DNA of 60,446 nucleotides, taken from positions 1 through 60,446 of the forward strand of contig JANXBH010000010.1 of assembly GCA_025060695.1 (NCBI GenBank), written 5' to 3'. Every line of letters starts with the position of its first letter. Position 1 is the stretch's first letter. This DNA comes from Caldifarciminota bacterium. Its GTDB lineage: Bacteria > Hydrothermota > Hydrothermia > LBFQ01 > DSFT01. Below the pieces are notes generated by a model, which did not search any database, was not told the DNA's origin, and was given only the letters and a program-made list of their open reading frames with translations. Position numbers and translations under genes: made by a program. Shown one piece after another: positions 1 to 60,446 of this stretch.

Positions 1-34
1 CTCTACTCAACGCTATTAAAAGATTAACTATCAT
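1..34 (-). CDS. Start of a gene running off the left edge (unknown product)
   Basis: Only about 11 codons lie inside the window, beginning ATG-ATA-GTT on the minus strand (MIVNLLIALSR). The reason to call it is the start signal: a CTTTAAAATTTA motif sits immediately upstream, at the spacing seen before nearly every other promoter-proximal gene here. The N-terminus is hydrophobic, so it could be a signal sequence or membrane segment. Too little is visible to name a product. Confidence 0.4.
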   Translation of the reverse strand, partial: MIVNLLIALSR

Positions 35-54
35 AGTTTTTAAATTTTAAAGTG
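35..54 (-). promoter_or_regulatory. Leaderless-type promoter motif for the left-edge gene
   Basis: On the minus strand this reads CACTTTAAAATTTAAAAACT directly before the ATG at 34. The TAAAAT hexamer is placed like a -10 element with transcription starting at or next to the start codon. No Shine-Dalgarno sequence is present. Confidence 0.5.
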
Positions 55-140
55 AAAGTATCCTAATAATCCAAACCTAAATAAAAGCTAAATTTTGCTT
101 TGTTTTATTGCTTAAAAGAAATGGTTTTTAACTTCGTATT

Positions 141-776
141 TTAAATTTTATTTAATAGTCCAATATAGCCAATCTTTGAAAATATCACATGCTCTATCAA
201 TTCTATTTCCAAATGCTTTAAAAAATTAGCTAACTTTTTTGTAAACTCTAAGTCCTCATTACTAGGTTTTAGATTATTTGAAGGATGACTATGAGCAAGT
301 ATAATATAGTTTGCACTATTTAGAATACAAATTTCCACTATATCTCTGTAGTGAACATTTACTATGTTTTTCCTGCCTTTTGCTAACATTTCAACCCTTA
401 TAACTCTCTTAAAGCCATCAAGTAATACCACTACTAAAACTTCAGAGTTCTCATAAGTATAGGGTATTAGAATTTTATATACGTCGTCAAGACTTCTTAT
501 AATTTCACCTGATTGTGAAAAAATCCTCTTTCCAAGCTCAATAGCACATATTATTCTTGATGCTTTTGCAAGCCCAAGTCCATCAATTTGCAAAAGAGTT
601 TCAAGGTTTATACTCTTTAGCCCTTTTATTCCAAAAGTATTTATTATTTTCTTTGAGAGTTTAAATACATCTTCATTTTTACTTCCAGTTCCCAAAATTA
701 TAGCTAACAATTCTTCATCCTTTAGATTGTTAACTCCAAGTTTTTTTAATTTTTCTCTTGGTAAAATTTTATTCAT
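141..776 (-). CDS. radC: RadC family JAB1/MPN-domain protein
   Basis: RadC-family protein of about 211 residues: an N-terminal helix-hairpin-helix region (ELLAIILGTG, then IDGLGLAKASRI) followed by a JAB/MPN metal-binding domain with HSHPSNNLKPSNED near residues 162-175. Despite the name, its biochemical role is not settled. A longer frame opens at 827, but the start at 776 ([14 protein letters not shown]) matches the usual RadC N-terminus and overlaps the pnp stop by 8 nt (ATGAATAA), a normal coupling in this genome. It is the last gene of an rpsO-pnp-radC unit. Confidence 0.9.
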   Translation of the reverse strand: MNKILPREKLKKLGVNNLKDEELLAIILGTGSKNEDVFKLSKKIINTFGIKGLKSINLETLLQIDGLGLAKASRIICAIELGKRIFSQSGEIIRSLDDVYKILIPYTYENSEVLVVVLLDGFKRVIRVEMLAKGRKNIVNVHYRDIVEICILNSANYIILAHSHPSNNLKPSNEDLEFTKKLANFLKHLEIELIEHVIFSKIGYIGLLNKI

Positions 777-2838
777 TAAAAGATATAATTGCTCTCTTCC
801 TTGAAAGCTTAGGTCTCCCAAATTCATCTATATCAATAACTTTTACTAAAATCTCATCTCCTACTTTAAATACACTCTTTAAGTCCTTAATTGGTTTATC
901 GTCTACTTCCGAAATATGAACCAGTCCCAGTTTTCCCGGGAAAATTTCTACAAACAAACCATAATTTTCAACTCTTGTTATTTTACCAAGATAAACCTTT
1001 CCTATTTCCACTTCTCCTAAAATTTCATTTATCATTTCTTTTGCCTGATTAACGTTAGTATAATCTGGGCCAGCAATAAGAGTCCTACCCGTATCAAAAT
1101 CAATATCTATTTTAGTATTAGTCGTACTTATGATTTTTCTTATAATTTTTCCACCAGGACCTATAACATCACCTATCTTTTCTACAGGAATTTGCATAAC
1201 TATAATTTTAGGAGCATATTTTGAAATTTCTTTTCTTGGCTCACTAATAGTTTTTGACATTATATCCAATATATATTCTCTCGCATCCTTTGCTCTTTCA
1301 AATACTTCCTTAATTATCTTTAAAGTTAGACCCTTAATTTTTATATCAAGCTGTATTGCAGTTATACCTTTTTTTGTTCCTGCAATTTTAAAATCCATAT
1401 CTCCAAAGAAATCTTCCATTCCTACTATATCAGTTAGCAAAATATAATTATCATAATCTTCCAAAATCATACCTATTGATACACCTGCAACCATATTACT
1501 AATTGGAACACCTGCATCCATTAAAGCTAATGTACCTCCACAAACTGTTGCCATAGACGTAGAGCCATTGGACTGAGTAATCTCAGAAACTAACCTTATA
1601 GTATATGGAAACTTGTCTTCGTCGGGTATAACAAAACTAAGTGCTTTTTCTGCAAGTGCTCCATGACCAATTTCTCTTCTACTCGGACCTCTTAATGGTC
1701 TTACTTCGTTAGTTGAAAAAGGATGAAAGTTATAGTGAACCATAAATCTTTTAAACTCTTCCTCTTCTAATTCTGATAATATTTGCGCATCTTTTCTTGT
1801 CCCAAGTGTTGCGGTGACTAATGCTTGAGTTTCACCTCTAGTAAATAGAGCTGAACCATGAGTTCTTGGAAGAATACTTACTTCACAGCTTATAGGTCTA
1901 ACTTCATCAGGTTTCCTTCCATCTACCCTTATACGTCTATTTAATACTTCACTTCGCATTAACTTTGCGGATAGCTTATATAGAGCATCAACTATTTCCA
2001 CTTCACTGTCTAAAAATTTTTCTAATAGTTTTTGCTTTATTTGCTCATATAGATTTTCAAGAGCAATATTTCTTTCACCCTTTGATGGAATGAATATAGC
2101 ATTTTTAATTTCTTCCTTAAAACTTAAGATTTCATTATTTATCTCTTCACTTGCTGATATAATTGTGGGTTCTGCCTTTGGTTTAGAAAATACATTTAAT
2201 AAACTTTCTTGATAGTTAATTGTTTTTTCTATATAAGGTATAGCAAATTCAATTGCGGATAAAAGAATATTTTCTTCAATTTCTTTACCGCCAAATTCTA
2301 TCATATGAATATAACCACCTTTAGTTCCAACAATAAGAAGGTCAAATTCACTTCTTTGAGATATTGTAGGATTTACTATAAAATTACCATCTATCATTCC
2401 AACTCTTACAGCACCTACGGGTCCATCAAATGGTATTTCAGATGAAGACAAAGCAAAACTAGCTCCAATTATTGCAGGAATATATGGAGGATTTTCGTTA
2501 TCATATGATAGGAGCAAAGCAACTACTTCTACTTCATCTATCATTCCCTTAGGAAATAGTGGTCTTATTGACCTATCTATTGCTCTTCCAATTATTATTT
2601 CTCTATCAGTTGCTCTACCTTCCCTTTTTATAAAACCAGCAGGAATTTTACCTGCCGCATAAGCACCTTCTCTATATTCTACAAGAAGAGGTAAAAAGTC
2701 TCTTTTTTCTTTTGACTTTTGCCAAATTGCACTTACTAAAACAACAGTATCACCATAACCTGATATAACTGTAGAACTTGCTAAATTTCCAATCTTTCCA
2801 AATTCCAAAAATAGCTTCCTATCACCAATTTCTATCAT
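769..2838 (-). CDS. pnp: Polyribonucleotide nucleotidyltransferase (PNPase)
   Basis: Full-length PNPase (689 residues), a phosphorolytic 3'-5' exoribonuclease that degrades mRNA in the cytoplasm. Two RNase PH-like halves are visible ([19 protein letters not shown] and the [15 protein letters not shown] stretch in the second), followed by a KH domain ([17 protein letters not shown], about residue 555 onward) and a C-terminal S1 domain ending at KLSRKRA. Its ATG overlaps the rpsO stop as ATGA. rpsO-pnp linkage is a widespread bacterial arrangement. Transcription probably comes from the motif upstream of rpsO. Confidence 0.97.
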
Positions 2839-3107
2839 ACACCTCTTATTCCAAGTGTTCTAATTATTTCTTGGTATTTTTCAGGTTTTTCTCTTTTTAA
2901 ATATTTTAATAGTTTCTTCCTTTTACTGACAAGTTTCTGGAGACCATAGCGCGTATGTATATCCTTTCTATGAATTTTTAAATGCTCTGTAAGATTACTT
3001 ATCCTTTCAGTAAGTATTGCTATTTGAACTTCCACCGAACCTGTGTCGTTTTCAGATATTTTAAAATTCTCAATAATTTCTTTCTTTCTCTCCTTAGATA
3101 TAGACAT
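2835..3107 (-). CDS. rpsO: 30S ribosomal protein S15
   Basis: Ninety-residue S15, the small-subunit protein that binds 16S rRNA early in assembly. Typical features are the [18 protein letters not shown] segment, the [22 protein letters not shown] core and the [15 protein letters not shown] tail. First gene of rpsO-pnp-radC. The ATG at 3107 directly follows CTTTAAAATTTTCAAT with no Shine-Dalgarno sequence, so this abundant ribosomal protein would be read from a leaderless mRNA. Confidence 0.98.
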
Positions 3108-3124
3108 ATTGAAAATTTTAAAGC
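3108..3124 (-). promoter_or_regulatory. Leaderless-type promoter of rpsO-pnp-radC
   Basis: Minus strand GCTTTAAAATTTTCAAT immediately before the rpsO ATG. The centre of the AAAA/TTTT step is 8.5 bp from the start codon. I see no clear -35 box upstream. Confidence 0.65.
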
Positions 3125-3134
3125 ATAAAGAGCA

Positions 3135-3827
3135 TTATAAAACCATACCAAATCCTAAGCTATTTTTTGAGCCAATTCCGCAATGTAGTAATATTTTCAT
3201 TAAACTTTCATCCGCATCAATACTTAACTTCCCACTATACCCAATAATAATTCCATTTTTATATTTCACTACCTCTTTTTTAAAACTCTTAAACTTAAAA
3301 TCAAACTTTCCTTCATAATCTTTTGAATAAACTATTAAGAACTTCTTTTTTAAATTTTCAAAAATAAGCTCTTTAAAATCTTTATCCTTAGGACCATAGA
3401 ATATTGTTTTTTTCCGAAATGTCCTATAGACAGTAATAGGAGATAAAGTTTTATAAGTCTTTTTTTGGAAATTGGGCTTTACGATTTCATATCCCTTAAA
3501 ATGTAGTTTTTTTTCATTTAAGTTCATATAACCCGTTTTTATTAAATTCTCTAATAACGAAATTACAAAATTATCAAAAATAGACGCAAAGTATATACTT
3601 ATTGGATTTCTAAAAACTATCAAATCATCCAATATGGAAAATCTTGAAATTATTCTTGAAAATGTAAAAAGCTTAAATTTTTTCTTTTCCATAGTAAAAC
3701 CTTCATCATGAAGAAATTTTGAAATATTACTATCAAATTTTCTATAAATTGCGGACTGAACCAAGTAGGTATAGTTTATTGGAAGTTCTAAATATTCATC
3801 TGAGTAGAAATTTAATTTTACAATCAT
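3135..3827 (-). CDS. cas6: CRISPR-associated endoribonuclease Cas6
   Basis: About 230 residues. Cas6 cleaves CRISPR precursor RNA within repeats to make crRNAs. The C-terminus carries the family glycine-rich loop (GIGSKNSLGFGMV); the N-terminus has the typical LPINYTYLVQSAIY stretch. A longer frame reaches 4007, but that extra part overlaps ald and lacks a start signal, whereas the ATG at 3827 directly follows a CTTTAAAATTTTTAAGT motif. It stands alone between ald and rpsO, with no array or cas neighbours. It plausibly serves the Cmr module at the right end, or another locus outside the window. Confidence 0.88.
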   Translation of the reverse strand: MIVKLNFYSDEYLELPINYTYLVQSAIYRKFDSNISKFLHDEGFTMEKKKFKLFTFSRIISRFSILDDLIVFRNPISIYFASIFDNFVISLLENLIKTGYMNLNEKKLHFKGYEIVKPNFQKKTYKTLSPITVYRTFRKKTIFYGPKDKDFKELIFENLKKKFLIVYSKDYEGKFDFKFKSFKKEVVKYKNGIIIGYSGKLSIDADESLMKILLHCGIGSKNSLGFGMVL

Positions 3828-3867
3828 ACTTAAAAATTTTAAAGCATTTACTTTAAAATTTAACATT
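3828..3867. promoter_or_regulatory. Divergent pair of leaderless-type promoters (cas6 / ald)
   Basis: Forty bases separate the two ATGs and hold two motif copies: CTTTAAAATTTTTAAGT on the minus strand for cas6, and CTTTAAAATTTAACATT (3851-3867) on the plus strand for ald. Each ends right at its start codon. Confidence 0.6.
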
Positions 3868-4977
3868 ATGCGTATTGGCATACCAAAAGAAATAAAAACA
3901 GAAGAGTATAGAGTTGCAATTACTCCTTCTGGAGTTGAAGAGCTTGTAAAAAGAGGACATATAGTATATGTGCAAAAGGATGCAGGAATAGGAAGTGGCA
4001 TAGCCAATGAGGACTATGAAAAGGCAGGTGCAAAGATATTAGATAGCTTAAAAGAAATTTATGAAAATTCTGACATAATAGTAAAGGTAAAAGAGCCATT
4101 AGAAGAAGAATATAAATTACTTAGGGAAAACTTAATATTATTTACTTTCTTACACTTGGCTGCAAATGAAAGATTAACAAAAGAACTATTAGAAAAAAAG
4201 GTTATTAGCATTGCTTATGAAACAGTGGAGATTAATGGAGAATTACCACTTCTAAAACCTATGAGCGAAATAGCCGGTAGGATGTCTATTCAAGAAGGGA
4301 TTAAGTATTTAGAGAAAACTTTTGGAGGAAGAGGAGTATTACTTAGCGGTATTCCTGGAGTTCCACCTGCAAGGGTAGTTATCATAGGTGGAGGAACAGT
4401 TGGGACAAATGCAGCACTTATAGCATCAGGTATGGGTGCAGATGTTTATGTATTGGATATTAATATAGATAGGCTTAGATACTTAAGTGAGATTATGCCT
4501 AAAAATATGAAGACTTTATATTCTAGCAGTTATAATATAAGGGAAGTTATTAAAGAAGCGGATTTACTAATAAGCGGAGTTCTTATACATGGAGCAAAAG
4601 CTCCCAAGATTATTACAAGAGATATGTTAAGGGAAATGAAAGATGGTTCTGTATTTGTAGATGTTGCTATTGATCAGGGAGGTTCATCTGAAACGTCAAG
4701 ACCTACTACGCACAAAGACCCAATTTATAAAGTGGATAATGTTATTCACTATTGTGTAGCTAATATGCCTGGTGCTGTCCCAAGAACATCAACATTTGCT
4801 CTAACTAACGCCACTATAAAGTATGTGATAAAATTAGCTGATTTAGGTTGGCCAGATGCTGTTATAAATGAACCTGCGCTAAGAAAAGGTGTAAATACAT
4901 ATAAAGGTTATATAACTTATCCTGCGGTAGCGGAAGCATTTGATATGGAATATGCCCCAATTGAAAAACTATTATAA
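3868..4977 (+). CDS. ald: Alanine dehydrogenase
   Basis: NAD-dependent L-alanine dehydrogenase (369 residues, normal length) interconverting alanine with pyruvate and ammonia in the cytoplasm. Visible hallmarks: N-terminal IGIPKEIKTEEYRVAITP, VKVKEP (substrate lysine), FLHLAA (active-site histidine), and a Rossmann motif IGGGTVGTNAAL near residue 172. The start is ATG after the promoter motif with no Shine-Dalgarno site. Its stop shares one base with the start of the next glycosyltransferase (TAATG), implying translational coupling. Confidence 0.96.
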   Translation: MRIGIPKEIKTEEYRVAITPSGVEELVKRGHIVYVQKDAGIGSGIANEDYEKAGAKILDSLKEIYENSDIIVKVKEPLEEEYKLLRENLILFTFLHLAANERLTKELLEKKVISIAYETVEINGELPLLKPMSEIAGRMSIQEGIKYLEKTFGGRGVLLSGIPGVPPARVVIIGGGTVGTNAALIASGMGADVYVLDINIDRLRYLSEIMPKNMKTLYSSSYNIREVIKEADLLISGVLIHGAKAPKIITRDMLREMKDGSVFVDVAIDQGGSSETSRPTTHKDPIYKVDNVIHYCVANMPGAVPRTSTFALTNATIKYVIKLADLGWPDAVINEPALRKGVNTYKGYITYPAVAEAFDMEYAPIEKLL

Positions 4978-5711
4978 TGAAAACATTAGTAATCATTCCT
5001 ACGTACAATGAAAGGGAAAATATTAGCTTAGTAATTGAAGAAATTAAAAAGTATTTACCTAATACTGATATTCTAATTATAGACGATAATTCTCCTGATA
5101 GGACTTACGAAGTTGTTATGGAAATTTCAGAGAATGATAACTCTATCAAGTTAATAAGAAGGGAAAAAAAATTAGGGCTTGGTAGTGCATACGTTATGGG
5201 CTTTAAGTATGCAATGGAAAACGACTATGATATAATATTTCAAATGGATGCAGACCTTTCACATCAACCATCAGACTTAATTAGACTTCTTGAAAAAATT
5301 CAAGAAGGATACGACTTAGTAATAGGTTCAAGATACATTAGTGGTGTAAATGTTGTAAATTGGCCTATGAAAAGACTACTATTATCATATTTTGCTAATT
5401 TATATGCAAGGATAATTACAGGTGTGCCAATTAAAGACTTAACATCAGGTTTTAAGGCAATAAGAGTAAGTGCATTAAAAAATATAGACTTGGAAAACAT
5501 AAAGTCAAATGGATATGGATTTCAAATTGAAATCACTTTTAGAATTTATAATAAGGGTTATAAAATAGTTGAAATACCTATTATTTTTTATGAAAGAAGA
5601 AGTGGTAATTCAAAAATGTCAAAAAAGATTATTTTTGAAGCGGCAATACTTGTTTGGAGACTAAGCTTTGAAAAACTTTTTAAACACTTTAAAATTTTAT
5701 TATGCTATTGA
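4977..5711 (+). CDS. GT2 glycosyltransferase, polyprenol-phosphate mannosyltransferase-like
   Basis: A 244-residue GT-A-fold enzyme of the dolichol-phosphate-mannose synthase type. IIPTYNERENI at the N-terminus, IDDNSPD, the metal-binding QMDADLSHQP near residue 90, SRYISG and DLTSGFKA are all family landmarks. It probably transfers a sugar from a nucleotide donor to a polyprenyl phosphate; the exact sugar cannot be read from sequence. It lacks the extra C-terminal membrane domain some relatives have. It is coupled to ald, and its last codons contain the promoter of the TPR gene. Confidence 0.88.
   Translation: MKTLVIIPTYNERENISLVIEEIKKYLPNTDILIIDDNSPDRTYEVVMEISENDNSIKLIRREKKLGLGSAYVMGFKYAMENDYDIIFQMDADLSHQPSDLIRLLEKIQEGYDLVIGSRYISGVNVVNWPMKRLLLSYFANLYARIITGVPIKDLTSGFKAIRVSALKNIDLENIKSNGYGFQIEITFRIYNKGYKIVEIPIIFYERRSGNSKMSKKIIFEAAILVWRLSFEKLFKHFKILLCY
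5687..5701 (+). promoter_or_regulatory. Leaderless-type promoter inside the 3' end of the GT2 gene
   Basis: CTTTAAAATTTTATT ends at the ATG of the TPR protein. It lies within the last codons of the upstream gene, so the two reading frames overlap by 10 nt and the promoter is fully intragenic. Confidence 0.6.
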
Positions 5712-7444
5712 TATTAATCCTACAAGATAGGGGATTTGAGGAGCAAATTCAAGAGGCAGGTGAATATGAAGTTGTTGCATACTACAAGCCCTATATTCCT
5801 TATAACTACAAACCATTGGATGAATTAAAATTCGTATTCTCTCAGATAAATAAACAAGACGCAATTAATATAATTAATGAACTTTCAAATTTTGTATATC
5901 CAAGAGATAGTATATTAGCAAAAGAAAGATTAAAAAAACTGAAGGATGAACCTAAAGGTATAAGGGATATTATTTTAAATAGTTTAATCTTTGAAGGGAA
6001 AGACTATGAAGGAGCATTTAACAAATCATTTTCAATTATAAATAGTAATGTAATTCAAACTTTTGAGAGAATTGCATACAAAATATACATATTTTCCGCA
6101 CTAAACTTAGGAAAATATAAAGAAGCATATAGTATAGCAAATTTTGTTATTCAAAACTTTTTTGAACCAGATAGTATTATTTACTATGCTTGTGGAGAAG
6201 CTTTTTACTATGCACACGAGTTTGAAAAAGTAGATTTTTATTCTTCAAAACTATACGATAATGCGGATATAAATTTAAGGGTATTATCTTTATATCTTGG
6301 AGGGTGGAATAATTTGAATTTAAGAAGGTATAACGAAGCTCTGAGTTTGCTAAATAGGTCATATGAAATAGCTACTGATAATTTTCTAAGAATTATACTA
6401 CAAATAGGCATAGCAGTTGCCAAGTTTAATTTAGGAGATAAAGTAAATTCGTATAATAGTATTGTTTCTATGAATGAGAATTTATTTACAGGGCAATCAA
6501 GGGCAGAGTTATTATACCATAGAGGTATGATAGCGTTTTATAATAAAAGGGACGATATAGTAGCGGAGAAGGACTTCTCAAGATTTATTCAAGATTTTCC
6601 AAAAGATGAAAGAGCACCATTTGTAGCACTAAAGCTTTCAGATTTATATAGATTTAAAGGTGATATTAAAAACGCCATATCAAATCTTGAGTGGATAAGG
6701 CTAAATTTTGATAAAATTATGGAAAAGGAAAATGCACTATATTTACTTGGAGAGTTATATTTATCTCAACAAGACTATCAAAAGTCATTATATGCATATT
6801 TAGAACTTATGGATAAATTTCCAACAAGCTCCTATGCATCAACCGCAAGGTTAAGAGCTGAGCAAATATTATCAAAACTTGCAACTGATGATGAAAAATA
6901 TATAGATACTTATAAAAGATACTTTCCTACGAGTCCTCAACTACCAGATGTATATTACTATTGGGGCGGTAAATATTTAAATGATAAAAATGATGAGAAA
7001 GCAAGTTATTACTTTTATAGATTAGCTCTTGAATTTCCCGAAAGTCCAAAAGCAAAGGAAGCAATATTTATAGCAGGACAGTTATTTTTAAAATTAAAAA
7101 AGTGGTCAGATGCATCTGAAACTTTTAAAAGATTAATTAGAATATATCCAGAGCATGGAAGAATTGGAGATGCATATGGTGGATTAGCACTTGCATATTT
7201 AAATCAAAATAATCCTGAAGGCGTCATAAGTTTTCTTACTAAAGCTCTAAGGGAGGATAGAGGCAGACTATCTGAATACGATAAAGGGGTAATTTACATG
7301 TATTTAGGACTTGCATATGAAAGTATTGGAAACATGGAAAAAGCGAGGGAGTATCTTGAAATTTCAAGAAATCAATTTTTTGGAGTAGGAAGAACAGACA
7401 TGTTAGAGCAGGTAAATCAATATCTTGATAGAATTCCAAGATAG
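5702..7444 (+). CDS. Large tetratricopeptide-repeat protein, probably exported
   Basis: A 580-residue protein built of helical pairs of the TPR type. Recognisable repeats include GKYKEAYSIANFVIQNF, LYLSQQDYQKSLYAYLELM, DEKASYYFYRLALEFP and MEKAREYLEISRNQFF. The spacing and the FP/YP-ending helices resemble outer-membrane assembly or cell-division TPR proteins (BamD/YbgF style), but no specific family is recognised. The N-terminus MLLILILQD is a very short hydrophobic stretch without basic residues, perhaps a minimal signal sequence. It starts directly after a promoter motif. Confidence 0.8.
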   Translation: MLLILILQDRGFEEQIQEAGEYEVVAYYKPYIPYNYKPLDELKFVFSQINKQDAINIINELSNFVYPRDSILAKERLKKLKDEPKGIRDIILNSLIFEGKDYEGAFNKSFSIINSNVIQTFERIAYKIYIFSALNLGKYKEAYSIANFVIQNFFEPDSIIYYACGEAFYYAHEFEKVDFYSSKLYDNADINLRVLSLYLGGWNNLNLRRYNEALSLLNRSYEIATDNFLRIILQIGIAVAKFNLGDKVNSYNSIVSMNENLFTGQSRAELLYHRGMIAFYNKRDDIVAEKDFSRFIQDFPKDERAPFVALKLSDLYRFKGDIKNAISNLEWIRLNFDKIMEKENALYLLGELYLSQQDYQKSLYAYLELMDKFPTSSYASTARLRAEQILSKLATDDEKYIDTYKRYFPTSPQLPDVYYYWGGKYLNDKNDEKASYYFYRLALEFPESPKAKEAIFIAGQLFLKLKKWSDASETFKRLIRIYPEHGRIGDAYGGLALAYLNQNNPEGVISFLTKALREDRGRLSEYDKGVIYMYLGLAYESIGNMEKAREYLEISRNQFFGVGRTDMLEQVNQYLDRIPR

Positions 7445-7445
7445 T

Positions 7446-9374
7446 TTATTTAATTACTATACTTTTAGTCAGGTTCCCGTGCTTTAAAATATAAATACCT
7501 TTTTTAACATTATAAACTTTTTTACCATTTACAAACTCGGAAACGATTAATTTACCATCAATTGAATATATAGCTATATTGCCATGCCCCGTGAATATAA
7601 TCTTAGAACCTTCAACATGAAATTTAAAATTACCAAAATTGTTCTCAGTTAATTTTGTAGCAGTTACGCAAATATAATTTGTTTTAGTAATCCTATCAAT
7701 TGGTAAATCATTAGGTGAGTTTATAGCATTATTCTCATCTACATCAAACCAAATCATTACTACAAGATCATAGCATTTAGCTTGAATATTATAAGGTGTT
7801 GTAAATTGCCTTGTATAATTTTTTGTTCCAGGAATCACACTTATTCTTATATCATTGGCGGGATTACTTATCCAGTTTACACCATCGTATAAACTTGCAC
7901 CGAGCATTATTCTTGGATGTGTATCAGGAGTCCCTGAGTAAATATCCACAGAAATAGTAAATGTTTGTCCCGGATTTATATTAGTTGGACTTGCTGAAAG
8001 GTTAAGAAAACCCATAGGAGTTGAAATATGCCAATTTTTAGAGGAGTAATAATGGACAGCCATCCAATCCCAATACTTCCCGTTATCTCCCCATCTTTTT
8101 GTCCCCCATTGACACATACCCCTTCCATGACCAAAACAACCATGACCTGAACATAGATTATCATTTATACAGGGCCAACCTGTGCAGGGAGAGCCAGCTT
8201 TACCATCACCACAAGGACAACTATTTACACAATTTAAATTATCATTTGGATCATCCCAGCCATTATTTTCTGCAGAATATTCAGCTCTTGAAACTGAATT
8301 TGCCTGAGGAGAAATAGCAAAACCTGATGTATATTTCGCTGCATTTACTGTATTTACTGAGTAATCGCCATCCCAAACTTGACAGCAAGTCGTTGAGCAT
8401 ATATCGTAATTATTGCTTATAGGATTTAAAACATGCCAAGAACCATAAGCTCTATACGCAAGTGCTCCAGCTCTTAATGAGTGAGCATTCCAACTTGCTA
8501 TCCATTCATCATTGAGTCCTGTTTGCACATAACTTTCCAAACTCATAACTGATACACTTGAGCAATTTGTGCAAGAGCAATTTGTCCCAACCCTTATACT
8601 TGAAGGTGGGTCAAAAAACGGCAAAGGTATTACATCAGTCACATTTATACTATTTTCCTTCATTTTCATAAGTCTATTTCTGTCATAAACTCCATTTTCA
8701 GAAGAAGTATATCCATCTTTTATAAGATATTCATATGGTTTTCTATCTACTATTCCATGAACTTCGTTATATACAATATCTCCATTTCCCTCCGACATAC
8801 CAATTTTCAAAATAGTTATTCCGGGAAATAGAGCTAAATTGTTGTATTTATAGACTTTATAACCTGTCTTTGAAAATATGAAGTTAGTTCTTTTCATAAT
8901 AACTTTATATGCTCTTGAAAACTCATCCCTGTAAGGATTAAGGGTGTTTAGCTTTATGATAAACTTTCCATTTTGGTCAGTATACAAAATTTTATCTTCT
9001 ACTTTAATAGCTACATCTGATAGTGGTCTTAAAGTCCTCTCATCGTGAACATAACCAACTACAATAGCATAATTAGAAGATTCTTCAAAACCATAAATGG
9101 GTGAAATTTCTGGTTCTAAAAGAACGTCTACATTAATCACTTCTTCCTTTTTAAGAATAAAGTAAGTTTTTAGACTTTTGTAGCCTTTAGCATAAAATTC
9201 AAGCTCATATTTTCCATCTTCATTAGCAGGAATAGTTATTATAGGACTTTCAGAGTTTATAACCATATACGTATTAGATGGAGTTTTTACAATTACTCTA
9301 ATATTCTCTATGCCATAGTAAGTGTGAACATCTTTAACTTTTAAATTTATAGTAAATAAAGTTACAAACAACAT
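7446..9374 (-). CDS. Secreted SpoIID/LytB-domain protein with T9SS-type sorting domain
   Basis: A 642-residue protein. Residues about 10-90 and 105-160 resemble carboxypeptidase-regulatory-like beta domains (DVLLEPEISP; GYVHDERTLRPLSDVAIKV). The middle shows a SpoIID/amidase-enhancer core: LESYVQTGLNDEWIASWNA with the conserved Glu, then ALAYRAYGSW, VWDGDY, and a late HGRGMCQWG followed by HYYS. SpoIID proteins are lytic transglycosylases acting on peptidoglycan. The core is cysteine-rich, suggesting disulfides. The last 70 residues (IAIYSIDGKLI, KKGIYILKHG) look like a T9SS type-A sorting domain. N-terminus MLFVTLFTI is a minimal signal. Confidence 0.82.
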   Translation of the reverse strand: MLFVTLFTINLKVKDVHTYYGIENIRVIVKTPSNTYMVINSESPIITIPANEDGKYELEFYAKGYKSLKTYFILKKEEVINVDVLLEPEISPIYGFEESSNYAIVVGYVHDERTLRPLSDVAIKVEDKILYTDQNGKFIIKLNTLNPYRDEFSRAYKVIMKRTNFIFSKTGYKVYKYNNLALFPGITILKIGMSEGNGDIVYNEVHGIVDRKPYEYLIKDGYTSSENGVYDRNRLMKMKENSINVTDVIPLPFFDPPSSIRVGTNCSCTNCSSVSVMSLESYVQTGLNDEWIASWNAHSLRAGALAYRAYGSWHVLNPISNNYDICSTTCCQVWDGDYSVNTVNAAKYTSGFAISPQANSVSRAEYSAENNGWDDPNDNLNCVNSCPCGDGKAGSPCTGWPCINDNLCSGHGCFGHGRGMCQWGTKRWGDNGKYWDWMAVHYYSSKNWHISTPMGFLNLSASPTNINPGQTFTISVDIYSGTPDTHPRIMLGASLYDGVNWISNPANDIRISVIPGTKNYTRQFTTPYNIQAKCYDLVVMIWFDVDENNAINSPNDLPIDRITKTNYICVTATKLTENNFGNFKFHVEGSKIIFTGHGNIAIYSIDGKLIVSEFVNGKKVYNVKKGIYILKHGNLTKSIVIK

Positions 9375-9416
9375 ATTAAAATTTTATAGCTGCAAAGATA
9401 CTTTAAAATTGTAATT
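9375..9416. promoter_or_regulatory. Divergent leaderless-type promoters (SpoIID protein / rfaE1)
   Basis: Minus strand GCTATAAAATTTTAAT abuts the ATG at 9374; plus strand CTTTAAAATTGTAATT (9401-9416) abuts the TTG at 9417. The first copy has TATAAAAT in place of TTTAAAAT. Confidence 0.6.
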
Positions 9417-10364
9417 TTGAAGAAAATTCTTAAATATATCAATAGTGAATTAAAAGCAAAAATTTTAGTTGTGGGGGATTTAATATTAGATAAGTATTAT
9501 TTTGGAAATGTAGAGAGAATATCTCCAGAAGCACCTGTCCCTGTTGTTCATGTAAAGAAAATAGTTTCAAGAATAGGGGGTGCAGGAAATACCGCATTGA
9601 ATTTAAAAAACTTGGGAGTAAACGTAGACATATTAGGCATAGTAGGAAATGATGAAAATGCAATCGAACTATTAGAACTAATTGAAAAAAACGGATTTAA
9701 GAATGATTTTATATTCAAAGTAGAAAATATAACTACTACAAAAATTAGAGTAATATCGAGACAGCAACATCTAATTAGAATTGACTTTGAAGAAGTAAAA
9801 CCAATTAGTATTGAAGACAAGATACTAAAACTATTAGAAGAGCACTTAAAAAACTACGACATAGTAATTATATCCGATTATAACAAGGGATTAATAACTG
9901 AAAATATTTCGCAATATATTATAAACTCCTCAAAATTTACAATAGTTGACCCAAAAGGTAAAAATTGGAAAAAATATAAAAACGCAAATATTATAACACC
10001 AAACGTGAAAGAGCTCTCAGAAGGATTAAATTTAACTCTTGAGAATGAAGACAAACAATTAGAAATAGCAGGAAAAACTGCAATAGAAAGATACAATATA
10101 AATAGCATTTTAATAACTCGTTCAGAAAAAGGCTTGAGTTATATAGATAGACAAAGAACTATACATGTTCCTACAATAGAAAGCGAAGTATACGATGTCT
10201 CAGGAGCAGGTGATACGGTAGTAGCGTCATTAGCTTTTGGAATTTTATGTAATATAGATATGAAAGAAATACTTGAATTTGCCAACTTATGTGCAAGTAT
10301 TGTAATAAGGCATATAGGAACGTATGCAATTAAAAAAGAAGATATTTTGAATTTCGCACTTTAA
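9417..10364 (+). CDS. rfaE1: D-glycero-beta-D-manno-heptose-7-phosphate kinase (RfaE1/HldE kinase domain)
   Basis: PfkB/ribokinase-family sugar kinase (315 residues). VVGDLILDKYYFGNVERISPE at the N-terminus is the heptose-kinase signature, RIGGAGNTALNL the substrate loop, and YDVSGAGDTVVASLAFG near residue 258 the catalytic anion hole. It phosphorylates heptose 7-phosphate for ADP-heptose in LPS core synthesis. Only the kinase half is present; the nucleotidyltransferase half found in fused HldE is absent and must be encoded elsewhere. The start codon is TTG, set by the adjacent promoter motif. The stop codon lies in the next gene's promoter. Confidence 0.92.
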   Translation: MKKILKYINSELKAKILVVGDLILDKYYFGNVERISPEAPVPVVHVKKIVSRIGGAGNTALNLKNLGVNVDILGIVGNDENAIELLELIEKNGFKNDFIFKVENITTTKIRVISRQQHLIRIDFEEVKPISIEDKILKLLEEHLKNYDIVIISDYNKGLITENISQYIINSSKFTIVDPKGKNWKKYKNANIITPNVKELSEGLNLTLENEDKQLEIAGKTAIERYNINSILITRSEKGLSYIDRQRTIHVPTIESEVYDVSGAGDTVVASLAFGILCNIDMKEILEFANLCASIVIRHIGTYAIKKEDILNFAL

Positions 10365-10378
10365 AATTTACAAACTTA
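10359..10378 (+). promoter_or_regulatory. Promoter motif containing the rfaE1 stop codon (for pyrR-lonC)
   Basis: CTTTAAAATTTACAAACTTA before the pyrR ATG. The upstream gene ends CTT-TAA, so its stop codon is part of the motif. Centre to ATG is about 12.5 bp. Confidence 0.55.
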
Positions 10379-10933
10379 ATGAATAGTAAAAAATTAGTAG
10401 AAAAATATAAGTTAATGGATGAAATTGCGTTTTTTAGGACAATACGAAGAATGGCCTTGGAAATATTAGAACATAGTGAAAACTCTTCAGATATTATCCT
10501 TGCAGGTATTAGAACAAGAGGAGTATATCTCGCACAATATTTAAAAAGAGAAATTGAGAAAGAAATAAGTACGAAGGTTATCATAGGAGAAGTAGACATT
10601 TCATTTTATAGAGATGACCTTTCACTTTTAGGTGAAAGTCCCGTAGTTAAGGGAACGAAATTAGACGTAGATATTGACAAAAAAATTGTTTTTTTAGTTG
10701 ATGATGTTTTATATACTGGAAGAACAGTAAGAGCAGCTATTGATGTGCTATTAGATTTTGGAAGACCAAAAGCAATTAAATTAGTTGTATTAATAGATAG
10801 AGGATGGAGAGAACTACCAATATATGCAGACATAGTAGGCAAAAAAATTACTACTACACATGATGAAATAGTAAAGGTAAAAGTAAAAGATATAGATAAT
10901 GAGGATGCAGTTTATATAGCTCAAAAACTATGA
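10379..10933 (+). CDS. pyrR: PyrR-type uracil phosphoribosyltransferase / pyrimidine regulator
   Basis: 184-residue PyrR. The PRPP-binding motif VFLVDDVLYTGRTVRAAID near residue 100, GIRTRGVYLA and VDISFYRDDLS are all characteristic. In bacteria it couples uracil phosphoribosyltransferase activity to attenuation of pyrimidine genes. No pyr biosynthetic gene or obvious attenuator is next to it here, so a regulatory role in this organism is uncertain. Its stop overlaps the lonC start as ATGA. Confidence 0.92.
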   Translation: MNSKKLVEKYKLMDEIAFFRTIRRMALEILEHSENSSDIILAGIRTRGVYLAQYLKREIEKEISTKVIIGEVDISFYRDDLSLLGESPVVKGTKLDVDIDKKIVFLVDDVLYTGRTVRAAIDVLLDFGRPKAIKLVVLIDRGWRELPIYADIVGKKITTTHDEIVKVKVKDIDNEDAVYIAQKL

Positions 10934-13239
10934 TAAGAAAACTAACAGTTTCAGATATAGAACCAAAGATAAGTATCAAGGATATTGAAAATGCAGAAAA
11001 AGTAGATGTTCAAAAAAGAGCAAATGAAGCACTTCAAATTGGTTTAAGTATTGAAAACAGGGCATATAATATTTATATATCTTCACCGGAGTATTGGAAA
11101 TTTGATGAAATGATAGTAAAAATTGTTCAAGAGTTTGCAAAAAATAGAAAAGCTCCAAACGACTGGTTTTATGTTCATAACTTTAGAAATCCTTCAAACC
11201 CCATTGCTTTAAACTTAGAGAGTGAAAAGGGTGATGAATTTATATCTGATATAGAAAAACTTATAAAAAATATAAAAGCTACACTAAAACAACTAATTGA
11301 AAGTGAAGAATTAAATAGAATAAGAGAAGAAATAGTTAGCGAATATAATAGAAAAAAAGAAAGCTTACTAAATGAATTAAACAAAAAAGCTAACGAGCTT
11401 GGGTTTATAATACAGCCAATACAACCTAATGTATTTAATATTATTCCTATAATAGCAGGAGAACCAATATCTCCACAAAAATTTAGCTCACTAAGCGAAG
11501 AAATGCGAGAATACATAAATTCTAAGAAATCAAAGTTAGAAGAATTTATCTCACAAACAATAAGAGAAATCCATAAATTAGATAGGGAAATGAGAGAAAA
11601 GATTGAAACAATAGAAAAAGAAGGAGTAAAAAATTCAATAAAGAATTACTTTTTAGAACTTCAAGAAAAATATAGTTATAATGAGAAAGTATACGAGTTT
11701 ATCAAGGAAATGGAAAATGACATTTTGAACAACTATCAACTATTTTTATTTCCCGAAAATCAATTACCTCCCGGTCCACTAAATCCACTTAGAAAATATG
11801 TAGTAAATAGAATCGTTGATAATAAGGAATTAAAAGGAGCACCTGTTATTTATGAAAAAAATCCTACCTACTATAACTTAATAGGTAGAATAGAAAAGGA
11901 AGTAGTAATGGGAGCATTAGTCAGTGATGTTCAGAACATAACAGCTGGTTCATTACATTTAGCAAATGGAGGTTATATTATAGTAAATATATACGACCTA
12001 TTAAAAGAGCCATATGCATATGAAGCATTAAAAAGAGTTATCAAGCACGGAGAGATAGTTATTGAGGACATAGGTGAAAGGTTTAGTTTGTTTTCAACTA
12101 AAAACCTAAAACCACAACCTATTCCATTTAACGGAAAAATAATTATAATAGGAGATAATTTTCTATATTACCTTTTACAGATTTATGACCCTGACTTTAG
12201 GGAAATTTTTAGAATATATGTAGATTTTGAAACAGAAGCAAATTATAAAGATAGCATCTACTTTATTCTTGAAGAGATAAATAACATAAGAGTTAGTAAT
12301 AATCTAAGTGATATTTCAAAGTTAGCAATTGTGGAGATTATAAAGTATATGATGAGAAATATTGAAGACAAGGAAAAAATTCCACTAAATACCAAACTTT
12401 TAATGGAGATTATGATGGAAGCAAATTACATAGCAAGCATAAAGAAAAAGGAAATTATAGACGTTGAAGAAGTTAAGCAAGCCATTAAAAATAGAGAATA
12501 TAGATATTCAAGGATAGAAGAAAAATTAAGAGAGTTGATAAAGAGAGGGATACTTGTATTTGATTTTCATGGAGAAAAAGTAGGAGTAGTAAATGGTCTT
12601 TCAGTAATAACTCTTCCAGAGTACAGCTTTGGTATTCCAAGTAGAATAACCGCAAGCGTTGGTCTTGGCAAAGCAGGCATTATTGATATAGAAAAAGAAA
12701 CTGGACTTGGAGGAAAAATACATACAAAAGCTGTTTTAATAATTGGTGGTTATATATTAGAAAAATACGGTAGGGAAACGCCTATTAGTCTTCAGGCAAG
12801 ACTAACTTTTGAACAAAACTACAGTGGTGTTGAAGGTGATAGTGCTTCTTGTGCAGAACTACTTGCAATACTCTCTGCTATTTCTGAAATTCCAATAAAA
12901 CAAAACATTGCTGTTACTGGTTCATTAAATCAAAAGGGAGAGGTCCAACCTGTAGGCGGTATACCTGAAAAAATAGAAGGTTTTTACTATAGCCTTAAAA
13001 TTATGGGCCTTTTAGAAAATAACGAAGTAGGGGTAATAATACCTTACAGAAATTTAAAAAATGTAATTTTAAATGAGGAAGTTATGAAGGCAATAAAAGA
13101 AGAAAAATTTCACATATGGACTGTAGATAACTTTGATGATGTTATTGAAATAGCAACAGGTACAAAACCTCAAGAGTTTCACAATAAAACTATAGAAAAA
13201 CTAAAGGATTTTAGCAAAAGGTTAAAAAATAATGAATGA
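10930..13239 (+). CDS. lonC: Lon-like protease with degenerate AAA module (LonC type)
   Basis: 769 residues: N-terminal AAA_32-like region with a long helical insert (about 110-270), then a C-terminal Lon (S16) protease domain. The catalytic serine is in GVEGDSASCAELLA and the catalytic lysine in GGIPEKIEGF. Where relatives have a Walker A loop (YNxYVxGPPGTGRT) this protein reads YNIYISSPEYWKFDEM, and the Walker B Asp is replaced (NGGYIIVNIYDLL). It therefore looks like an ATP-independent LonC-type protease. It is translationally coupled to pyrR and to the TauE-like gene. Confidence 0.88.
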   Translation: MIRKLTVSDIEPKISIKDIENAEKVDVQKRANEALQIGLSIENRAYNIYISSPEYWKFDEMIVKIVQEFAKNRKAPNDWFYVHNFRNPSNPIALNLESEKGDEFISDIEKLIKNIKATLKQLIESEELNRIREEIVSEYNRKKESLLNELNKKANELGFIIQPIQPNVFNIIPIIAGEPISPQKFSSLSEEMREYINSKKSKLEEFISQTIREIHKLDREMREKIETIEKEGVKNSIKNYFLELQEKYSYNEKVYEFIKEMENDILNNYQLFLFPENQLPPGPLNPLRKYVVNRIVDNKELKGAPVIYEKNPTYYNLIGRIEKEVVMGALVSDVQNITAGSLHLANGGYIIVNIYDLLKEPYAYEALKRVIKHGEIVIEDIGERFSLFSTKNLKPQPIPFNGKIIIIGDNFLYYLLQIYDPDFREIFRIYVDFETEANYKDSIYFILEEINNIRVSNNLSDISKLAIVEIIKYMMRNIEDKEKIPLNTKLLMEIMMEANYIASIKKKEIIDVEEVKQAIKNREYRYSRIEEKLRELIKRGILVFDFHGEKVGVVNGLSVITLPEYSFGIPSRITASVGLGKAGIIDIEKETGLGGKIHTKAVLIIGGYILEKYGRETPISLQARLTFEQNYSGVEGDSASCAELLAILSAISEIPIKQNIAVTGSLNQKGEVQPVGGIPEKIEGFYYSLKIMGLLENNEVGVIIPYRNLKNVILNEEVMKAIKEEKFHIWTVDNFDDVIEIATGTKPQEFHNKTIEKLKDFSKRLKNNE

Positions 13240-13594
13240 AAGTCTTATCTATTTAATAATTGGAATTGTTGCTGGTGTTTTAAGTGGTTTATTTGGTATT
13301 GGAGGAGGCATTATTATAATAATATCTCTTACTCTTCTTGGATTCTCGCAGCACAAAGCACAGGGAACATCTCTTGCTGCACTTCTTATTCCTATAGGTT
13401 TTATTTTTGGCTTTTTAGAATACTATAGAAGTGGTAATGTTGATATAAAGGCTGCTATACTTATAGCAATCGGTCTTGCTTTTGGTTCCTACTTTGGTGC
13501 ATACTTAGCAAATAGAATTTCATCTTTATGGCTTTCTAAGCTTTTTGCAGTCTTTCTAATTTTGATGGCAGTAAGACTGATTTTAAAAAGATAA
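13232..13594 (+). CDS. TauE/SafE family membrane protein, half-size
   Basis: A 120-residue integral membrane protein with about four transmembrane helices. LSGLFGIGGGIIIIISL and the KAQGTSLAALL stretch are the first-half signature of TauE/SafE (DUF81) permeases, proposed exporters of sulfite or organosulfur anions. Only one of the usual two repeats is present, so it presumably dimerises. It starts 8 nt inside the end of lonC. The substrate is unknown. Confidence 0.85.
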   Translation: MNESLIYLIIGIVAGVLSGLFGIGGGIIIIISLTLLGFSQHKAQGTSLAALLIPIGFIFGFLEYYRSGNVDIKAAILIAIGLAFGSYFGAYLANRISSLWLSKLFAVFLILMAVRLILKR

Positions 13595-13600
13595 GGAGGT
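13595..13600 (+). promoter_or_regulatory. Strong Shine-Dalgarno site for the NYN gene
   Basis: GGAGGT six bases before the ATG at 13607, in AAGGAGGTCCAAGC. Few starts in the window have so strong a site; those that do are mostly inside operons or have a real leader, in contrast to the motif-preceded starts. Confidence 0.7.
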
Positions 13601-13606
13601 CCAAGC

Positions 13607-14152
13607 ATGAACAAGGTTGCAATGTTCATAGATGTCCAGAACGTCCACATAACTTTTGAAAAGATGGGACAGGAAGTAAGATATGATGTGCTCTTGAAGG
13701 TTTTGGAAGAACAATATAAAAGAAGAGGAAAAGAGCTTATAAAGTCCGTTGTGTTCATTCCTATGTTTCCAGGTGATGAAAGAAGGGAAAGATTAGTTAA
13801 TGCTCTTTCATTCATGGGTTACCGTGTAGTAGCAAAACCAGTGAAAAAATTAGCAGATGGTTCGGTAAAAGTTAGTATGGACATGGATATGGCTCTTGAG
13901 ATTCTTTCAGTAGCGGAGTATGTAGATGAAGTTGTTCTTGTTACTGGTGATAGCGACTTCGTTCCTATAGTAGATTATCTTTCTAGAAAGGGTAAAAAAG
14001 TAAGAGTTATTGGAACTAGGAAAGGAGCAGTAGGAATTGAGCTTATTAGAGCCTGCGATGAATACAATAACATGGATGAATTTGACGGTGTTCTAATGCC
14101 ATTTAGGTATTCAGAAAATTCAGAAGAATACGAAACAAGAGAAAATAGCTAA
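13607..14152 (+). CDS. NYN-domain (LabA/DUF88-like) putative ribonuclease
   Basis: 181-residue NYN/PIN-like protein. Conserved acidic residues occur in AMFIDVQNVH (residue 9), SMDMDMALEI and VLVTGDSDFVPIVDYL (near residue 117), the metal-binding triad of this fold, and KKVRVIG follows. Family members are RNases or RNA-binding regulators. It uses a strong Shine-Dalgarno site 12 nt after the TauE-like gene, so it probably belongs to the pyrR-lonC transcript. The acidic tail (EEYETREN) is dispensable-looking. Confidence 0.85.
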   Translation: MNKVAMFIDVQNVHITFEKMGQEVRYDVLLKVLEEQYKRRGKELIKSVVFIPMFPGDERRERLVNALSFMGYRVVAKPVKKLADGSVKVSMDMDMALEILSVAEYVDEVVLVTGDSDFVPIVDYLSRKGKKVRVIGTRKGAVGIELIRACDEYNNMDEFDGVLMPFRYSENSEEYETRENS

Positions 14153-14153
14153 A

Positions 14154-14169
14154 AGGGGGATTACCCCCT
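14154..14169. terminator. GC-rich hairpin between convergent genes
   Basis: AGGGGG-ATTA-CCCCCT, a perfect 6-bp stem with a 4-nt loop in very AT-rich DNA, placed exactly between the NYN stop and the rsmG stop. There is no clean U-tract, but the location suggests a bidirectional transcription end. Confidence 0.6.
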
Positions 14170-14676
14170 ATACAAAATAGTAATTTTTAAATTTTTATAG
14201 TTTTCTTTTTGAATTTTGTAGTTTTCAGTATAAAAATCAGTAAATAATATAAATTTACCATTTTCTTTCAAAAACTTTTCTAAATTCCTTATAAGAACTC
14301 CATAATTCCCAACTGCTCTTGCCAATATATAATCAAAACTTTGATCAATATCTAAATTTCTATAATCACCATTAATTACAAAGATATCTTTCAAATTTAA
14401 GCTTAAAATTACTATTTCAAGAAAAGCACACTTTTTCATACTTCTTTCCAATAGAAATACTTTTAAATCGTCCCTTACAATTTTTAAGGGAATACCAACT
14501 ATCCCATTACCACTTCCAACATCTAAAATATAAGCATTCATTTTTATAAATTTTTCAACATAAATACTTTGTTCTATAAGTTCATCTAAATTTAGCTTAC
14601 CTGATGTAAGACTTAATACTTTATTGTACTTTTTCAAAAGCTTCTTGTATATAGTCAACAATTCTTTGCGATGCAC
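14161..14676 (-). CDS. rsmG: 16S rRNA (guanine527-N7)-methyltransferase RsmG
   Basis: 171-residue RsmG/GidB, a SAM-dependent enzyme that makes m7G527 in 16S rRNA. YILDVGSGNGIVGIPLKI is motif I, FLLERSMKKCAFLE follows, and FDYILARAVGNYGVL matches the family. The C-terminus is short compared with typical 200-240 residue members. The likely start is GTG at 14676, 56 nt inside murG; no ATG precedes the conserved NKVLSLTS segment, so an upstream-overlapping non-ATG start is required. Last gene of the panB-murG-rsmG unit. Confidence 0.88.
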   Translation of the reverse strand: MHRKELLTIYKKLLKKYNKVLSLTSGKLNLDELIEQSIYVEKFIKMNAYILDVGSGNGIVGIPLKIVRDDLKVFLLERSMKKCAFLEIVILSLNLKDIFVINGDYRNLDIDQSFDYILARAVGNYGVLIRNLEKFLKENGKFILFTDFYTENYKIQKENYKNLKITILYRG

Positions 14677-15649
14677 TTGAGTTATCGTATTTAAGTAGAT
14701 TCTTTTTATAAAATTCTCTATTATTCATAACTTCAATAATAGCTTCTTTAAGAACATTTACATCTAAGTCATCTTCCTTTATCATAATTCCAAACTTTCT
14801 ATCAGCGACAGCCTTTGCATTATAGTATTGATGATTATCTTTTGCTTTTGGATATGGTATATAAATTGCAGGAATTTTAAAGTATAGCAATTCCGCTATT
14901 GCACTTCCACCTGCTCTAGATATTGCTATATCGCTTGCCATATATGGCACGGACATGTCCTCAAAAAATTCAAAGACTTTCATATTTCTTGGAATAAAAA
15001 CCTCACTCCAAAGCTTGTCATGATCCTTCCCAGCAATTAGGATAAATTCGTAATTGTCAAGCTTTTCCGCAACTTTTACTACTAATCTGTTTATCTTTCT
15101 TGAACCCTGACTTCCTCCAATAACAAGGACAACTTTTGCACCTTGTGGTATCTTTAGTATTTCCCTTGCTTCACGCTTAGAAACTTTATTAAATGACCTA
15201 ACAGGAACTCCTGTTACTAATAAATTGTCTTTCTTCTTAAAATAATTCTTTGCCTCTTCAAAGGGAAGAAATACAAACTTTGCACTTTTACTAAACATTC
15301 TAACTACCCTACCTGGAATAACATTTTCTTCTATTAAGTAGTAAGGCTTTCTTAAAAGCCATGCCCAAAACAGTGCAGGAAATGACGCATACGAACCTGT
15401 TGCTATGATTTTACTTTCAGAAAGAACTTTATTAAATAATCTTAATGTGTAAATTATTAAACTTAATTTATCATATCTTGAATAAACTTTCGTATTATAT
15501 TCATCAAAAGCCTTAGTCTTTATCTTCGGTCCAATAGCAACAATCTTATACTTCATTCCTCTATTCCTTAATTCTTGTGCAATTGCTATTGAAGGAAATA
15601 TATGTCCTCCTGTCCCGCCTGTAATAATTAAATAGCATTCACCCTTCAT
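14621..15649 (-). CDS. murG: UDP-GlcNAc:lipid I N-acetylglucosaminyltransferase MurG
   Basis: MurG adds GlcNAc to lipid I at the inner face of the membrane to form lipid II. IITGGTGGHIFPSIAIAQ is the N-terminal glycine-rich loop, GGSQGSRKIN the second one, and ISRAGGSAIAEL with YPKAKDNHQYYNA the UDP-GlcNAc site. About 342 residues. A longer frame begins at 15688, but the ATG at 15649 has GGAGG upstream and starts directly at the conserved region; it overlaps the panB end by 11 nt. Confidence 0.95.
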   Translation of the reverse strand: MKGECYLIITGGTGGHIFPSIAIAQELRNRGMKYKIVAIGPKIKTKAFDEYNTKVYSRYDKLSLIIYTLRLFNKVLSESKIIATGSYASFPALFWAWLLRKPYYLIEENVIPGRVVRMFSKSAKFVFLPFEEAKNYFKKKDNLLVTGVPVRSFNKVSKREAREILKIPQGAKVVLVIGGSQGSRKINRLVVKVAEKLDNYEFILIAGKDHDKLWSEVFIPRNMKVFEFFEDMSVPYMASDIAISRAGGSAIAELLYFKIPAIYIPYPKAKDNHQYYNAKAVADRKFGIMIKEDDLDVNVLKEAIIEVMNNREFYKKNLLKYDNSSASQRIVDYIQEAFEKVQ

Positions 15650-16418
15650 AACTTTCCTCCAAAGACGGAAAATTTCCCAATTTAACATCTTGTATATAAT
15701 TCTTTACCGCATTAGTAAATAACTCATACGCATTTAAATACTTTCTTACAAATTTAAATTTAGTTTGAGTTAGACCAACCATATCGTGAAATACTAAAAC
15801 TTGACCATCGCAATAAGGTCCAGAAGCTATTCCAATTGTAGGAATGTTTATGCTTTCTGTAATTTTTTTTGCAAGCTTATATTCAACCTTTTCTAATACA
15901 ATAGAAAATACTCCTGCTTCTTCCAATTTTTTTGCTATATTAACTAATTCTTCATCTTTTGCCAAATTATAACCATACAGATTTACCCTTTGTGGCATTA
16001 GACCTATATGACCCATTACAGGCACTCCATATACAGTTAGTTTATTTACTAATTCCAAAATTTCATAACCACCTTCTATTTTAACACCATCGCAATTTCC
16101 TTCTTTTAGAAACCTCATAGCATTTCTAATACCATCCTTTAATGAAATCTGATATGACATAAATGGCATATCACCTATAACTAAAGACCTTTTAATAGCA
16201 TTAGATACAATTTTACAATGATATAACATTTCATCCATACTAACTGGAATAGTTGTCCTATTTCCTTGAATAACATTAGAAAGTGAATCTCCTACAAGAA
16301 CTATATCTATACCTGCCTCATCTAAGATTTTTGCAGTTATGTAATCGTAAGCAGTTAACGAAGTAATCTTTTCAAAACCTTTCTTTTTAATTATATCCTC
16401 AACTTTTAGTTTATTCAT
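15639..16418 (-). CDS. panB: 3-methyl-2-oxobutanoate hydroxymethyltransferase
   Basis: 259-residue PanB, first committed step of pantothenate synthesis (ketoisovalerate to ketopantoate). Landmarks: SLTAYDYITAKILDEAGID, LVGDSLSNVIQGN with metal ligands, GDMPFMSYQ, KIEGG, VMGHIGLMPQ and IGIASGPYCDGQVLVFHD. It starts ATGA-coupled to a small membrane protein and is followed by murG. coaBC further on in the window is in the same vitamin-to-CoA pathway. Confidence 0.96.
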   Translation of the reverse strand: MNKLKVEDIIKKKGFEKITSLTAYDYITAKILDEAGIDIVLVGDSLSNVIQGNRTTIPVSMDEMLYHCKIVSNAIKRSLVIGDMPFMSYQISLKDGIRNAMRFLKEGNCDGVKIEGGYEILELVNKLTVYGVPVMGHIGLMPQRVNLYGYNLAKDEELVNIAKKLEEAGVFSIVLEKVEYKLAKKITESINIPTIGIASGPYCDGQVLVFHDMVGLTQTKFKFVRKYLNAYELFTNAVKNYIQDVKLGNFPSLEESYEG

Positions 16419-16732
16419 AGACCTATTCTCATACCTGTAATATAGGTTATTAGAATAATTACAAGAAAAAGGAAGATTGTTAGTCTATTTCCAAGTTTTT
16501 TTGAAAATGGAAGCAGGATAATAGGAAGCAAAGCAATAGCATAATGTAAATGCGTATTTCTTAGACCCATTATAAGAAGACCTACTCCGACTATATATTG
16601 AAAGAATAATAATATATCTCCAACCATCCTTACACTCTTAGAAAATTTTTCATGAAAAAAAGATAAGATAAAAGCTAAAAAATAAATTATTATCAACATC
16701 CCACCTAATATGTGATGAAATAAGGAGAACAT
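16415..16732 (-). CDS. Small four-helix membrane protein, unknown
   Basis: A 105-residue hydrophobic protein with about four transmembrane stretches separated by short charged loops (HEKFSKSVR; KKLGNR). No family recognised. An N-terminal HH and a mid HLHYA could bind a metal or haem, but this is only a hint. It heads the panB-murG-rsmG operon and starts at ATG right after the motif CCTTAAAATTTTTGAT. Confidence 0.6.
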   Translation of the reverse strand: MFSLFHHILGGMLIIIYFLAFILSFFHEKFSKSVRMVGDILLFFQYIVGVGLLIMGLRNTHLHYAIALLPIILLPFSKKLGNRLTIFLFLVIILITYITGMRIGL

Positions 16733-16749
16733 ATCAAAAATTTTAAGGC
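16733..16749 (-). promoter_or_regulatory. Promoter motif containing the upstream stop codon (panB operon)
   Basis: Minus strand GCCTTAAAATTTTTGAT next to the ATG at 16732. The upstream lipoprotein gene ends CCT-TAA inside the motif. Confidence 0.55.
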
Positions 16750-17396
16750 TTCGTAAAATAAACTCCTAAATAAAGCATCCCGTAAGAAATAAACGAAAAC
16801 CTATATCCAGGATAAGGCTTAAATTTATCAAGTACACTATAATTAACTAAAAAAACTCTAATTTCATATCTTGTATCCCTTGTATCAATATAGTACCCCG
16901 GAATAACTATACTATCAGTTTCTTTTGTTAAAAAATCAGTTTGATATACAAGCGTAGGATTTTTACTTTTATTCTCAAAGAATACCACAAAGTAATAATT
17001 ATAGTTCTTAATATAGTTGCTATCAACTTTCCATTTTATAACAAGGTCTTGAAAAAGAGGTATGTAGTTTGTTTCAGGATATACGATATGAAAAGTATCA
17101 GGCAATTTAATAGTTTTAAACCTAATCTCTTCGCTTATTTCTCTATAGTAAATTTTTAAAGTATAATCTGAATTTTCTATATATGAATAATTCGCACTAT
17201 AAAACGGATGAAAATAGTTAAGCTTTCTTTCATTTAAGTAAATATTTGCATCCGATATAACTTGTGAATTTTTTACATCATAAAGTGCAACAAATATCAT
17301 ATCATTAGCGAATATTCCATAAAGACTATAGTTATATTGGCTATCCCCTGACTTTCTACAACCTAAAATTAACAAAAAAACAAGAAATTTTCTCAT
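16743..17396 (-). CDS. Putative lipoprotein
   Basis: 217 residues with a lipobox-like LILGC at residue 13 after MRKFLVFL, then a beta-rich sequence (DTFHIVYPETNYIPL; VDSNYIKNYNYYFVVFFE) that may form an Ig/fibronectin-like domain. Its end (FKPYPGYRFSFISYG) resembles the corresponding part of the gene just upstream (FKPYPNFPSSLIFVG), so the two look like diverged paralogues. Third of three ATGA-coupled envelope genes; function unknown. Confidence 0.65.
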   Translation of the reverse strand: MRKFLVFLLILGCRKSGDSQYNYSLYGIFANDMIFVALYDVKNSQVISDANIYLNERKLNYFHPFYSANYSYIENSDYTLKIYYREISEEIRFKTIKLPDTFHIVYPETNYIPLFQDLVIKWKVDSNYIKNYNYYFVVFFENKSKNPTLVYQTDFLTKETDSIVIPGYYIDTRDTRYEIRVFLVNYSVLDKFKPYPGYRFSFISYGMLYLGVYFTKP

Positions 17397-18052
17397 TTTA
17401 TTCTAATTATTTTATTCACACCTCTTCCTACAAAAATTAGAGAACTTGGAAAATTCGGATAAGGCTTGAAATTCTGTATAGTGCAAAAATTACCACTAAT
17501 AAACAGTAAGTCATACTTAAAAGTATCAAGTTGAGATGTATTTAAGACAAAAATAGTATCATTTATAGAAATGTATCCACTACCCCAAGAAAACTCAAGG
17601 TCTCCTTGTTTCTTTAGTAAAATCATATTCTTTCCACTTGAACTTCCAAAATATCTCCACTTTACCTCTATATTCTCACCTTTTAAAACGCTATCCTTAT
17701 TTAATAACACTTTTATGCTATCAAGATCATTAGCAGTGCAATTTAAATTTACATCGTTATTTGAAAATCTTATTCCAACTTGGAAATTTTTATTTTTCTT
17801 ATAGCTTATAATGGCAGGATAGCCAAGTGCTGATGAATTATACGAAATTTGAATATCATTTACTTTAACTATTGCGTCTTGGACATACATATTATCAGTT
17901 AAGCTTTTTATTCTAATTAAAGTAAGCCCAAGTGTATCACTATAGCCTTGAATAGTATTTATAGTTCCTGCTATTGCATAGTCTATTTGAGGAGGTTTTT
18001 CTTCTTTCCCCTTACATGCAAGAAAAATAATTAAAATTAAAAATCTTTTCAT
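17393..18052 (-). CDS. Putative lipoprotein, paralogue of its downstream neighbour
   Basis: 219 residues. MKRFLILIIFLACKG gives a lipobox Cys at position 13. The body is beta-rich, with VKVNDIQISYNSSALGYP and EVKWRYFGSSSGKN; the C-terminal FKPYPNFPS parallels FKPYPGYRF in the next gene. Middle of a three-gene operon with ATGA overlaps on both sides. Probably faces the periplasm or cell surface; function unknown. Confidence 0.65.
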   Translation of the reverse strand: MKRFLILIIFLACKGKEEKPPQIDYAIAGTINTIQGYSDTLGLTLIRIKSLTDNMYVQDAIVKVNDIQISYNSSALGYPAIISYKKNKNFQVGIRFSNNDVNLNCTANDLDSIKVLLNKDSVLKGENIEVKWRYFGSSSGKNMILLKKQGDLEFSWGSGYISINDTIFVLNTSQLDTFKYDLLFISGNFCTIQNFKPYPNFPSSLIFVGRGVNKIIRIK

Positions 18053-18612
18053 TTTCTAAGTCCTAATCCTACATTCAATATTGGAACGCTATAGTCAGGT
18101 CTAAAATAAAGACCAGATGAAAAACTAAAAAACTTCTTATGATAACATACAGAAAGAGAATTTAAAGAAAATAGAATACTGAAGTCTCTATAATCAAAAA
18201 TAAACTTTCCAATTCCATACATATACTTTTGGTTATATAACCTTAAGGGTCTTGCATTTAAATCAACATCGTAGATTAGTTCCGCCTTAAAGGAAAAGCT
18301 ATTTAAAATAACGTTTTTTACACCAAAATTAATCCTTAAATAGTTAGTTGTATCATGAAAATTCTCATATTTTTGAATATGATTTTGACTTGTTAAATTA
18401 AAATTTATACCTATCCTTTCATTTATATGTTTTTCAAAGCCCAAATTTAAAATATATTCAAGAAAACTCCTCTTACCTGTTGGAGTAGTTGAACTAATAA
18501 TAGTTTGTCCATAAAAACCATTTACAAATATATGATCCGAAATCTTTGCTTTTTCCACAGTTGAGTTATAACCAATGCAACCACTTAATAAAACAAATAA
18601 TAATCTTCTCAA
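18049..18612 (-). CDS. Putative outer-membrane lipoprotein, beta-barrel-like
   Basis: 187 residues. MRRLLFVLLSGC puts a lipobox Cys at residue 12, an exceptionally short signal. The rest alternates hydrophobic and polar residues in strand-like blocks (FGVKNVILNSFSFKAELIYD; FSSGLYFRP) and ends VGLGLRK, suggesting a small barrel. Start is TTG, directly against the shared palindrome, so the transcript would be leaderless. Heads the three-lipoprotein operon, divergent from rtcB. Confidence 0.65.
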   Translation of the reverse strand: MRRLLFVLLSGCIGYNSTVEKAKISDHIFVNGFYGQTIISSTTPTGKRSFLEYILNLGFEKHINERIGINFNLTSQNHIQKYENFHDTTNYLRINFGVKNVILNSFSFKAELIYDVDLNARPLRLYNQKYMYGIGKFIFDYRDFSILFSLNSLSVCYHKKFFSFSSGLYFRPDYSVPILNVGLGLRK

Positions 18613-18632
18613 ACTTTAAAATTTTAAAGTCT
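18613..18632. promoter_or_regulatory. Shared bidirectional palindromic promoter (lipoprotein operon / rtcB)
   Basis: The whole gap between the two start codons is ACTTTAAAATTTTAAAGTCT, with 18613-18630 a perfect 18-bp palindrome. A TTG start lies directly on its left, an ATG 2 bp to its right. Each strand carries TAAAAT at -10-like spacing to its own gene. Confidence 0.7.
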
Positions 18633-20081
18633 ATGAAAAATTGGAAAAAAATCTTGGAAAAAATTACTGATTATAAATGGAGAATTCCAAAGAGTTATAA
18701 AGATGGAATGAATGTAGATGGTATTATTTTTGCAACCGAAGATCTATTAAATGACATAATTGAAGAAGGGGAGGCATTAGAGCAAGTTGCTAATGTCGCA
18801 ACACTTCCAGGTATTGTAAAGTACTCCATAGCCATGCCTGATATACATTGGGGATATGGTTTTGCTATAGGAGGAGTAGCTGCATTTGATCCCGAAGATG
18901 GGGGTATAATAAGCCCGGGAGGAGTAGGTTATGATATAAATTGTGGAGTAAGAATTATAAGAACAAACTTGAAAGAAGAAGATATAGAAAAATATAAGAT
19001 AAAGCTTGCTGATAAATTATATAACTATGTTCCAAGTGGAGTAGGAGCAAGGAGTAAATTTAAATTTTCTGATAGTGAACTAGAAAGAATTACTCAGGAA
19101 GGTTTAAAGTATCTTAAAAAATTAGGATATACCTGGGAGGATGATCATAACCATATTGAAGAGTTTGGAAGTATGCCAGGTGCAGACTTTTCAAAAGTCA
19201 GCCAAACTGCAAAAGAAAGAGGAAGGGATCAACTTGGTACAATTGGAAGTGGTAATCATTTTTTAGAAGTTCAAGTAGTTGATGAAATATATGACGAAGA
19301 AATAGCAAAGAAATTGGGACTATTTAAGGGTCAAGTAGTAATTATGATACACTGTGGAAGCAGAGGTTTTGGTCATCAAATAGCAAGTGATTATATAAAG
19401 TCTTTTGATAGAATCTTGAGTAAATATAATATAAAACTAGTAGATAGGCAACTATCCTGTGCTCCTTTTAATTCAAACGAAGGTCAGGACTACTATAAGG
19501 CTATGGTATGTGCAGCAAATTTCGCATGGTCAAATAGACAGCTTATAACATACCAAGTAAGAAAGGCATTTAGTGAGGTTTTAAATAGAAGTGCAGAAAG
19601 TTTAGAAATGTCAATTTTATACGATGTTGCACATAATATTGCCAAATTAGAAGAGCACGATGGTAAAAAATTAGTAGTGCATAGAAAAGGTGCTACAAGA
19701 GCTTTACCAAAGGGACATAAACTATTACCTCCATCGTATAAGGATATAGGACAACCTGTTCTCATACCAGGAGATATGGGAAGTTATTCTTATATTTTAA
19801 TAGGAATGCCTAAGGCAATAGAGGAGTCCTTTGCAAGTTCTTGTCATGGTGCAGGTAGAGTGCTTTCAAGAACAAAGGCAAAAAAATTAGTTCAAAAATC
19901 TTCACTACTTAAAAGACTAACCGAAAAAGGAATAGTAGTAAGAGCAGAAAGTGATGCTACTTTATTAGAAGAAGCACCAGAAGCATATAAGGATGTAAGT
20001 AAAGTAGTAGAAGCAGTAGAATTAGCAGGTATTAGTAAAAAGGTAAGTAGAAATAGACCAATAATTGTAGTCAAAGGATAA
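18633..20081 (+). CDS. rtcB: RNA-splicing ligase RtcB
   Basis: 482-residue RtcB, a GTP- and Mn-dependent RNA ligase that joins 2',3'-cyclic-phosphate or 3'-phosphate ends to 5'-OH ends in tRNA splicing or RNA repair. Metal ligands and active site: GGVGYDINCGVRI (Cys), GTIGSGNHFLEVQ, IHCGSRGFGHQ, and the guanylated histidine in SCHGAGRVLSRTKAK. A longer frame opens at 18546, but the ATG at 18633 follows the palindrome and begins MKNWKKILEKI as in homologues. No archease or RtcA gene is adjacent. Confidence 0.96.
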   Translation: MKNWKKILEKITDYKWRIPKSYKDGMNVDGIIFATEDLLNDIIEEGEALEQVANVATLPGIVKYSIAMPDIHWGYGFAIGGVAAFDPEDGGIISPGGVGYDINCGVRIIRTNLKEEDIEKYKIKLADKLYNYVPSGVGARSKFKFSDSELERITQEGLKYLKKLGYTWEDDHNHIEEFGSMPGADFSKVSQTAKERGRDQLGTIGSGNHFLEVQVVDEIYDEEIAKKLGLFKGQVVIMIHCGSRGFGHQIASDYIKSFDRILSKYNIKLVDRQLSCAPFNSNEGQDYYKAMVCAANFAWSNRQLITYQVRKAFSEVLNRSAESLEMSILYDVAHNIAKLEEHDGKKLVVHRKGATRALPKGHKLLPPSYKDIGQPVLIPGDMGSYSYILIGMPKAIEESFASSCHGAGRVLSRTKAKKLVQKSSLLKRLTEKGIVVRAESDATLLEEAPEAYKDVSKVVEAVELAGISKKVSRNRPIIVVKG

Positions 20082-20087
20082 AGTTTT

Positions 20088-20468
20088 TTATTGTATTAAA
20101 TTTTCATATTTTTCAGCATTTAAAAGTTCATTCAACTCATTTTTATTTAAAATCTTTACTTTTGCTATCCAACCTGCACCGTATGGTTCCTGATTTACTT
20201 TCTCGGGATGTTCTTTTAGAATTTCATTTACTTCAATCACTTCGCAAGTTATAGGTGCATATACATCAGCAGCAGTTTTTACAGCTTCTAAAGTGGAAAT
20301 CGTTTCTCCTTTGTTATATTTTTGATTTACTTTTGGAAGTTCTACATATACTATATCTCCAAGCTGGCTTTGAGCATAATCAGTAATTCCAATAATTGCA
20401 TATTCTCCTTCAATTTTTACCCATTCATGGTCTTTGGTATATTTTAAATCTTTTGGATTATTTGCCAT
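20088..20468 (-). CDS. gcvH: Glycine cleavage system H protein
   Basis: 126-residue lipoyl carrier of the glycine cleavage complex. YTKDHEWVKIEGEYAIIGIT opens the protein and the lipoylated lysine is in STLEAVKTAADVYAP, near residue 64; NQEPYGAGWIAKVK is also standard. It stands alone here, 2.4 kb from gcvPA on the opposite strand; gcvT and gcvPB are not in the window. Confidence 0.97.
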   Translation of the reverse strand: MANNPKDLKYTKDHEWVKIEGEYAIIGITDYAQSQLGDIVYVELPKVNQKYNKGETISTLEAVKTAADVYAPITCEVIEVNEILKEHPEKVNQEPYGAGWIAKVKILNKNELNELLNAEKYENLIQ

Positions 20469-20484
20469 GCGAAAATTTTAAGGC
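20469..20484 (-). promoter_or_regulatory. Leaderless-type promoter of gcvH
   Basis: Minus strand GCCTTAAAATTTTCGC abuts the gcvH ATG at 20468. Confidence 0.6.
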
Positions 20485-20650
20485 TTTTTTAAAACTATGG
20501 ATTTTATCAGAAAAGAGCAAAAATAAATTTCGTAATTTATATTCTGTAGTGATTTACAAGGTCAAAATTTACCAAATTTTACAAGATTATTGAAAAAATA
20601 AGCTATCTTTCTTATGTTCGTGCTGATAAATCATCTTCAGCTATTAACAT

Positions 20651-21066
20651 TTAAACTGAGTTTCTACCATAATAGTTCCATAAAATTTCCATTGATAAGG
20701 ACTTATTGAACGAAATCAAAATAATGCTTCTTAGGAATTTATCTACATTACCACTACTTAAAGCAATTCTTCTAACTTCATAAGCGGAAAGAGAAACCTC
20801 CACATAATTAAAAAACATAATACCTAAATTTAAGCCATCTGACGATGTAAACTCAATAATCCTTGAATTCAAACCTGACTTTCTGGCTAAAAAATTAAAA
20901 AGTATAGCGTCATTGTAGCGAGAACTAACTATATTAAGGGTCTTCTGTTAACCAAGTTTTCTTTGATTTTGCAAAATTGAGAGCACTTCTTATAGTTTGT
21001 GAGTTTTTTGTCCTAAAATTGACGACTTGGCGAATTTGACTAATAAATACTAAACCATTTAAATAT
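20651..21066 (-). pseudogene. Decayed gene in two frames, unknown family
   Basis: On the minus strand one open frame (from about 21066 to a TAA near 20947) reads through SKYLNGLVFISQI, NFRTKNSQTIRSALNF and SKKTWLTEDP; a second frame takes over there and continues QKTLNIVSSRYNDAILFNFL to WNYYGRNSV, stopping at 20651. The join looks like a single frameshift in one older gene of at least 130 codons. No start signal or promoter motif precedes it. I do not recognise the family. Confidence 0.45.
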
Positions 21067-21270
21067 TTAGAGTGGTTTTTGAAACACCAAAAACCGAAAA
21101 AGAGCTAAAATTACCCAATAAATAATAGATAAAATCACGGAAATAATTTTTTCGCCCATCATGGCAAGAATAGATGTAAATGTTTTAACTTCACCATATT
21201 TGGTACTAGTTAAACCAATATGTATTTCAGAAAAAGTAATCACTTCTCCAGTCGGATATAAATAATTCAT
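21067..21270 (-). CDS. Small ORF with one membrane segment, doubtful
   Basis: A 67-residue frame from ATG at 21270: polar N-terminal half (YPTGEVITFSEIHIGL) and a hydrophobic stretch near residues 45-65 (ISVILSIIYWVILALF). It abuts the decayed gene and lacks both the local promoter motif and a Shine-Dalgarno site, so it may be another remnant of the same element. Confidence 0.3.
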   Translation of the reverse strand: MNYLYPTGEVITFSEIHIGLTSTKYGEVKTFTSILAMMGEKIISVILSIIYWVILALFRFLVFQKPL

Positions 21271-21282
21271 TATTTTTTTCAA

Positions 21283-21435
21283 TAATCAAAGCCAGAGAAA
21301 CAAAGAGAAAAGCATTTAAAATGAAAATTTCATAATATTAAAAACGGAGCTAAGCCCTTTATAAATTTCATATAAATGGGTAGGGGATATAAGAAACCTG
21401 TGTAAATTGAAAAGAGAAGAATTATTAAATTTCAA
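21283..21435. other. Intergenic stretch with a possible AT-rich hairpin
   Basis: With the preceding decayed ORFs this completes the only gap (about 20485-21435) without a convincing intact gene. At 21355-21380, CCCTTTATA can pair with TATAAATGGG (one bulged T) around a 7-nt loop. No repeat array, tRNA or transposase was seen. Confidence 0.3.
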
Positions 21436-22065
21436 TCATAATTTTAAAGCCTCAATACAAGTAAATCCTGCCTCTTTATAATAACCTTCCCTTATTTCTA
21501 AATTTTCAATAGGTTTCTCTTCTTGGGGTTTTTCAAACAAGGTTGATAAAACCCTTAAAATTCTAAAACCTGATAATTCAAGCATACTAACTACTTCATA
21601 GTAAGAGTAAAATGTTGCAATTTTATAAATAGGATGTTCCCTTTTTCTTTTATAATAATCTGCCCATGGAGAGTCTGATAATATTAGACCCAATACTACC
21701 CTTCCGCCATTTCTTAAAACTCTATAAGCTTCCTTTAAGGCTAAAAATGGATATTTTATAAAGCATATTGAAACCACTATTAAAACTAAATCAAAAGAAT
21801 TATTTTTGAATGGAAGATTTTCCGCTTTAGCTTTTACTACTTTGATATATCTTTCCTTTGCCAGCTTCAACATATTAAAAGAAATATCAATACCATATTT
21901 TATATTTATGCCACTTGCGAATCTTCCTGTTCCTACCCCAACTTCAAGACCCAAATTAAAACTGTTTAGGATTTTTTTGATACAATCAAGCTCAAGTTTA
22001 TAAGCACTCTTTCCGAATGGTTTTTCATACCACTCATCATATCTTTTGTAATAAGTATCAAACAT
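21436..22065 (-). CDS. Class I SAM-dependent methyltransferase
   Basis: 209 residues. LGLEVGVGTGRFASGI is SAM motif I; YGIDISFNMLKLAKER supplies the acidic residue for the ribose; LPFKNNSFDLVLIV and ALKEAYRVLRNGGRVVLG are motifs seen in the Methyltransf_11 group (UbiE-like small-molecule methylases). The substrate cannot be inferred. Start ATG at 22065 follows CTATAAAATTTTCTTA. Divergent from the barrel lipoprotein gene. Confidence 0.85.
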   Translation of the reverse strand: MFDTYYKRYDEWYEKPFGKSAYKLELDCIKKILNSFNLGLEVGVGTGRFASGINIKYGIDISFNMLKLAKERYIKVVKAKAENLPFKNNSFDLVLIVVSICFIKYPFLALKEAYRVLRNGGRVVLGLILSDSPWADYYKRKREHPIYKIATFYSYYEVVSMLELSGFRILRVLSTLFEKPQEEKPIENLEIREGYYKEAGFTCIEALKL

Positions 22066-22108
22066 TAAGAAAATTTTATAGTGAGTTTATTGCTTTAAAA
22101 TTTAAGTT
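22066..22108. promoter_or_regulatory. Divergent leaderless-type promoters (methyltransferase / barrel lipoprotein)
   Basis: Minus strand CTATAAAATTTTCTTA ends at the ATG at 22065. Plus strand GCTTTAAAATTTAAGTT ends at the ATG at 22109. Confidence 0.6.
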
Positions 22109-22765
22109 ATGAGGTTCTTATATATTTTTACCATCTTTTTTGGTAGTTGCACAACCTTTTCAACACTTCAAACTCCGCAAGTGGTGCCAAAAGATGAAGT
22201 AGGTTTTGGACTTTCACTATCCAATTCATGGGTGAGTGGGGGCGATGGAACAGTATTTATGCCTATCTCCATTCCATCACTTCAAGTAAGATATGGAATT
22301 GGTAATAAATCTGATATAGGCCTTCTTTTCGTTGGTCTTCCTGTTTTTGGTTCAACGTATATTGATTATAAATATCAATTTCTAAGCAATGAGATACTTG
22401 GAGCTTTTAGTATAGGAACAGGATTCTGGTTGTGGCCTGGTGATTTTTCTGATAATTTTTTTGATATAAGAAATCCAACGTTAATTTCTCCATTTGTTGG
22501 TATTAGTCTTGGAAATAAAAGAGTATACCTAGGTTCAAGAATTTATTACTATCATTTTTCGTACTTTAGCTCTACAGACAGTGTAAGAACATCATCTAGT
22601 TATATACTTATAACTCCAATTTTAGGGCTAACTCTTGGAAAGGGTAATTTTAAATTTGCTCCTGAGATTAATGTTGCAATACCTATCAGTTCAAGGCAAA
22701 ATAATGAAATAATTCTTCTTTTTACTTATTCAATAGGTATTTTGTATCTACCTACTGAGAAATAA
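22109..22765 (+). CDS. Putative outer-membrane barrel lipoprotein
   Basis: 218 residues. MRFLYIFTIFFGSC gives a lipobox Cys at residue 14. The mature part has repeated amphipathic strand patterns (VGFGLSLSNSWV; VRYGIGNKSDIGLLF; FSIGTGFWLWPGD; VYLGSRIYYYHFSYF) and reads like an 8-10 strand barrel. No named family recognised. It precedes the tRNA-Thr promoter by only a few bases. Confidence 0.65.
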   Translation: MRFLYIFTIFFGSCTTFSTLQTPQVVPKDEVGFGLSLSNSWVSGGDGTVFMPISIPSLQVRYGIGNKSDIGLLFVGLPVFGSTYIDYKYQFLSNEILGAFSIGTGFWLWPGDFSDNFFDIRNPTLISPFVGISLGNKRVYLGSRIYYYHFSYFSSTDSVRTSSSYILITPILGLTLGKGNFKFAPEINVAIPISSRQNNEIILLFTYSIGILYLPTEK

Positions 22766-22770
22766 CAAAA

Positions 22771-22788
22771 CTTTAAAATTTTGTATAT
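22771..22788 (+). promoter_or_regulatory. Promoter motif of tRNA-Thr / gcvPA
   Basis: CTTTAAAATTTTGTATAT, the same motif and spacing as before protein genes, here in front of an RNA gene. This argues that the motif directs transcription and is not a translation signal. Centre to tRNA G1 is 10.5 bp. Confidence 0.7.
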
Positions 22789-22861
22789 GCCGTTGTAGCT
22801 CAAGTGGTAGAGCGGGGCATTCGTAATGCCCAGGTTGCCGGTTCAAGCCCGGCCAACGGCT
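22789..22861 (+). tRNA. tRNA-Thr (CGT)
   Basis: Seventy-three nt fold into a full cloverleaf: acceptor GCCGTTG/CAACGGC, D stem GCTC/GAGC, anticodon stem GGGCA/TGCCC with loop TTCGTAA (anticodon CGT, reads ACG), variable loop AGGTT, T stem GCCGG/CCGGC with TTCAAGC, discriminator T. CCA is not encoded. The GC-rich stems stand out in this AT-rich region. The mature 5' end sits where the promoter motif predicts transcription to start, and a coding sequence begins one nt after the 3' end. Confidence 0.96.
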
Positions 22862-22862
22862 A

Positions 22863-24182
22863 TTGTTTGCAAGACATTATTTTGGTTTAAGTGATAAAGA
22901 GATAAAAGAGATATTGGAATATCTTGGACATGACAGCTTGGAAAACTTTTATAAATCTAAAATACCAAACTATTATGAATTAGATAATTTCAATTTACCA
23001 CTTTCACTAAGTGAAGAGGAGGCAAGAGAATATATTGAAAAATTAGGTAATCTAAATAGCTCTTTTAAAGTCTTTGCAGGTGGTGGTGCATACGACTGCT
23101 TTATTCCATCAGCAATAAATCAACTGCTATTAAGAAGTGAATTTTATACAGCATATACTCCATATCAGCCTGAAGTATCTCAAGGAACATTACAAGTAAT
23201 GTTTGAATTTCAGTCATTAATATGTGAACTAACTAAAATGGAAGTCTCAAATGCTTCAGTATACGATGGTGCAAGTGCTCTTGCAGAAGCAGTTTTAATG
23301 AGCTTTAGAATTAAAGAAAAATACAAAGTAATTATTCCAAAAAACTTAAATCCAAACTATAAAGAAGTTTTAAAGACATATTTACAAAATATCGACTCAA
23401 AAATTGTAGAGGTAGGCTTTGACAAAACAGGTAGAATTAATTTAGATGAACTAAGAGATAAAATTGATAATGAAACCGCAAGTGTAGTAATTCAAAATCC
23501 CAATTACTTTGGAATAATAGAGGAAGTTTTTGAGATAAGAGAAATTACAAGGTTAAAAAATGCACTATTAATTAGTGTTTTTGACCCTGTAAGTCTTGCT
23601 ATATTAGCTCCACCCGGAGAATACGATGCAGATATAGCTATAGGAGAAGGACAAGCATTAGGCATACCACTTTCATTTGGCGGACCATATGTAGGATTAT
23701 TTACTTCAAAAAAACAATATATTAGACAAATGCCAGGTAGAATAGTAGGAATAACAGAAGACGGTAGAGGAAAAAGAGGTTTTGTTACTGTACTACAGAC
23801 AAGAGAACAGCACATTAGAAGGGCAAAGGCTACAAGTAATATTTGTACAAATCAACAACTTATAGCAACAGCAGTGTGTATATACCTAACACTAATGGGA
23901 AGCGAAGGATTAAAGAGAGTTGCACTTATGAGCTTATATAAAGCGGAATATCTAAAGGAAAAAATAAAACATAAATTGGTTTTCAATAGTCCAACATTTA
24001 GAGAATTTGTTATTAGAACAAATAAAAAAGCTGAAGATGTTATACTTGAGTGTGCAAAAGAAGGATTTTTATTAGGTCCAAAAGTTAGTATTCTCGGGGA
24101 AAACTATTTATTAGTTGCGATAACTGAAAAAAGAAAGAAAGAAGAAATTGATAAATTAGCAGAAATACTATACAATATTTAA
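22863..24182 (+). CDS. gcvPA: Glycine dehydrogenase (decarboxylating) subunit 1
   Basis: 439-residue N-terminal half of the split P protein, which decarboxylates glycine with PLP and passes the aminomethyl group to GcvH. Landmarks: FKVFAGGGAYDCFIPSAI, YTPYQPEVSQGTLQVMFEFQ, ASVYDGASALAEA, GEGQALGIPLSFGGPYVG and REQHIRRAKATSNICTNQ. The partner gcvPB, which carries the PLP lysine, is not here. The only fitting start is TTG at 22863, one base after the tRNA-Thr discriminator; there is no room for a leader or Shine-Dalgarno site, so it appears cotranscribed with the tRNA. Confidence 0.95.
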   Translation: MFARHYFGLSDKEIKEILEYLGHDSLENFYKSKIPNYYELDNFNLPLSLSEEEAREYIEKLGNLNSSFKVFAGGGAYDCFIPSAINQLLLRSEFYTAYTPYQPEVSQGTLQVMFEFQSLICELTKMEVSNASVYDGASALAEAVLMSFRIKEKYKVIIPKNLNPNYKEVLKTYLQNIDSKIVEVGFDKTGRINLDELRDKIDNETASVVIQNPNYFGIIEEVFEIREITRLKNALLISVFDPVSLAILAPPGEYDADIAIGEGQALGIPLSFGGPYVGLFTSKKQYIRQMPGRIVGITEDGRGKRGFVTVLQTREQHIRRAKATSNICTNQQLIATAVCIYLTLMGSEGLKRVALMSLYKAEYLKEKIKHKLVFNSPTFREFVIRTNKKAEDVILECAKEGFLLGPKVSILGENYLLVAITEKRKKEEIDKLAEILYNI

Positions 24183-25498
24183 TCAGAAAGTATTTTCTCC
24201 TTCCTTAGTAAAACTCTATTTCCAACCTCATCAGTTCCAAAAAAATAAACATTTAGACTATCATTATAAAAATCCAACCTTACATAACCTCTATATTCAG
24301 CATTCATAAACTTAATATGTGGATTTTGTCTTAAAATTGTATCGCTTAAAGCCTTTAGCCCGCTTGGAGAGCTTACACCTGCCGTAATTACTTCATATGC
24401 TACTCTTTTTTTATCACATAGCACTTCACCAAAATAGAATACATGTGTATCTCCTGTACCAAAAATCACATTTTTCACATTTTTAATTTTACATAAAAAT
24501 TCCTTCTTTTCAGCATAGTATCCATCCCACTGGTCCACATTTAGTGGTTTATTATCTTTAAACATATCCATTATCATAACATTGTTTGCTACAAATTTCC
24601 ACTTTGACTTTGAATTTAAAACGCCACTTATTAGCCATTCTTTCTGCTCTTTGCCAAGCATAGTTCTTCCTTCACTAAAAGCCATTTTATAGCAGTTATC
24701 TCTTGGATTAAATGTGGGTCTACATACCATTTCATCTCTATACTGTCTTCCATCTATTAAAAACACCTCAACTAAATTTCCAATATTAAAACTTCTATAA
24801 ATCCTAAAACTATCGTTGTCTCTAATAGGGACATATTCAAAAAACGCCCTATATGCATCAATTAGCCTTCTTGGATTGTAGTATTTCATAGTCTTTCCAG
24901 AATAGTCGTTTACAACTTCGTGGTCATCCCATATAACATAAATCGGTATATTTCTTAGAGCTTCTTTTAGATATGGGTCAGTATAATATAACCTATACTT
25001 GGCTCTGTATGTGCTTAAATCGTTTGCATAAGGTGTAGGGTCAGGTCTTCTTGGATTTCTATATACACTATATTCATATATAAAATCTCCAAGAAATACT
25101 ATAATATCAACACTATCTTCTAAAAGGTATTTATACGACCAAAAGTAGTTTTCAGAAAAATGCTGACAGGAAAGTATTGCTATTTTAAACTTATTAGTAC
25201 TTCTTGGAAGTGTAATAGTTTTTCCTATAGGACTATATACATTATTGTATTTAAAGCGATAATAATAAGTTTTTCCAGAAGAGAGACCACTAATTAATAC
25301 TTTTACAGTCCAATCTCTTGAACTATCAGTTTTCACCTCACCTGACTTTACTATTTTATTAAATAAACTATCTTCAGCCACTTCGTATAAAACAGAAACA
25401 GGTCTATATGCTGATATTCTTGTCCAAATTACAAAAGAATTTGTATCTGCATCTCCTGACATTACAGAAAAATCAAAAAAAGTTATAAAATAAAGCAT
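24179..25498 (-). CDS. PhoD-like alkaline phosphatase / phosphodiesterase
   Basis: 439 residues. N-terminal Fn3-like PhoD domain (SGDADTNSFVIWTRI, then GLSSGKTYYYRFKY), then a metallophosphatase core: ILSCQHF, FLGDFIYEY, IYVIWDDHEVVNDYSG, LIDGRQYRD, NVMIMD and FGTGDTHVFYFGE. Such enzymes hydrolyse phosphate mono- or diesters outside the cytoplasm. N-terminus MLYFITFF is a very short hydrophobic run with no basic residue, and the promoter motif ends at this ATG, so a longer signal is unlikely. Confidence 0.9.
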   Translation of the reverse strand: MLYFITFFDFSVMSGDADTNSFVIWTRISAYRPVSVLYEVAEDSLFNKIVKSGEVKTDSSRDWTVKVLISGLSSGKTYYYRFKYNNVYSPIGKTITLPRSTNKFKIAILSCQHFSENYFWSYKYLLEDSVDIIVFLGDFIYEYSVYRNPRRPDPTPYANDLSTYRAKYRLYYTDPYLKEALRNIPIYVIWDDHEVVNDYSGKTMKYYNPRRLIDAYRAFFEYVPIRDNDSFRIYRSFNIGNLVEVFLIDGRQYRDEMVCRPTFNPRDNCYKMAFSEGRTMLGKEQKEWLISGVLNSKSKWKFVANNVMIMDMFKDNKPLNVDQWDGYYAEKKEFLCKIKNVKNVIFGTGDTHVFYFGEVLCDKKRVAYEVITAGVSSPSGLKALSDTILRQNPHIKFMNAEYRGYVRLDFYNDSLNVYFFGTDEVGNRVLLRKEKILSD

Positions 25499-25515
25499 AG
25501 GTCTAAATTTTATAG
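25499..25515 (-). promoter_or_regulatory. Leaderless-type promoter of the PhoD gene
   Basis: Minus strand CTATAAAATTTAGACCT, placed between the rhodanese-like stop codon and the ATG at 25498. Confidence 0.55.
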
Positions 25516-25839
25516 TTATCTAATTGTCCAATAGCATTCAATATCATTTTCTCTTAGAATATCGCATAAAGTAGAACTTTTTATTCCATCAGAGCATGCA
25601 ATAAGATAAACTTCATCCTTTTTGAAATTCTCTAAATGCTCCATATAGTTATAAAATTCCTCATTATCTTTAATATAAATATAAACATGAGGAACTTCTA
25701 ATTCTTTTCTTAAATAAATAAGAAGTTCTAACGGAATAGAAAAGAGATTTTTTATGTAAACCCCATTTATTATAGCACTTTCAAGCTTGTATAGTTCTTC
25801 CTTGTGCTTTTCAAAATCCTCAATAGTTCTTATCTCCAT
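25516..25839 (-). CDS. Rhodanese-like small protein
   Basis: 107 residues with a compact alpha/beta pattern and a C-terminal ACSDGIKSSTLCDILREN, resembling the rhodanese active-site loop (Cys followed by a basic/small turn and helix). Assignment is tentative; it could be a degenerate rhodanese or another small Rossmann-like fold. It shares a 20-bp palindromic promoter with the receiver-like gene on the other strand. Confidence 0.55.
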   Translation of the reverse strand: MEIRTIEDFEKHKEELYKLESAIINGVYIKNLFSIPLELLIYLRKELEVPHVYIYIKDNEEFYNYMEHLENFKKDEVYLIACSDGIKSSTLCDILRENDIECYWTIR

Positions 25840-25859
25840 ACCTTAAAATTTTAAAAGCT
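25840..25859. promoter_or_regulatory. Shared bidirectional palindromic promoter (rhodanese-like / receiver-like)
   Basis: ACCTTAAAATTTTAAAAGCT fills the whole space between the divergent ATGs at 25839 and 25860. The core TTAAAATTTTAA is a perfect palindrome. Confidence 0.7.
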
Positions 25860-26198
25860 ATGATAGTTATTATATCTTACGAAATTTCACTACTTAGAAC
25901 TGAAATGGAGCTTCTTGCAAGAGAAAAAAAGGGAATTGTTCTTAATCCAGACAACCAATCAATTATGTATATAAGAAAACATAAACCTAAACTAATAATA
26001 CTTGACCTTTCATCAGCAGAGAGCTTAATATACGAAGTTTATACATCCATTAAAAAGGAATTTCCTGAAACTAAGTTTATATTAACAGGTTTCCAAAAAT
26101 TCATAAAAGGACCATTTGAAAATGTAAACGAAGTAAAAATATTTCCATATAATACCAAGAAAGTAAAGCAAGTTATCAAGGAACAATTTAAATTATGA
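25860..26198 (+). CDS. Receiver-like domain protein
   Basis: 112 residues with the alternating strand/helix layout of a response-regulator receiver: VIISYE at the first strand, KLIILDLSSAES with an Asp in the phospho-acceptor position, KFILTGF, and EVKIFPYNTKKVKQVIKE at the end. The acidic pair after strand 1 and the Lys of KP are not clearly conserved, so phosphorylation is doubtful. It is ATGA-coupled to lysA. Confidence 0.55.
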   Translation: MIVIISYEISLLRTEMELLAREKKGIVLNPDNQSIMYIRKHKPKLIILDLSSAESLIYEVYTSIKKEFPETKFILTGFQKFIKGPFENVNEVKIFPYNTKKVKQVIKEQFKL

Positions 26199-27319
26199 AT
26201 GAGCTAGTTTTAAATTTATCTAAATTAGGAACACCACTATATTTTTATGAGAAAGAAAAAATAGTAAGTAATGCCGAAAAACTAAAGTCTTACTTTAAAA
26301 ATCTAAATATATTTTATGCGGTAAAGGCAAACTTCAATGTAGAAATACTTAAAATATTCAAAGAACAAGGTCTTGGTTTTGAAGTTGTTTCAAAAGGTGA
26401 ACTAATTTTAGCTTTAAAAACTGGCATTAATCCTCAAAACATTATATTTAATGGAAATGGAAAAACTTACGAAGAAGTTAAATTTGCTATAGAAAATGGT
26501 ATAGAGATTTTTAATTTTGACAGTCTTGACCAATTAATATTATTAGAAGAAGTTGCAAAACTAATGAATAAAAACATAAAAGCATTAGCAAGGATTAAGA
26601 CACTTGTAGATGTTGAAACTCATCCTCATTTACAGACAAGTATATTTACAAGTAAATTTGGTTTAAGTGATGAAGAAATAGACGAAGTTTTAGATAATAT
26701 AAAATTGCTTAAAAAAGTTAAAATAGTTGGTATTCATAGTCATATAGGCTCAAATATTAAAGATGAAGAACCTTTTATAAAGTCCGCTTATAGAGTTTTA
26801 AAGATATCCAAAGCTTTTGATAATATAGAGATACTAAATTTTGGTGGTGGTTTTGCAGTAAATATGAATTTTAAAGAATTACCAAAATTATATAATGAGT
26901 TATCCAACAAGTTCAAAGTTTTTATAGAACCCGGAAGATATTTGATAGCTGATACTGGTTTTATTTTAGCAAAAGTTGTTTCTATAAAAAGAGGTTATCC
27001 TCACGATTTTCTTGTATTGGATTGTGGTATGTCTGAACTAATAAGACCAGCACTTTATGGTGCATATCATCCAATTAAGAGCATAAAGGGACAAACTCCT
27101 GAGAGGTTTTATATTATAGTAGGACCAATCTGTGAAAGTTCGGATATTTTTGGTGAATACTTACTTCCTAATATGAACCTAAATGACTTAGTAATAATTG
27201 AAAACTGTGGAGCTTATGGATATACTATGTCTTCAAACTACAACGGTAGAGAAAAACCTTTAGAAGTACTAATATATAACGGAAACTATGAGATTATAAA
27301 TGATAGGAAGTTTATTTAA
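26195..27319 (+). CDS. lysA: Diaminopimelate decarboxylase
   Basis: 374-residue PLP enzyme of the alanine-racemase fold making L-lysine from meso-DAP. IFYAVKANFNVEIL carries the PLP lysine; VGIHSHIGSNI, ILNFGGGFAV and IEPGRYLIADTG bind the cofactor phosphate; VGPICESSDIF has the catalytic cysteine and NCGAYGYTMSSNYNG closes the site. Somewhat shorter than the usual 410-420 residues. Together with lysC later in the window it indicates a lysine/DAP pathway. Confidence 0.94.
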   Translation: MNELVLNLSKLGTPLYFYEKEKIVSNAEKLKSYFKNLNIFYAVKANFNVEILKIFKEQGLGFEVVSKGELILALKTGINPQNIIFNGNGKTYEEVKFAIENGIEIFNFDSLDQLILLEEVAKLMNKNIKALARIKTLVDVETHPHLQTSIFTSKFGLSDEEIDEVLDNIKLLKKVKIVGIHSHIGSNIKDEEPFIKSAYRVLKISKAFDNIEILNFGGGFAVNMNFKELPKLYNELSNKFKVFIEPGRYLIADTGFILAKVVSIKRGYPHDFLVLDCGMSELIRPALYGAYHPIKSIKGQTPERFYIIVGPICESSDIFGEYLLPNMNLNDLVIIENCGAYGYTMSSNYNGREKPLEVLIYNGNYEIINDRKFI

Positions 27320-28976
27320 GGACTTTCTCATCAACTAAGTTCATTATTTCACTAAAATCAACATTTTTCTGAAATCTCAAAACAACTATACCCACATTGT
27401 AAATTTCAAATATACTAAAACTATACAATTTCCCATTAAATAAACTAATTAACTTTTCAGTATCAATTTCCTCTCTTTTAGTGGCAATACTTAGAACATT
27501 GAACCTTTCAGTTATTAAAAAGTCATATATATTTCTTTCTAAGGAGAGAAATCTAGTTAGTAGGTTGTATATAAGCTTTATCTCTTCTGCAATCTCATGC
27601 GGACTAAGGTTCAGCCTTAGAACATCGTCGTATTGATAAAATAGTCTTTTTACAACCTTTTCTGAAACTTTATTTCCGACTATCTGTATAATCTCGGTTA
27701 ATTTCTGAACATTTAAGTTTCGCATACCTTCGTCAAAATCTCTTATGTTTGGAATAATTTTTATTATTGCGGATTTTAGAGAATTATAAACATCAATCTC
27801 ATTTTCAAAATTTATAAGCTGTGCAGATAGTTTCATATGAATAACTCTTATGTCATTTCTTATTTTACTTTCCATAGAAAGTATCAAAAATCCTTTATTT
27901 TTAATAGTTTCTACTAAGAAGTTTTCAGAACAAGATAAGTTATGAGGAAATATTATGAAAACTCTAAGGTCAACTCTATCAGTTTCTATATCCTCAGGTA
28001 AGATTAACATTTGTGGAACAGTTGTCCTTTCTACTTCTGAAATTAAATAGGGTATTAGTATTCTTCCGTATAGCTCCATACCTGCTCTAATTTTAAAAAA
28101 TTTACTTCTCTTTTCTCTTGGTTTTGAAAACTCTTCCTTTAGATAATTTACAATAAGAGCATGCTTTTCCTCTTCTATAAAATCTCCTTTTTCATCTGTA
28201 ATCTCAAGTCTAATAACAGCTGCACCTTCATCAGTGATAAATTCTTTATCAAATTTTCTTTGATAATTACCTATAACTTCTTTTAGTGCATCTAATAAGT
28301 CATCAAGCGATACATTTTCATGATAACCTAATAAAGTAATACCTGTAAGCTTTTCTCTTGTAGTAGTATAGTTTTTTATGTCTACTTGAACTTTTCCTGT
28401 CTTTAAAAATTCCTTTTGCAACTTATAGGATTTATATACTATATATGCTAAATCTTCTGGTCTTCTTTCGGATAAATATTGTTCAGAACGAGATAGTATA
28501 AATTTCATAAGCTCTCCATTATCACTTACAATTTCTTTATATTCTTCAATAGAGCTCATTTCTTTCAGTCTATCCATTACTTCGTTATAGATTTTTATTT
28601 TCTTCGTTCCAATATTTAGTAGTTTTGTAAGGGAAAATCCTCCTTTTATTGCAGTTTTTAGTAAACTTAAGAGTCTGTTTTTATTCTCTATTAATCTAAT
28701 AATATCACTTTCTTTTAAATTTTTTATTTTCAAAACAATTATCGCTTCATCTTTCTCGGTTGCAACAGCATACGCAAAGTGTATGTTATAACCTTCATCG
28801 TGAAATATTCCAAGAACTGCATCCATTATTCCTGCCCAATCTCTTGCTACAACATAAATACTAAAAACACTTCCACTATAATTTATCTCCACATAAGGTT
28901 CATTAGTTTTTCTAAAGTTATTAAGCAGTTCAATTAAATAACTTTCTTCATCAATACTTAACTTTTCTAATACCAT
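27312..28976 (-). CDS. Large ACT-like domain protein, function unknown
   Basis: 554 residues, no enzyme domain recognised. The segment VVARDWAGIMDAVLGIFHDE followed by GYNIHFAYAVATEK reads as an ACT domain (residues about 46-80). Later blocks (GFLILSMESKIRNDIRVIHM; LRVFIIFPHNLSCSENF; a C-terminal SFSIFEIYNVGIVVLRF) have a similar strand-helix rhythm and may be further ACT-like modules, recalling the regulatory part of GlnD or NAD-type glutamate dehydrogenases. It could be an amino-acid sensor. Starts after GGTTTAAAATTTGAATACTC. Confidence 0.55.
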   Translation of the reverse strand: MVLEKLSIDEESYLIELLNNFRKTNEPYVEINYSGSVFSIYVVARDWAGIMDAVLGIFHDEGYNIHFAYAVATEKDEAIIVLKIKNLKESDIIRLIENKNRLLSLLKTAIKGGFSLTKLLNIGTKKIKIYNEVMDRLKEMSSIEEYKEIVSDNGELMKFILSRSEQYLSERRPEDLAYIVYKSYKLQKEFLKTGKVQVDIKNYTTTREKLTGITLLGYHENVSLDDLLDALKEVIGNYQRKFDKEFITDEGAAVIRLEITDEKGDFIEEEKHALIVNYLKEEFSKPREKRSKFFKIRAGMELYGRILIPYLISEVERTTVPQMLILPEDIETDRVDLRVFIIFPHNLSCSENFLVETIKNKGFLILSMESKIRNDIRVIHMKLSAQLINFENEIDVYNSLKSAIIKIIPNIRDFDEGMRNLNVQKLTEIIQIVGNKVSEKVVKRLFYQYDDVLRLNLSPHEIAEEIKLIYNLLTRFLSLERNIYDFLITERFNVLSIATKREEIDTEKLISLFNGKLYSFSIFEIYNVGIVVLRFQKNVDFSEIMNLVDEKVLK

Positions 28977-29009
28977 GAGTATTCAAATTTTAAACCTTAA
29001 AATTTTAAT
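28977..29009. promoter_or_regulatory. Closely spaced divergent leaderless-type promoters
   Basis: Thirty-three bases between starts hold TTTAAAATTTGAATACTC on the minus strand (ACT-like gene) and CCTTAAAATTTTAAT (28995-29009) on the plus strand, ending at the GTG of the SRAP gene. Confidence 0.6.
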
Positions 29010-29597
29010 GTGTGTGGTAGATTTGCAAGATTTACAAGTATAAATAAAATTGTTGACTATTTTAAAATTGATGAAGTAGAGGATACTTTAGAGCCTTCTT
29101 ATAACATTACTCCAAGTAATAGTGTCCTTGGTATAGTACATGAGAATAAAAAGAGGAAAATAAGGACATTTATATGGGGCTTCGTTCCATCTTGGAATAA
29201 ACAATTAAAACCTGTTATAAACGCAAGAATAGAAAGCATATATCAAAAACCTTACTTTAAAAACTCTATAAATAATAGAGTTCTTATTATTGCAGATGGA
29301 TTTTATGAATGGAAAGATAAAATTCCTTATTTTATTTATAGTGTAGATAGAAAACCAATTCTACTTGGTGGAATACACGAAGAAGGAACAACCGCAATTA
29401 TAACTACTAATTCAATTGAAAAAATTAGAGAAATTCATCCAAGAATGCCGCTAATTATAAAAGAAGAAGATATAGAAAGTTTCTTTAGTGAAAACATAGA
29501 AAGAATAGAACCTTTTAGTAATTTAAATTTTTGTAAAGTCTCAAGAGCGGTAAATAATCCGAAAAATAACTATAGAGAACTTATAAGTTGTATTTAA
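29010..29597 (+). CDS. SRAP-domain (YedK/HMCES) abasic-site protein
   Basis: 195 residues. The protein must begin Met-Cys because Cys2 forms a thiazolidine crosslink to abasic sites in single-stranded DNA; the frame gives MCGRFARF from GTG at 29010. An ATG two bases earlier is out of frame. PVINARIESI, IIADGFYEWK and HPRMPLII supply the conserved Asn, Glu and His. It overlaps the following nucleotidyltransferase by one base (TAATG). Confidence 0.93.
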   Translation: MCGRFARFTSINKIVDYFKIDEVEDTLEPSYNITPSNSVLGIVHENKKRKIRTFIWGFVPSWNKQLKPVINARIESIYQKPYFKNSINNRVLIIADGFYEWKDKIPYFIYSVDRKPILLGGIHEEGTTAIITTNSIEKIREIHPRMPLIIKEEDIESFFSENIERIEPFSNLNFCKVSRAVNNPKNNYRELISCI

Positions 29598-30235
29598 TGG
29601 AAGCAATTATTTTAAGTGCGGGATTTGGGAGAAGACTAAGACCAATTACAAAGAACATTCCAAAACCACTACTAAAGTACAAAGAAAAAACACTATTAAC
29701 ACATAATATACTTACTTTATTTTACTATGGCTTTAATAAGTTTTTTATAAATGCTTACTATCTTTCAGAAAAGATGAGAAATTTCATAAAAGGAATATAT
29801 GGGGTAGAGATTACGTTTTATGAAGAGCCGGAAATAGCTGGGACGGGTGGCGGAGTGTATAACTTTAGAGACTTTATAGAAGGAGATTATTTTCTTATTC
29901 AAAATGCAGATATTTATCATGATATTGATATATCAAAGGCTTTGAATTTTCATATAAAAAATAGAGCATTTTTAACTCTTATACTAAAGAATGATTTTGA
30001 TAATAAAGTGGTTTTGGATAATTATAGAGTTATTGATTTTTTGAATAAGCATACAAGTGGTGCTTTTACATTCGTTGGAATAACTATAGCATCAAAAAAG
30101 TTCTTTTATTATTTAGAAAAAAAGTGCTCTTTAGTTGAAGGATTTAAGAGAGCAATTTTAAATGGAGAAAGGGTATTAGGTTATATTACAAAGGAAAAAT
30201 TTGAGGATGCAATAAATATCTTTAAAATTTTCTGA
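29597..30235 (+). CDS. Sugar-phosphate nucleotidyltransferase
   Basis: 212 residues from ATG at 29597. Signature AIILSAGFGRRLRPIT-KNIPKPLL at the N-terminus, EEPEIAGTGGGVYNF near residue 80 and LIQNADIYHDID with metal-binding Asp near residue 102. The short length is like MurU/HddC-type enzymes that activate a sugar 1-phosphate; the sugar is unknown. A few residues upstream (TTG at 29588) are open but add nothing conserved. Confidence 0.88.
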   Translation: MEAIILSAGFGRRLRPITKNIPKPLLKYKEKTLLTHNILTLFYYGFNKFFINAYYLSEKMRNFIKGIYGVEITFYEEPEIAGTGGGVYNFRDFIEGDYFLIQNADIYHDIDISKALNFHIKNRAFLTLILKNDFDNKVVLDNYRVIDFLNKHTSGAFTFVGITIASKKFFYYLEKKCSLVEGFKRAILNGERVLGYITKEKFEDAINIFKIF

Positions 30236-30238
30236 CTT
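30220..30238 (+). promoter_or_regulatory. Leaderless-type promoter of the Clp gene, inside the preceding ORF
   Basis: CTTTAAAATTTTCTGACTT ends at the ATG at 30239. The TTT-AAA-ATT-TTC part also encodes the last residues of the nucleotidyltransferase. Confidence 0.6.
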
Positions 30239-33200
30239 ATGGAGTGGAAAAAAAAGAAACTTTCAGAAAGTGCAAAAATTATATTAGAAGAAGCAGAAAA
30301 AATTGCAAGAAAAAGAAATGAGTCAATAGTAGATACTGACCATTTACTATATGCACTGTTTACCGCAAATAGTAAAAATCCATTCGCAAAATGGCTTGAA
30401 AAGAAAGGAATATCCATAGAGCAAGCAAGAAGGGAAATTCAAAGGACATTAAATGCATTCTATAGTCAACTTGAAAGTCTTATTCAATCATATAGAAGGT
30501 CCATTCTTGAGCTTGAAAATCAAATTGCATACAACTACTCCAATTCATTTGCAAAGGAAATAATAAATAAGTTTTTACATCTAATATCAGAAAATATTGA
30601 AAACTATATTATAGGAAAAAGAGAGAGAGATTTTGTTCAAGTTAAGATACAAAGATGGATACCGACTACTACAAGGAGTATTTTTAGAAACATACTGGAA
30701 GAATTTTTTTCTGACCTTGAAGACTTCCTATTCCCTGATATAACTTCTTCCTCCTGGACACTAAAGGAGCAAACAATTAGTGTCCCAAAAAAGTTAATAG
30801 ATAGCATTAGAGAAATTGCAAGTAAGTATGGTTACCCAAATGTAGATGAGTTAATACCTACGCTTGCAGACTATGAAGATAAGATTAGAAGTTCTCTAAT
30901 CCATCTATACGATAATGGTATTGATCCAAGAAGGATAATATATGCATTATCAAAATCAGATAAATTCCAATATTCAATTTTCTTACAAAATATTTTAAAT
31001 AAGATTGCATCAGAAAAGGATGAAATATCTGCAAATGATATTATTGAAGAGCTTGCAAGTAGTAAAACGGTTGGAGGAAATATTTTAAGTCAATTACTTA
31101 ACATGATAAAAGAAACAATAAGAACTGGTTCTTGGAGTGAGGAGTTAAAAGAGGAGGAAAAAAGTGCACTTGAAAGATGGACTATTGATATTACACAGCT
31201 TGCAAAGGAAAATAAACTTGATCCTGTTATAGGTAGGGAAAGGGAAATTGAACAATTAATAGAAATACTTGGAAGAAAACAAAAAAATAATCCAGTACTT
31301 GTAGGTCCAGCAGGAGTAGGAAAAACCGCAATAGTAGAAGGACTTGCTCAAAAAATCGTAAAAGCTGAAGTTCCTGAGTTCTTAAAAGACAAGAAAATAC
31401 TTCAACTTGATGTAGGTGCACTAATTGCAGGGACAAAATATAGGGGAGAAATGGAAGAGAGAACAAAGCAATTGTTAGAAGAATTAAAATCAAGAGAAGA
31501 TATCTTGCTATTCATAGATGAAATACATACAATAGTCGGGGCTGGAAGAGCTGAAGGAGCACCTTTGGACTTATCCAACATGTTAAAACCTCTTCTTGCA
31601 AGAGGAGAGATTAGACTAATTGGTGCAACAACACCAGACGAATACAGAAACTATATAGAAAAAGATAGTGCTCTTGAAAGAAGATTTCAACCAATATGGG
31701 TAGACGAACCTGACTACTATTCAACTATTGAAATTCTAAAGGGTTTAAGAAAGAGATATGAAGAATATCATAAAGTAAAAATTAATGATGGAGCAATTGA
31801 AACTGCAGTTAAGTTATCAAGTAGATATATACAAGGTAGAAAACTACCTGATAAAGCAATAGATGTATTAGATAGGGCATGTTCAAGAAAAAAACTAAAG
31901 GTTCTATATAATAAGCCTACAAAAGAAAAAATCACAGCGGAAATAGAAAAAATTGAAAGGGAAATTTCAAAATTAGTTGAAGAAAAGAATTTTGAAAAGG
32001 CTGAAGAGCTAAAAAGAATAAAAGAGCAACTAGATCAAAAATTAAAGGAACTTGAAAATGTAGAAAAGAGCGACCAAGAGCTTGAAAGAAAGATAGTAGA
32101 AATAGAAGAGAAAATGAAGGATGCAGAAAAAAGAGCAGATATTGAAAGTTGGGAAAAATATTCTGAAGAGTTAAAACTATTAAAGAAAGAATTACTTTCA
32201 AGGAAAAAAGAAAAAAGTAGTGAAATTATAGTAGACGAAGAAGATGTAGCGGAAGTAGTATCCGAAATTACTGGCATTCCTTTACAGAAAATGATGGAAG
32301 AGGAAAAGAAAAAATTATTATATATGGAGGATTATTTACATCAAAGAATTATAAATCAGGAAGAGGCAGTAAAAGCGGTATCTGAAGCAATAAGAAGAGC
32401 AAGAGCAGGAATTAGTGAGCCTAAAAGACCACTTGGTTCATTTCTATTTTTAGGACCTACTGGAGTAGGAAAAACTGAACTTAGTAAAGCACTTGCGGAA
32501 TTTCTATTTGGAAGTGAAGATGCACTAATTAGGCTTGATATGTCGGAATTTAAAGAAGAACATTCGGTTTCAAAGCTTATTGGAGCACCTCCAGGATATG
32601 TAGGATATGAAGAGGGAGGAAAACTAACTGAGGCAGTAAGAAGAAAACCATATAGCGTAATACTATTAGACGAAATTGAAAAAGCACATCCAAGAATATT
32701 TGACTTATTTTTACAAGTATTGGATGATGGCAGATTAACTGATAGTCAAGGAAGAACTGTAAGTTTTAGAAATACCGTAATAATCATGACATCTAATCTT
32801 GGAAGTGATTTTATTAGGGAGTTCATGGAAACGTATTCTGAGAAATTTAAAAAAGCCTATAAATCGCAAGTTGAAGATATAGAAAACTTAATGAAAGAAT
32901 TCAATATGGAATTTGAAGTTGTAAAAGAAAGGGTATTAGAAGTAGTAAAGAGGTTCTTTAGACCTGAATTTATAAATAGAATAGACGAAATTGTAGTGTT
33001 TAAGCCACTATTGTGGAAAGAAATAGTAGAAATTTCAAAGTTGTTAATTAATAGACTAAAAGCAAGGTTAAAAGAACAAAATGTTGAACTTGAAGTAGAT
33101 GAAAAAGCTTTGGAATTACTGTCTATAAAGGGATTTGACCCAATACTTGGAGCAAGACCACTAAGAAGAGTTATACAAAAAGACATAGAAAACGAAATAA

Positions 33201-33289
33201 GTAAGCTTATTCTAAGTGGAAAGTTAGATAGTAAAAATAAAATTAAACTGAGTGCTGACGGTGAAAGATTTATATTAGAAGTAATGTAA
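30239..33289 (+). CDS. Clp-family AAA+ unfoldase (ClpC/ClpB-like) with expanded N-terminal region
   Basis: 1016 residues, two AAA+ modules: D1 with GPAGVGKT (about 360) and [11 protein letters not shown]2 with GPTGVGKT (about 742) and [11 protein letters not shown] short coiled-coil middle region includes a UVR-like [17 protein letters not shown], as in ClpC. The first Clp_N repeat ([26 protein letters not shown]) is clear, but the second half comes only after roughly 170 inserted residues. No LGF/VGF/IGF ClpP-docking loop is evident after [10 protein letters not shown]; an extra helical stretch is there instead, so disaggregase activity without ClpP is plausible. Confidence 0.9.
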
Positions 33290-33290
33290 G

Positions 33291-33307
33291 CTTTAAAATT
33301 TTTTAAA
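33291..33307 (+). promoter_or_regulatory. Leaderless-type promoter of the NuoI-like gene
   Basis: CTTTAAAATTTTTTAAA directly precedes the ATG at 33308, one base after the Clp gene ends. Confidence 0.6.
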
Positions 33308-33961
33308 ATGCGTGAATTAATTGCTATTCTTAAGGGGCTTTTTATAACCTTAAAGCACAATATAAAGAATATATTTAAAAATCCCTTTACAGTTCAATAT
33401 CCAGATACTAAAAGAAAACTACCTGAAAGAGCACGATGGGCTTTAAGACTTCAAAGACACGAAGATGGTACGGAAAGATGTATAGCTTGTCAATTGTGCG
33501 CAGCAATTTGCCCATCCGAAGCAATACACATAGAAGGGGACGAAAATCCTATAGATAGTCCTATTGGAAAAGGTCAAAGATATGCGAGTGTTTGGATGTG
33601 GGATGCAGGAAGATGTCTGTATTGTGGATTTTGCGTAGAAGCATGTCCAGATGAAGTTATTATAATGAGCGATGTATACGAAATGGCTAGTTCTTCAAGA
33701 GAAAGTATGATATGGGATAAAAATAAACTATTCGTTCCACCGGGTGTCATGCCAAAGCAAGCATGGATGGGCTTTTATAGAAATAGAAAACAACTTGATG
33801 GAAAACCAGTCTCACTTCCAAAAGAAGTCCATCAAAAAGAAGAGGAAGTATATGCAAGAGAAAAAAAGGAAAGAAAAAGATTTTATGAAAATAGACAATT
33901 CATGTTTTTAGAAGAAAAATATGAAAATATTATTAATCCAAAGCAATCCAAAACCGAATAA
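33308..33961 (+). CDS. NuoI-like 2x[4Fe-4S] ferredoxin protein (copy 1)
   Basis: 217 residues resembling the 23-kDa complex I subunit NuoI. Two iron-sulfur motifs: CIACQLCAAICP near residue 59 and CLYCGFCVEACP near residue 103; the preceding VQYPDTKRKLPERARWALRL is also NuoI-like. No other nuo genes are nearby; the gene is followed by a nitrilase-type hydrolase overlapping 41 nt. A second homologue lies at 50350-50970. It may supply complex I at a distance or serve another membrane oxidoreductase. Confidence 0.88.
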   Translation: MRELIAILKGLFITLKHNIKNIFKNPFTVQYPDTKRKLPERARWALRLQRHEDGTERCIACQLCAAICPSEAIHIEGDENPIDSPIGKGQRYASVWMWDAGRCLYCGFCVEACPDEVIIMSDVYEMASSSRESMIWDKNKLFVPPGVMPKQAWMGFYRNRKQLDGKPVSLPKEVHQKEEEVYAREKKERKRFYENRQFMFLEEKYENIINPKQSKTE

Positions 33962-34673
33962 ATATGAAAACCTTGAAAATTTTAAAAACATACTAAGTAG
34001 CATAAACTTAAATTTAGATATTGTAGTTCTTCCTGAACTATGGACAACAGGATATAACTTAAAGCCATACGAATTACAATCGGAAGGTGAAAATTCCACG
34101 ATATTAATGGAAATTTCAAAATTAGCGAAAGAAAAGAAAACTTACATCTTAGCTGGTTCTCTATTCTACTTTGAAAATGGGAAATATTACAATAGAAGCT
34201 TTTTGTTTGACAGAAATGGAAGTATTATAGGATACTATTCAAAGATAAAGCTTTTTAAGGGTTTAAACGAGCATCTTGTATTTACTGCAGGTAATGAATT
34301 TGGTATATTTGATATAGAGTTTGGAAAAGTTGGAATAATGATATGCTACGACTTGAGATTTCCTGAAATTGCAAGAAAATTAACATTTTTAGGTGCAAAA
34401 GTTATTTTCATTCCCTCAGAATGGCCCCTTGTAAGGATAGAAAATTATAAAAATCTCTCAATCTCAAGAGCAACAGAAAATCAACTATTTGTAGTTTCAG
34501 TGAATAGATATGGAAAAGAAAATGGTATAATGTTTGGCGGAAATAGTATGGTTGTTTCCCCAAGGGGAGATGTTATTATAAATATGGGAATAGGTGAAAA
34601 CATTTCAATTGTAGATATTGATATAAACGAAGTAGAAGAGTATAGGAAAGAATTTCCAGTTTTAAATGATTAA
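33921..34673 (+). CDS. Nitrilase-superfamily (carbon-nitrogen hydrolase), omega-amidase-like
   Basis: 250 residues with the catalytic Glu in VVLPELWTTGYNL (residue 38), Lys in YYSKIKLFKG (about 108) and Cys in GIMICYDLRFPE (about 141). Short size and LRFPE resemble YafV/NIT2-type amidases (alpha-keto acid omega-amidases, methionine salvage neighbours). The substrate is inferred only loosely. Starts inside the NuoI-like gene and overlaps the next gene by 8 nt. Confidence 0.88.
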   Translation: MKILLIQSNPKPNKYENLENFKNILSSINLNLDIVVLPELWTTGYNLKPYELQSEGENSTILMEISKLAKEKKTYILAGSLFYFENGKYYNRSFLFDRNGSIIGYYSKIKLFKGLNEHLVFTAGNEFGIFDIEFGKVGIMICYDLRFPEIARKLTFLGAKVIFIPSEWPLVRIENYKNLSISRATENQLFVVSVNRYGKENGIMFGGNSMVVSPRGDVIINMGIGENISIVDIDINEVEEYRKEFPVLND

Positions 34674-35100
34674 ATTTATTCCTATTACTTCACTTTCTAT
34701 CTCCATATTACTGACTTATGTTTTGAAAAATAGTCTAAAGTTTAATTTTGATAAAAATATTGGTATATTCTTCACTGTGCTTGGAGCTATACTAATTATA
34801 TTAGGACTTTTTACGCTTCTTATAAATAAAACAACCATAATTCCGGGAAATAAACCCAAGAAATTAGTAAAAAGTGGCATTTTTATGTTTATTAGAAACC
34901 CTATTTATTTGGGAGATATTTTCTTAATCATAGGTATATCAATGTATTTAAAAACTTTGATTGGTTTTTTATTTGCAATTTTATTCTTTTTCATAGTTGA
35001 TAAATTTGTCATTCCAATTGAGGAAAAGGTCCTTGAAATAAGTTTTAAAGATGAGTATATACAATATAAAAGTAAAGTGAAGAGATGGGGCATATTCTAA
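34666..35100 (+). CDS. Isoprenylcysteine/phospholipid methyltransferase-family membrane protein
   Basis: 144 residues with about four membrane helices. SGIFMFIRNPIYLGDIFLIIG is the hallmark of the ICMT/PEMT-type membrane methyltransferases (Arg-Asn-Pro and Tyr), and EEKVLEISFKDEYIQYKSKVKRW is the conserved C-terminal part. The substrate in bacteria is generally unknown. Overlaps its neighbours by 8 and 16 nt. Confidence 0.85.
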   Translation: MIKFIPITSLSISILLTYVLKNSLKFNFDKNIGIFFTVLGAILIILGLFTLLINKTTIIPGNKPKKLVKSGIFMFIRNPIYLGDIFLIIGISMYLKTLIGFLFAILFFFIVDKFVIPIEEKVLEISFKDEYIQYKSKVKRWGIF

Positions 35101-36350
35101 CAATTTCTCTTTTCTTAGTATTTATTCTATTGTTTTTCATAACATTGCATTTTGGACCAATTATTCTATTACCTATAGGATTAGCCATTATTTTTATTTT
35201 GATACTCTCTATACAGTCAAAAAAAGTTTTCTTTTGGATTATTGCGCTAGCTTTAGCTATTAGACCAATTACAATAGACCTTTTTTTTTGGAATACTTAT
35301 GTATTTGGATTTAAAATTACGCACATTTATAGTTTTTTCTTAATTGCTTTATCTATATTTGCTATATTCAGACTAAAAGTTTTTATAAAGAACTATAACT
35401 ACTGGATATTACCTGCACTATTCTTTATCTACCATTTTTTTATGGGCATTAGTATTCTTCAAGGTGGTAAAATATTTTCTTCATTAGAGTATTTCTTAAG
35501 AAGTGCGGGTGGTATTCCATTTTTCTTCCTTATTGGTTATCTTTTGGAGGACGAAAAGGAACTTATTAAATTCTTAAAGATTATACTTATTCCTCTTTTA
35601 GTTTTAGTTGCATTTTCAGTTATTTTTACTTTTTATAGAGTTGAGGAGCTTTACATGATAACAGGAAATCAAAAGCAATTTTGGAGACTAAAACTTCTTT
35701 ATCACGATAGTACACAATTAGTAATTTATCTTACCATGGCACTTATTATACTTTGCTACCTATACTACAAAGAGAGAAAAATTTACTATTTAATATTTAT
35801 TTACCTTACACTTATTCCTATATACGCAACCCAAACTCGTTCTGCTTGGGTTTCAGTAGCATTTATTATGGTGTTCTTTTCATTTTTATTAAGAAGCCCA
35901 ATATATTTAATACCTATTTTAATATTTGGCATATTTAGATATGAAGATATATTAAAAAGATGGGACTATGCAGGTATTGAATTTGCAGAAGAAGCTGGTT
36001 TTAGTGGCAGATTAAGTTTATGGAAAATCGGACTATATATCTTTTTAAACTCAGATATAATAAAGCAAGTTTTTGGTCAAGTAGTGGGTCCCCCTTTCCT
36101 AATTCTTGATTTTCACAACCAGTATATTTATTGGTTAGTTAGTAATGGAATATTCGGATTTTTGTTTAATATAAGCATTTTAATGATTTTGTTTATAAAG
36201 ACTATAAACCCTCTTATTAGTATGATTTATATGTGGATATTTATATCGGGTTTTCTTGCAAACTTCTTAATTATGCCAAATGTGGTAATATTTTTATGGT
36301 CAATACTTGGATATTATTTAAGGAAAAGAGAAAATCTTTCATTTCCATAG
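35085..36350 (+). CDS. O-antigen ligase / polymerase-like polytopic membrane protein
   Basis: 421 residues, about ten to twelve hydrophobic segments. YATQTRSAWVSVAFIMVFFS matches the Wzy_C/O-antigen ligase core with its Arg, and DFHNQYIYWLVSNGIFG near the end matches the conserved His-Asn loop. It probably ligates or polymerises a lipid-linked glycan at the outer face of the inner membrane. The 3' end overlaps prmC on the other strand by 37 nt. Confidence 0.82.
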   Translation: MGHILTISLFLVFILLFFITLHFGPIILLPIGLAIIFILILSIQSKKVFFWIIALALAIRPITIDLFFWNTYVFGFKITHIYSFFLIALSIFAIFRLKVFIKNYNYWILPALFFIYHFFMGISILQGGKIFSSLEYFLRSAGGIPFFFLIGYLLEDEKELIKFLKIILIPLLVLVAFSVIFTFYRVEELYMITGNQKQFWRLKLLYHDSTQLVIYLTMALIILCYLYYKERKIYYLIFIYLTLIPIYATQTRSAWVSVAFIMVFFSFLLRSPIYLIPILIFGIFRYEDILKRWDYAGIEFAEEAGFSGRLSLWKIGLYIFLNSDIIKQVFGQVVGPPFLILDFHNQYIYWLVSNGIFGFLFNISILMILFIKTINPLISMIYMWIFISGFLANFLIMPNVVIFLWSILGYYLRKRENLSFP

Positions 36351-37057
36351 TAGTCCTTCAATATTGTAAAGTTATATCTCCTTAGTTTATTAGAGATTCT
36401 TGGCGAAATTTCTAAAAGGCAACTTCCGTTTTCTAATAGGCAATTTTGGAAATTATGTAAAAAGTAGTTAAAGCTGTCTTCATTATGTATAAGAGCTATT
36501 TTAGGTTCGCATTTTACTTTAGTACTTAAATTTTCATATTCATCATCAAAGACATATGGCACATTCCAAATTATCATATCAAATTTACCTTTTAATGACT
36601 TTATACTATCACTACAACACAGAAAAATTCTATCTTTTAAATTATACCTTATTATATTCTTTCTTGCTACATCTAATGCACTATAAGATATATCACTTGC
36701 CCATATTCTAATGTTATTAATTTCTTTTGCTAAACTAATAGCAATTGCTCCGCTTCCTGTCCCTATTTCAAGTATTTTTCTATATTTTTTTTGAATTATA
36801 ATCTTCATTGCTATATCTACAAGCTGTTCTGTTTCATTTCTTGGAATCAATACATTTTCATTTACATATAGAACTAAATCTCTAAAGTATGCTTTATTAA
36901 AAATATATTCTACAGGCTTATACTTTGCAAGTTCTAAGTATGGTTTTATAATTTCCAATTCTGCTGGTTTTAAATTCCCTAAAACATAATCAATATAGGT
37001 TTTACCTAAGACCTCCCTAATTACAAAGTCAATTTCGTAAGGTTCTAAATCATTCAT
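36314..37057 (-). CDS. prmC: Release factor glutamine methyltransferase PrmC/HemK
   Basis: 247 residues. PrmC methylates the GGQ glutamine of peptide-chain release factors. LIPRNETEQLVDIA (PRxETE motif) and LEIGTGSGAIAISLAKE (motif I) are typical. The active-site NPPY is NVPY here (IIWNVPYVFDDEYE), an unusual change at a normally invariant Pro. The C-terminus is short. Shares a 20-bp bidirectional promoter with the sigma factor. Confidence 0.88.
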   Translation of the reverse strand: MNDLEPYEIDFVIREVLGKTYIDYVLGNLKPAELEIIKPYLELAKYKPVEYIFNKAYFRDLVLYVNENVLIPRNETEQLVDIAMKIIIQKKYRKILEIGTGSGAIAISLAKEINNIRIWASDISYSALDVARKNIIRYNLKDRIFLCCSDSIKSLKGKFDMIIWNVPYVFDDEYENLSTKVKCEPKIALIHNEDSFNYFLHNFQNCLLENGSCLLEISPRISNKLRRYNFTILKDYYGNERFSLFLK

Positions 37058-37077
37058 ATTACTTTAAAATTTTAAAT
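37058..37077. promoter_or_regulatory. Shared bidirectional palindromic promoter (prmC / sigma factor)
   Basis: ATTACTTTAAAATTTTAAAT is the entire gap between the ATGs at 37057 and 37078. Both strands carry TAAAAT. Confidence 0.7.
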
Positions 37078-37899
37078 ATGGGTTTTGATGAGTTTAAAAT
37101 AGATAGTATAAAATCCCTAAACAGAGAAGAAGAAAGAGAACTAATTAAAAAATCAAAACAGGGTGATAAAGAGGCAACAGAAAGGATTATTAATTCACAT
37201 TTAGGATATATATACAAAATGGCTATCGAGTATTCAAAAGATTATGGTGTGTCAATAGATGAATTAGTAGACGAAGGAATATTAGCCCTTTTTGAAGCTA
37301 TTAAAAGATTTGATCTTAAAAAAAGGGTTAGATTACTAACTTTTGCTTCTTACTATATAGAAAATGCTATGAAGAAATATGCAAGTGAACAAGCTCACTC
37401 AATAAAAGTCCCATTAGACTACAGAGAAAAACTAGCGAAAATACTTAGAGTTATTGAAGAATTCAAACAGACAGAAGAAAGAGAGCCAACTATTGAAGAA
37501 ATTGCAAGAATACTAAATATGCGTCCAGAGACAGTAAGAAGAACACTAAATGAATATAGAGGAGAATTTTCACTGGAAGAGCTTGAAGTAGAAGAAGATA
37601 AAAGAATACCTGAAGAAAAATTTAACAACCCGCATCAAGTAAGTTTATCTGAAGAAATTAAGAGCGAAATAAGTTTAGAAAACATATTAAAACTACTAAA
37701 AGAAATATTAGATGAAAGAGAGTTTAAAATTATCTCTGAGTATTATGGTTTATTTGGAATTCAAAGTAATTTTGAAAAACTTGCAAAAGAACTAAATATA
37801 TCAAAGGAAAGAGTAAGACAGATAAAAGAGAAAGCTATTAGAAAACTTAGATTTATCTACGGAGATAAGTTAAAAGAAATATTTTATGATAAAGATTAG
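37078..37899 (+). CDS. Sigma-70 family RNA polymerase sigma factor
   Basis: 273 residues. A reduced 1.2 region (LNREEERELIKKSKQGDKEA) is followed by region 2 (SIDELVDEGILALFEAIKRF), region 3 (EEREPTIEEIARILNMRPE) and region 4 with helix-turn-helix NFEKLAKELNISKERVRQIKE. In region 2.3/2.4, where primary sigmas read TYATWWIRQAI, this one has LLTFASYYIENAMKKYA: both tryptophans are tyrosines and the Arg-Gln pair differs. It could be an alternative sigma or this lineage's housekeeping one; there is no region 1.1. It starts on a shared palindromic promoter, so may control itself. Confidence 0.9.
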   Translation: MGFDEFKIDSIKSLNREEERELIKKSKQGDKEATERIINSHLGYIYKMAIEYSKDYGVSIDELVDEGILALFEAIKRFDLKKRVRLLTFASYYIENAMKKYASEQAHSIKVPLDYREKLAKILRVIEEFKQTEEREPTIEEIARILNMRPETVRRTLNEYRGEFSLEELEVEEDKRIPEEKFNNPHQVSLSEEIKSEISLENILKLLKEILDEREFKIISEYYGLFGIQSNFEKLAKELNISKERVRQIKEKAIRKLRFIYGDKLKEIFYDKD

Positions 37900-38620
37900 A
37901 AATCTTCATAAGTCTTTTGGTAATTTTCAGGTTTTAAAAGGTATAGATTTAGATATTTTTGAGGGGGAAAGTATTACTATTATGGGAAGAAGTGGTACAG
38001 GAAAGAGTGTCCTTGTAAAACACATAGTAGGACTACTAAAACCAAATCTTGGAGAGATATGGGTAGAGAATATAAGAGTGGATAAAGCAAGTGAAAAGGA
38101 AATTATGAAAATAAGAAGGAATTTTGGATATGTATTTCAAATGGGAGCGTTGTTTGACTTTTACGATGTTTATAAAAACTTAGCGCTTGTATTAGTTGAA
38201 AATGGTAAAAAAGATAAAGAATTTATAAATCAAAGAGTGAGAGAAGTTATAAAGATGGTTGATTTAGATGAAAGAGTATTAAAACTATATCCTTCTGAAC
38301 TCTCAGGCGGAATGAGAAAAAGAGTTTCTATTGCAAGAGCTATTATACATAGTCCAAAATATATAATTTACGATGAGCCTACAACGGGTTTAGATCCTAT
38401 TACATCCGACTTAATAAACGAACTTATAATTAGACTAAATACTGAACTAAGAACTACAACTATTGCTATTACACATGACTTAAGAAGTGCCATAAAAATA
38501 TCTAATAGAATTGTTTTATTACAAAATGGATATAAAGTATTTGATGGTAGTATAGAAGAAGCATTAAGCACAAATATTGAAGAGATGAAAAAATTTAGAG
38601 ATTATTATGGAGTGATTTAA
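37886..38620 (+). CDS. ABC transporter ATPase, MlaF-like
   Basis: 244 residues. Walker A GRSGTGKSVLVKHIVG (the SVL form is typical of MlaF/Ttg2A), Q-loop FQMGALFDFYDV, signature LSGGMRKRVSIARAI, Walker B YIIYDEPTTGLDPIT, and H-loop AITHDL. Such ATPases drive phospholipid traffic between the membranes with MlaE and MlaD, which are not adjacent. It overlaps the sigma gene by 14 nt. Confidence 0.9.
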   Translation: MIKIRNLHKSFGNFQVLKGIDLDIFEGESITIMGRSGTGKSVLVKHIVGLLKPNLGEIWVENIRVDKASEKEIMKIRRNFGYVFQMGALFDFYDVYKNLALVLVENGKKDKEFINQRVREVIKMVDLDERVLKLYPSELSGGMRKRVSIARAIIHSPKYIIYDEPTTGLDPITSDLINELIIRLNTELRTTTIAITHDLRSAIKISNRIVLLQNGYKVFDGSIEEALSTNIEEMKKFRDYYGVI

Positions 38621-38633
38621 ATAATTTGACAAT

Positions 38634-38662
38634 TTGAAATATTTAAATTTATGCTTTATAAT
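38634..38662 (+). promoter_or_regulatory. Classical sigma-70-type promoter
   Basis: TTGAAA (38634-38639), 17-nt spacer, TATAAT (38657-38662), then a leader of about 12-19 nt containing GAGGTGAG before the ATG at 38682. This is the only well-formed -35/-10 pair with a Shine-Dalgarno leader I see; it contrasts with the motif used elsewhere. Confidence 0.6.
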
Positions 38663-38681
38663 TGTCAGCAGAGGTGAGAAT

Positions 38682-38801
38682 ATGATGTGGTTAATAAGTG
38701 AGATTGTAAATCCATATGTAATGGAGAGAGATATAAATAGAATGAGTGTAGAGATATACGATGATAGCTGGCATAATTATAAAAAACTCACTTGGAAATA
38801 A
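38682..38801 (+). CDS. Small ORF of 39 residues, unknown
   Basis: Begins ATG-ATG-TGG after a Shine-Dalgarno-like GAGGTGAG; encodes MMWLISEIVNPY then a charged, aromatic tail ending YKKLTWK. It overlaps the next small ORF by 41 nt in another frame. It could be a real micropeptide, a coupling leader, or the front of a frameshifted gene. Confidence 0.35.
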   Translation: MMWLISEIVNPYVMERDINRMSVEIYDDSWHNYKKLTWK

Positions 38802-38937
38802 TCTAACTTTCATAAAATACGACAACTTCAAAAAAGCCATATATATGAAATTACAAAACTACTCAGTAGAAGATTCATTGAAAGTGGTGAAATTACTTGA
38901 AGAGAAAGGAGTAAATAACTATGTTGTTCGTCATTAG
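38761..38937 (+). CDS. Small ORF of 58 residues, unknown
   Basis: ATG at 38761 to TAG at 38935-38937; protein-like composition, with NLTFIKYDNFKKAIYMKLQ and SVEDSLKVVKLLEEKGVNN. It overlaps both the previous ORF and the start of the large secreted protein (17 nt). May continue the previous ORF through a frameshift. No family recognised. Confidence 0.35.
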   Translation: MIAGIIIKNSLGNNLTFIKYDNFKKAIYMKLQNYSVEDSLKVVKLLEEKGVNNYVVRH

Positions 38938-40507
38938 TGTGCAAATGTGGTCAGGACTGAGAACCTTTGGTGGAGCAAATTGGGACCAATTATGGGGTGT
39001 AGACTTCAATGCACCAGGAAATAGAGTAGTTTCAAATCTTTTCTCAATGACATATAAAATAGACAATAGCACAGGTTCTGATTTTGTAGTAATAGTGACT
39101 ACACCATTTGGAACAAGTATATGGGAAAGAGTAGTAGGTAGGTCAAACATGAATGAATGGTCATACAAGATAACATACGATAATGCAGGAAATCCAATAG
39201 TTGGAGGTGTAAGCTGTGTCCCAAGTGGTGGTCCTTCAAATTGTCAGCTTTCAGGAAGCACAAGAGCCTTTGCTATTAAGTTAAATGGGACAAATGGAAG
39301 CTTTCTATCTGCAAGAGATATTGCATCAAGCTGGGGAACAGCCGATTGGGTAAGGATAATGTCCATTAATAGCACAAGTGATGGAGGATTCGTAGTAGCG
39401 GGAGATGTTTACTACGACTCATGGACTGGGGATATAGATGGTTTTGTAGCCAAGTTTGATGCAAACATGAACTTACAATGGGCAAGAGCAGTAGGAACAA
39501 CAAGTGTTGAATGGCTAACAACAGCTTTTCAGACAACTGATGGAAATATTGTAGTTATCGGACCATCTTTTTATGAAATATGGGTTGCAAAGTTCAATGT
39601 AAGTAATGGAAATACCATATGGCAAAGAAGATATCCAAGAACCTACTATGATGATGGAGTAGGTAAATACTTTACTTGGGGTAAGCCTGCATCTGATGGA
39701 GGAATTATCATAGCAGATGAGATTAGTGGAGGAAATAATAGAGATGTTCTGTTTTTAAAACTAAATTCAAATGGCGATTTTGTATGTGCAAGAAGGATTG
39801 GTGGTACAGGACATGATGCAGGTATAGATATAGTAGAAGGAGCAGATTATTACTACTTAGCAGGTTTTTGGAACTCTTATGACTTATTTTATGCAAGGTT
39901 TGATAAGACAAATTGTAATTTAGTAGGAAATGTTAGATATATTCTATCAGGTAATGATGAGTCTGCGAGGGCTATTGATATTAGAAGCTCATCAAATGTT
40001 CCATATGTTGCAGGTTATACAAATAGACCTGATTGGACTGCTGGTAATTATGATGGTTTATTAGCAGCAGATAGTGGTATTCAAGATACTTGCTATTGGA
40101 GGAGTCTAACTCCTTCAACTAATGTCTCAGTTTCACTTTCAGCAAGTGGAAGTTGGGATATTTATGGAAATCCAATAACTGTAAGTTCGGCAACTTATAC
40201 TGCCAATAGTGTTAATACTAATAAAACTGTAGCTTGTGGTTTATTAACGCCTGTTAACACATCTGAAAAATATGAAGATTGCTATATTTCAATATCAAGA
40301 AACGGTAAATTTTTAAATATCAGGTCAAAAAATAAGCAAGATATAGATATAAGCATATATTCAGTAGATGGAAGGCTCGTCTATAAAAAGGAAATTAAAA
40401 ACTTTGAAGGTGAATTTAGTGAAAGATTAAGTCTATTAAAAGGAATATATGTAGTAAATGTTGCTTACTTAGGAGGAAATGCAGTAAAAGTAATTACATT
40501 AAGATAG
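38921..40507 (+). CDS. Secreted beta-propeller-like protein with T9SS-type sorting domain
   Basis: 528 residues. Several repeats of about 45-50 residues follow the pattern F(V/L)xKxDxNxxxxWARxxGG (for example VAKFDANMNLQWARAVG, LKLNSNGDFVCARRIGG), like delta-60/SBBP-type propeller repeats. The last 75 residues (ISIYSVDGRLVYKKEI, LLKGIYVVNVAY, VKVITLR) look like a T9SS type-A C-terminal sorting domain. N-terminus MLFVISVQ is a minimal signal. AAAGGAG precedes the ATG. Likely cell surface or released. Confidence 0.8.
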   Translation: MLFVISVQMWSGLRTFGGANWDQLWGVDFNAPGNRVVSNLFSMTYKIDNSTGSDFVVIVTTPFGTSIWERVVGRSNMNEWSYKITYDNAGNPIVGGVSCVPSGGPSNCQLSGSTRAFAIKLNGTNGSFLSARDIASSWGTADWVRIMSINSTSDGGFVVAGDVYYDSWTGDIDGFVAKFDANMNLQWARAVGTTSVEWLTTAFQTTDGNIVVIGPSFYEIWVAKFNVSNGNTIWQRRYPRTYYDDGVGKYFTWGKPASDGGIIIADEISGGNNRDVLFLKLNSNGDFVCARRIGGTGHDAGIDIVEGADYYYLAGFWNSYDLFYARFDKTNCNLVGNVRYILSGNDESARAIDIRSSSNVPYVAGYTNRPDWTAGNYDGLLAADSGIQDTCYWRSLTPSTNVSVSLSASGSWDIYGNPITVSSATYTANSVNTNKTVACGLLTPVNTSEKYEDCYISISRNGKFLNIRSKNKQDIDISIYSVDGRLVYKKEIKNFEGEFSERLSLLKGIYVVNVAYLGGNAVKVITLR

Positions 40508-40508
40508 A

Positions 40509-40523
40509 CGATAAAATTTTACC
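40509..40523 (+). promoter_or_regulatory. Leaderless-type promoter of the AhpD-like gene
   Basis: CGATAAAATTTTACC ends at the ATG at 40524; a weaker copy of the motif. Confidence 0.5.
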
Positions 40524-40886
40524 ATGAGCTTAAAAGAATTTACCAAATTTAGAGATACAATGAACGAGAAAATTCTAAAAGAAGGGACACTATATACAAG
40601 AAGATTCTTTGCACTTGACAATGATGTTTATAAGGATGGTAAAATACCGAAAAAATATAAAGAAATGATGGGTCTTATTGCATCCATAGTTTTAAGGTGT
40701 GATGATTGTATAACTTATCATATTATTCAGTGTATAGAAAATGGAATAACTAAAGAGGAATTTTTTGAAATAATTGATATTGCTTTAATTGTAGGAGGTT
40801 CTATAACTATACCTCATATTAGGAAAGCTACGAAAATTTATTTTGAGCTACTGAACGAATACTCTCAGAAACAACAAAGTTCGTGA
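40524..40886 (+). CDS. AhpD/CMD-family peroxidase-like protein
   Basis: 120-residue carboxymuconolactone-decarboxylase family protein. VLRCDDCITYHIIQCIENG contains the CxxC and downstream His of AhpD-type alkylhydroperoxidases; EEFFEIIDIALIVGG is the following conserved helix. It could reduce peroxides through the Cys pair. The 3' end overlaps the P1-peptidase gene on the other strand by 59 nt, the longest convergent overlap here. Confidence 0.88.
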   Translation: MSLKEFTKFRDTMNEKILKEGTLYTRRFFALDNDVYKDGKIPKKYKEMMGLIASIVLRCDDCITYHIIQCIENGITKEEFFEIIDIALIVGGSITIPHIRKATKIYFELLNEYSQKQQSS

Positions 40887-41694
40887 TTTCGCATAAATCT
40901 TCAAAATCAAAATCAACTTCACCCTTTGATAGAGTAAAGATTATATCGCCGTCATATGAAGTAAATGCAGGCTCAATCGCCCTACAAACTCCATAAACTG
41001 ACCTTTTTGAAAGCTTATAACACTCAAGTTTACTTAACTTAGCATTAGTTAAAATTACAATCAATGTAGTATTGGTATTATCCAATAATCTTATACTTCT
41101 AAATTTTAGACTTTGTGCTAAGAAACTATTATCCTTTTTTGCACCTTTTAATATTCTACCGTCCCTTCCTACAATATCACCGACACTATTAACAACACTA
41201 ACACAGCATACAACTAAATCTTTATATTCATAACCATAAAATCCAAGACCTCCTTCATCTTTATATTCAAAACCTGCCCACTTTCCAACAGTTGCACCCA
41301 TACCTACACCAACCTTGCCTATAGTAATATCATAACCTGCACTCATACATGCATTATATCCATCTTCCAATTTTGGACTTATATCCAAGACGCCAAAATC
41401 GTATATAACAGCTGATGGGACAATAGGTATTGTTTTAAACGGTGTTTTATAGCCAACGTTATTTTCAACTAAGAACTTTATTACACCTTCTGCTCTAATT
41501 AATCCAAAAACCGAAGAGCCTGTTAGCAATATAGCATTAACTATGTTAACCGTTTTATCAGGCTTAAGTAGTTCAAGTTCTCTACTTCCAGGGGCATATC
41601 CAAGACTATAGTAGCTTCCTACAGTATTCTCAGGACAAATTATTACCGAACAATTACTATAATGACCAATTTTAAAACCTATCTTATTTAGCAT
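40828..41694 (-). CDS. P1-family peptidase (DmpA/BapA-like)
   Basis: 288 residues of the DmpA aminopeptidase/beta-peptidyl family, which are self-cleaving Ntn-fold enzymes. GVGMGATVGKWAGFE, VNSVGDIVGRDG and NTNTTLIVILTNAKLSKLE are conserved stretches; the GSSVFGL segment near residue 60 is also typical. Usual members are 320-370 residues, so this one is compact. ATG overlaps the plsC end by 11 nt. Confidence 0.85.
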   Translation of the reverse strand: MLNKIGFKIGHYSNCSVIICPENTVGSYYSLGYAPGSRELELLKPDKTVNIVNAILLTGSSVFGLIRAEGVIKFLVENNVGYKTPFKTIPIVPSAVIYDFGVLDISPKLEDGYNACMSAGYDITIGKVGVGMGATVGKWAGFEYKDEGGLGFYGYEYKDLVVCCVSVVNSVGDIVGRDGRILKGAKKDNSFLAQSLKFRSIRLLDNTNTTLIVILTNAKLSKLECYKLSKRSVYGVCRAIEPAFTSYDGDIIFTLSKGEVDFDFEDLCEITNFVVSESIRSVAQNKFS

Positions 41695-42319
41695 TTTCTA
41701 TAAGCTTTGAAATCTCATAGTATAATCTTTTTGTTAATTCAACTTGCCCTTTTCTTGTATTCTCAAAATCATTTATATCTATGGGTTTTCCAATATAAAC
41801 CTCAAGTCGCCTTATTCTAAGTATCCATAGAAAGGGCTTAATAAGAGCTCTACCTTGGTTATTTTTTATATAAATAGGAACTATCTTTGCATTTGTTTGA
41901 AAAGCTAAAAATGAAATTCCAAGTTTAAATGGAAGAAGATTTTGAGAAGTTTTATTTCTTGTCCCTTCTGGAAAAACAACAATTGCACCATTATTTTTTA
42001 GTATTTCAATAGCATAAAAAAGTGTGTCTTTTGCCTCAAGACTCCTTTTCAATGGTATAGCATTATAGAATTTCATTAAAATTGCAAATGGTTTAAATCT
42101 AAATAGTTCTTCCTTTGCTAAAAAATAAGTTTCTCTTCCTGCTGCAAAACCTACTACAGGAGGGTCAATATAACTTCTATGATTCGGTGCTAAGATAACA
42201 GGACCTTCTTTCGGAACATTTTCATTTCCATAAACCCTTATACCAAGAAGAAATTTTGCAATTGGATATACAAGAATGTATGTTATTTTCCATTTTAGAG
42301 AACCCTTTGGAAGCTTCAT
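41684..42319 (-). CDS. plsC: 1-acyl-glycerol-3-phosphate acyltransferase
   Basis: 211 residues. APNHRSYIDPP gives the HX4D catalytic motif near residue 46; VVFPEGTRNKTSQ is the phosphate-binding motif; IVPIYIKNN follows. It acylates lysophosphatidic acid to phosphatidic acid at the membrane. Coupled to coaBC upstream (ATGA) and to the peptidase downstream. Confidence 0.92.
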   Translation of the reverse strand: MKLPKGSLKWKITYILVYPIAKFLLGIRVYGNENVPKEGPVILAPNHRSYIDPPVVGFAAGRETYFLAKEELFRFKPFAILMKFYNAIPLKRSLEAKDTLFYAIEILKNNGAIVVFPEGTRNKTSQNLLPFKLGISFLAFQTNAKIVPIYIKNNQGRALIKPFLWILRIRRLEVYIGKPIDINDFENTRKGQVELTKRLYYEISKLIENAK

Positions 42320-43437
42320 ATTAAATTAACTATTTTCTTTGCAAGCTCAAATTTATCCAAATTCTCAAATTCAAAAATTTTATTAAAGTTCTTATCCATA
42401 ATAAAACCTGTAATGTTCTCACTATCAATACTTTCAATAGTATTCGCAACTACATAGTCAAGATTTTTTTCCTTTATCTTATTCGCTGAAGAAACTTCCA
42501 AGTTCTCTCTACTTTCTAAGGAAAAACCTATAAATATAGTACTATTCTTAAACTTAGATAATTCAGCTAATACATCTATATTAGGTTTTAGTTCTAAATT
42601 GATACTTCCTTCTTTTCTATGCAATTTTCCTTCTTTTTTATTTACTACAAAATCCGATATTGCAACTGGCATAATTAGAACATCGTATTTTGTTATACTT
42701 TCTTTTATAAAATTTAAAAGCTCAATTGTTTTATATATCTTTACGTATTGCCTCTTGGGGACAAACTCCACATTCCCACAAACTACAATATCGTGATAAA
42801 TACCCTTATTTTCAAGTGCTAAGTGTATCAAATAGCCCATTCTCCCACTTGAGCGATTTGTAATAACTCTTACATCATCTATAGGTTCTTCAGTTCTACC
42901 ATAGATTAGTAGGACTTTTTTCGTCTCTCTAAATAAATAATCTAAAACCTCATCAATCTCTACCATCCTTCCCATACCATATTCGCCACTTGAAAGCATA
43001 CCATATGTAGGACCAAGTATTTCAACACCATGCATTCTCAACTTTTCTATATTTTCTCTTAAAAAGCGATTATCCCACATCTCTTCGTGCATAGCAGGAA
43101 CAATAATAATTCTCTTATTAAATGCTATTGAAACGGAAAGTAATAAACTATCTGCTATACCATTTGCAAGTTTTGATATAAAATTAGCACTTGCAGGCAA
43201 GACTATTAATACATCACCCCATCTTGCAATTTCTATATGCAAGTTTGAATTAAAAAAATCTTTTGGTGTATACACGTCCGCATCAGTAATAGATTTAAAT
43301 GATAAAGGTTTTATAAACTTCAGTGCTGAATAAGTTAATATTACTTTTTGCTTAATACCCCTTTTATATAATTCTCTTGAAAATATTAAACCTTTATAAG
43401 CTGCTATACTTCCAGTAATACCAAGAACAACTCTCAC
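42316..43437 (-). CDS. coaBC: Bifunctional phosphopantothenoylcysteine decarboxylase/synthase CoaBC
   Basis: 373 residues. The N-terminal flavin decarboxylase half has GITGSIAAYKGL, VLPASANFISKLANG and VPAMHEEMWDN; the C-terminal ligase half has GRTEEPIDDVRVITNRSSGRMG and VGFSLE-type sequence (FIGFSLESRENL). It makes 4'-phosphopantetheine in CoA synthesis, linking to panB. Start is GTG, overlapping the rpoZ stop as GTGA. Confidence 0.95.
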   Translation of the reverse strand: MRVVLGITGSIAAYKGLIFSRELYKRGIKQKVILTYSALKFIKPLSFKSITDADVYTPKDFFNSNLHIEIARWGDVLIVLPASANFISKLANGIADSLLLSVSIAFNKRIIIVPAMHEEMWDNRFLRENIEKLRMHGVEILGPTYGMLSSGEYGMGRMVEIDEVLDYLFRETKKVLLIYGRTEEPIDDVRVITNRSSGRMGYLIHLALENKGIYHDIVVCGNVEFVPKRQYVKIYKTIELLNFIKESITKYDVLIMPVAISDFVVNKKEGKLHRKEGSINLELKPNIDVLAELSKFKNSTIFIGFSLESRENLEVSSANKIKEKNLDYVVANTIESIDSENITGFIMDKNFNKIFEFENLDKFELAKKIVNLI

Positions 43438-43637
43438 TTATCTTTCTTACTCATAATTAAGTCCATAGATATAAGTATAGATTTTATAGGTAAATTTAGG
43501 TTTTGCTCCTTTGACTTTTTATGCAACTCTCTACTTTTTTTAGCTGCAAGAACTATTAGTTTATACTTGTCATATCCTAATTTTTCTAATTTAGAGTGGT
43601 CAAATCTTTTTGATAAAAGCTTAAAGTTTTTATCCAT
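43434..43637 (-). CDS. rpoZ: RNA polymerase omega subunit-like protein
   Basis: 67 residues: GYDKYKLIVLAAKKSRELHK is the recognisable omega core, followed by SILISMDLIM. Omega helps beta' folding and assembly. The position before coaBC matches the common rpoZ-coaBC order. Divergent from accD across a 21-bp shared promoter. Confidence 0.78.
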   Translation of the reverse strand: MDKNFKLLSKRFDHSKLEKLGYDKYKLIVLAAKKSRELHKKSKEQNLNLPIKSILISMDLIMSKKDK

Positions 43638-43658
43638 AGCCTTAAAATTTTAAAGCTA
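43638..43658. promoter_or_regulatory. Shared bidirectional palindromic promoter (rpoZ-coaBC-plsC / accD)
   Basis: AGCCTTAAAATTTTAAAGCT (43638-43657) plus one A is the complete gap between the two ATGs; the arms are inverted repeats with one mismatch over 20 bp. Confidence 0.7.
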
Positions 43659-44492
43659 ATGTTTTTTCAAAGGAAAGAAACAAAACTTCCACAAACGGAG
43701 CAAAAAAGAGAAACTCCTGATAATTTATGGATAAAGTGTGAGAATTGCTCAGAAATTTTATATAGAAAGCATATAGAAAAGAACTACTGGATATGTCCTA
43801 ATTGCAACTATCATTTTAGGATAAATTCAGACTTATATCTAAATTATATTTTAGATGGGGGAGGTTTTATAGAGGAGTATGTTTACAACTTAGAAACTAA
43901 GGATTTTTTAAACTTCCCAGGATATGCAGAAAAACTAAAAGAATTAAAGGAAAAGACTAAATTAAACGATGCTTCAAGAGTAGGATATGGTAAAATTGAT
44001 AACTTTGACGTAATATTCTTTATAACAGACTTTAGATTTTTAGCAGGTTCTATGGGAGCAGTACTTGGAGAAAAGTTTTTCTACGGTGTTTTAAAATCCA
44101 TAGAAAAAAAAATCCCGTATATTGCACTAACCTCATCGGGTGGTGGAGCAAGAATGCACGAAGGTATTATTTCATTAATGCAAATGGCAAAAACTACATT
44201 AGCGGTAATAGAATTAAGGAAAAACTCAATTTTATATATAAATATCCTTACTGACCCCACTATGGGTGGTGTAATGGCTTCTTTCGCAGCATTAGGTGAT
44301 ATACTTATAGCTGAACCTGGAGCGCTTTTAGGCTTTGCAGGACCAAGAGTAATAGAGCAAACAATAAAAGAAAAACTACCAGAAGGCTTTCAAAGAAGTG
44401 AGTTTCTACTAAAAAAAGGACAAGTGGATTTAGTAGTGCCAAGAAATGAATTAAAAACTACAATTTCAAAAATACTAAGGCTTCTCTCTTAG
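43659..44492 (+). CDS. accD: Acetyl-CoA carboxylase carboxyltransferase subunit beta
   Basis: 277 residues. A four-Cys zinc ribbon (CENCSEILY ... ICPNCNYHF) opens the protein; SSGGGARMHEGIISLMQMAK, DPTMGGVMASFAALGD and FAGPRVIEQTI are the carboxyltransferase core. With AccA it transfers CO2 from biotin to acetyl-CoA to start fatty acid synthesis. Overlaps the 3' end of ftsX by 18 nt. Confidence 0.96.
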   Translation: MFFQRKETKLPQTEQKRETPDNLWIKCENCSEILYRKHIEKNYWICPNCNYHFRINSDLYLNYILDGGGFIEEYVYNLETKDFLNFPGYAEKLKELKEKTKLNDASRVGYGKIDNFDVIFFITDFRFLAGSMGAVLGEKFFYGVLKSIEKKIPYIALTSSGGGARMHEGIISLMQMAKTTLAVIELRKNSILYINILTDPTMGGVMASFAALGDILIAEPGALLGFAGPRVIEQTIKEKLPEGFQRSEFLLKKGQVDLVVPRNELKTTISKILRLLS

Positions 44493-45320
44493 CGCATTTT
44501 CGGAAGATATTATACCTAACAAAATACCGAAAATTATAATACCAATGGGAAATAAACTCGTAATGTTAAATAGTTGAAAACCAGTGTATTTTAGCATGAA
44601 TACAACGATATTTAAGAACACATAAGTTAATATTGACGAGATTAAACCATATAGTATGCCCATAATTCTAAAAGGTGCATAAATTCTAAAATAGTCAACT
44701 CCCGAAAGTTTTAGTATCTCTATTGCTAATCTATGGTCATTTATAGCAAGCTTTATTGCATGACTTGAGATAAATACAAAAATAAGAAAAATTAAAATTA
44801 TTAGAAAACCGCTAATTAGCATGAATATATGAGACAATTTTTCTAATGAAAATATCCAATTTTTCCCATAGTAAATATCATCAATACCATCAATTAGTTT
44901 AATCTTGTTCGAAAGTTCTTCTAAGAGAATACCTTTTGTCCAATATATCTTTGGCACAATAATAAATGAGCTTGGAAGTTCATTTTTATCTATATCAGAA
45001 AATACATCACTGTATTCTCTATATGTATTTAAAAGTTCCGCATATGCATCACCACTTGATTTATACTCAATTTCTTCAATACCACTTATTGTTCTCAAAA
45101 TTGAAATAATTCTTATACTGTCAGAAACTGAAAGATTAGGTTTTAAAAACGCCTGAATTTTAATGTCTTTTCTTATTTCTTGAAGATATAGAAAAGTTTG
45201 ATAGGTTATAAGAATTACTACGCTAAGTAATGAAAATAATAAAAATGTCGAAGTTATTACAAAAAATGTCAAACTTTTCCTTAAACTTAAAAATCTAAAT
45301 GCCTCAAATAGAAGGAACAT
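44475..45320 (-). CDS. ftsX: FtsX-like cell-division permease
   Basis: 281 residues with one N-terminal membrane helix, an extracytoplasmic domain ([20 protein letters not shown], matching the FtsX ECD pattern) and three C-terminal helices. [18 protein letters not shown] is typical. FtsEX controls cell-wall hydrolases during division; the amidase gene two genes away could be a target. No ftsE is adjacent. ATG lies 17 nt inside purE. Confidence 0.85.
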
Positions 45321-45786
45321 TTTTGTTCATTTCTTCGACGTCTTTTCTTAATTTTTGAAAATACTCCTTTAATTTCTCTTCAAGCTCCTTATATTTAATT
45401 GATAGAATTCTAATAGCCAATATACCTGCATTATACGAATTTCCAATAGCAACAGTTGCAACTGGTATACCTTTTGGCATTTGAACTATTGAAAGTAGTG
45501 AATCTATACCATTTAAATGTTTAGAAGGTATTGGGACACCAATCACAGGTAAGTCAGTTAAGCTTGCGGTCATACCCGGAAGATGAGCGGAACCACCCGC
45601 ACCCGCTATAATAACCTCTATTCCTCTACTTCTGGCAGTTTTTGCATACTCATACATTCTCTCAGGTGTTCTATGAGCTGAAACTATTTCAACTTCATAG
45701 TTTATACCAAATGATTTTAAGACTTCTATAGCATCTTTCATATATTCAAAATCAGAAATACTTCCCATTATTATTCCTACTTTCAC
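45304..45786 (-). CDS. purE: N5-carboxyaminoimidazole ribonucleotide mutase
   Basis: 160-residue class I PurE of purine biosynthesis. [34 protein letters not shown] and [20 protein letters not shown] are the active-site loops. PurK is not nearby. Start is GTG, directly adjoining CTTTAAAATTTTTAAA. Confidence 0.96.
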
Positions 45787-45833
45787 TTTAAAAATTTTAA
45801 AGTAAATGCGAACAAACTTTAAAATTTTTACTT
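45787..45833. promoter_or_regulatory. Divergent promoters with a nested palindrome (purE / amidase)
   Basis: Minus strand ACTTTAAAATTTTTAAA abuts the purE GTG; plus strand CTTTAAAATTTTTACTT (45817-45833) abuts the amidase ATG. The purE copy is itself near-palindromic and on the plus strand is followed by ATG at 45806, opening a 14-codon frame. Confidence 0.6.
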
Positions 45834-47057
45834 ATGTTGCTTTTGGATAGTATATTTTCAATATATTCTATAAAATTTTTAGAAAATTTTGCTTACTTTA
45901 AAAATGACACAGTATTTTTAAATTTTCAAGATAGCACCTTTTTTTTCAAGGATAAAAAATTCAAGTTCTCATACAAGCTGAAAAATAATAAAATCTACGT
46001 TGATGGTCAAAGTATTTCTTTGATAATCTATAGATTAACTGCAATTCCAATATTTTGGGACTACAAGGAAAACAGATTAATTAGAGCAAATGAAACAATC
46101 AATAAATTCCAACTTATAGAAGAGGACGATAGCTGTATATTAATTTTTAGTTTCTCAAAAAATTTAAAAGAACAGGCTTGGCTTGAAGATAATGCTCTTA
46201 TTGTCCATATTATAGAAGGTTTTTATCCAAAGTTCAACTATATCTCTGGAGAAGGAAAGATTATTGATTCTATAAGAATTCTTCATACAAAAGAGGGGGC
46301 ATTTTTTAAAATCTTTTTGACAAACAAATATGGCTCATATAAAAAATTAAAAGAAGGTGATGTTTTAAAATTTACAATTTACTCATATGCAAATTTTGGA
46401 TATATTATTATTGACCCTGGTCATGGAGGTAAGGACCCGGGAGCAATTGGAAAATGGGGTATAAAGGAAAAAGACATAACATTAAGTGTAAGCAAAAAAA
46501 TAGCAAATATATTAAGAAAGGAGTATGGTTTTAAAGTGGTGTTAACAAGAGAAACTGATACATTTGTATCACTAAAAGAAAGAGCTGAAATAGCAAACAC
46601 CTTAAAGGCAAAACTATTTGTAAGTATACATTGCAATTATGCAAAGGAGGATAATGCAAGCGGACCTGAAACATTTTTCTTATCAGTAGCAAGGACAAAT
46701 GAAGAGAGAGCAGTCGAAGCATTAGAAAATTCAGTAATAAAATACGAATTAGAGGAAGCTGATGAAATTAAATACATAGTATCAGATATTTTACAGAATG
46801 CATATTTAAAGGAATCACAGAGATTGGCATTTTTTATTCATAGTAGAATAAACAAGAATAGAAATGATAGAGGAGTAAAACAGGCAGGGTTCTATGTTCT
46901 AAGAGGTGTATATGCACCATCAGTACTTGTAGAACTTGGATTTATATCAAACGAAAAGGAGGCAAAACTTTTATCAACAGAAACATATCAGGAGGAACTT
47001 GCAAGAAAGATAGCGGAAGGTATAAGGGACTATATAAATTGGCATATAAGGAGGTAA
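45834..47057 (+). CDS. N-acetylmuramoyl-L-alanine amidase (AmiC type)
   Basis: 407 residues. The N-terminal 180 residues are beta-rich, like an AMIN/targeting domain. The C-terminal Amidase_3 domain begins FGYIIIDPGHGGKDPGAIG (first zinc His), followed by FVSIHCNYA (second His) and APSVLVELGFISN (catalytic Glu). It cleaves septal peptidoglycan in the periplasm. The predicted start MLLLDSIFSIYS lacks a basic n-region, so its signal is atypical. Confidence 0.9.
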   Translation: MLLLDSIFSIYSIKFLENFAYFKNDTVFLNFQDSTFFFKDKKFKFSYKLKNNKIYVDGQSISLIIYRLTAIPIFWDYKENRLIRANETINKFQLIEEDDSCILIFSFSKNLKEQAWLEDNALIVHIIEGFYPKFNYISGEGKIIDSIRILHTKEGAFFKIFLTNKYGSYKKLKEGDVLKFTIYSYANFGYIIIDPGHGGKDPGAIGKWGIKEKDITLSVSKKIANILRKEYGFKVVLTRETDTFVSLKERAEIANTLKAKLFVSIHCNYAKEDNASGPETFFLSVARTNEERAVEALENSVIKYELEEADEIKYIVSDILQNAYLKESQRLAFFIHSRINKNRNDRGVKQAGFYVLRGVYAPSVLVELGFISNEKEAKLLSTETYQEELARKIAEGIRDYINWHIRR

Positions 47058-47060
47058 AAT

Positions 47061-48587
47061 ATGAATATTGAGCAAGTGCTCGTAAATGAATATAAAATTA
47101 ATCCTACAGTAGCTGATATATTGATAAAAAAGGGAATAAATGATATTGATTTGGTAAAAAGTTTATTTCAACCAACAATAGAAAACTTACTACCACCCAG
47201 ATCAATAGTAAACATGGAAACCGCTCTAAAAGAAATTTTAAAATATTCTTCAAAAGAAGGAATACTCATTTGGGGACATGATGACGTAGATGGAACTTCA
47301 TCTACTGCAATCTTAATGAAAACACTAAGACTATTAGGAACAGAACCAATTTACTATATTCCTAAAAAAAATAGTGAAGGACATAAATTAAACAAGTTTG
47401 GTATAGACTTTGCTTATGAAAAGGGTATTAAGTTAATTATATGCTTAGATACAGGTATAAGCAGTGTTGACGAGGTTGAATATGCAAAGGAAAAGGGCAT
47501 AAGCGTAATCATAGCTGACCACCATGAAATTCCCAAGATATTACCAGATGCTATTATACTAAATCCAAAAATGGGAGGAACATTTCAGCATATTTCATCA
47601 TCAGTGCTAAGCTTTAAAATCGCTCTTGGTCTTTTAAACCTTAAATTCAAATACGATATAAACTACATTATTGAAAATGAACCATCACTTATAGTATATG
47701 CTTCACTTGGAGTTATTGCGGATAGATTACCTCTGTTTTCAGAAAATAAAATAATAGTTGATACAGCAAAAGAGCTTATAAATAAGTATGGTTTTACAAT
47801 ATTTAGTGTTTATCACTTAATAACAGGACAACAACCTACAATTTACTCACTCATTCCTATACTATCAAGTATATTTAGTGAAGGAGAAAGACACTTGGCA
47901 GTAGAACTTCTGCTATCTAACGATGAAATCTTTGTAGAAGAACAATTAAGTAAGATTTACAAACAATCTAAAGAAAAATTACTTTTACTTGAAAATGAGC
48001 TTCAAAAAATTAAAGAACAAATAAAAAGAATTAGAGGTTATATACTTTTAGACTTAAGACATATGAACTCAAATAGTATTGGATATATTGCAAGTAAAGT
48101 AAGAGACTACTACAAAGTTCCTGTTATTGCTATATCCAAAGACGAATTAGGAAAAGTAGTAGGAGAAATAAGAACTCCTACTGGTTATAATATGCTTGAG
48201 TTTTTAGACAGTATATCAGAATTACTTATAAATTATGGAGGACATAAAACTGCCTGTGGTTTTTCTATGGAAAATGACAGTCTTTATGACTTTATTGAAG
48301 AGTGTGAAAAGTTTTTTACAAAATATAAACCAAACATTGAAGAAATTTACGATTTAATACTTAATAGTTTTGATGACGAAATATTGCAAAATATAGAAAA
48401 CTTGAGAAAACTTGGTGTAAGGTTTAGAATTTTATTTAAAGGAAATTTAAAGGATATTGTTTCTAAGCTAAAATATTATACAATAGTAGATCCAAACCAA
48501 ATACTTTCTGTTCGTGCACCAGAACATTTAAACTATATTGTAGTACTTTCCGCAGAAGATGGATTTAGAATAGAGGAAATTGGATGA
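47061..48587 (+). CDS. recJ: Single-stranded-DNA exonuclease RecJ
   Basis: 508 residues. DHH motifs: ILIWGHDDVDGTSSTAI, ICLDTGISS and VIIADHHEIPK, then the DHHA1 part with GEIRTPTGYN and NYGGHKTACGFS. RecJ resects 5' ends in recombination and repair. Shorter than typical (about 560-580) with a reduced C-terminal OB region. Start ATG has AAGGAGG upstream and is cotranscribed with the amidase (3-nt gap). Confidence 0.9.
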   Translation: MNIEQVLVNEYKINPTVADILIKKGINDIDLVKSLFQPTIENLLPPRSIVNMETALKEILKYSSKEGILIWGHDDVDGTSSTAILMKTLRLLGTEPIYYIPKKNSEGHKLNKFGIDFAYEKGIKLIICLDTGISSVDEVEYAKEKGISVIIADHHEIPKILPDAIILNPKMGGTFQHISSSVLSFKIALGLLNLKFKYDINYIIENEPSLIVYASLGVIADRLPLFSENKIIVDTAKELINKYGFTIFSVYHLITGQQPTIYSLIPILSSIFSEGERHLAVELLLSNDEIFVEEQLSKIYKQSKEKLLLLENELQKIKEQIKRIRGYILLDLRHMNSNSIGYIASKVRDYYKVPVIAISKDELGKVVGEIRTPTGYNMLEFLDSISELLINYGGHKTACGFSMENDSLYDFIEECEKFFTKYKPNIEEIYDLILNSFDDEILQNIENLRKLGVRFRILFKGNLKDIVSKLKYYTIVDPNQILSVRAPEHLNYIVVLSAEDGFRIEEIG

Positions 48588-49711
48588 TATTAGTAATGAA
48601 ATTTGGAGGTTCGTCAGTTGCAAATACTGAAAGAATAATAAATGTTGCAAATATTATAAAAAGTAAAATAGAAGAAGGCTATAGACCTGTTGTAGTTGTT
48701 TCCGCCATGGGAAAAACTACAGACAATTTACTAAACTTAGCCTATGAAATTTCCGAAAATCCACCAAAAAGAGAAATCGATATGTTAATTTCAGTAGGTG
48801 AAAGAATTTCTATGGCACTACTATCTACTGCTTTAAATAAAATGGGCATTCCTTCAAGGTCGTTTACAGGCTCACAGGTGGGTATTATTACAGAAAATAG
48901 GTTTAACAATGCAAGGATAATTGAGATAAAATTAAATAGGGTTTTAGATTGTATAAAAAACAATGAAGTTCCAATTATTGCAGGATTTCAGGGAGTAAGT
49001 GTAGAAAAAGAAATTACTACACTTGGAAGAGGAGGAAGTGATTTAACTGCTATAGCAATAGCTATAGAGTTAAAAAAGAGATATAAAAGTGTAAAGTGTG
49101 AAATTTATACAGATGTAGACGGCGTATATTCTATTGATCCGAGAATAAAACATTCTGCAAAGTTTGATAAAATTCCATTTGATATGCTTATTGAAATGGC
49201 AAGTTTTGGAGCAAAAGTTATGCACTCAAGAGCGGTAAGCCTTTCAGCAAAATTCAACTTTCCTTTCTATATCTATAGCTCTTTTAAAAAGGGGGATGGA
49301 ACTATGGTAGGAAAAATGCTTGAAAGTCCAAAATTAAAAGCAATAACAAACATGGATGTAGTAGAAATAACTATGGACTATAGTGATGACATATTGAAAA
49401 AACTCTCTGAAAATGATATTCAACCTGTTTTATTTCAAAAAGTCTTAGATAAGTCAATATTAGTCATAAAACTATCCGACCTTAAGCAATTTTCATATGT
49501 TTTTAAAAGTTTTGAATATACTGAAAACAGAAAACTTATATCAATCATAGGATATGGACTTTCAAATAGCATTGAAGTTCAAAAAGAAATAATAAAATAC
49601 CCAGTTAGCAATTTAAGTATATCGGACCTTAGAATAAGCTTCATAGTAGATAGCAAGTATTCTAATGAAATAATTAAGGAGATTGAAACGAAAATAAAAA
49701 CTGACCTTTAA
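48584..49711 (+). CDS. lysC: Aspartate kinase
   Basis: 375 residues. VMKFGGSSVANTERI and VSAMGKTTDNLLNLA at the N-terminus, TLGRGGSDLTAIAIA, and YTDVDGVYSIDPRI are classic. The C-terminal ACT region is present but short, so feedback regulation may be simplified. First step of the aspartate pathway to lysine/DAP, threonine and methionine. Overlaps recJ by ATGA; its stop codon is in the next promoter. Confidence 0.94.
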   Translation: MILVMKFGGSSVANTERIINVANIIKSKIEEGYRPVVVVSAMGKTTDNLLNLAYEISENPPKREIDMLISVGERISMALLSTALNKMGIPSRSFTGSQVGIITENRFNNARIIEIKLNRVLDCIKNNEVPIIAGFQGVSVEKEITTLGRGGSDLTAIAIAIELKKRYKSVKCEIYTDVDGVYSIDPRIKHSAKFDKIPFDMLIEMASFGAKVMHSRAVSLSAKFNFPFYIYSSFKKGDGTMVGKMLESPKLKAITNMDVVEITMDYSDDILKKLSENDIQPVLFQKVLDKSILVIKLSDLKQFSYVFKSFEYTENRKLISIIGYGLSNSIEVQKEIIKYPVSNLSISDLRISFIVDSKYSNEIIKEIETKIKTDL

Positions 49712-49720
49712 AATTTAATT
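49706..49720 (+). promoter_or_regulatory. Promoter motif containing the lysC stop codon
   Basis: CTTTAAAATTTAATT ends at the ATG at 49721. lysC finishes CTT-TAA inside it. Confidence 0.55.
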
Positions 49721-50032
49721 ATGTTAGATTTAATTTTTACCTTGCTATTACAAGAAGTAGAAAAAAGTGAAATAAAATACAAAGAAAAAACAGTTGAAAG
49801 ATACAGAGGAGGATATTTTGTATATATTATAAAAGGAAACGAAACTTACGAATATGAGCTAAATGATGAGAATTTAAACAAGGATAAACTTCAAAGTGAA
49901 CTATCTAAACTAAAGAGTGTAAGAGAATTGGTCTTTGATAGTAAAACGAATACATTAACTATAAAGGTAAATACAGAAAAGGAAGTAGAAAAAGTATTGT
50001 CTAAATACGGTTTTAAGAGAAGGGAAAAGTAA
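49721..50032 (+). CDS. Small protein with possible short signal, unknown
   Basis: 103 residues: MLDLIFTLLLQ, a brief hydrophobic start, then a highly charged region (EVEKSEIKYKEKTVERYRGG) and a beta/alpha domain ending VEKVLSKYGFKRREK. May be periplasmic. No family recognised. Convergent with rsfS. Confidence 0.6.
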   Translation: MLDLIFTLLLQEVEKSEIKYKEKTVERYRGGYFVYIIKGNETYEYELNDENLNKDKLQSELSKLKSVRELVFDSKTNTLTIKVNTEKEVEKVLSKYGFKRREK

Positions 50033-50036
50033 AAGA

Positions 50037-50363
50037 CTATACCTCAAAAGTTTGAACTATTTTCTTTTGTGGGGCTTTAATCCAGAATCCTTCTAAGTCG
50101 TAAAATTCCCTTGCTTCCTTTGTAAGTAAATGGACTATGATATCTACGTAGTCAAGTGAAATCCACTTACTTCCTCTACCCTCTTCCCTATAAGGTTCAA
50201 ATTCCTTCTCTATATGTTCAGCTATAGCAACAAGATGGTCATTAGTATAACCACTTGCAACTATAAAGTAGTCAGCAATAGTTGATATGTTTTTAAGTTC
50301 TATGATAACTACATCAAATCCCTTTTTCTCAACAATTAGCTCTACTATCCTATCTAATAGCAT
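50037..50363 (-). CDS. rsfS: Ribosomal silencing factor RsfS
   Basis: 108 residues of the RsfS/Iojap family, which binds L14 on the 50S subunit and blocks subunit joining during starvation. KGFDVVIIELKNISTIADYF and IVASGYTNDHLVAIAEHI, with WISLDYVDIIVHLL, are the family core. ATG at 50363 overlaps the NuoI-like copy 2 by 14 nt; a TTG just upstream is also open. Confidence 0.93.
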   Translation of the reverse strand: MLLDRIVELIVEKKGFDVVIIELKNISTIADYFIVASGYTNDHLVAIAEHIEKEFEPYREEGRGSKWISLDYVDIIVHLLTKEAREFYDLEGFWIKAPQKKIVQTFEV

Positions 50364-50970
50364 CAAATATATTCTTTACCTTCTTCAATTTTGAAGCATT
50401 CTTAATAATATTTTCAAATTGTTTTTGTTCTTTTGCGGATGTTGTAATTAGTGATTTTTCAGATGAATTAATACTTTCAGTCCTTTTAGGATCTTGTTCA
50501 GCTCTTAAACTTTCACCTGTTGCCCATACACTTAATTTATATTTTCTCCAGTTATTTAAAAGCTTTTCCTTATCTAAAATTAATTCTTCTCTTGAAAAGT
50601 ACCCTTCTTCTACATTTGGTAACATTACAATAGCATCAGCAGGACAAACCTGAACGCACATCTCGCATTTCATGCAAGCATTTAAATCTAATATAAATTC
50701 CTTAGGATAAGTTATTTTCTTTTTAGAACCATCAGGCATTTCTTTTTCCTCAATTCCTCTTGTAATAGAAATAATCTGAGAAGGACAAATATTTTGACAT
50801 AATAAACAAGCAATACAATTTATATTTCCTTCCTCATCTTCACTTAAGCCAAATGTGCCACCTCTATATCTCTTTGGTATTTCTCTTACTTCAAGAGGAT
50901 AATTTGAAGTTATTGGAGGTTTTATAAAATTTTTAATACTTACGATTAAAGACTTAAAAACATCAAACAT
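50350..50970 (-). CDS. NuoI-like 2x[4Fe-4S] ferredoxin protein (copy 2)
   Basis: About 206 residues. CIACLLCQNICPSQII and CMKCEMCVQVCPADAI are the two iron-sulfur motifs; SNYPLEVREIPKRYRGG is the NuoI-like preamble. A longer frame begins at 50991, but the ATG at 50970 follows CTTTAAAATTTTACAT. The C-terminal 60 residues are Lys/Ser-rich and unlike copy 1. No other complex I gene is adjacent; coupled to rsfS. Confidence 0.87.
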   Translation of the reverse strand: MFDVFKSLIVSIKNFIKPPITSNYPLEVREIPKRYRGGTFGLSEDEEGNINCIACLLCQNICPSQIISITRGIEEKEMPDGSKKKITYPKEFILDLNACMKCEMCVQVCPADAIVMLPNVEEGYFSREELILDKEKLLNNWRKYKLSVWATGESLRAEQDPKRTESINSSEKSLITTSAKEQKQFENIIKNASKLKKVKNIFDAIR

Positions 50971-50986
50971 ATGTAAAATTTTAAAG
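50971..50986 (-). promoter_or_regulatory. Leaderless-type promoter of NuoI-like copy 2 - rsfS
   Basis: Minus strand CTTTAAAATTTTACAT immediately before the ATG at 50970; supports this start over an open frame beginning at 50991. Confidence 0.6.
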
Positions 50987-50996
50987 GGCAAAACAC

Positions 50997-52928
50997 TTAT
51001 CGTAAAGGAAAGAATAGGTTAAACAAACCTCTTGTAAGTCTAATTTCAGGTATAGCGGTTAGGTATATTTTAAAATCATATGAAGAAAAAATGCCAATTG
51101 AAGAATATGAAATATCCGCTTTCCATTCATGTAAATCTCTACTTAATGAAATACTTTGTCCTTGAACTATTCCTAAATTAAAGTCTCTACTAAAGGAATA
51201 ACTAAAACTCCACTTATTCGTGAGTTTTCCTGAGATTGAAAAATTTAGGATATTTTGAGGAGTTGATAAACTCGCACTAATACTATAACCAAAGATTGTT
51301 TGACTATAAGAAAAATTTCCTAAAATTTCTGAAAAGTTTTTAGTATAATAATTGTAAGTCGTTGAAAAACTTGCTGAAATATTTAAAAATCTAGGTAAAA
51401 TTAAGCTTATTGAAAGTGGAGAAAATGGTAAATCAAATGAAGGATTATAACTACCAGAAAAACTTAAAGTACCTACAGAATATTTTCTATTTTGAAATTT
51501 TATAGAGAATTGATTTAGAATACTATATGAATAAGAAAAAGAAACTGGTATGGTATCAAAAAGAGACCTTGAGTAATTTATACCTATTGAGGGAGTAATA
51601 TCGTGATAAAATCTCTCTATTTTCCATATAGAAAATACGCTTCTTCCGTAGATTGTTGTGGATATACTGCTTGAATAGTTCATATTTAAACTTTTTTTCC
51701 ATATGCTATCATTATGAGCTCTTTTTGCACTAAAGGGAAGAGATAAACTATTTGAAAGTTTTAAATTTTGTAAAATATTTATTGGTCTTGTAAGTGATAA
51801 ATTATATGCAAAACTTTGAGAAGTATATCTATTATTTAGACTATCTATGAGAATACTCTGATTAAACGAAGAACTTTGAGTTATAAGAATTCCTAAAAAG
51901 CTAAAACTATTAATTGTTAATATGATATTTGGTAAATTACTACTTGCTTGACCTGTAATAAGATTTTTTGTATAGTCAAAATTCGAAGAAAATCCCCCAA
52001 AGAAAAAGTTTCTACTAATTTGAAAATAGGAATATGTCTCAGTTTTTAGCCATTGGTCCTTATTTTCAGCATAATCTTGAAAATAACTCTGGTCAGAAAC
52101 TATAAAATATCTACTTGCAGTTCTAAATCTATATACTTCCTGATTGTGGTTCCCTTCTAACGAATATCTCCTCCTAACAGCCCTAAATACAAAGTCGTTT
52201 GAAAAATTAAAGTTTATATTCCCATTAAACTTTTTATATACATTATAGACTGTATTTATACCAAATCTAATACCCTGCCTTTCGACAATATCCATATAAA
52301 ATGACATATCAGCATAATTATTTATAACCCAATAAAATGCAATATTTCTAATATATTTTCCATCTATGGAATTAAAACCAAAACTTGGTGTTAAAAAACC
52401 ACTACTTCTTTCCTCCTTTAGTGGAAATATCCAGAATGGAGAATACAAAATAGGAATATCTCTTATTTTTAATACTACGTTTTTTACTAATGCCATATCA
52501 CCTCTTATAGCAAGCATTTCAGTACCATAAAAAGCGGAATGAGGAATGTTCAAATCGCAAGTTGTAAAGAAACCGTCCTTTATATACAATGTATCACCTT
52601 TTAGTTTATATAGTTTATTGGAATTTAGCCAACCTTTTTGAACAAAATTTCTTGTATGAAATGCAATACCATCTTGACCATCAAGAAAATATATAAGGCT
52701 ATCACCTGTGATCTTTGAAGTATCAATTATAAGTAAAAATCTTGACTTTGCCCTTATCGTTTTACTATTTAAGGAGTATTCAATAGTATCCGCATATAGT
52801 TGAACATTTCCTCTTTTTACATAAGCACTATCGTAAAGGATAACCTTAGCACTATCTGAAATATAAATAAGTTCCTTACCTTTAAAGAAAACTTTATTAG
52901 TATCTATTTGAGCAAATATAATAAACAC
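50997..52928 (-). CDS. lptD: LptD/OstA-like LPS-assembly outer-membrane protein
   Basis: 643 residues. An N-terminal OstA-like domain (DSAKVILYDSAYVKRGNVQL, ADTIEYSLNSKTIRAKS) precedes the LptD hallmark YSPFWIFPLKEERSSGFLTP and a long beta-barrel region ending in TRGLFNLFFPLR. It inserts LPS or an equivalent glycolipid into the outer leaflet. Start is probably GTG at 52928; MFIIFAQID is a very short signal. The upstream in-frame CTG would give KTLVFIIFAQ, but it lies too close to the promoter core. Confidence 0.82.
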   Translation of the reverse strand: MFIIFAQIDTNKVFFKGKELIYISDSAKVILYDSAYVKRGNVQLYADTIEYSLNSKTIRAKSRFLLIIDTSKITGDSLIYFLDGQDGIAFHTRNFVQKGWLNSNKLYKLKGDTLYIKDGFFTTCDLNIPHSAFYGTEMLAIRGDMALVKNVVLKIRDIPILYSPFWIFPLKEERSSGFLTPSFGFNSIDGKYIRNIAFYWVINNYADMSFYMDIVERQGIRFGINTVYNVYKKFNGNINFNFSNDFVFRAVRRRYSLEGNHNQEVYRFRTASRYFIVSDQSYFQDYAENKDQWLKTETYSYFQISRNFFFGGFSSNFDYTKNLITGQASSNLPNIILTINSFSFLGILITQSSSFNQSILIDSLNNRYTSQSFAYNLSLTRPINILQNLKLSNSLSLPFSAKRAHNDSIWKKSLNMNYSSSISTTIYGRSVFSIWKIERFYHDITPSIGINYSRSLFDTIPVSFSYSYSILNQFSIKFQNRKYSVGTLSFSGSYNPSFDLPFSPLSISLILPRFLNISASFSTTYNYYTKNFSEILGNFSYSQTIFGYSISASLSTPQNILNFSISGKLTNKWSFSYSFSRDFNLGIVQGQSISLSRDLHEWKADISYSSIGIFSSYDFKIYLTAIPEIRLTRGLFNLFFPLR

Positions 52929-52950
52929 TAATGTTTTCAGAAATTTTAAA
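52929..52950 (-). promoter_or_regulatory. Promoter motif containing the upstream stop codon (lptD)
   Basis: Minus strand CTTTAAAATTTCTGAAAACATTA before the lptD GTG (C at 52951). The methyltransferase ends CTT-TAA within it. Spacing to the GTG is the longest of the set, implying a leader of up to about 9 nt. Confidence 0.45.
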
Positions 52951-53836
52951 GTTTTACAATTTTTGAGATATAGAATGGTTCAAAATTTCCAAATCTTATA
53001 TAAACGCCATATCCAAAACTATCATAATAGTAATCTTCAAAAGGGAAAGAAACTTTCTCAATTTTTAAATTATCGTATTTTTTTATTAAATAATCAATAA
53101 CCTCTTCGTTTTCTTCCTTCGTAATTGTGCAAGTTGAATATACAAGCACACCCCTTCTTTTTAAACACTTAAAGCCACTTTCTATTAAAGATTTCTGCAA
53201 TTTTGAAAATTCTTTTACCTTCTTATAACTCCACCACTTTATAATATCCTTATTTTTGTGAATAGTTCCAATTGCAGAGCATGGAACATCCACAAGAACC
53301 CTATCAAAATAATTCTCATAATATTTATAAAACAACTCCCCCTTAAACTGAGTAATAACTACATTTATGCAACCCATCCTATCTACATTAAATGCAAGTG
53401 CAGATGTTCTGTCAATACTGACATCGTTAGCAACTATAACTCCTTTGTTATTCATAAATTGAGAAATTAATGTGGTTTTTGAACCGGGAGATGCACAAAG
53501 GTCTAAAACAAGCTCTCCTTCTTGTGGTTCTAATACTATGACTGGCAGCATGGAGGACAATTCTTGAACGTATATATAACCTAAATAGTGCTCAAGAGTA
53601 TTTCCAATCTCAGATGGATAGTACTCTACCCTAAATGCAAAATCTAAAAACTCTATTCTTGAAAGAATAAAACCCTTTTTAGTTAATCTACTATAAACAT
53701 CCTCTATATTTGCTTTTAAAGTATTTACTCTAATTATAGGTCTAAGTGGATATATTGCCCAATTTAAAAAATTCTCATATTCATCTTTAAAATGCCCTCT
53801 TAAAAATTTATCTAATTGTCTGTTTTCTATTTTCAC
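52946..53836 (-). CDS. RsmB/NOP2-family RNA (cytosine-5)-methyltransferase
   Basis: 296 residues. LVLDLCASPGSKTTLISQFM is the SAM motif; DRVLVDVPCSAIGTIHKNKD has the Pro-Cys pair and LVYSTCTITKEENEEVIDYL the catalytic Thr-Cys, both needed for m5C formation. No N-terminal NusB domain, so it is like RsmF/YebU-core or archaeal NSUN6-like enzymes. Starts with GTG next to the variant motif CCTTAAACTTTACCCT. Confidence 0.9.
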   Translation of the reverse strand: MKIENRQLDKFLRGHFKDEYENFLNWAIYPLRPIIRVNTLKANIEDVYSRLTKKGFILSRIEFLDFAFRVEYYPSEIGNTLEHYLGYIYVQELSSMLPVIVLEPQEGELVLDLCASPGSKTTLISQFMNNKGVIVANDVSIDRTSALAFNVDRMGCINVVITQFKGELFYKYYENYFDRVLVDVPCSAIGTIHKNKDIIKWWSYKKVKEFSKLQKSLIESGFKCLKRRGVLVYSTCTITKEENEEVIDYLIKKYDNLKIEKVSFPFEDYYYDSFGYGVYIRFGNFEPFYISKIVKL

Positions 53837-53884
53837 AGGGTAAAGTTTAAGGTAGCTTTGATAACTTTAAAATTTTAAAAACTT
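53837..53884. promoter_or_regulatory. Divergent promoters (m5C methyltransferase / DUF4388-like)
   Basis: Plus strand CTTTAAAATTTTAAAAACTT (53865-53884) abuts the GTG at 53885. Minus strand has a degenerate CTTAAACTTT before the GTG at 53836. Confidence 0.5.
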
Positions 53885-54190
53885 GTGTCAAAGCAAATAA
53901 ATATTAGGGGGGATTTTTTAAGTATTCTTTGGAAAGCAGTTGATGAAGAAATTACAGGAAGATTAGAATTTTTGGAGCCAAAAGGTTCCGGTATTGTGAG
54001 AATTAGTATGATAAATGGAAATATCTATCAAATAGATAGTTCTTGGGGTTTTGGAAGGTCAGAAATAAATAAAATCTTAGAATGGAAAGTAGGTGAATGT
54101 AGAATAAAAAAGCTCACAGAAAGTGAAATAGAAGAATTGAAGCAGAAAAATATTATTATGACTCCCGCTGAAATATTACTTTTGAAATGA
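53885..54190 (+). CDS. DUF4388 (PatA N-terminal-like) domain protein
   Basis: 101 residues. ITGRLEFLEPKGSGIVRISM and INGNIYQIDSSWGFG follow the DUF4388 pattern (strand, strand, small loop, GxIxxA-like). These domains occur in signalling proteins of myxobacteria, cyanobacteria and FCB groups; the mechanism is unknown. Starts with GTG and is ATGA-coupled to the arginase-family gene. Confidence 0.65.
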   Translation: MSKQINIRGDFLSILWKAVDEEITGRLEFLEPKGSGIVRISMINGNIYQIDSSWGFGRSEINKILEWKVGECRIKKLTESEIEELKQKNIIMTPAEILLLK

Positions 54191-54966
54191 TAAATGTTCT
54201 TGGAATATGTTATGAAGGTAAGGAGAATTTTTTAAAGGGGACAAGAATTGCTCCGGGATATATAAGATGGGCTATAGAATCTATTGAAGATACATCAATA
54301 TATCAGGATAATAAAAGTTATAAGCCATACAATGAGCTTGGTGATATTCACGTTCCTTGGGAATATAGCAATTACGAAGTAATTGAATTTATATCTGAGA
54401 GAGTAGAAAAATTAATTGATTTATACAAAATGCCATTTGTATTTATTGGAGGGGACCATTTTATTACATATCCTGTAGTTAAAATAATTTCCCAATATAT
54501 TGATGATTTTGCAATTATCCATTTAGATGCACATTTAGATAGAAGGGATATTTTTGAAGGTTCAAAATACAACCATGCAACATTTATTAGGAGACTTGAA
54601 GAGGAAGGATTTACTATTTATACTTTGGGATATAGAAGTTTTGCATCAAAAGAAGAATATATAAACGAAAGGTGTTATAGTTTTAAAGTTTTAGAACCAC
54701 TTGAAAAAATTATAAATAATCATTCTAAATTCTACTTAACCATTGATTTAGATGTTCTTGATCCATCTATATTTCCTTCTGTAAGCAACCCTGAACCAAA
54801 TGGTATTAGCACTATTGAAATTATACATTCAATAAAACTCCTAAGAAATAAAATCATTAGTGCGGATATTGTAGAATTTTCACCTATGGTATCGGATCAC
54901 TATAGAAGCGGAGTAATCGCATCCATAATCTTAAGAGAACTTATTATTTCTATGAAAAAAGTATAG
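54187..54966 (+). CDS. Ureohydrolase (agmatinase/arginase family)
   Basis: 259 residues. Metal ligands are in IGGDHFITYP, IIHLDAHLDRRD and LTIDLDVLDPSIFP; YNHATFIRRL and SVSNPEPNGIS are agmatinase-type loops. Most likely converts agmatine to putrescine and urea, though arginase or formimidoglutamase activity cannot be excluded. No speA is in the window. Confidence 0.9.
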   Translation: MINVLGICYEGKENFLKGTRIAPGYIRWAIESIEDTSIYQDNKSYKPYNELGDIHVPWEYSNYEVIEFISERVEKLIDLYKMPFVFIGGDHFITYPVVKIISQYIDDFAIIHLDAHLDRRDIFEGSKYNHATFIRRLEEEGFTIYTLGYRSFASKEEYINERCYSFKVLEPLEKIINNHSKFYLTIDLDVLDPSIFPSVSNPEPNGISTIEIIHSIKLLRNKIISADIVEFSPMVSDHYRSGVIASIILRELIISMKKV

Positions 54967-54975
54967 TTAAAATAA

Positions 54976-55881
54976 TTAGTCAAAATAGGATAACCATTCA
55001 TATGACCTTTCTCTAAGATAATCTACATAATACGAAAAGTCCTCATAAAAACATCCGCAAGTTCTTAAGGAAGAAACAAATTTATCTAAGTAATCAAATG
55101 CAATATTAATCGTCTTTTTATGGGCATTACAACTTTTTATTATGTCCTTCAACTTGACCTCATCTTCTATATAGTTTAGAACTTCTTTATATTCTTCAAA
55201 TGCAAAAATAAGAGGTAAGCTAATTTTTCCCCTCTTAATATCTATAAAGAAATCCTCACAGTCATCAATAATTTGATATGCAACACCCAATAAAGAGCCA
55301 AAATCTCTAAATTTATCTATATCCTGATTTACAACTATAGCAGAGGAAGAAAATGAATATTCAAATAGAGATGCGGTTTTATTTTTAATTATATCAAAAT
55401 AGTTCTTCTTTAATAATTTATCTTCCTTGCTTAAAAGTTCTTCGTAAAGTTCTCCTCTTATCATATTTTTTGAAGTTCTAATAAATTCATCTAAAACTAA
55501 CGAATTACCATAGTTCTTTACAAATTCCAAAGACTTTATAAATACATAGTCTCCACTTAAAACCGCTACCGAATTACCATATAATTTATTTACAGTAGGA
55601 TAGTCTCTTCTAATATTTTCATTATCAATAATATCATCGTGTATAAGTGATGACGCATGTAAGAGCTCAACAGATATAGCTAAATTTAATGTCATATCAT
55701 TTAGCAAATTGTAATTTTTTACTACAATCATATATGCTAATGCTCTAAGCCTTTTTCCCATTAAAATAAACTCAGGAATTAAAACCTTTTCTTCAAATAA
55801 TTTTTTTATATTCAATTCCAATTGCTCTAATTGTTTTCTATATTTTTCTCTTAGTAAATTGAGTAAATTTTCACTCTTCAA
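54976..55881 (-). CDS. Polyprenyl diphosphate synthase
   Basis: 301 residues of the trans-prenyltransferase family. First aspartate-rich motif in SSLIHDDIIDNENIRRDYPT, second in YQIIDDCEDFFIDIKRGK. Chain length is uncertain; the region before the first motif has no bulky FF pair near the DDxxD, so a long-chain product (quinone side chain) is possible. Overlaps the S1 gene by 11 nt. Confidence 0.9.
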   Translation of the reverse strand: MKSENLLNLLREKYRKQLEQLELNIKKLFEEKVLIPEFILMGKRLRALAYMIVVKNYNLLNDMTLNLAISVELLHASSLIHDDIIDNENIRRDYPTVNKLYGNSVAVLSGDYVFIKSLEFVKNYGNSLVLDEFIRTSKNMIRGELYEELLSKEDKLLKKNYFDIIKNKTASLFEYSFSSSAIVVNQDIDKFRDFGSLLGVAYQIIDDCEDFFIDIKRGKISLPLIFAFEEYKEVLNYIEDEVKLKDIIKSCNAHKKTINIAFDYLDKFVSSLRTCGCFYEDFSYYVDYLRERSYEWLSYFD

Positions 55882-57580
55882 GATCTGTTAACTCTTTTAA
55901 TTTTGAAAGTTCTTTACTTAGAATATCTCCAAGATTTAAACGAGCTGGCTCTTGGAGTTCTTTAAGTTTTTTCTTTGCTTCTTCCTGCTTTTGTTTTTCA
56001 AGAAGTTTATAGTATTGTCTTTCCGAAAGTAAAACTCTTTTCTTTTCAGGCTCAACTCTAACTACCGCTAAATTAAGTTCTTCACCAATACTATATACTT
56101 CCCTTGGATTACCTTTTCTTTGAGTACTGCTTATTGGAACAAATCCCTCAATTCCATCGTAAATATCTACCACTATTCCTTTATCTAAAATTCTAATAAT
56201 GGGGGCTTTTAAAATAGTATCAGGTTTTAGAGTTTCAGAAATCTGCGTCCAAGGATTAGCTGTAAGTTCTTTTAGACTCAACTCTATCATTCTGTGCTTT
56301 TTATCTATATCTTTAACAAGTGCTTTAATTTTTTGCCCTTTTCTTAGAAATTCTTCAGGATTTTTAACCTTCTTAGTCCAAGACATATTGGAAACATGAA
56401 TATAACCAAATATTTCAGGTTCCAATTCCACAATAGCACCATCAATATCAAAGTCTATTACTTTTCCTTTTACAATGGAATTTATTGAATATTTTTCCTC
56501 AATAACTGCCCATGGATCAGGTTGAACCTGCTTCATTCCTAAGGATATTCTCTCTCTTTCTACGTCCACATTTAGAACAACTAATTCTACTTCTTGACCA
56601 ACTCTTACCATTTCAGACGGATGACTTGGGGGTCTCCCCCATTTCATTTCAGAAATATGAACCAATCCATCAATACCCGACTCAAGCTCTACAAAGAAAC
56701 CAAAATCTAAAATTTTCTTTACTTTGCCTTTTACTTTACTACCAATAGGATATTTTTGAGCAATGGACTGCCAAGGATGAGGTTGGAGTCTTTTAATAGA
56801 TAGTATTATCTTTCTATTATCTCTATCAATATCTATCACTTGCACCTTCACTCTATCACCGACTTTATATAGCTCATCTATTCTCTTTATTTTATTCCAA
56901 GATATTTCCGAAATATGGACTAATCCTTCTATACCACCAATATTCACAAAAAGTCCAAATTCCACTATACTGCTTATTACCCCATCAAATACATCACCTA
57001 TCTTAATTTCACTCAACCTCTGCTTTGCTAATTCTTCCTCTTCTTCTAATACTTCTATTCTTGAAACCACAATGTTTTTTCTTTGAACGTCTATTTTTAT
57101 AATTTTTACAGGTAAAATCTTACCTACAAAACTATTAAAGTTTTTAATTTTTTTTCTATCTATTTGACTCCCGGGTAAAAATGCTTCAACTCCAAAAACA
57201 TCAACCACTAATCCACCTTTTACAATTCTTAAGACTTTACTATATACTGTCTCATTATTTTCATATGCATTTCTTATTTTTTCCCAATTTAACATAAAAT
57301 CCGCTTTATGCTTTGAAACTTTTACACCTTCCTTACTGTCAACTTTTTCTATATACACACTTATTTCATCTCCAACATTATACTCACCACTCCTTATTTC
57401 CTCTACTTTTAATATACCTTCAGCCTTACCTCCTATATCAACAAAAACTTCCCTTGGAGTAATTTTCAGAATCTTTCCTTTTACTATTTCACCCTCCTTT
57501 AGAACTTCCACTTTTAACTGCTTGTTTATAAGCTCTAAATAATCACTATCACTCACTTCCACTTTCTCCTTACCTAACAT
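55871..57580 (-). CDS. rpsA: S1 RNA-binding protein, ribosomal protein S1-like
   Basis: About 569 residues with six S1 domains, the clearest being VFDGVISSIVEFGLFVNIGG, KGKVKKILDFGFFVELESG and KGKVIDFDIDGAIVELEP, each followed by a GxxHxS segment. Size and repeat number fit bacterial S1. Unlike most units here, the mRNA would have a leader: GGAGGTGAG sits 6-14 nt before the ATG at 57580, with the motif copy about 40 bp further up. A GTG at 57589 falls in the Shine-Dalgarno region and is less likely. Confidence 0.92.
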   Translation of the reverse strand: MLGKEKVEVSDSDYLELINKQLKVEVLKEGEIVKGKILKITPREVFVDIGGKAEGILKVEEIRSGEYNVGDEISVYIEKVDSKEGVKVSKHKADFMLNWEKIRNAYENNETVYSKVLRIVKGGLVVDVFGVEAFLPGSQIDRKKIKNFNSFVGKILPVKIIKIDVQRKNIVVSRIEVLEEEEELAKQRLSEIKIGDVFDGVISSIVEFGLFVNIGGIEGLVHISEISWNKIKRIDELYKVGDRVKVQVIDIDRDNRKIILSIKRLQPHPWQSIAQKYPIGSKVKGKVKKILDFGFFVELESGIDGLVHISEMKWGRPPSHPSEMVRVGQEVELVVLNVDVERERISLGMKQVQPDPWAVIEEKYSINSIVKGKVIDFDIDGAIVELEPEIFGYIHVSNMSWTKKVKNPEEFLRKGQKIKALVKDIDKKHRMIELSLKELTANPWTQISETLKPDTILKAPIIRILDKGIVVDIYDGIEGFVPISSTQRKGNPREVYSIGEELNLAVVRVEPEKKRVLLSERQYYKLLEKQKQEEAKKKLKELQEPARLNLGDILSKELSKLKELTDLEE

Positions 57581-57625
57581 ATATCTCACCTCCTATAATA
57601 TAGCTTTTGAAAACTTTGAAATTTT
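57581..57625 (-). promoter_or_regulatory. Promoter motif plus Shine-Dalgarno leader of rpsA
   Basis: Minus strand CTTTAAAATTTCAAAG near 57626-57611, then about 30 nt and GGAGGTGAG before the ATG. This is the one motif copy followed by a true leader. Confidence 0.55.
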
Positions 57626-57683
57626 AAAGTATTTTAATAATAGTTGTTTGGATTTTGTTAAGAAAAGTTTTCATAATTTAAAT

Positions 57684-58325
57684 ATGAGAGTTTTAAAATC
57701 AATTCTTGATATACTAATCACACCAGTTTGTCCCATATGTGAAAATAATTTTTCTTCCGGTATATGCTGTGATAGTTGTTTCTTAGATTTAGCTAATGAC
57801 TTCAATGATTATAATAGAACAAGAAGCTTGGGCATTACTAAAGCAATATCGGTTTTTGTATATAGTGATAGAGTAAAAAAGCTTATTGAATATTACAAGT
57901 ATGAAGGTTTTTTGAAAATAGGTAGATTTTTTAGTGAATTGCTTTCACACAAGATTTTAGCTAAAAGAGAATTATTTAAAGAAAAGTCCATAATTGTGCC
58001 AATTCCTACAAGTAAAGCAAGGATTAGAGAAAGAGGTTTTGATCATACAGAGTATTTGGCAAAGGAAGTTTCAAGAATTACAGGTGTAGAATATAAAAAA
58101 CTACTATCAAGTGAATATAGACCAAGTCAGACTAAAGTTAAAGATAGGTTTGAAAATTCCAAAAATAGGTTTTTCGGAATAAGTTTATCTGAATATAGGG
58201 AATATCAGATTATACTTTTAGACGACGTAATAACCTCAGGCTCTACTATGCTAAGTGCTATAAATGTTTTAAGTAATTTAGGATATAACGATATAGTATG
58301 CCTTTCAGTAGCTATGAAGATTTAA
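57684..58325 (+). CDS. ComF-family phosphoribosyltransferase-like protein
   Basis: About 213 residues. N-terminal zinc-type CPICENNFSSGICCDSCFLD, YKYEGFLKIGRFF, VPIPTSKARIRERGFDHTEYLAKE and the PRPP loop IILLDDVITSGSTM are all ComF features; ComF acts in natural transformation or in recycling. An upstream TTG at 57648 would add 12 residues; the ATG at 57684 fits the family length and is preceded by CATAATTTAAAT, a -10-like element at start-codon spacing. Confidence 0.88.
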   Translation: MRVLKSILDILITPVCPICENNFSSGICCDSCFLDLANDFNDYNRTRSLGITKAISVFVYSDRVKKLIEYYKYEGFLKIGRFFSELLSHKILAKRELFKEKSIIVPIPTSKARIRERGFDHTEYLAKEVSRITGVEYKKLLSSEYRPSQTKVKDRFENSKNRFFGISLSEYREYQIILLDDVITSGSTMLSAINVLSNLGYNDIVCLSVAMKI

Positions 58326-59203
58326 ATTGAAAAAATTCCATAGCCTAAAGATGTTTTTGCACCAATACCGTGATATTCTAAGGCTTCTTTTAGTAATTTT
58401 TCTGCTTTACTTAGAAGGACCTCATTTCTTGAAAGAATTATGAATTTGAATTTTGTTTTCTCAACAGTTAGAAATTTTATGGGCACTGGAGTTTGCCAAT
58501 CAGCAGGTGGTTCGTCTCCTGAGTAATAGTCCGAATAATGGACATTCATGATATCCATTGCGAGTTTTATATCTTCCACAGGATATGCATCCATAAATAT
58601 AACTTTGCCAGCTTGTCTCTGCGTGCCAAAAATTTGTATTAGATCACTAAATCTTATTCCGTTAATCTCTATATCTATATTATCCTCTCCGTTTTCAAGA
58701 GCTTTTGAAAGTTCCTTTAGAATTTCTTCAAATGTTTGATTTTTCTGTTTTGTTGTTTGATATACTTGATCTGCAAACTTTCTTATGCTCCAATGTCTTG
58801 TTACACCCTTTACTGCACTCCCTGGAATATACGGAATACCATATATGTGATGTAAAGTCATAGATGTTTCTTGTGGATGCGATGCTCCAAGTCCGATGAT
58901 AAGCCTCCATTTGCATTCGGCAAGGAGTTCTACATAAAATAATCCTGAATTACTTAGCGAATTAACTATTTTATCTACACGTTTTTCGATATTTGTTAAA
59001 GTATTTGTATTCCACCTAAATTTTTCAATTTCATCTCTAATTCTAATTTTTTCGGGAGGATCACCTACAATTTGTGGCAAATTAAAAATGTAGTAAAAGT
59101 TATAATTTCCATACTGATTATTTTGAATGACACCTATTGATGAAATAATTCTATATGTATCAGATGGCAAATATTTATTATCACGAGAAAACTGAATACT
59201 CAT
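58322..59203 (-). CDS. cmr6: Type III-B CRISPR RAMP protein Cmr6
   Basis: 293 residues. LIIGLGASHPQETSMTLHHI, IPYIPGSAVKGVTRHWSI, FGTQRQAGKVIFMDAYP, DIMNVHYSDYY and the C-terminal GIGAKTSLGYGIF glycine-rich loop are all diagnostic of Cmr6. It caps the head of the Cmr effector backbone on crRNA. GGAGG lies 10 nt before the ATG. Last gene of a cmr4-cmr5-cmr6 run; overlaps comF by 4 nt. Confidence 0.95.
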   Translation of the reverse strand: MSIQFSRDNKYLPSDTYRIISSIGVIQNNQYGNYNFYYIFNLPQIVGDPPEKIRIRDEIEKFRWNTNTLTNIEKRVDKIVNSLSNSGLFYVELLAECKWRLIIGLGASHPQETSMTLHHIYGIPYIPGSAVKGVTRHWSIRKFADQVYQTTKQKNQTFEEILKELSKALENGEDNIDIEINGIRFSDLIQIFGTQRQAGKVIFMDAYPVEDIKLAMDIMNVHYSDYYSGDEPPADWQTPVPIKFLTVEKTKFKFIILSRNEVLLSKAEKLLKEALEYHGIGAKTSLGYGIFSI

Positions 59204-59206
59204 TGC

Positions 59207-59806
59207 TTATTCCTCCTCTTCTGTTTCAATCATTCCTTCTGCAAATCTCCTTAACCAATTTAAAAAGGCAAGAATTTCTTCAGTTACATGACGATACTCG
59301 TAGGAGTTAAGAGAAATTACCCACTTAATAAGTTCGTTCTGGTTATTTGGCATCCTTATCCGTGCAGTAGCATCACTTTTAAGGTAATCCGTAATTTGTC
59401 TATAAATTAAATCGTAAGCATTTCCGTTCTTCTTTTTAGCAAAAACAAAAGCAAGCGTTTGCCCGAGTCCATTTGAAATAATCATCTGAGGAATCTTTCT
59501 TACATATGAGCGGAAATTATTAAGTAGACTATTATATTTAGCAATAACTTCTCTTTCTTTTTCAGAAAGATTATCTTTATTTGCTGCATGGTATTCAATT
59601 TCATTCAAAATTTTTCTTATTTTTTCCTCATTAATTTGTTTTTTAAAAGATTCAATAACTTCTTTTTTAAAATTTTCAAGACCTTCATAAAAGTAATGAT
59701 ACTTAGATTCTTCAACATTTAGTTTCTTGAGTCCACTTACACAGTTGTATGCAAACTCTGCTCTTCCTTTTTCAAGTTTGTTAATTAAGTTCAGATTATT
59801 TGACAT
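59207..59806 (-). CDS. cmr5: Type III-B CRISPR protein Cmr5
   Basis: 199 residues, helical. NLINKLEKGRAEFAYNCV at the start, SYVRKIPQMIISNGLGQTL and FAKKKNGNAYDLIYRQITDY in the middle, LAFLNWLRRFAEGMIE at the end match Cmr5, the small subunit lining the Cmr filament. Longer than many (about 120-150) owing to a helical insert around 45-95. AGGGAG precedes the ATG. Confidence 0.93.
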   Translation of the reverse strand: MSNNLNLINKLEKGRAEFAYNCVSGLKKLNVEESKYHYFYEGLENFKKEVIESFKKQINEEKIRKILNEIEYHAANKDNLSEKEREVIAKYNSLLNNFRSYVRKIPQMIISNGLGQTLAFVFAKKKNGNAYDLIYRQITDYLKSDATARIRMPNNQNELIKWVISLNSYEYRHVTEEILAFLNWLRRFAEGMIETEEEE

Positions 59807-59827
59807 GGCTAAACTCCCTGTTTTATT

Positions 59828-60446
59828 TCATAAAAATTTGACCCTCATGAAACCTTTGCCAACTGTTTGACTACCGCCAATTTGAATGACTTCTGGAATT
59901 CCTTTTGTAAAAAATTCTGCAATCAATTTTGCCTCTTTAGCAGGCGTATTATCCTTAAATACACCTTTTTTATCGTCCTCAACTCTCGGCTGGGAGAACA
60001 TTACTATTGAATACATAATTGTATCTTGTGGTAGATACTCTTCCGTCCAGAGCGCTCCAGATTGGACTGTTCCAGTTACATCATCAATCTTAGTTCTTGT
60101 GATTACCTCGGTAGACGATTTGACAAAGTGCTTAAAATCGTCGTCACTCAAGATAACTAAATCTTTTTTTAGTTTGTCTCTCCAAAATTGGTATGAATTG
60201 TCATTAGGGAAAATATTATCTGAAAGCCATTCGGCTAGCTTTGTGGTGTTTTGATCCTTTATAACTTCAAAAGTAAATTCTTCAAGCACAATTTTAGAAG
60301 AAATCTCAATGTTAGATGTATTTGGTATAGTGTTTTGAAGATTTTGAAAATCCGAGAAATTGAAATCAGTTATCCCAGCAAGTTTAAGGTCTTTCTTGAA
60401 CCTTTCAAGCACCATAGGACAAGTAATCCAGGCAAAAACACCTTTA
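59828..60446 (-). CDS. cmr4: Type III-B CRISPR backbone RNase Cmr4 (5' end beyond the window)
   Basis: C-terminal part of Cmr4, about 206 residues visible. The frame continues past the ATG at 60415 to the right edge, giving GVFAWITCPMVLERFKK, a conserved Cmr4 segment, so the true start lies outside. GALWTEEYLPQDTIMYSIVM, GGSQTVGKGFMRVKFL (C-terminal glycine-rich loop) are also typical. Cmr4 subunits form the crRNA-binding backbone and cleave target RNA. The rest of the cmr operon is expected to the right. Confidence 0.92.
   Translation of the reverse strand, partial: KGVFAWITCPMVLERFKKDLKLAGITDFNFSDFQNLQNTIPNTSNIEISSKIVLEEFTFEVIKDQNTTKLAEWLSDNIFPNDNSYQFWRDKLKKDLVILSDDDFKHFVKSSTEVITRTKIDDVTGTVQSGALWTEEYLPQDTIMYSIVMFSQPRVEDDKKGVFKDNTPAKEAKLIAEFFTKGIPEVIQIGGSQTVGKGFMRVKFL

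Follow-up and report, generated by a model that had tools for sequence, protein, structure and literature searches.

In the window, the 60,446-nucleotide stretch of DNA analysed here, a short AT-rich box recurs just before gene starts on both strands, which raises the question of whether it is a promoter, a translation signal or a product of base composition, and of what kind of mRNA would begin there. The answer proposed is that RCTTTAAAATTTT is very probably a general housekeeping core promoter without a -35 element, giving leaderless or near-leaderless mRNA by default at first genes.

The box and its sequence

Statistics were drawn from 455 kb of the 1.5-Mb genome (about 30% GC), in which the box is a directional 13-letter motif, RCTTTAAAATTTT, of about 15 bits, in which promoter position -15 is C in 84% of cases and -14 is T in 76%. 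Unsupervised expectation maximization (EM) yields ACTTTAAAATTTt at 84% of divergent starts, with a log-likelihood of 704 against 123 for shuffled sequences. The preliminary description had spoken of one palindromic motif; a recurrent box is indeed present, but only its core AAAATTTT is symmetric and full palindromes are a minority, the palindrome being a side effect and the functional unit a single extended -10 element that has a direction. In an AT-rich genome such a box might be a composition artefact, that is, chance AAAATTTT in AT-rich start regions, and at low score thresholds many weak matches do lie within genes (at scores of at least 12, 23 of 201). However, the window holds 26 copies of TTAAAATTTT where 5.4 would be expected, a count reached by none of 100 shuffles, the genome holds 198 copies of CTTTAAAATTTT compared with 22 matches to a reversed-pattern control, and the box is strongly specific in position and gene class. 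Together with the GC-rich relatives described below, the shuffles and the reversed-pattern control led to rejection of this explanation, which is exceedingly improbable.

Position relative to gene starts

Gene starts were taken from an in-house gene caller, some of whose calls are wrong; two (3827 and 22109) were corrected by eye. In the 455 kb, the box adjoins 90 of 118 divergent starts (76%, leaving about a quarter without an adjacent box) against 14 of 200 tightly coupled operon-internal starts (Fisher p 1e-38). Genome-wide it is found at 58-61% of all non-tightly-coupled starts, a class that includes some unrecognised internal genes, and box-adjacent ORFs number 151 of 436. The earlier claim that nearly every transcription unit begins with the box therefore suits the window, where about 20 of 22 divergent starts have it, but overstates the genome as a whole. 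The figure of about 30 genes in the window was borne out (28 box-adjacent gene starts, ATG 22109 on the plus strand and ATG 3827 on the minus strand after start correction, and tRNA-Thr), as was the fixed spacing: in the 455 kb, the end of TAAAAT lies 5-12 nt from the start codon, mostly 6-10 nt, with a mode of 6-7. This gap is identical for ATG, GTG and TTG starts, so that start-codon identity is uninformative on the transcription start. The motif is not spread evenly away from starts: when sense-strand boxes are counted over the 200 nt 5' of first genes, 138 fall in the 4-13-nt bin, whereas the other 10-nt bins hold 0-15 each. The single boxes of the window are as follows, the gap being the hexamer-to-start distance.

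3112-3124, minus: box GCTTTAAAATTTT; gene 2835-3107, gap 7
3833-3845, minus: box GCTTTAAAATTTT; gene ending 3135, in-frame ATG 3827, gap 8
3850-3862, plus: box ACTTTAAAATTTA; alanine dehydrogenase 3868-4977, gap 8
5686-5698, plus: box; TPR protein 5702-7444, gap 6
9378-9390, minus: box GCTATAAAATTTT; gene 7446-9374, gap 6
9400-9412, plus: box, back-to-back with 9378-9390; gene 9417-10364 (TTG), gap 7
10358-10370, plus: box; gene 10379-10933, gap 11
16737-16746, minus: box core TTAAAATTTT, 5' of ORF 16415-16732
20472-20484, minus: box GCCTTAAAATTTT; gene 20088-20468, gap 6
22070-22082, minus: box ACTATAAAATTTT; gene 21436-22065, gap 7
22092-22104, plus: box GCTTTAAAATTTA; ATG 22109, gap 7
22771-22782, plus: box CTTTAAAATTTT; non-translated tRNA-Thr(CGT) 22789-22861, with 9 nt between hexamer and tRNA 5' end
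25504-25516, minus: box ACTATAAAATTTA; PhoD-like gene 24179-25498, gap 8
30219-30231, plus: box; Clp ATPase 30239-33289, gap 10
33290-33302, plus: box; gene 33308-33961, gap 8
40508-40520, plus: box; gene 40524-40886, gap 6
45791-45803, minus: box; purE 45304-45786 (GTG), gap 7
45816-45828, plus: box, centre 30 bp from that of 45791-45803; amidase 45834-47057, gap 8
49705-49717, plus: box; gene 49721-50032, gap 6
50975-50987, minus: box; gene 50350-50970, gap 7
52940-52951, minus: box; LptD-like gene 50997-52928 (GTG), longer gap of about 12-14 nt
53841-53853, minus: variant box ACCTTAAACTTTA; gene 52946-53836 (GTG), gap 7
53864-53876, plus: box; gene 53885-54190 (GTG), gap 11
57618-57630, minus: box about 40 nt 5' of ATG 57580; gene 55871-57580, with an AGGAGG Shine-Dalgarno (SD) site

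The minus-strand gene ending at 3135 probably starts at 3827 rather than 3866, as the in-frame ATG at 3827 has a gap of 8. The last entry qualifies the earlier picture of a box directly before the start at nearly every unit, to which the window has at least this one exception; with its distant box and SD, gene 55871-57580 is an internal control, predicted to be leadered and SD-led.

Because the core AAAATTTT is self-complementary, a single box can serve two divergent genes whose starts lie about 20 bp apart. In seven divergent pairs the box centres coincide, so that a single symmetric box lies between start codons separated by 14-23 bp; these shared boxes would be active in both directions. 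Those of the window, and one pair with two closely set boxes, are listed here.

18613-18630, both strands: shared palindromic box ACTTTAAAATTTTAAAGT; genes 18049-18612 (minus, gap 8) and 18633-20081 (plus, gap 10), starts 20 bp apart
25840-25857, both strands: shared box; genes 25516-25839 (minus, gap 8) and 25860-26198 (plus, gap 10), starts 20 bp apart
37061-37078, both strands: shared box; PrmC-like gene 36314-37057 (minus, gap 11) and sigma-70-family gene 37078-37899 (plus, gap 7), starts 20 bp apart
43639-43656, both strands: shared box; genes 43434-43637 (minus, gap 9) and 43659-44492 (plus, gap 10), starts 21 bp apart
28984-29006, both strands: two boxes, centres 15 bp apart; genes 27312-28976 (minus, gap 10) and 29010-29597 (plus, GTG, gap 6)

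Shine-Dalgarno usage and non-translated genes

As had been described, SD sites are missing at box-adjacent first-gene starts (0/138) and present at operon-internal ones (65/200). They occur at 9 of 19 first genes whose nearest box lies 20-60 nt upstream and at 27 of 74 genes without a nearby box, the latter of which could be internal genes or users of other promoters; the rate at a control offset is 5%. The anti-SD of the 16S rRNA, GGATCACCTCCTT, is intact and normal, and the exclusion of SD from box-adjacent starts is partly geometric, since the box fills the SD position. Lying at ribosome-binding-site distance from start codons and replacing the SD there, the box might instead be a non-SD ribosome-binding or translation-enhancer element in the mRNA, comparable to the A/U-rich signals of Bacteroidota, with the real promoter further upstream. 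However, it is nearly absent at operon-internal starts, which still need a translation signal, and no alternative promoter motif was found upstream. Further, at least 25 tRNAs have the box, among them nearly every first-in-unit tRNA, with 7-17 nt between the end of the hexamer and the mature 5' end; the tRNAs that lack it are mostly found within tRNA clusters. The 16S gene has a box 65 nt upstream. Because the box precedes these untranslated genes, and because genes with a box 20-60 nt upstream regain an SD, it is read as a promoter -10 element, and the translation element, already disfavoured by the tRNA and 16S genes, is very improbable.

Relatives and conservation

The preliminary description had guessed an FCB-type bacterium; the relatives instead place this genome, that of an uncultured hot-spring bacterium, in the candidate phylum WOR-3, now Caldifarciminota. 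Within the set of papers searched, no work on leaderless genes in WOR-3, Caldifarciminota, Stahlbacteria or Hydrothermae was found. Genomes of the same family with 51-53% GC keep both the layout and a box of the RCTTTAAAATTTT type. In a sister family (55% GC) the layout persists with a recoded box, C..C..TANAAT (C-18 and C-15), in which the spacing is unchanged and the flank differs; of first genes there, 61% have this recoded box, compared with 5% for a control offset and 2% of internal genes. AT-richness thus does not explain the box, which persists at 51-53% GC and in recoded form at 55%. The remaining families of the class are SD-led. Orthologue comparison within the genus and family was limited to the few genes shared by the stretches compared, and the sister family was more useful: its alanine dehydrogenase ortholog has an aligned start and likewise a gap of 8.

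A probable core promoter without a -35 element

As a sigma-70-type core promoter, RCTTTAAAATTTT would consist of the -10 hexamer TAAAAT, a recoded extension (R-16 C-15 T-14 T-13) and a T-rich flank, with no -35. In the -35 zone no upstream column exceeds about 0.2 bits. An EM search for a -35 at variable spacing recovered, in the full set, only the neighbouring divergent gene's own box, and among same-strand promoters gave no clear -35, barely above shuffles; in the relatives f4 and f9 it gave TTG-type motifs, marginally above shuffles and from few sequences. CarD was tried as a -35 substitute and rejected, as the genome has no stand-alone CarD and its sole domain match lies in an 850-aa frame fitting Mfd. 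RpoD, the presumed sigma factor, is present with a normal region 4.2 and keeps H455/E458 (HMIE in region 3.0), the residues that read an extended -10. In its region 2.4, the position of E. coli Q446 is occupied by H in every genome examined from the two families, and that of T440 by I or M in the window's genus; in E. coli, T440I is a known specificity mutation.

It is conceivable that the box, with its palindromic core and an information content above that of a usual -10, is not itself the -10 but is bound by a global regulator or nucleoid protein at a site overlapping core promoters. However, C-15 is directional, the distance to the 5' ends of mRNA and tRNA genes alike is fixed, no other hexamer occupies the -10 position, and the sister family has TANAAT at the same spacing within another flank; such a site is quite improbable. 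Likewise, CTTTAAAA resembles archaeal TATA boxes, as if the lineage had taken over a BRE/TATA promoter of archaeal type (TTTAAA next to a C), but in archaea the TATA sits about 25 nt ahead of the transcription start, whereas the box lies 8-13 nt from gene starts. The organism is moreover a bacterium with an intact RpoD, and this origin has next to no probability.

Model and significance

Under the promoter reading, we infer that RNA polymerase would start about 7 nt past the hexamer, which at most first genes puts the predicted start at the start codon or 1-4 nt 5' of it. Because the box as a -10 lies at such short distance, most transcription units should give leaderless or near-leaderless mRNA, on which translation would begin with no SD, presumably through a 70S ribosome engaging the 5'-terminal codon, and SD would be used by operon-internal genes and by genes with a box at least 20 nt upstream. 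The earlier suggestion of a leaderless or near-leaderless default has strong support at the sequence level from the hexamer position, the missing SD, its return when the box lies further upstream, and the box before tRNA and rRNA genes. More tentatively, the order containing this genome may have rewritten its housekeeping promoter code, losing the -35 and relying on the -10 plus C-15 (with C-18 in the sister family), alongside the changes in RpoD region 2.4; the compact promoter would then have led to the leaderless default and the 20-bp divergent intergenic regions, a history that is possible although somewhat doubtful.

With its predicted leaderless default, an uncultured phylum would join the few bacterial groups in which such initiation is the rule. 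The class may further offer a natural series, with families from SD-led to leaderless and promoter codes that differ between sister families, and transitions between SD-led and leaderless initiation and changes of a housekeeping promoter code would therefore be testable by comparison. For start calls in such genomes the box serves better than SD models, as the corrected starts 3827 and 22109 exemplify.

Comparison with known systems

The extended -10 (TGn) promoters of sigma-70, in which a -35 is dispensable, also have extra bases just 5' of the hexamer; TG is not the consensus at -15/-14 here, where C-15 T-14 T-13 takes the place of T-15 G-14 and the sister family has C-18 and C-15. RNA polymerase can read one symmetric -10 both ways (Warman et al.; PMC12825309), and the seven pairs here likewise have a symmetric -10 between divergent genes, whereas here each direction is predicted to be leaderless, with both promoters and both start codons within about 20 bp. 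TA-led leaderless genes, in which a -10-like TA signal takes the place of SD at the start codon as it does here, reach about 20% among Actinobacteria and no more than 46% in D. radiodurans; WOR-3 is not among the phyla listed, and low-GC groups have TAtAAT, some with a TG extension, in contrast to C-15 here (Zheng et al. 2011, PMC3160421). The closest layout is the ORF-adjacent -10 of Deinococcus-Thermus, TANNNT 6-7 bp before the start of about a third of ORFs, with no SD, no classical -35 and SD-led genes alongside; in D. radiodurans an equivalent motif 6-7 bp ahead of ORFs has promoter activity with no -35 (PMC12340547). The gap mode, the SD counts and the lack of a detected -35 sequence agree with that type, but the box here is longer and more uniform, also serves tRNA and rRNA genes, is palindromic between divergent pairs and belongs to another phylum. 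Judged from sequence, the layout belongs with the ORF-adjacent -10 of Deinococcus but in a form of its own, new in its phylum, its rewritten promoter code and its head-to-head genes about 20 bases apart.

The box and its position relative to genes

A dicodon model served for gene calling on the window and 20 further stretches of its genome (together 455 kb with 458 genes), and starts were classed as divergent, same-strand with an intergenic gap above 5 nt, or tightly coupled (same strand, 5 nt or less between genes, or overlapping). The motif of the preliminary description proved real: TTAAAATTTT is over-represented five-fold in the window, CTTTAAAATTTT is nine-fold commoner genome-wide than a reversed control pattern, and an unsupervised EM search recovered ACTTTAAAATTTt at 84% of divergent starts. 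Alignment gives R C T T T A A A A T T T T, where position -15 is C in 84% of boxes (81% in the same-strand set). No -35 is evident: in the -35 zone of the aligned promoters no column exceeds about 0.2 bits, and EM applied to this zone of same-strand promoters scores barely above shuffles. The full motif is directional, and the palindrome first described stems from its symmetric core, AAAATTTT.

Across the 455 kb, exact TAAAAT lies 5-12 nt before 85 of 118 divergent starts vs 12 of 200 tightly coupled ones, and a weight-matrix box precedes 90 and 14 of these, respectively (p 1e-38). The motif is not equally frequent far from starts: when sense-strand boxes within 200 nt upstream of 236 first-in-unit genes are binned by distance, the 4-13-nt bin holds 138 and each other 10-nt bin 0-15. 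The gap from hexamer to start codon is mostly 6-10 nt, with a mode of 7. As bacterial RNA polymerase initiates about 7 nt beyond the -10 hexamer, the predicted transcription start coincides with the start codon or precedes it by no more than about 4 nt.

Among 59 divergent pairs, seven have one common box and start codons separated by 14-23 bp (four of these boxes lie in the window); another 28 carry two distinct boxes, usually at a distance of 15-35 bp. One palindromic box is common to a PrmC-like methyltransferase gene and a second sigma-70-family gene (window 37078-37899), which has no clear subfamily, its best NCBIfam matches being far below cut-off.

Promoter or ribosome site

It could be supposed that the box is a ribosome site; this reading was rejected, as three tests on the sequence agree in making the box a promoter. 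The same box stands at first-in-unit tRNA genes (hexamer 7-17 nt from the tRNA 5' end) and 65 nt upstream of the 16S gene, and these RNAs are untranslated; box-less tRNAs lie mostly inside tRNA clusters, the exceptions being Glu(CTC), Gly(CCC) and Ala(CGC) near 16S. Secondly, the gap is mostly 10-15 nt for tRNAs vs 6-10 nt for mRNAs, which would follow from a fixed start site and the requirement of a short tRNA leader for RNase P. Finally, Shine-Dalgarno sites are absent at all 138 box-adjacent first genes, an exclusion that is partly geometric since the box occupies their position, and are present at 9 of 19 first genes for which the closest box lies 20-60 nt upstream, and at about one third of operon-internal genes; the anti-Shine-Dalgarno sequence at the 16S tail is normal. 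Repeated TTGAC-like words (TTGACA, TTGAAT, TTGACT, TTGACC; record L153) lie upstream of the 16S box, and the rRNA promoter may retain a -35 or other activator site.

RNase P, relatives and sigma factor

RNase P RNA was undetected (RF00010) in all four genomes of the window's family (G000-G003), RF00011 likewise being absent in the window's genome, and all four encode a HARP-type protein-only RNase P. The sister family has RNase P RNA and no HARP. It is possible that the window's family depends on RNA-free RNase P, like Aquifex. Its predicted tRNA leaders are a few nt only.

HARP loci in the window's genus (sequence record and position)
L010:7721-8152, strand -, HARP-type protein-only RNase P gene of the window's genome
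L010 near 8150 and L156 near 3430, strand -, HARP frame-change sites at a run of nine A

The frame change occurs in both species of the genus, with flanking sequence conserved, and this conservation suggests programmed slippage rather than sequencing error; in the sister genus the gene is in a single frame.

A ClpC search matched WOR-3 genomes and JAUQPS01, which match counts equate with G029 and G031 of the same class and with the same-genus G001, respectively; we infer that the window's genome belongs to WOR-3, whose NCBI phylum name is now Caldifarciminota. The ClpC of JANXBA01 (record L022, labelled Aquificaceae SKYB2) is 54% identical to that of the window, and this record is possibly a mislabelled or mixed bin. 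In the small samples outside the window's own genome (about 20-180 kb), ctTTAAAATTt still adjoins starts in genomes of the window's family with 51-53% GC, and the sister family (55% GC) has C..C..TANAAT, with C-18 in 46/46 and a gap of 7-9; in orthologous pairs with the latter, gap and aligned starts are often kept. Family f4 has TATAAT with a putative TTG-type -35, and families f6, f8 and f10 have Shine-Dalgarno sites at first genes. These differences indicate that the layout is lineage-specific and that the code differs between sister families.

RpoD residues are numbered by an E. coli reference. Region 4.2 is normal, as are the residues of region 3.0. The Q446 position is H in this order's families, elsewhere Q or N; at T440 the window's genome has I, its genus mate M, f4 S and the other intact sequences T. 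T440I is a classic -12 suppressor (PMC2613000). A tie between these changes and the altered promoter code is only a lead, however, because nearly every box of the window's genome has T at -12 and -35 loss occurs elsewhere without sigma changes (PMC8407463).

Comparison with known systems

The closest matches to this layout are the ORF-adjacent -10 of Deinococcus-Thermus, for which reporters show promoter activity without a -35 (PMC12340547), and the TA-led genes of Zheng et al. (PMC3160421). The share of genes with a box in the window's genome (151/436, 35%) is within the range of these systems (PMC12340547, PMC3160421). What is new relative to them is the phylum, the C-15 extension, the use at tRNA and rRNA genes, and the 20-bp divergent pairs served by a shared box.

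Follow-up and report, generated by a model that had tools for sequence, protein, structure and literature searches.

The 20-bp gap between two divergent genes of a Caldifarciminota bacterium, encoding a lipoprotein-like protein and RtcB, is filled almost entirely by a site (18613-18630) that we read, with a probability of about 0.8, as a bidirectional leaderless promoter lacking a -35 element, in which two copies of the genome's standard promoter are superimposed and would be used in one direction at a time. Coordinates refer to the window, that is, the whole stretch of 60,446 nucleotides that was analyzed.

The site, ACTTTAAAATTTTAAAGT, is a perfect 18-bp palindrome, as an earlier note on this DNA had reported; the same note took it to be the whole intergenic region, which is slightly too much, as the gap extends from 18613 to 18632 and the palindrome occupies 18 of its 20 bp. 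On the plus strand, rtcB (18633-20081; Pfam RtcB, 2e-176) begins with ATG and is preceded by the promoter ACTTTAAAATTTT (18613-18625; consensus RCYTTAAAATTT), whose TAAAAT at 18617-18622 ends 10 nt ahead of the start codon at 18633. On the minus strand, the neighboring gene (18049-18612) begins with TTG and found no match in Pfam; its product carries an N-terminal LSGC, which we take to be a lipobox-like motif. The promoter of this gene (18618-18630, minus strand) is identical to that of rtcB in all 13 letters, and its TAAAAT at 18626-18621 ends 8 nt ahead of the TTG at 18612. Each strand does have its own TAAAAT at a fitting distance, as had been claimed, and the two elements overlap by 2 bp, with the full motif readable both ways. 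The two superimposed promoters, which share AAAATTTT, score 18.0 on the plus strand and 17.5 on the minus strand with a matrix whose maximum is 18.6. Both start codons can be taken as sound, because the rtcB matches in the two closest relatives that have the gene start at residue 1, and because an in-frame TAA two codons upstream leaves the lipoprotein gene no possible start earlier than the TTG. The proposal of one site with a near-consensus promoter in each direction is thus borne out as far as sequence goes, and the predicted 5' ends would lie a few nucleotides from the start codons, as predicted at most transcription-unit heads of this genome.

The standard promoter was defined in a sample of 930,159 of the 1,496,868 genome bases, window included, with genes called by a simple script and a start-codon model that adds codon scores; training of the matrix used genes of this genome outside the window. 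Transcription-unit heads carry RCYTTAAAATTT, with TAAAAT 6-11 nt before the start codon. Alignment of 218 instances on the -10 element gave R C Y T T A A A A T T T, with a weak A/T preference in the flanks, and TAAAAT ended 6-11 nt ahead of the start codon in 215 of them (preset range 5-11), most commonly 6-7 nt. When the distance limit was removed, divergent genes showed 119 sites at spacings of 6-11 versus 14 at 12-24. A score of at least 9 was reached by 167/230 divergent genes, by 6/247 overlapping genes, and by 3/813 sets of internal in-frame starts; among same-strand genes, the values were 41/143 at gaps of 40 or more and 77/197 at gaps of 0-39. In the held-out window, 16 of 22 divergent genes had the motif, as did 9 of the 20 other genes without overlap, but just 1 of the 19 that overlap. 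It also precedes 21 of 29 tRNA genes, with TAAAAT ending 9-17 nt upstream (seven of the eight tRNA genes without it lie directly 3' of another tRNA), which favors a promoter over a translation signal. The median gap between divergent genes is 67 bp, versus 150 bp in a relative from the same class.

A -35 element could not be detected in these promoters: there was no enrichment at spacers of 12-22 among 135 instances, and TTGACA-like sequences at a 17-bp spacer occurred in 11 of the 135 versus 7.9 expected (6-13 across all spacers). The classical sigma-70 arrangement, with TTGACA approximately 17 bp upstream, was not found, nor was the TG at -15/-14 that marks extended -10 promoters; the conserved upstream letters are instead a C at -15 (87%) and a T or C at -14 (95%). 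The leaderless arrangement, in which TANNNT stands a few nucleotides before the start codon, was found at both rtcB (10 nt) and the lipoprotein gene (8 nt), inside the 5-11 nt range of the genome. The earlier note had placed any upstream promoter contacts inside the coding sequence of the opposite gene; because the promoters show no -35 element, such contacts need not be assumed.

Comparison with relatives identifies TAAAAT as the -10 element. In 400 kb of G018, a relative from the same class, TATAAT or TAAAAT occurs at the same distance from the start codon together with TTG at a 17-bp spacer, and four or more of the six letters of TTGACA are matched in 6 of 17 instances (0.5 expected). In another genus of the family (G002, 51.6% GC), 84 instances yielded the motif C T T T A A A M T T T, and no -35 element accompanied it there either; the element is thus missing from the predicted promoters of both genera. 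More widely, TAAAAT or TATAAT 5-8 nt before ATG exceeds a reversed control in most of 60 relatives, pointing to leaderless -10 promoters as widespread in this group.

Further observations concern tRNA genes and RNase P. For 21 of the 29 tRNA genes, predicted leaders measure only about 2-10 nt (e.g., at 22789-22861 in the window and in L002). Separately, RNase P RNA (RF00010) and RnpA (PF00825) were found in none of the four genomes of the window's family (G000-G003, G000 being the genome of the window), and HARP (PF08745, PIN_5), a protein-only RNase P family, in all four; of the 17 other genomes of the class, 17 have RNase P RNA, 15 RnpA, and 5 HARP. The family seems, on these profile matches, to have replaced RNase P RNA by protein-only HARP. 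A weak class B RNase P match in G000 (15 bits) was rejected as a chance hit located inside coding sequence. The HARP match of G000 lies on contig C22 (7721-8152, in L169), where the gene (reverse strand, ~7721-8300) is split across two frames at an A run near codon 36. In the sister species of the same genus (G001), the HARP match likewise starts at profile position 40, so the two genomes may share a slippage site, or the same assembly error may have occurred twice.

The symmetry of the lipoprotein/rtcB site follows from the form of the promoter itself. When the matrix was compared with its own reverse complement, a single closely overlapping register was found to allow two perfect copies, at an offset of -4, with AAAATTTT shared. 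A second compatible zone begins at offsets of 10-12, with the copies abutting and AAAGCTTT common to both; between the two zones the best joint score collapses. Offsets of -12 or below are also compatible, but each promoter would then lie past the other's start. Among 115 divergent gene pairs, both promoters (score at least 8) were present in 67, one in 38, and none in 10. The -10 offsets of the 67 pairs are quantized, with seven at -4, none from -3 to +10, eight at 11-12, and the others spread above, matching the two registers in which the matrix fits its own reverse complement. All seven pairs at -4 have gaps of 18-22 bp. The 18-bp symmetry arises because two copies of a 12-13 bp promoter, self-complementary in one register, are superimposed, and even the outer AC/GT letters of the palindrome belong to the promoter, as the R C of its consensus. 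Thus, on the sequence evidence, the palindrome is not special for its palindromy, which is a consequence of promoter superposition, and the lipoprotein/rtcB site is the tightest case of a genome-wide packing of promoters.

Nor is this site unique, as at least eight fused gene pairs occur in the sampled sequence, four of them inside the window. A second (25840-25859, gap 20 bp) separates genes at 25516-25839 (minus) and 25860-26198 (plus) and scores 16.5 on the plus and 10.5 on the minus strand. The third (37058-37077, gap 20 bp; plus 17.3, minus 8.8) lies between a methyltransferase gene (36314-37057, minus) and a gene of the small sigma-70 family (37078-37899, plus); the latter was considered as the main sigma factor and rejected, a separate RpoD of 542 aa being present. 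The fourth (43638-43658, gap 21 bp; plus 17.7, minus 18.6) stands between a 67-aa gene (43434-43637, minus) and a carboxyl transferase gene (43659-44492, plus). This pair, 43637/43659, is the eighth and had been overlooked by the gene caller because of its 67-aa partner, which found no match in Pfam and may resemble the omega subunit of RNA polymerase. A hand count of cores with an ATG 1-8 nt away on both sides gave 9 in G000 and 15 in G001, to which the rtcB site adds one G000 core with TTG on one side; these double-ATG cores count as candidate starts of gene pairs. Of two G001 cores that were inspected, one stands between genes of 191 and 210 aa that both start from it, and the other starts a 243-aa gene on one side and faces only an 18-codon frame on the other.

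The same locus was compared in G001, of which approximately 100 kb was sampled. There, too, the lipoprotein and rtcB genes are divergent, but some 237 bp separates their -10 elements, and a promoter copy of its own precedes each gene (scores 17.9 and 16.3). The earlier note had looked to conservation of the palindrome between related genomes; what is kept in the genus is the type of element, not its fused arrangement at this locus. The fused state can accordingly be assigned, from the predicted promoters, to this locus in this species, being neither general nor obligatory. Simple deletion between two copies like those of G001 was rejected as the way in which the fused site arose, since both inner C letters would be lost. 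In the G001 lipoprotein gene (L185, 14860-14915), no ATG, GTG, or TTG was found at the usual distance past the strong promoter; ATT and ATA codons stand at that position, so the gene may use a rare start codon or begin elsewhere than expected.

A perfect dyad between divergent genes is what an operator usually looks like, and a dimeric transcription factor that recognizes the palindrome and regulates either gene or both would also fit the recurrence of the palindrome's 14-bp core, TTTAAAATTTTAAA, at 30 places in the genome. Number and placement nevertheless led us to reject the operator of a specific regulator, and this reading is quite improbable: the non-palindromic half-motif, present ahead of 167 of 230 divergent and 21 of 29 tRNA genes, is far too general for such a protein, stands at a fixed distance from start codons, and in the class relative resembles a -10 element accompanied by a -35. 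Neither restriction to a regulon nor dependence on the dyad was found, and superposition accounts for the symmetry. That an AT-rich gap of 20 bp is palindromic by accident is more improbable still, even though length and perfection of the palindrome had to be rejected as evidence. The window holds one palindrome of at least 18 bp versus 0.98 +/- 1.08 in 40 first-order Markov sequences, and the 930-kb sample holds 36 of at least 16 bp, which is no excess, as three order-3 Markov sequences gave 48, 52, and 57. What carries the signal is the motif, not its dyad symmetry as such. When up to one mismatch is allowed, the window contains 13 copies of TTTAAAATTTTAAA versus 1.17 expected (about 11-fold; none of 100 shuffles reached 13), and the 30 exact occurrences of this core in the genome compare with none for the reversed control pattern, with tight placement relative to start codons. 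Across 60 relatives, strong enrichment does not extend beyond the genus (62 versus 6 for the control in G001); two other genomes of the family gave 1 versus 0 each, and the remaining relatives 0-8 versus 0-11.

A third alternative, unlikely but less so than the other two, is that the site drives one gene only, the other being transcribed from elsewhere, and that the second TAAAAT arises incidentally where the TTTT at the end of the consensus meets an A-rich spacer. The reverse -10 alone does not prove use: the core TAAAATTTTA is found at 49 of 167 divergent promoter-bearing genes and also at 16 of 124 same-strand ones, which have no divergent partner, and the sites at 25840 and 37058 each have one clearly weaker direction (10.5 and 8.8). 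By contrast, 18613-18630 is near-maximal both ways, including the outer C (18.0 and 17.5), and the sequence upstream of either start is the coding region of the opposite gene, so that no separate intergenic site is left. The G at +12, corresponding to the outer C of a reverse copy, is present in 15 of 49 divergent versus 2 of 16 same-strand cores, which also speaks for use in both directions, albeit in small numbers.

Under the preferred reading of a bidirectional promoter, RNA polymerase would bind the single site in either orientation. In one, TAAAAT at 18617-18622 would be opened and rtcB transcribed from near 18629-18633; in the other, the opposite TAAAAT would be opened and the lipoprotein gene transcribed from near 18614-18612. 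Each firing would serve one gene, and the two orientations would exclude each other because the two -10 elements share base pairs. Both mRNAs would have leaders of about 0-4 nt and be translated as leaderless or nearly leaderless messages, and loss of the -35 element would let the entire divergent promoter region shrink to about 20 bp. The spacing of 10 nt at rtcB exceeds the commonest spacing and counts against this reading; given that spacing, the rtcB leader may be about 4 nt. In E. coli, according to PMC12825309, steric constraints stop opposing polymerases from binding a bidirectional promoter together, and competition at such promoters appears at high activity only. Mutual exclusion at the lipoprotein/rtcB site is carried over from E. 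coli and would hold here by analogy.

RpoD offers a possible lead. At the aligned position that we take to be T440 of the E. coli protein (region 2.4), G000 (L083) has I and G001 (L248) has M; the 13 others have T (11) or S (2), so that I/M is confined to the genus among the 15 (three of the 20 alignment rows, small sigma factors of relatives, were left out). In E. coli, T440I alters recognition of -12, suppressing a mutation there (PMC2613000). The change at T440 could be related to the promoter type and is a lead rather than evidence of cause.

Symmetric bidirectional promoters have been described in E. coli, Salmonella, and other prokaryotes by Warman, Grainger, and co-workers (PMC12825309, PMC10268837); in these papers, a separation of 18 bp between divergent starts is the commonest, with 10 and 23 bp also common. 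As in those promoters, -10 elements on opposite strands overlap here within one short site, few or no other elements would be needed, and polymerase could use the site either way but never both at once. Unlike those, the starts would lie 15 bp apart (with a 7-bp step from the -10) or 21 bp apart if placed at the start codons, the two mRNAs are predicted to be leaderless, the consensus is wholly self-complementary, and the promoters of the genome lack a -35 element. Leaderless -10 promoters are known from TA-like signals across bacteria (Zheng et al. 2011, PMC3160421) and from Deinococcus-Thermus (PMC12340547); they share the TANNNT about 6-8 nt before the start codon, the dispensable -35, and the short or absent leader predicted here, but not the fixed, extended 12-13 bp motif RCYTTAAAATTT. 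The Deinococcus paper (PMC12340547) nowhere uses the terms "divergent," "bidirectional," or "palindrom". Extended -10 promoters (TGn/-10; PMC2613000) resemble the present ones in that specific bases just upstream accompany a missing or weak -35, but here these are C at -15 and T or C at -14, not TG; the same review cites the statement that clear cases of a pure extended -10 promoter, with neither a -35 match nor an activator site, were not known. Symmetric bidirectional and leaderless -10 promoters are thus both known; the lipoprotein/rtcB site would be both at once, without a -35 and in a register other than the 18-bp one commonest in E. coli and Salmonella, and calls for no new category. No description of fused leaderless promoters was found in the open-licence papers and listings searched.

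A broader reading, offered tentatively and at somewhat less than even odds, is that the family lost the -35 element and the consensus of the genus became self-complementary in one register, so that a leaderless promoter of 12-13 bp can overlie its own reverse complement and divergent genes are packed in discrete steps: fused (gap of about 20 bp), abutting (about 30-39 bp), and separate. Fused pairs would then act as obligate one-at-a-time switches, by which genes such as rtcB and those for a sigma factor and a carboxyl transferase are tied to their neighbors, and the change at T440 could be part of the adaptation. If the reading of the lipoprotein/rtcB site is right, 18 bp would constitute the complete promoter region of two protein genes, without a -35 element and without leaders, and would provide a test bed for random choice of orientation by the polymerase and for turn-taking of two genes on one -10 element. 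It would also link loss of the -35 to compaction of intergenic DNA and supply a rule by which start codons assigned in this lineage can be corrected.
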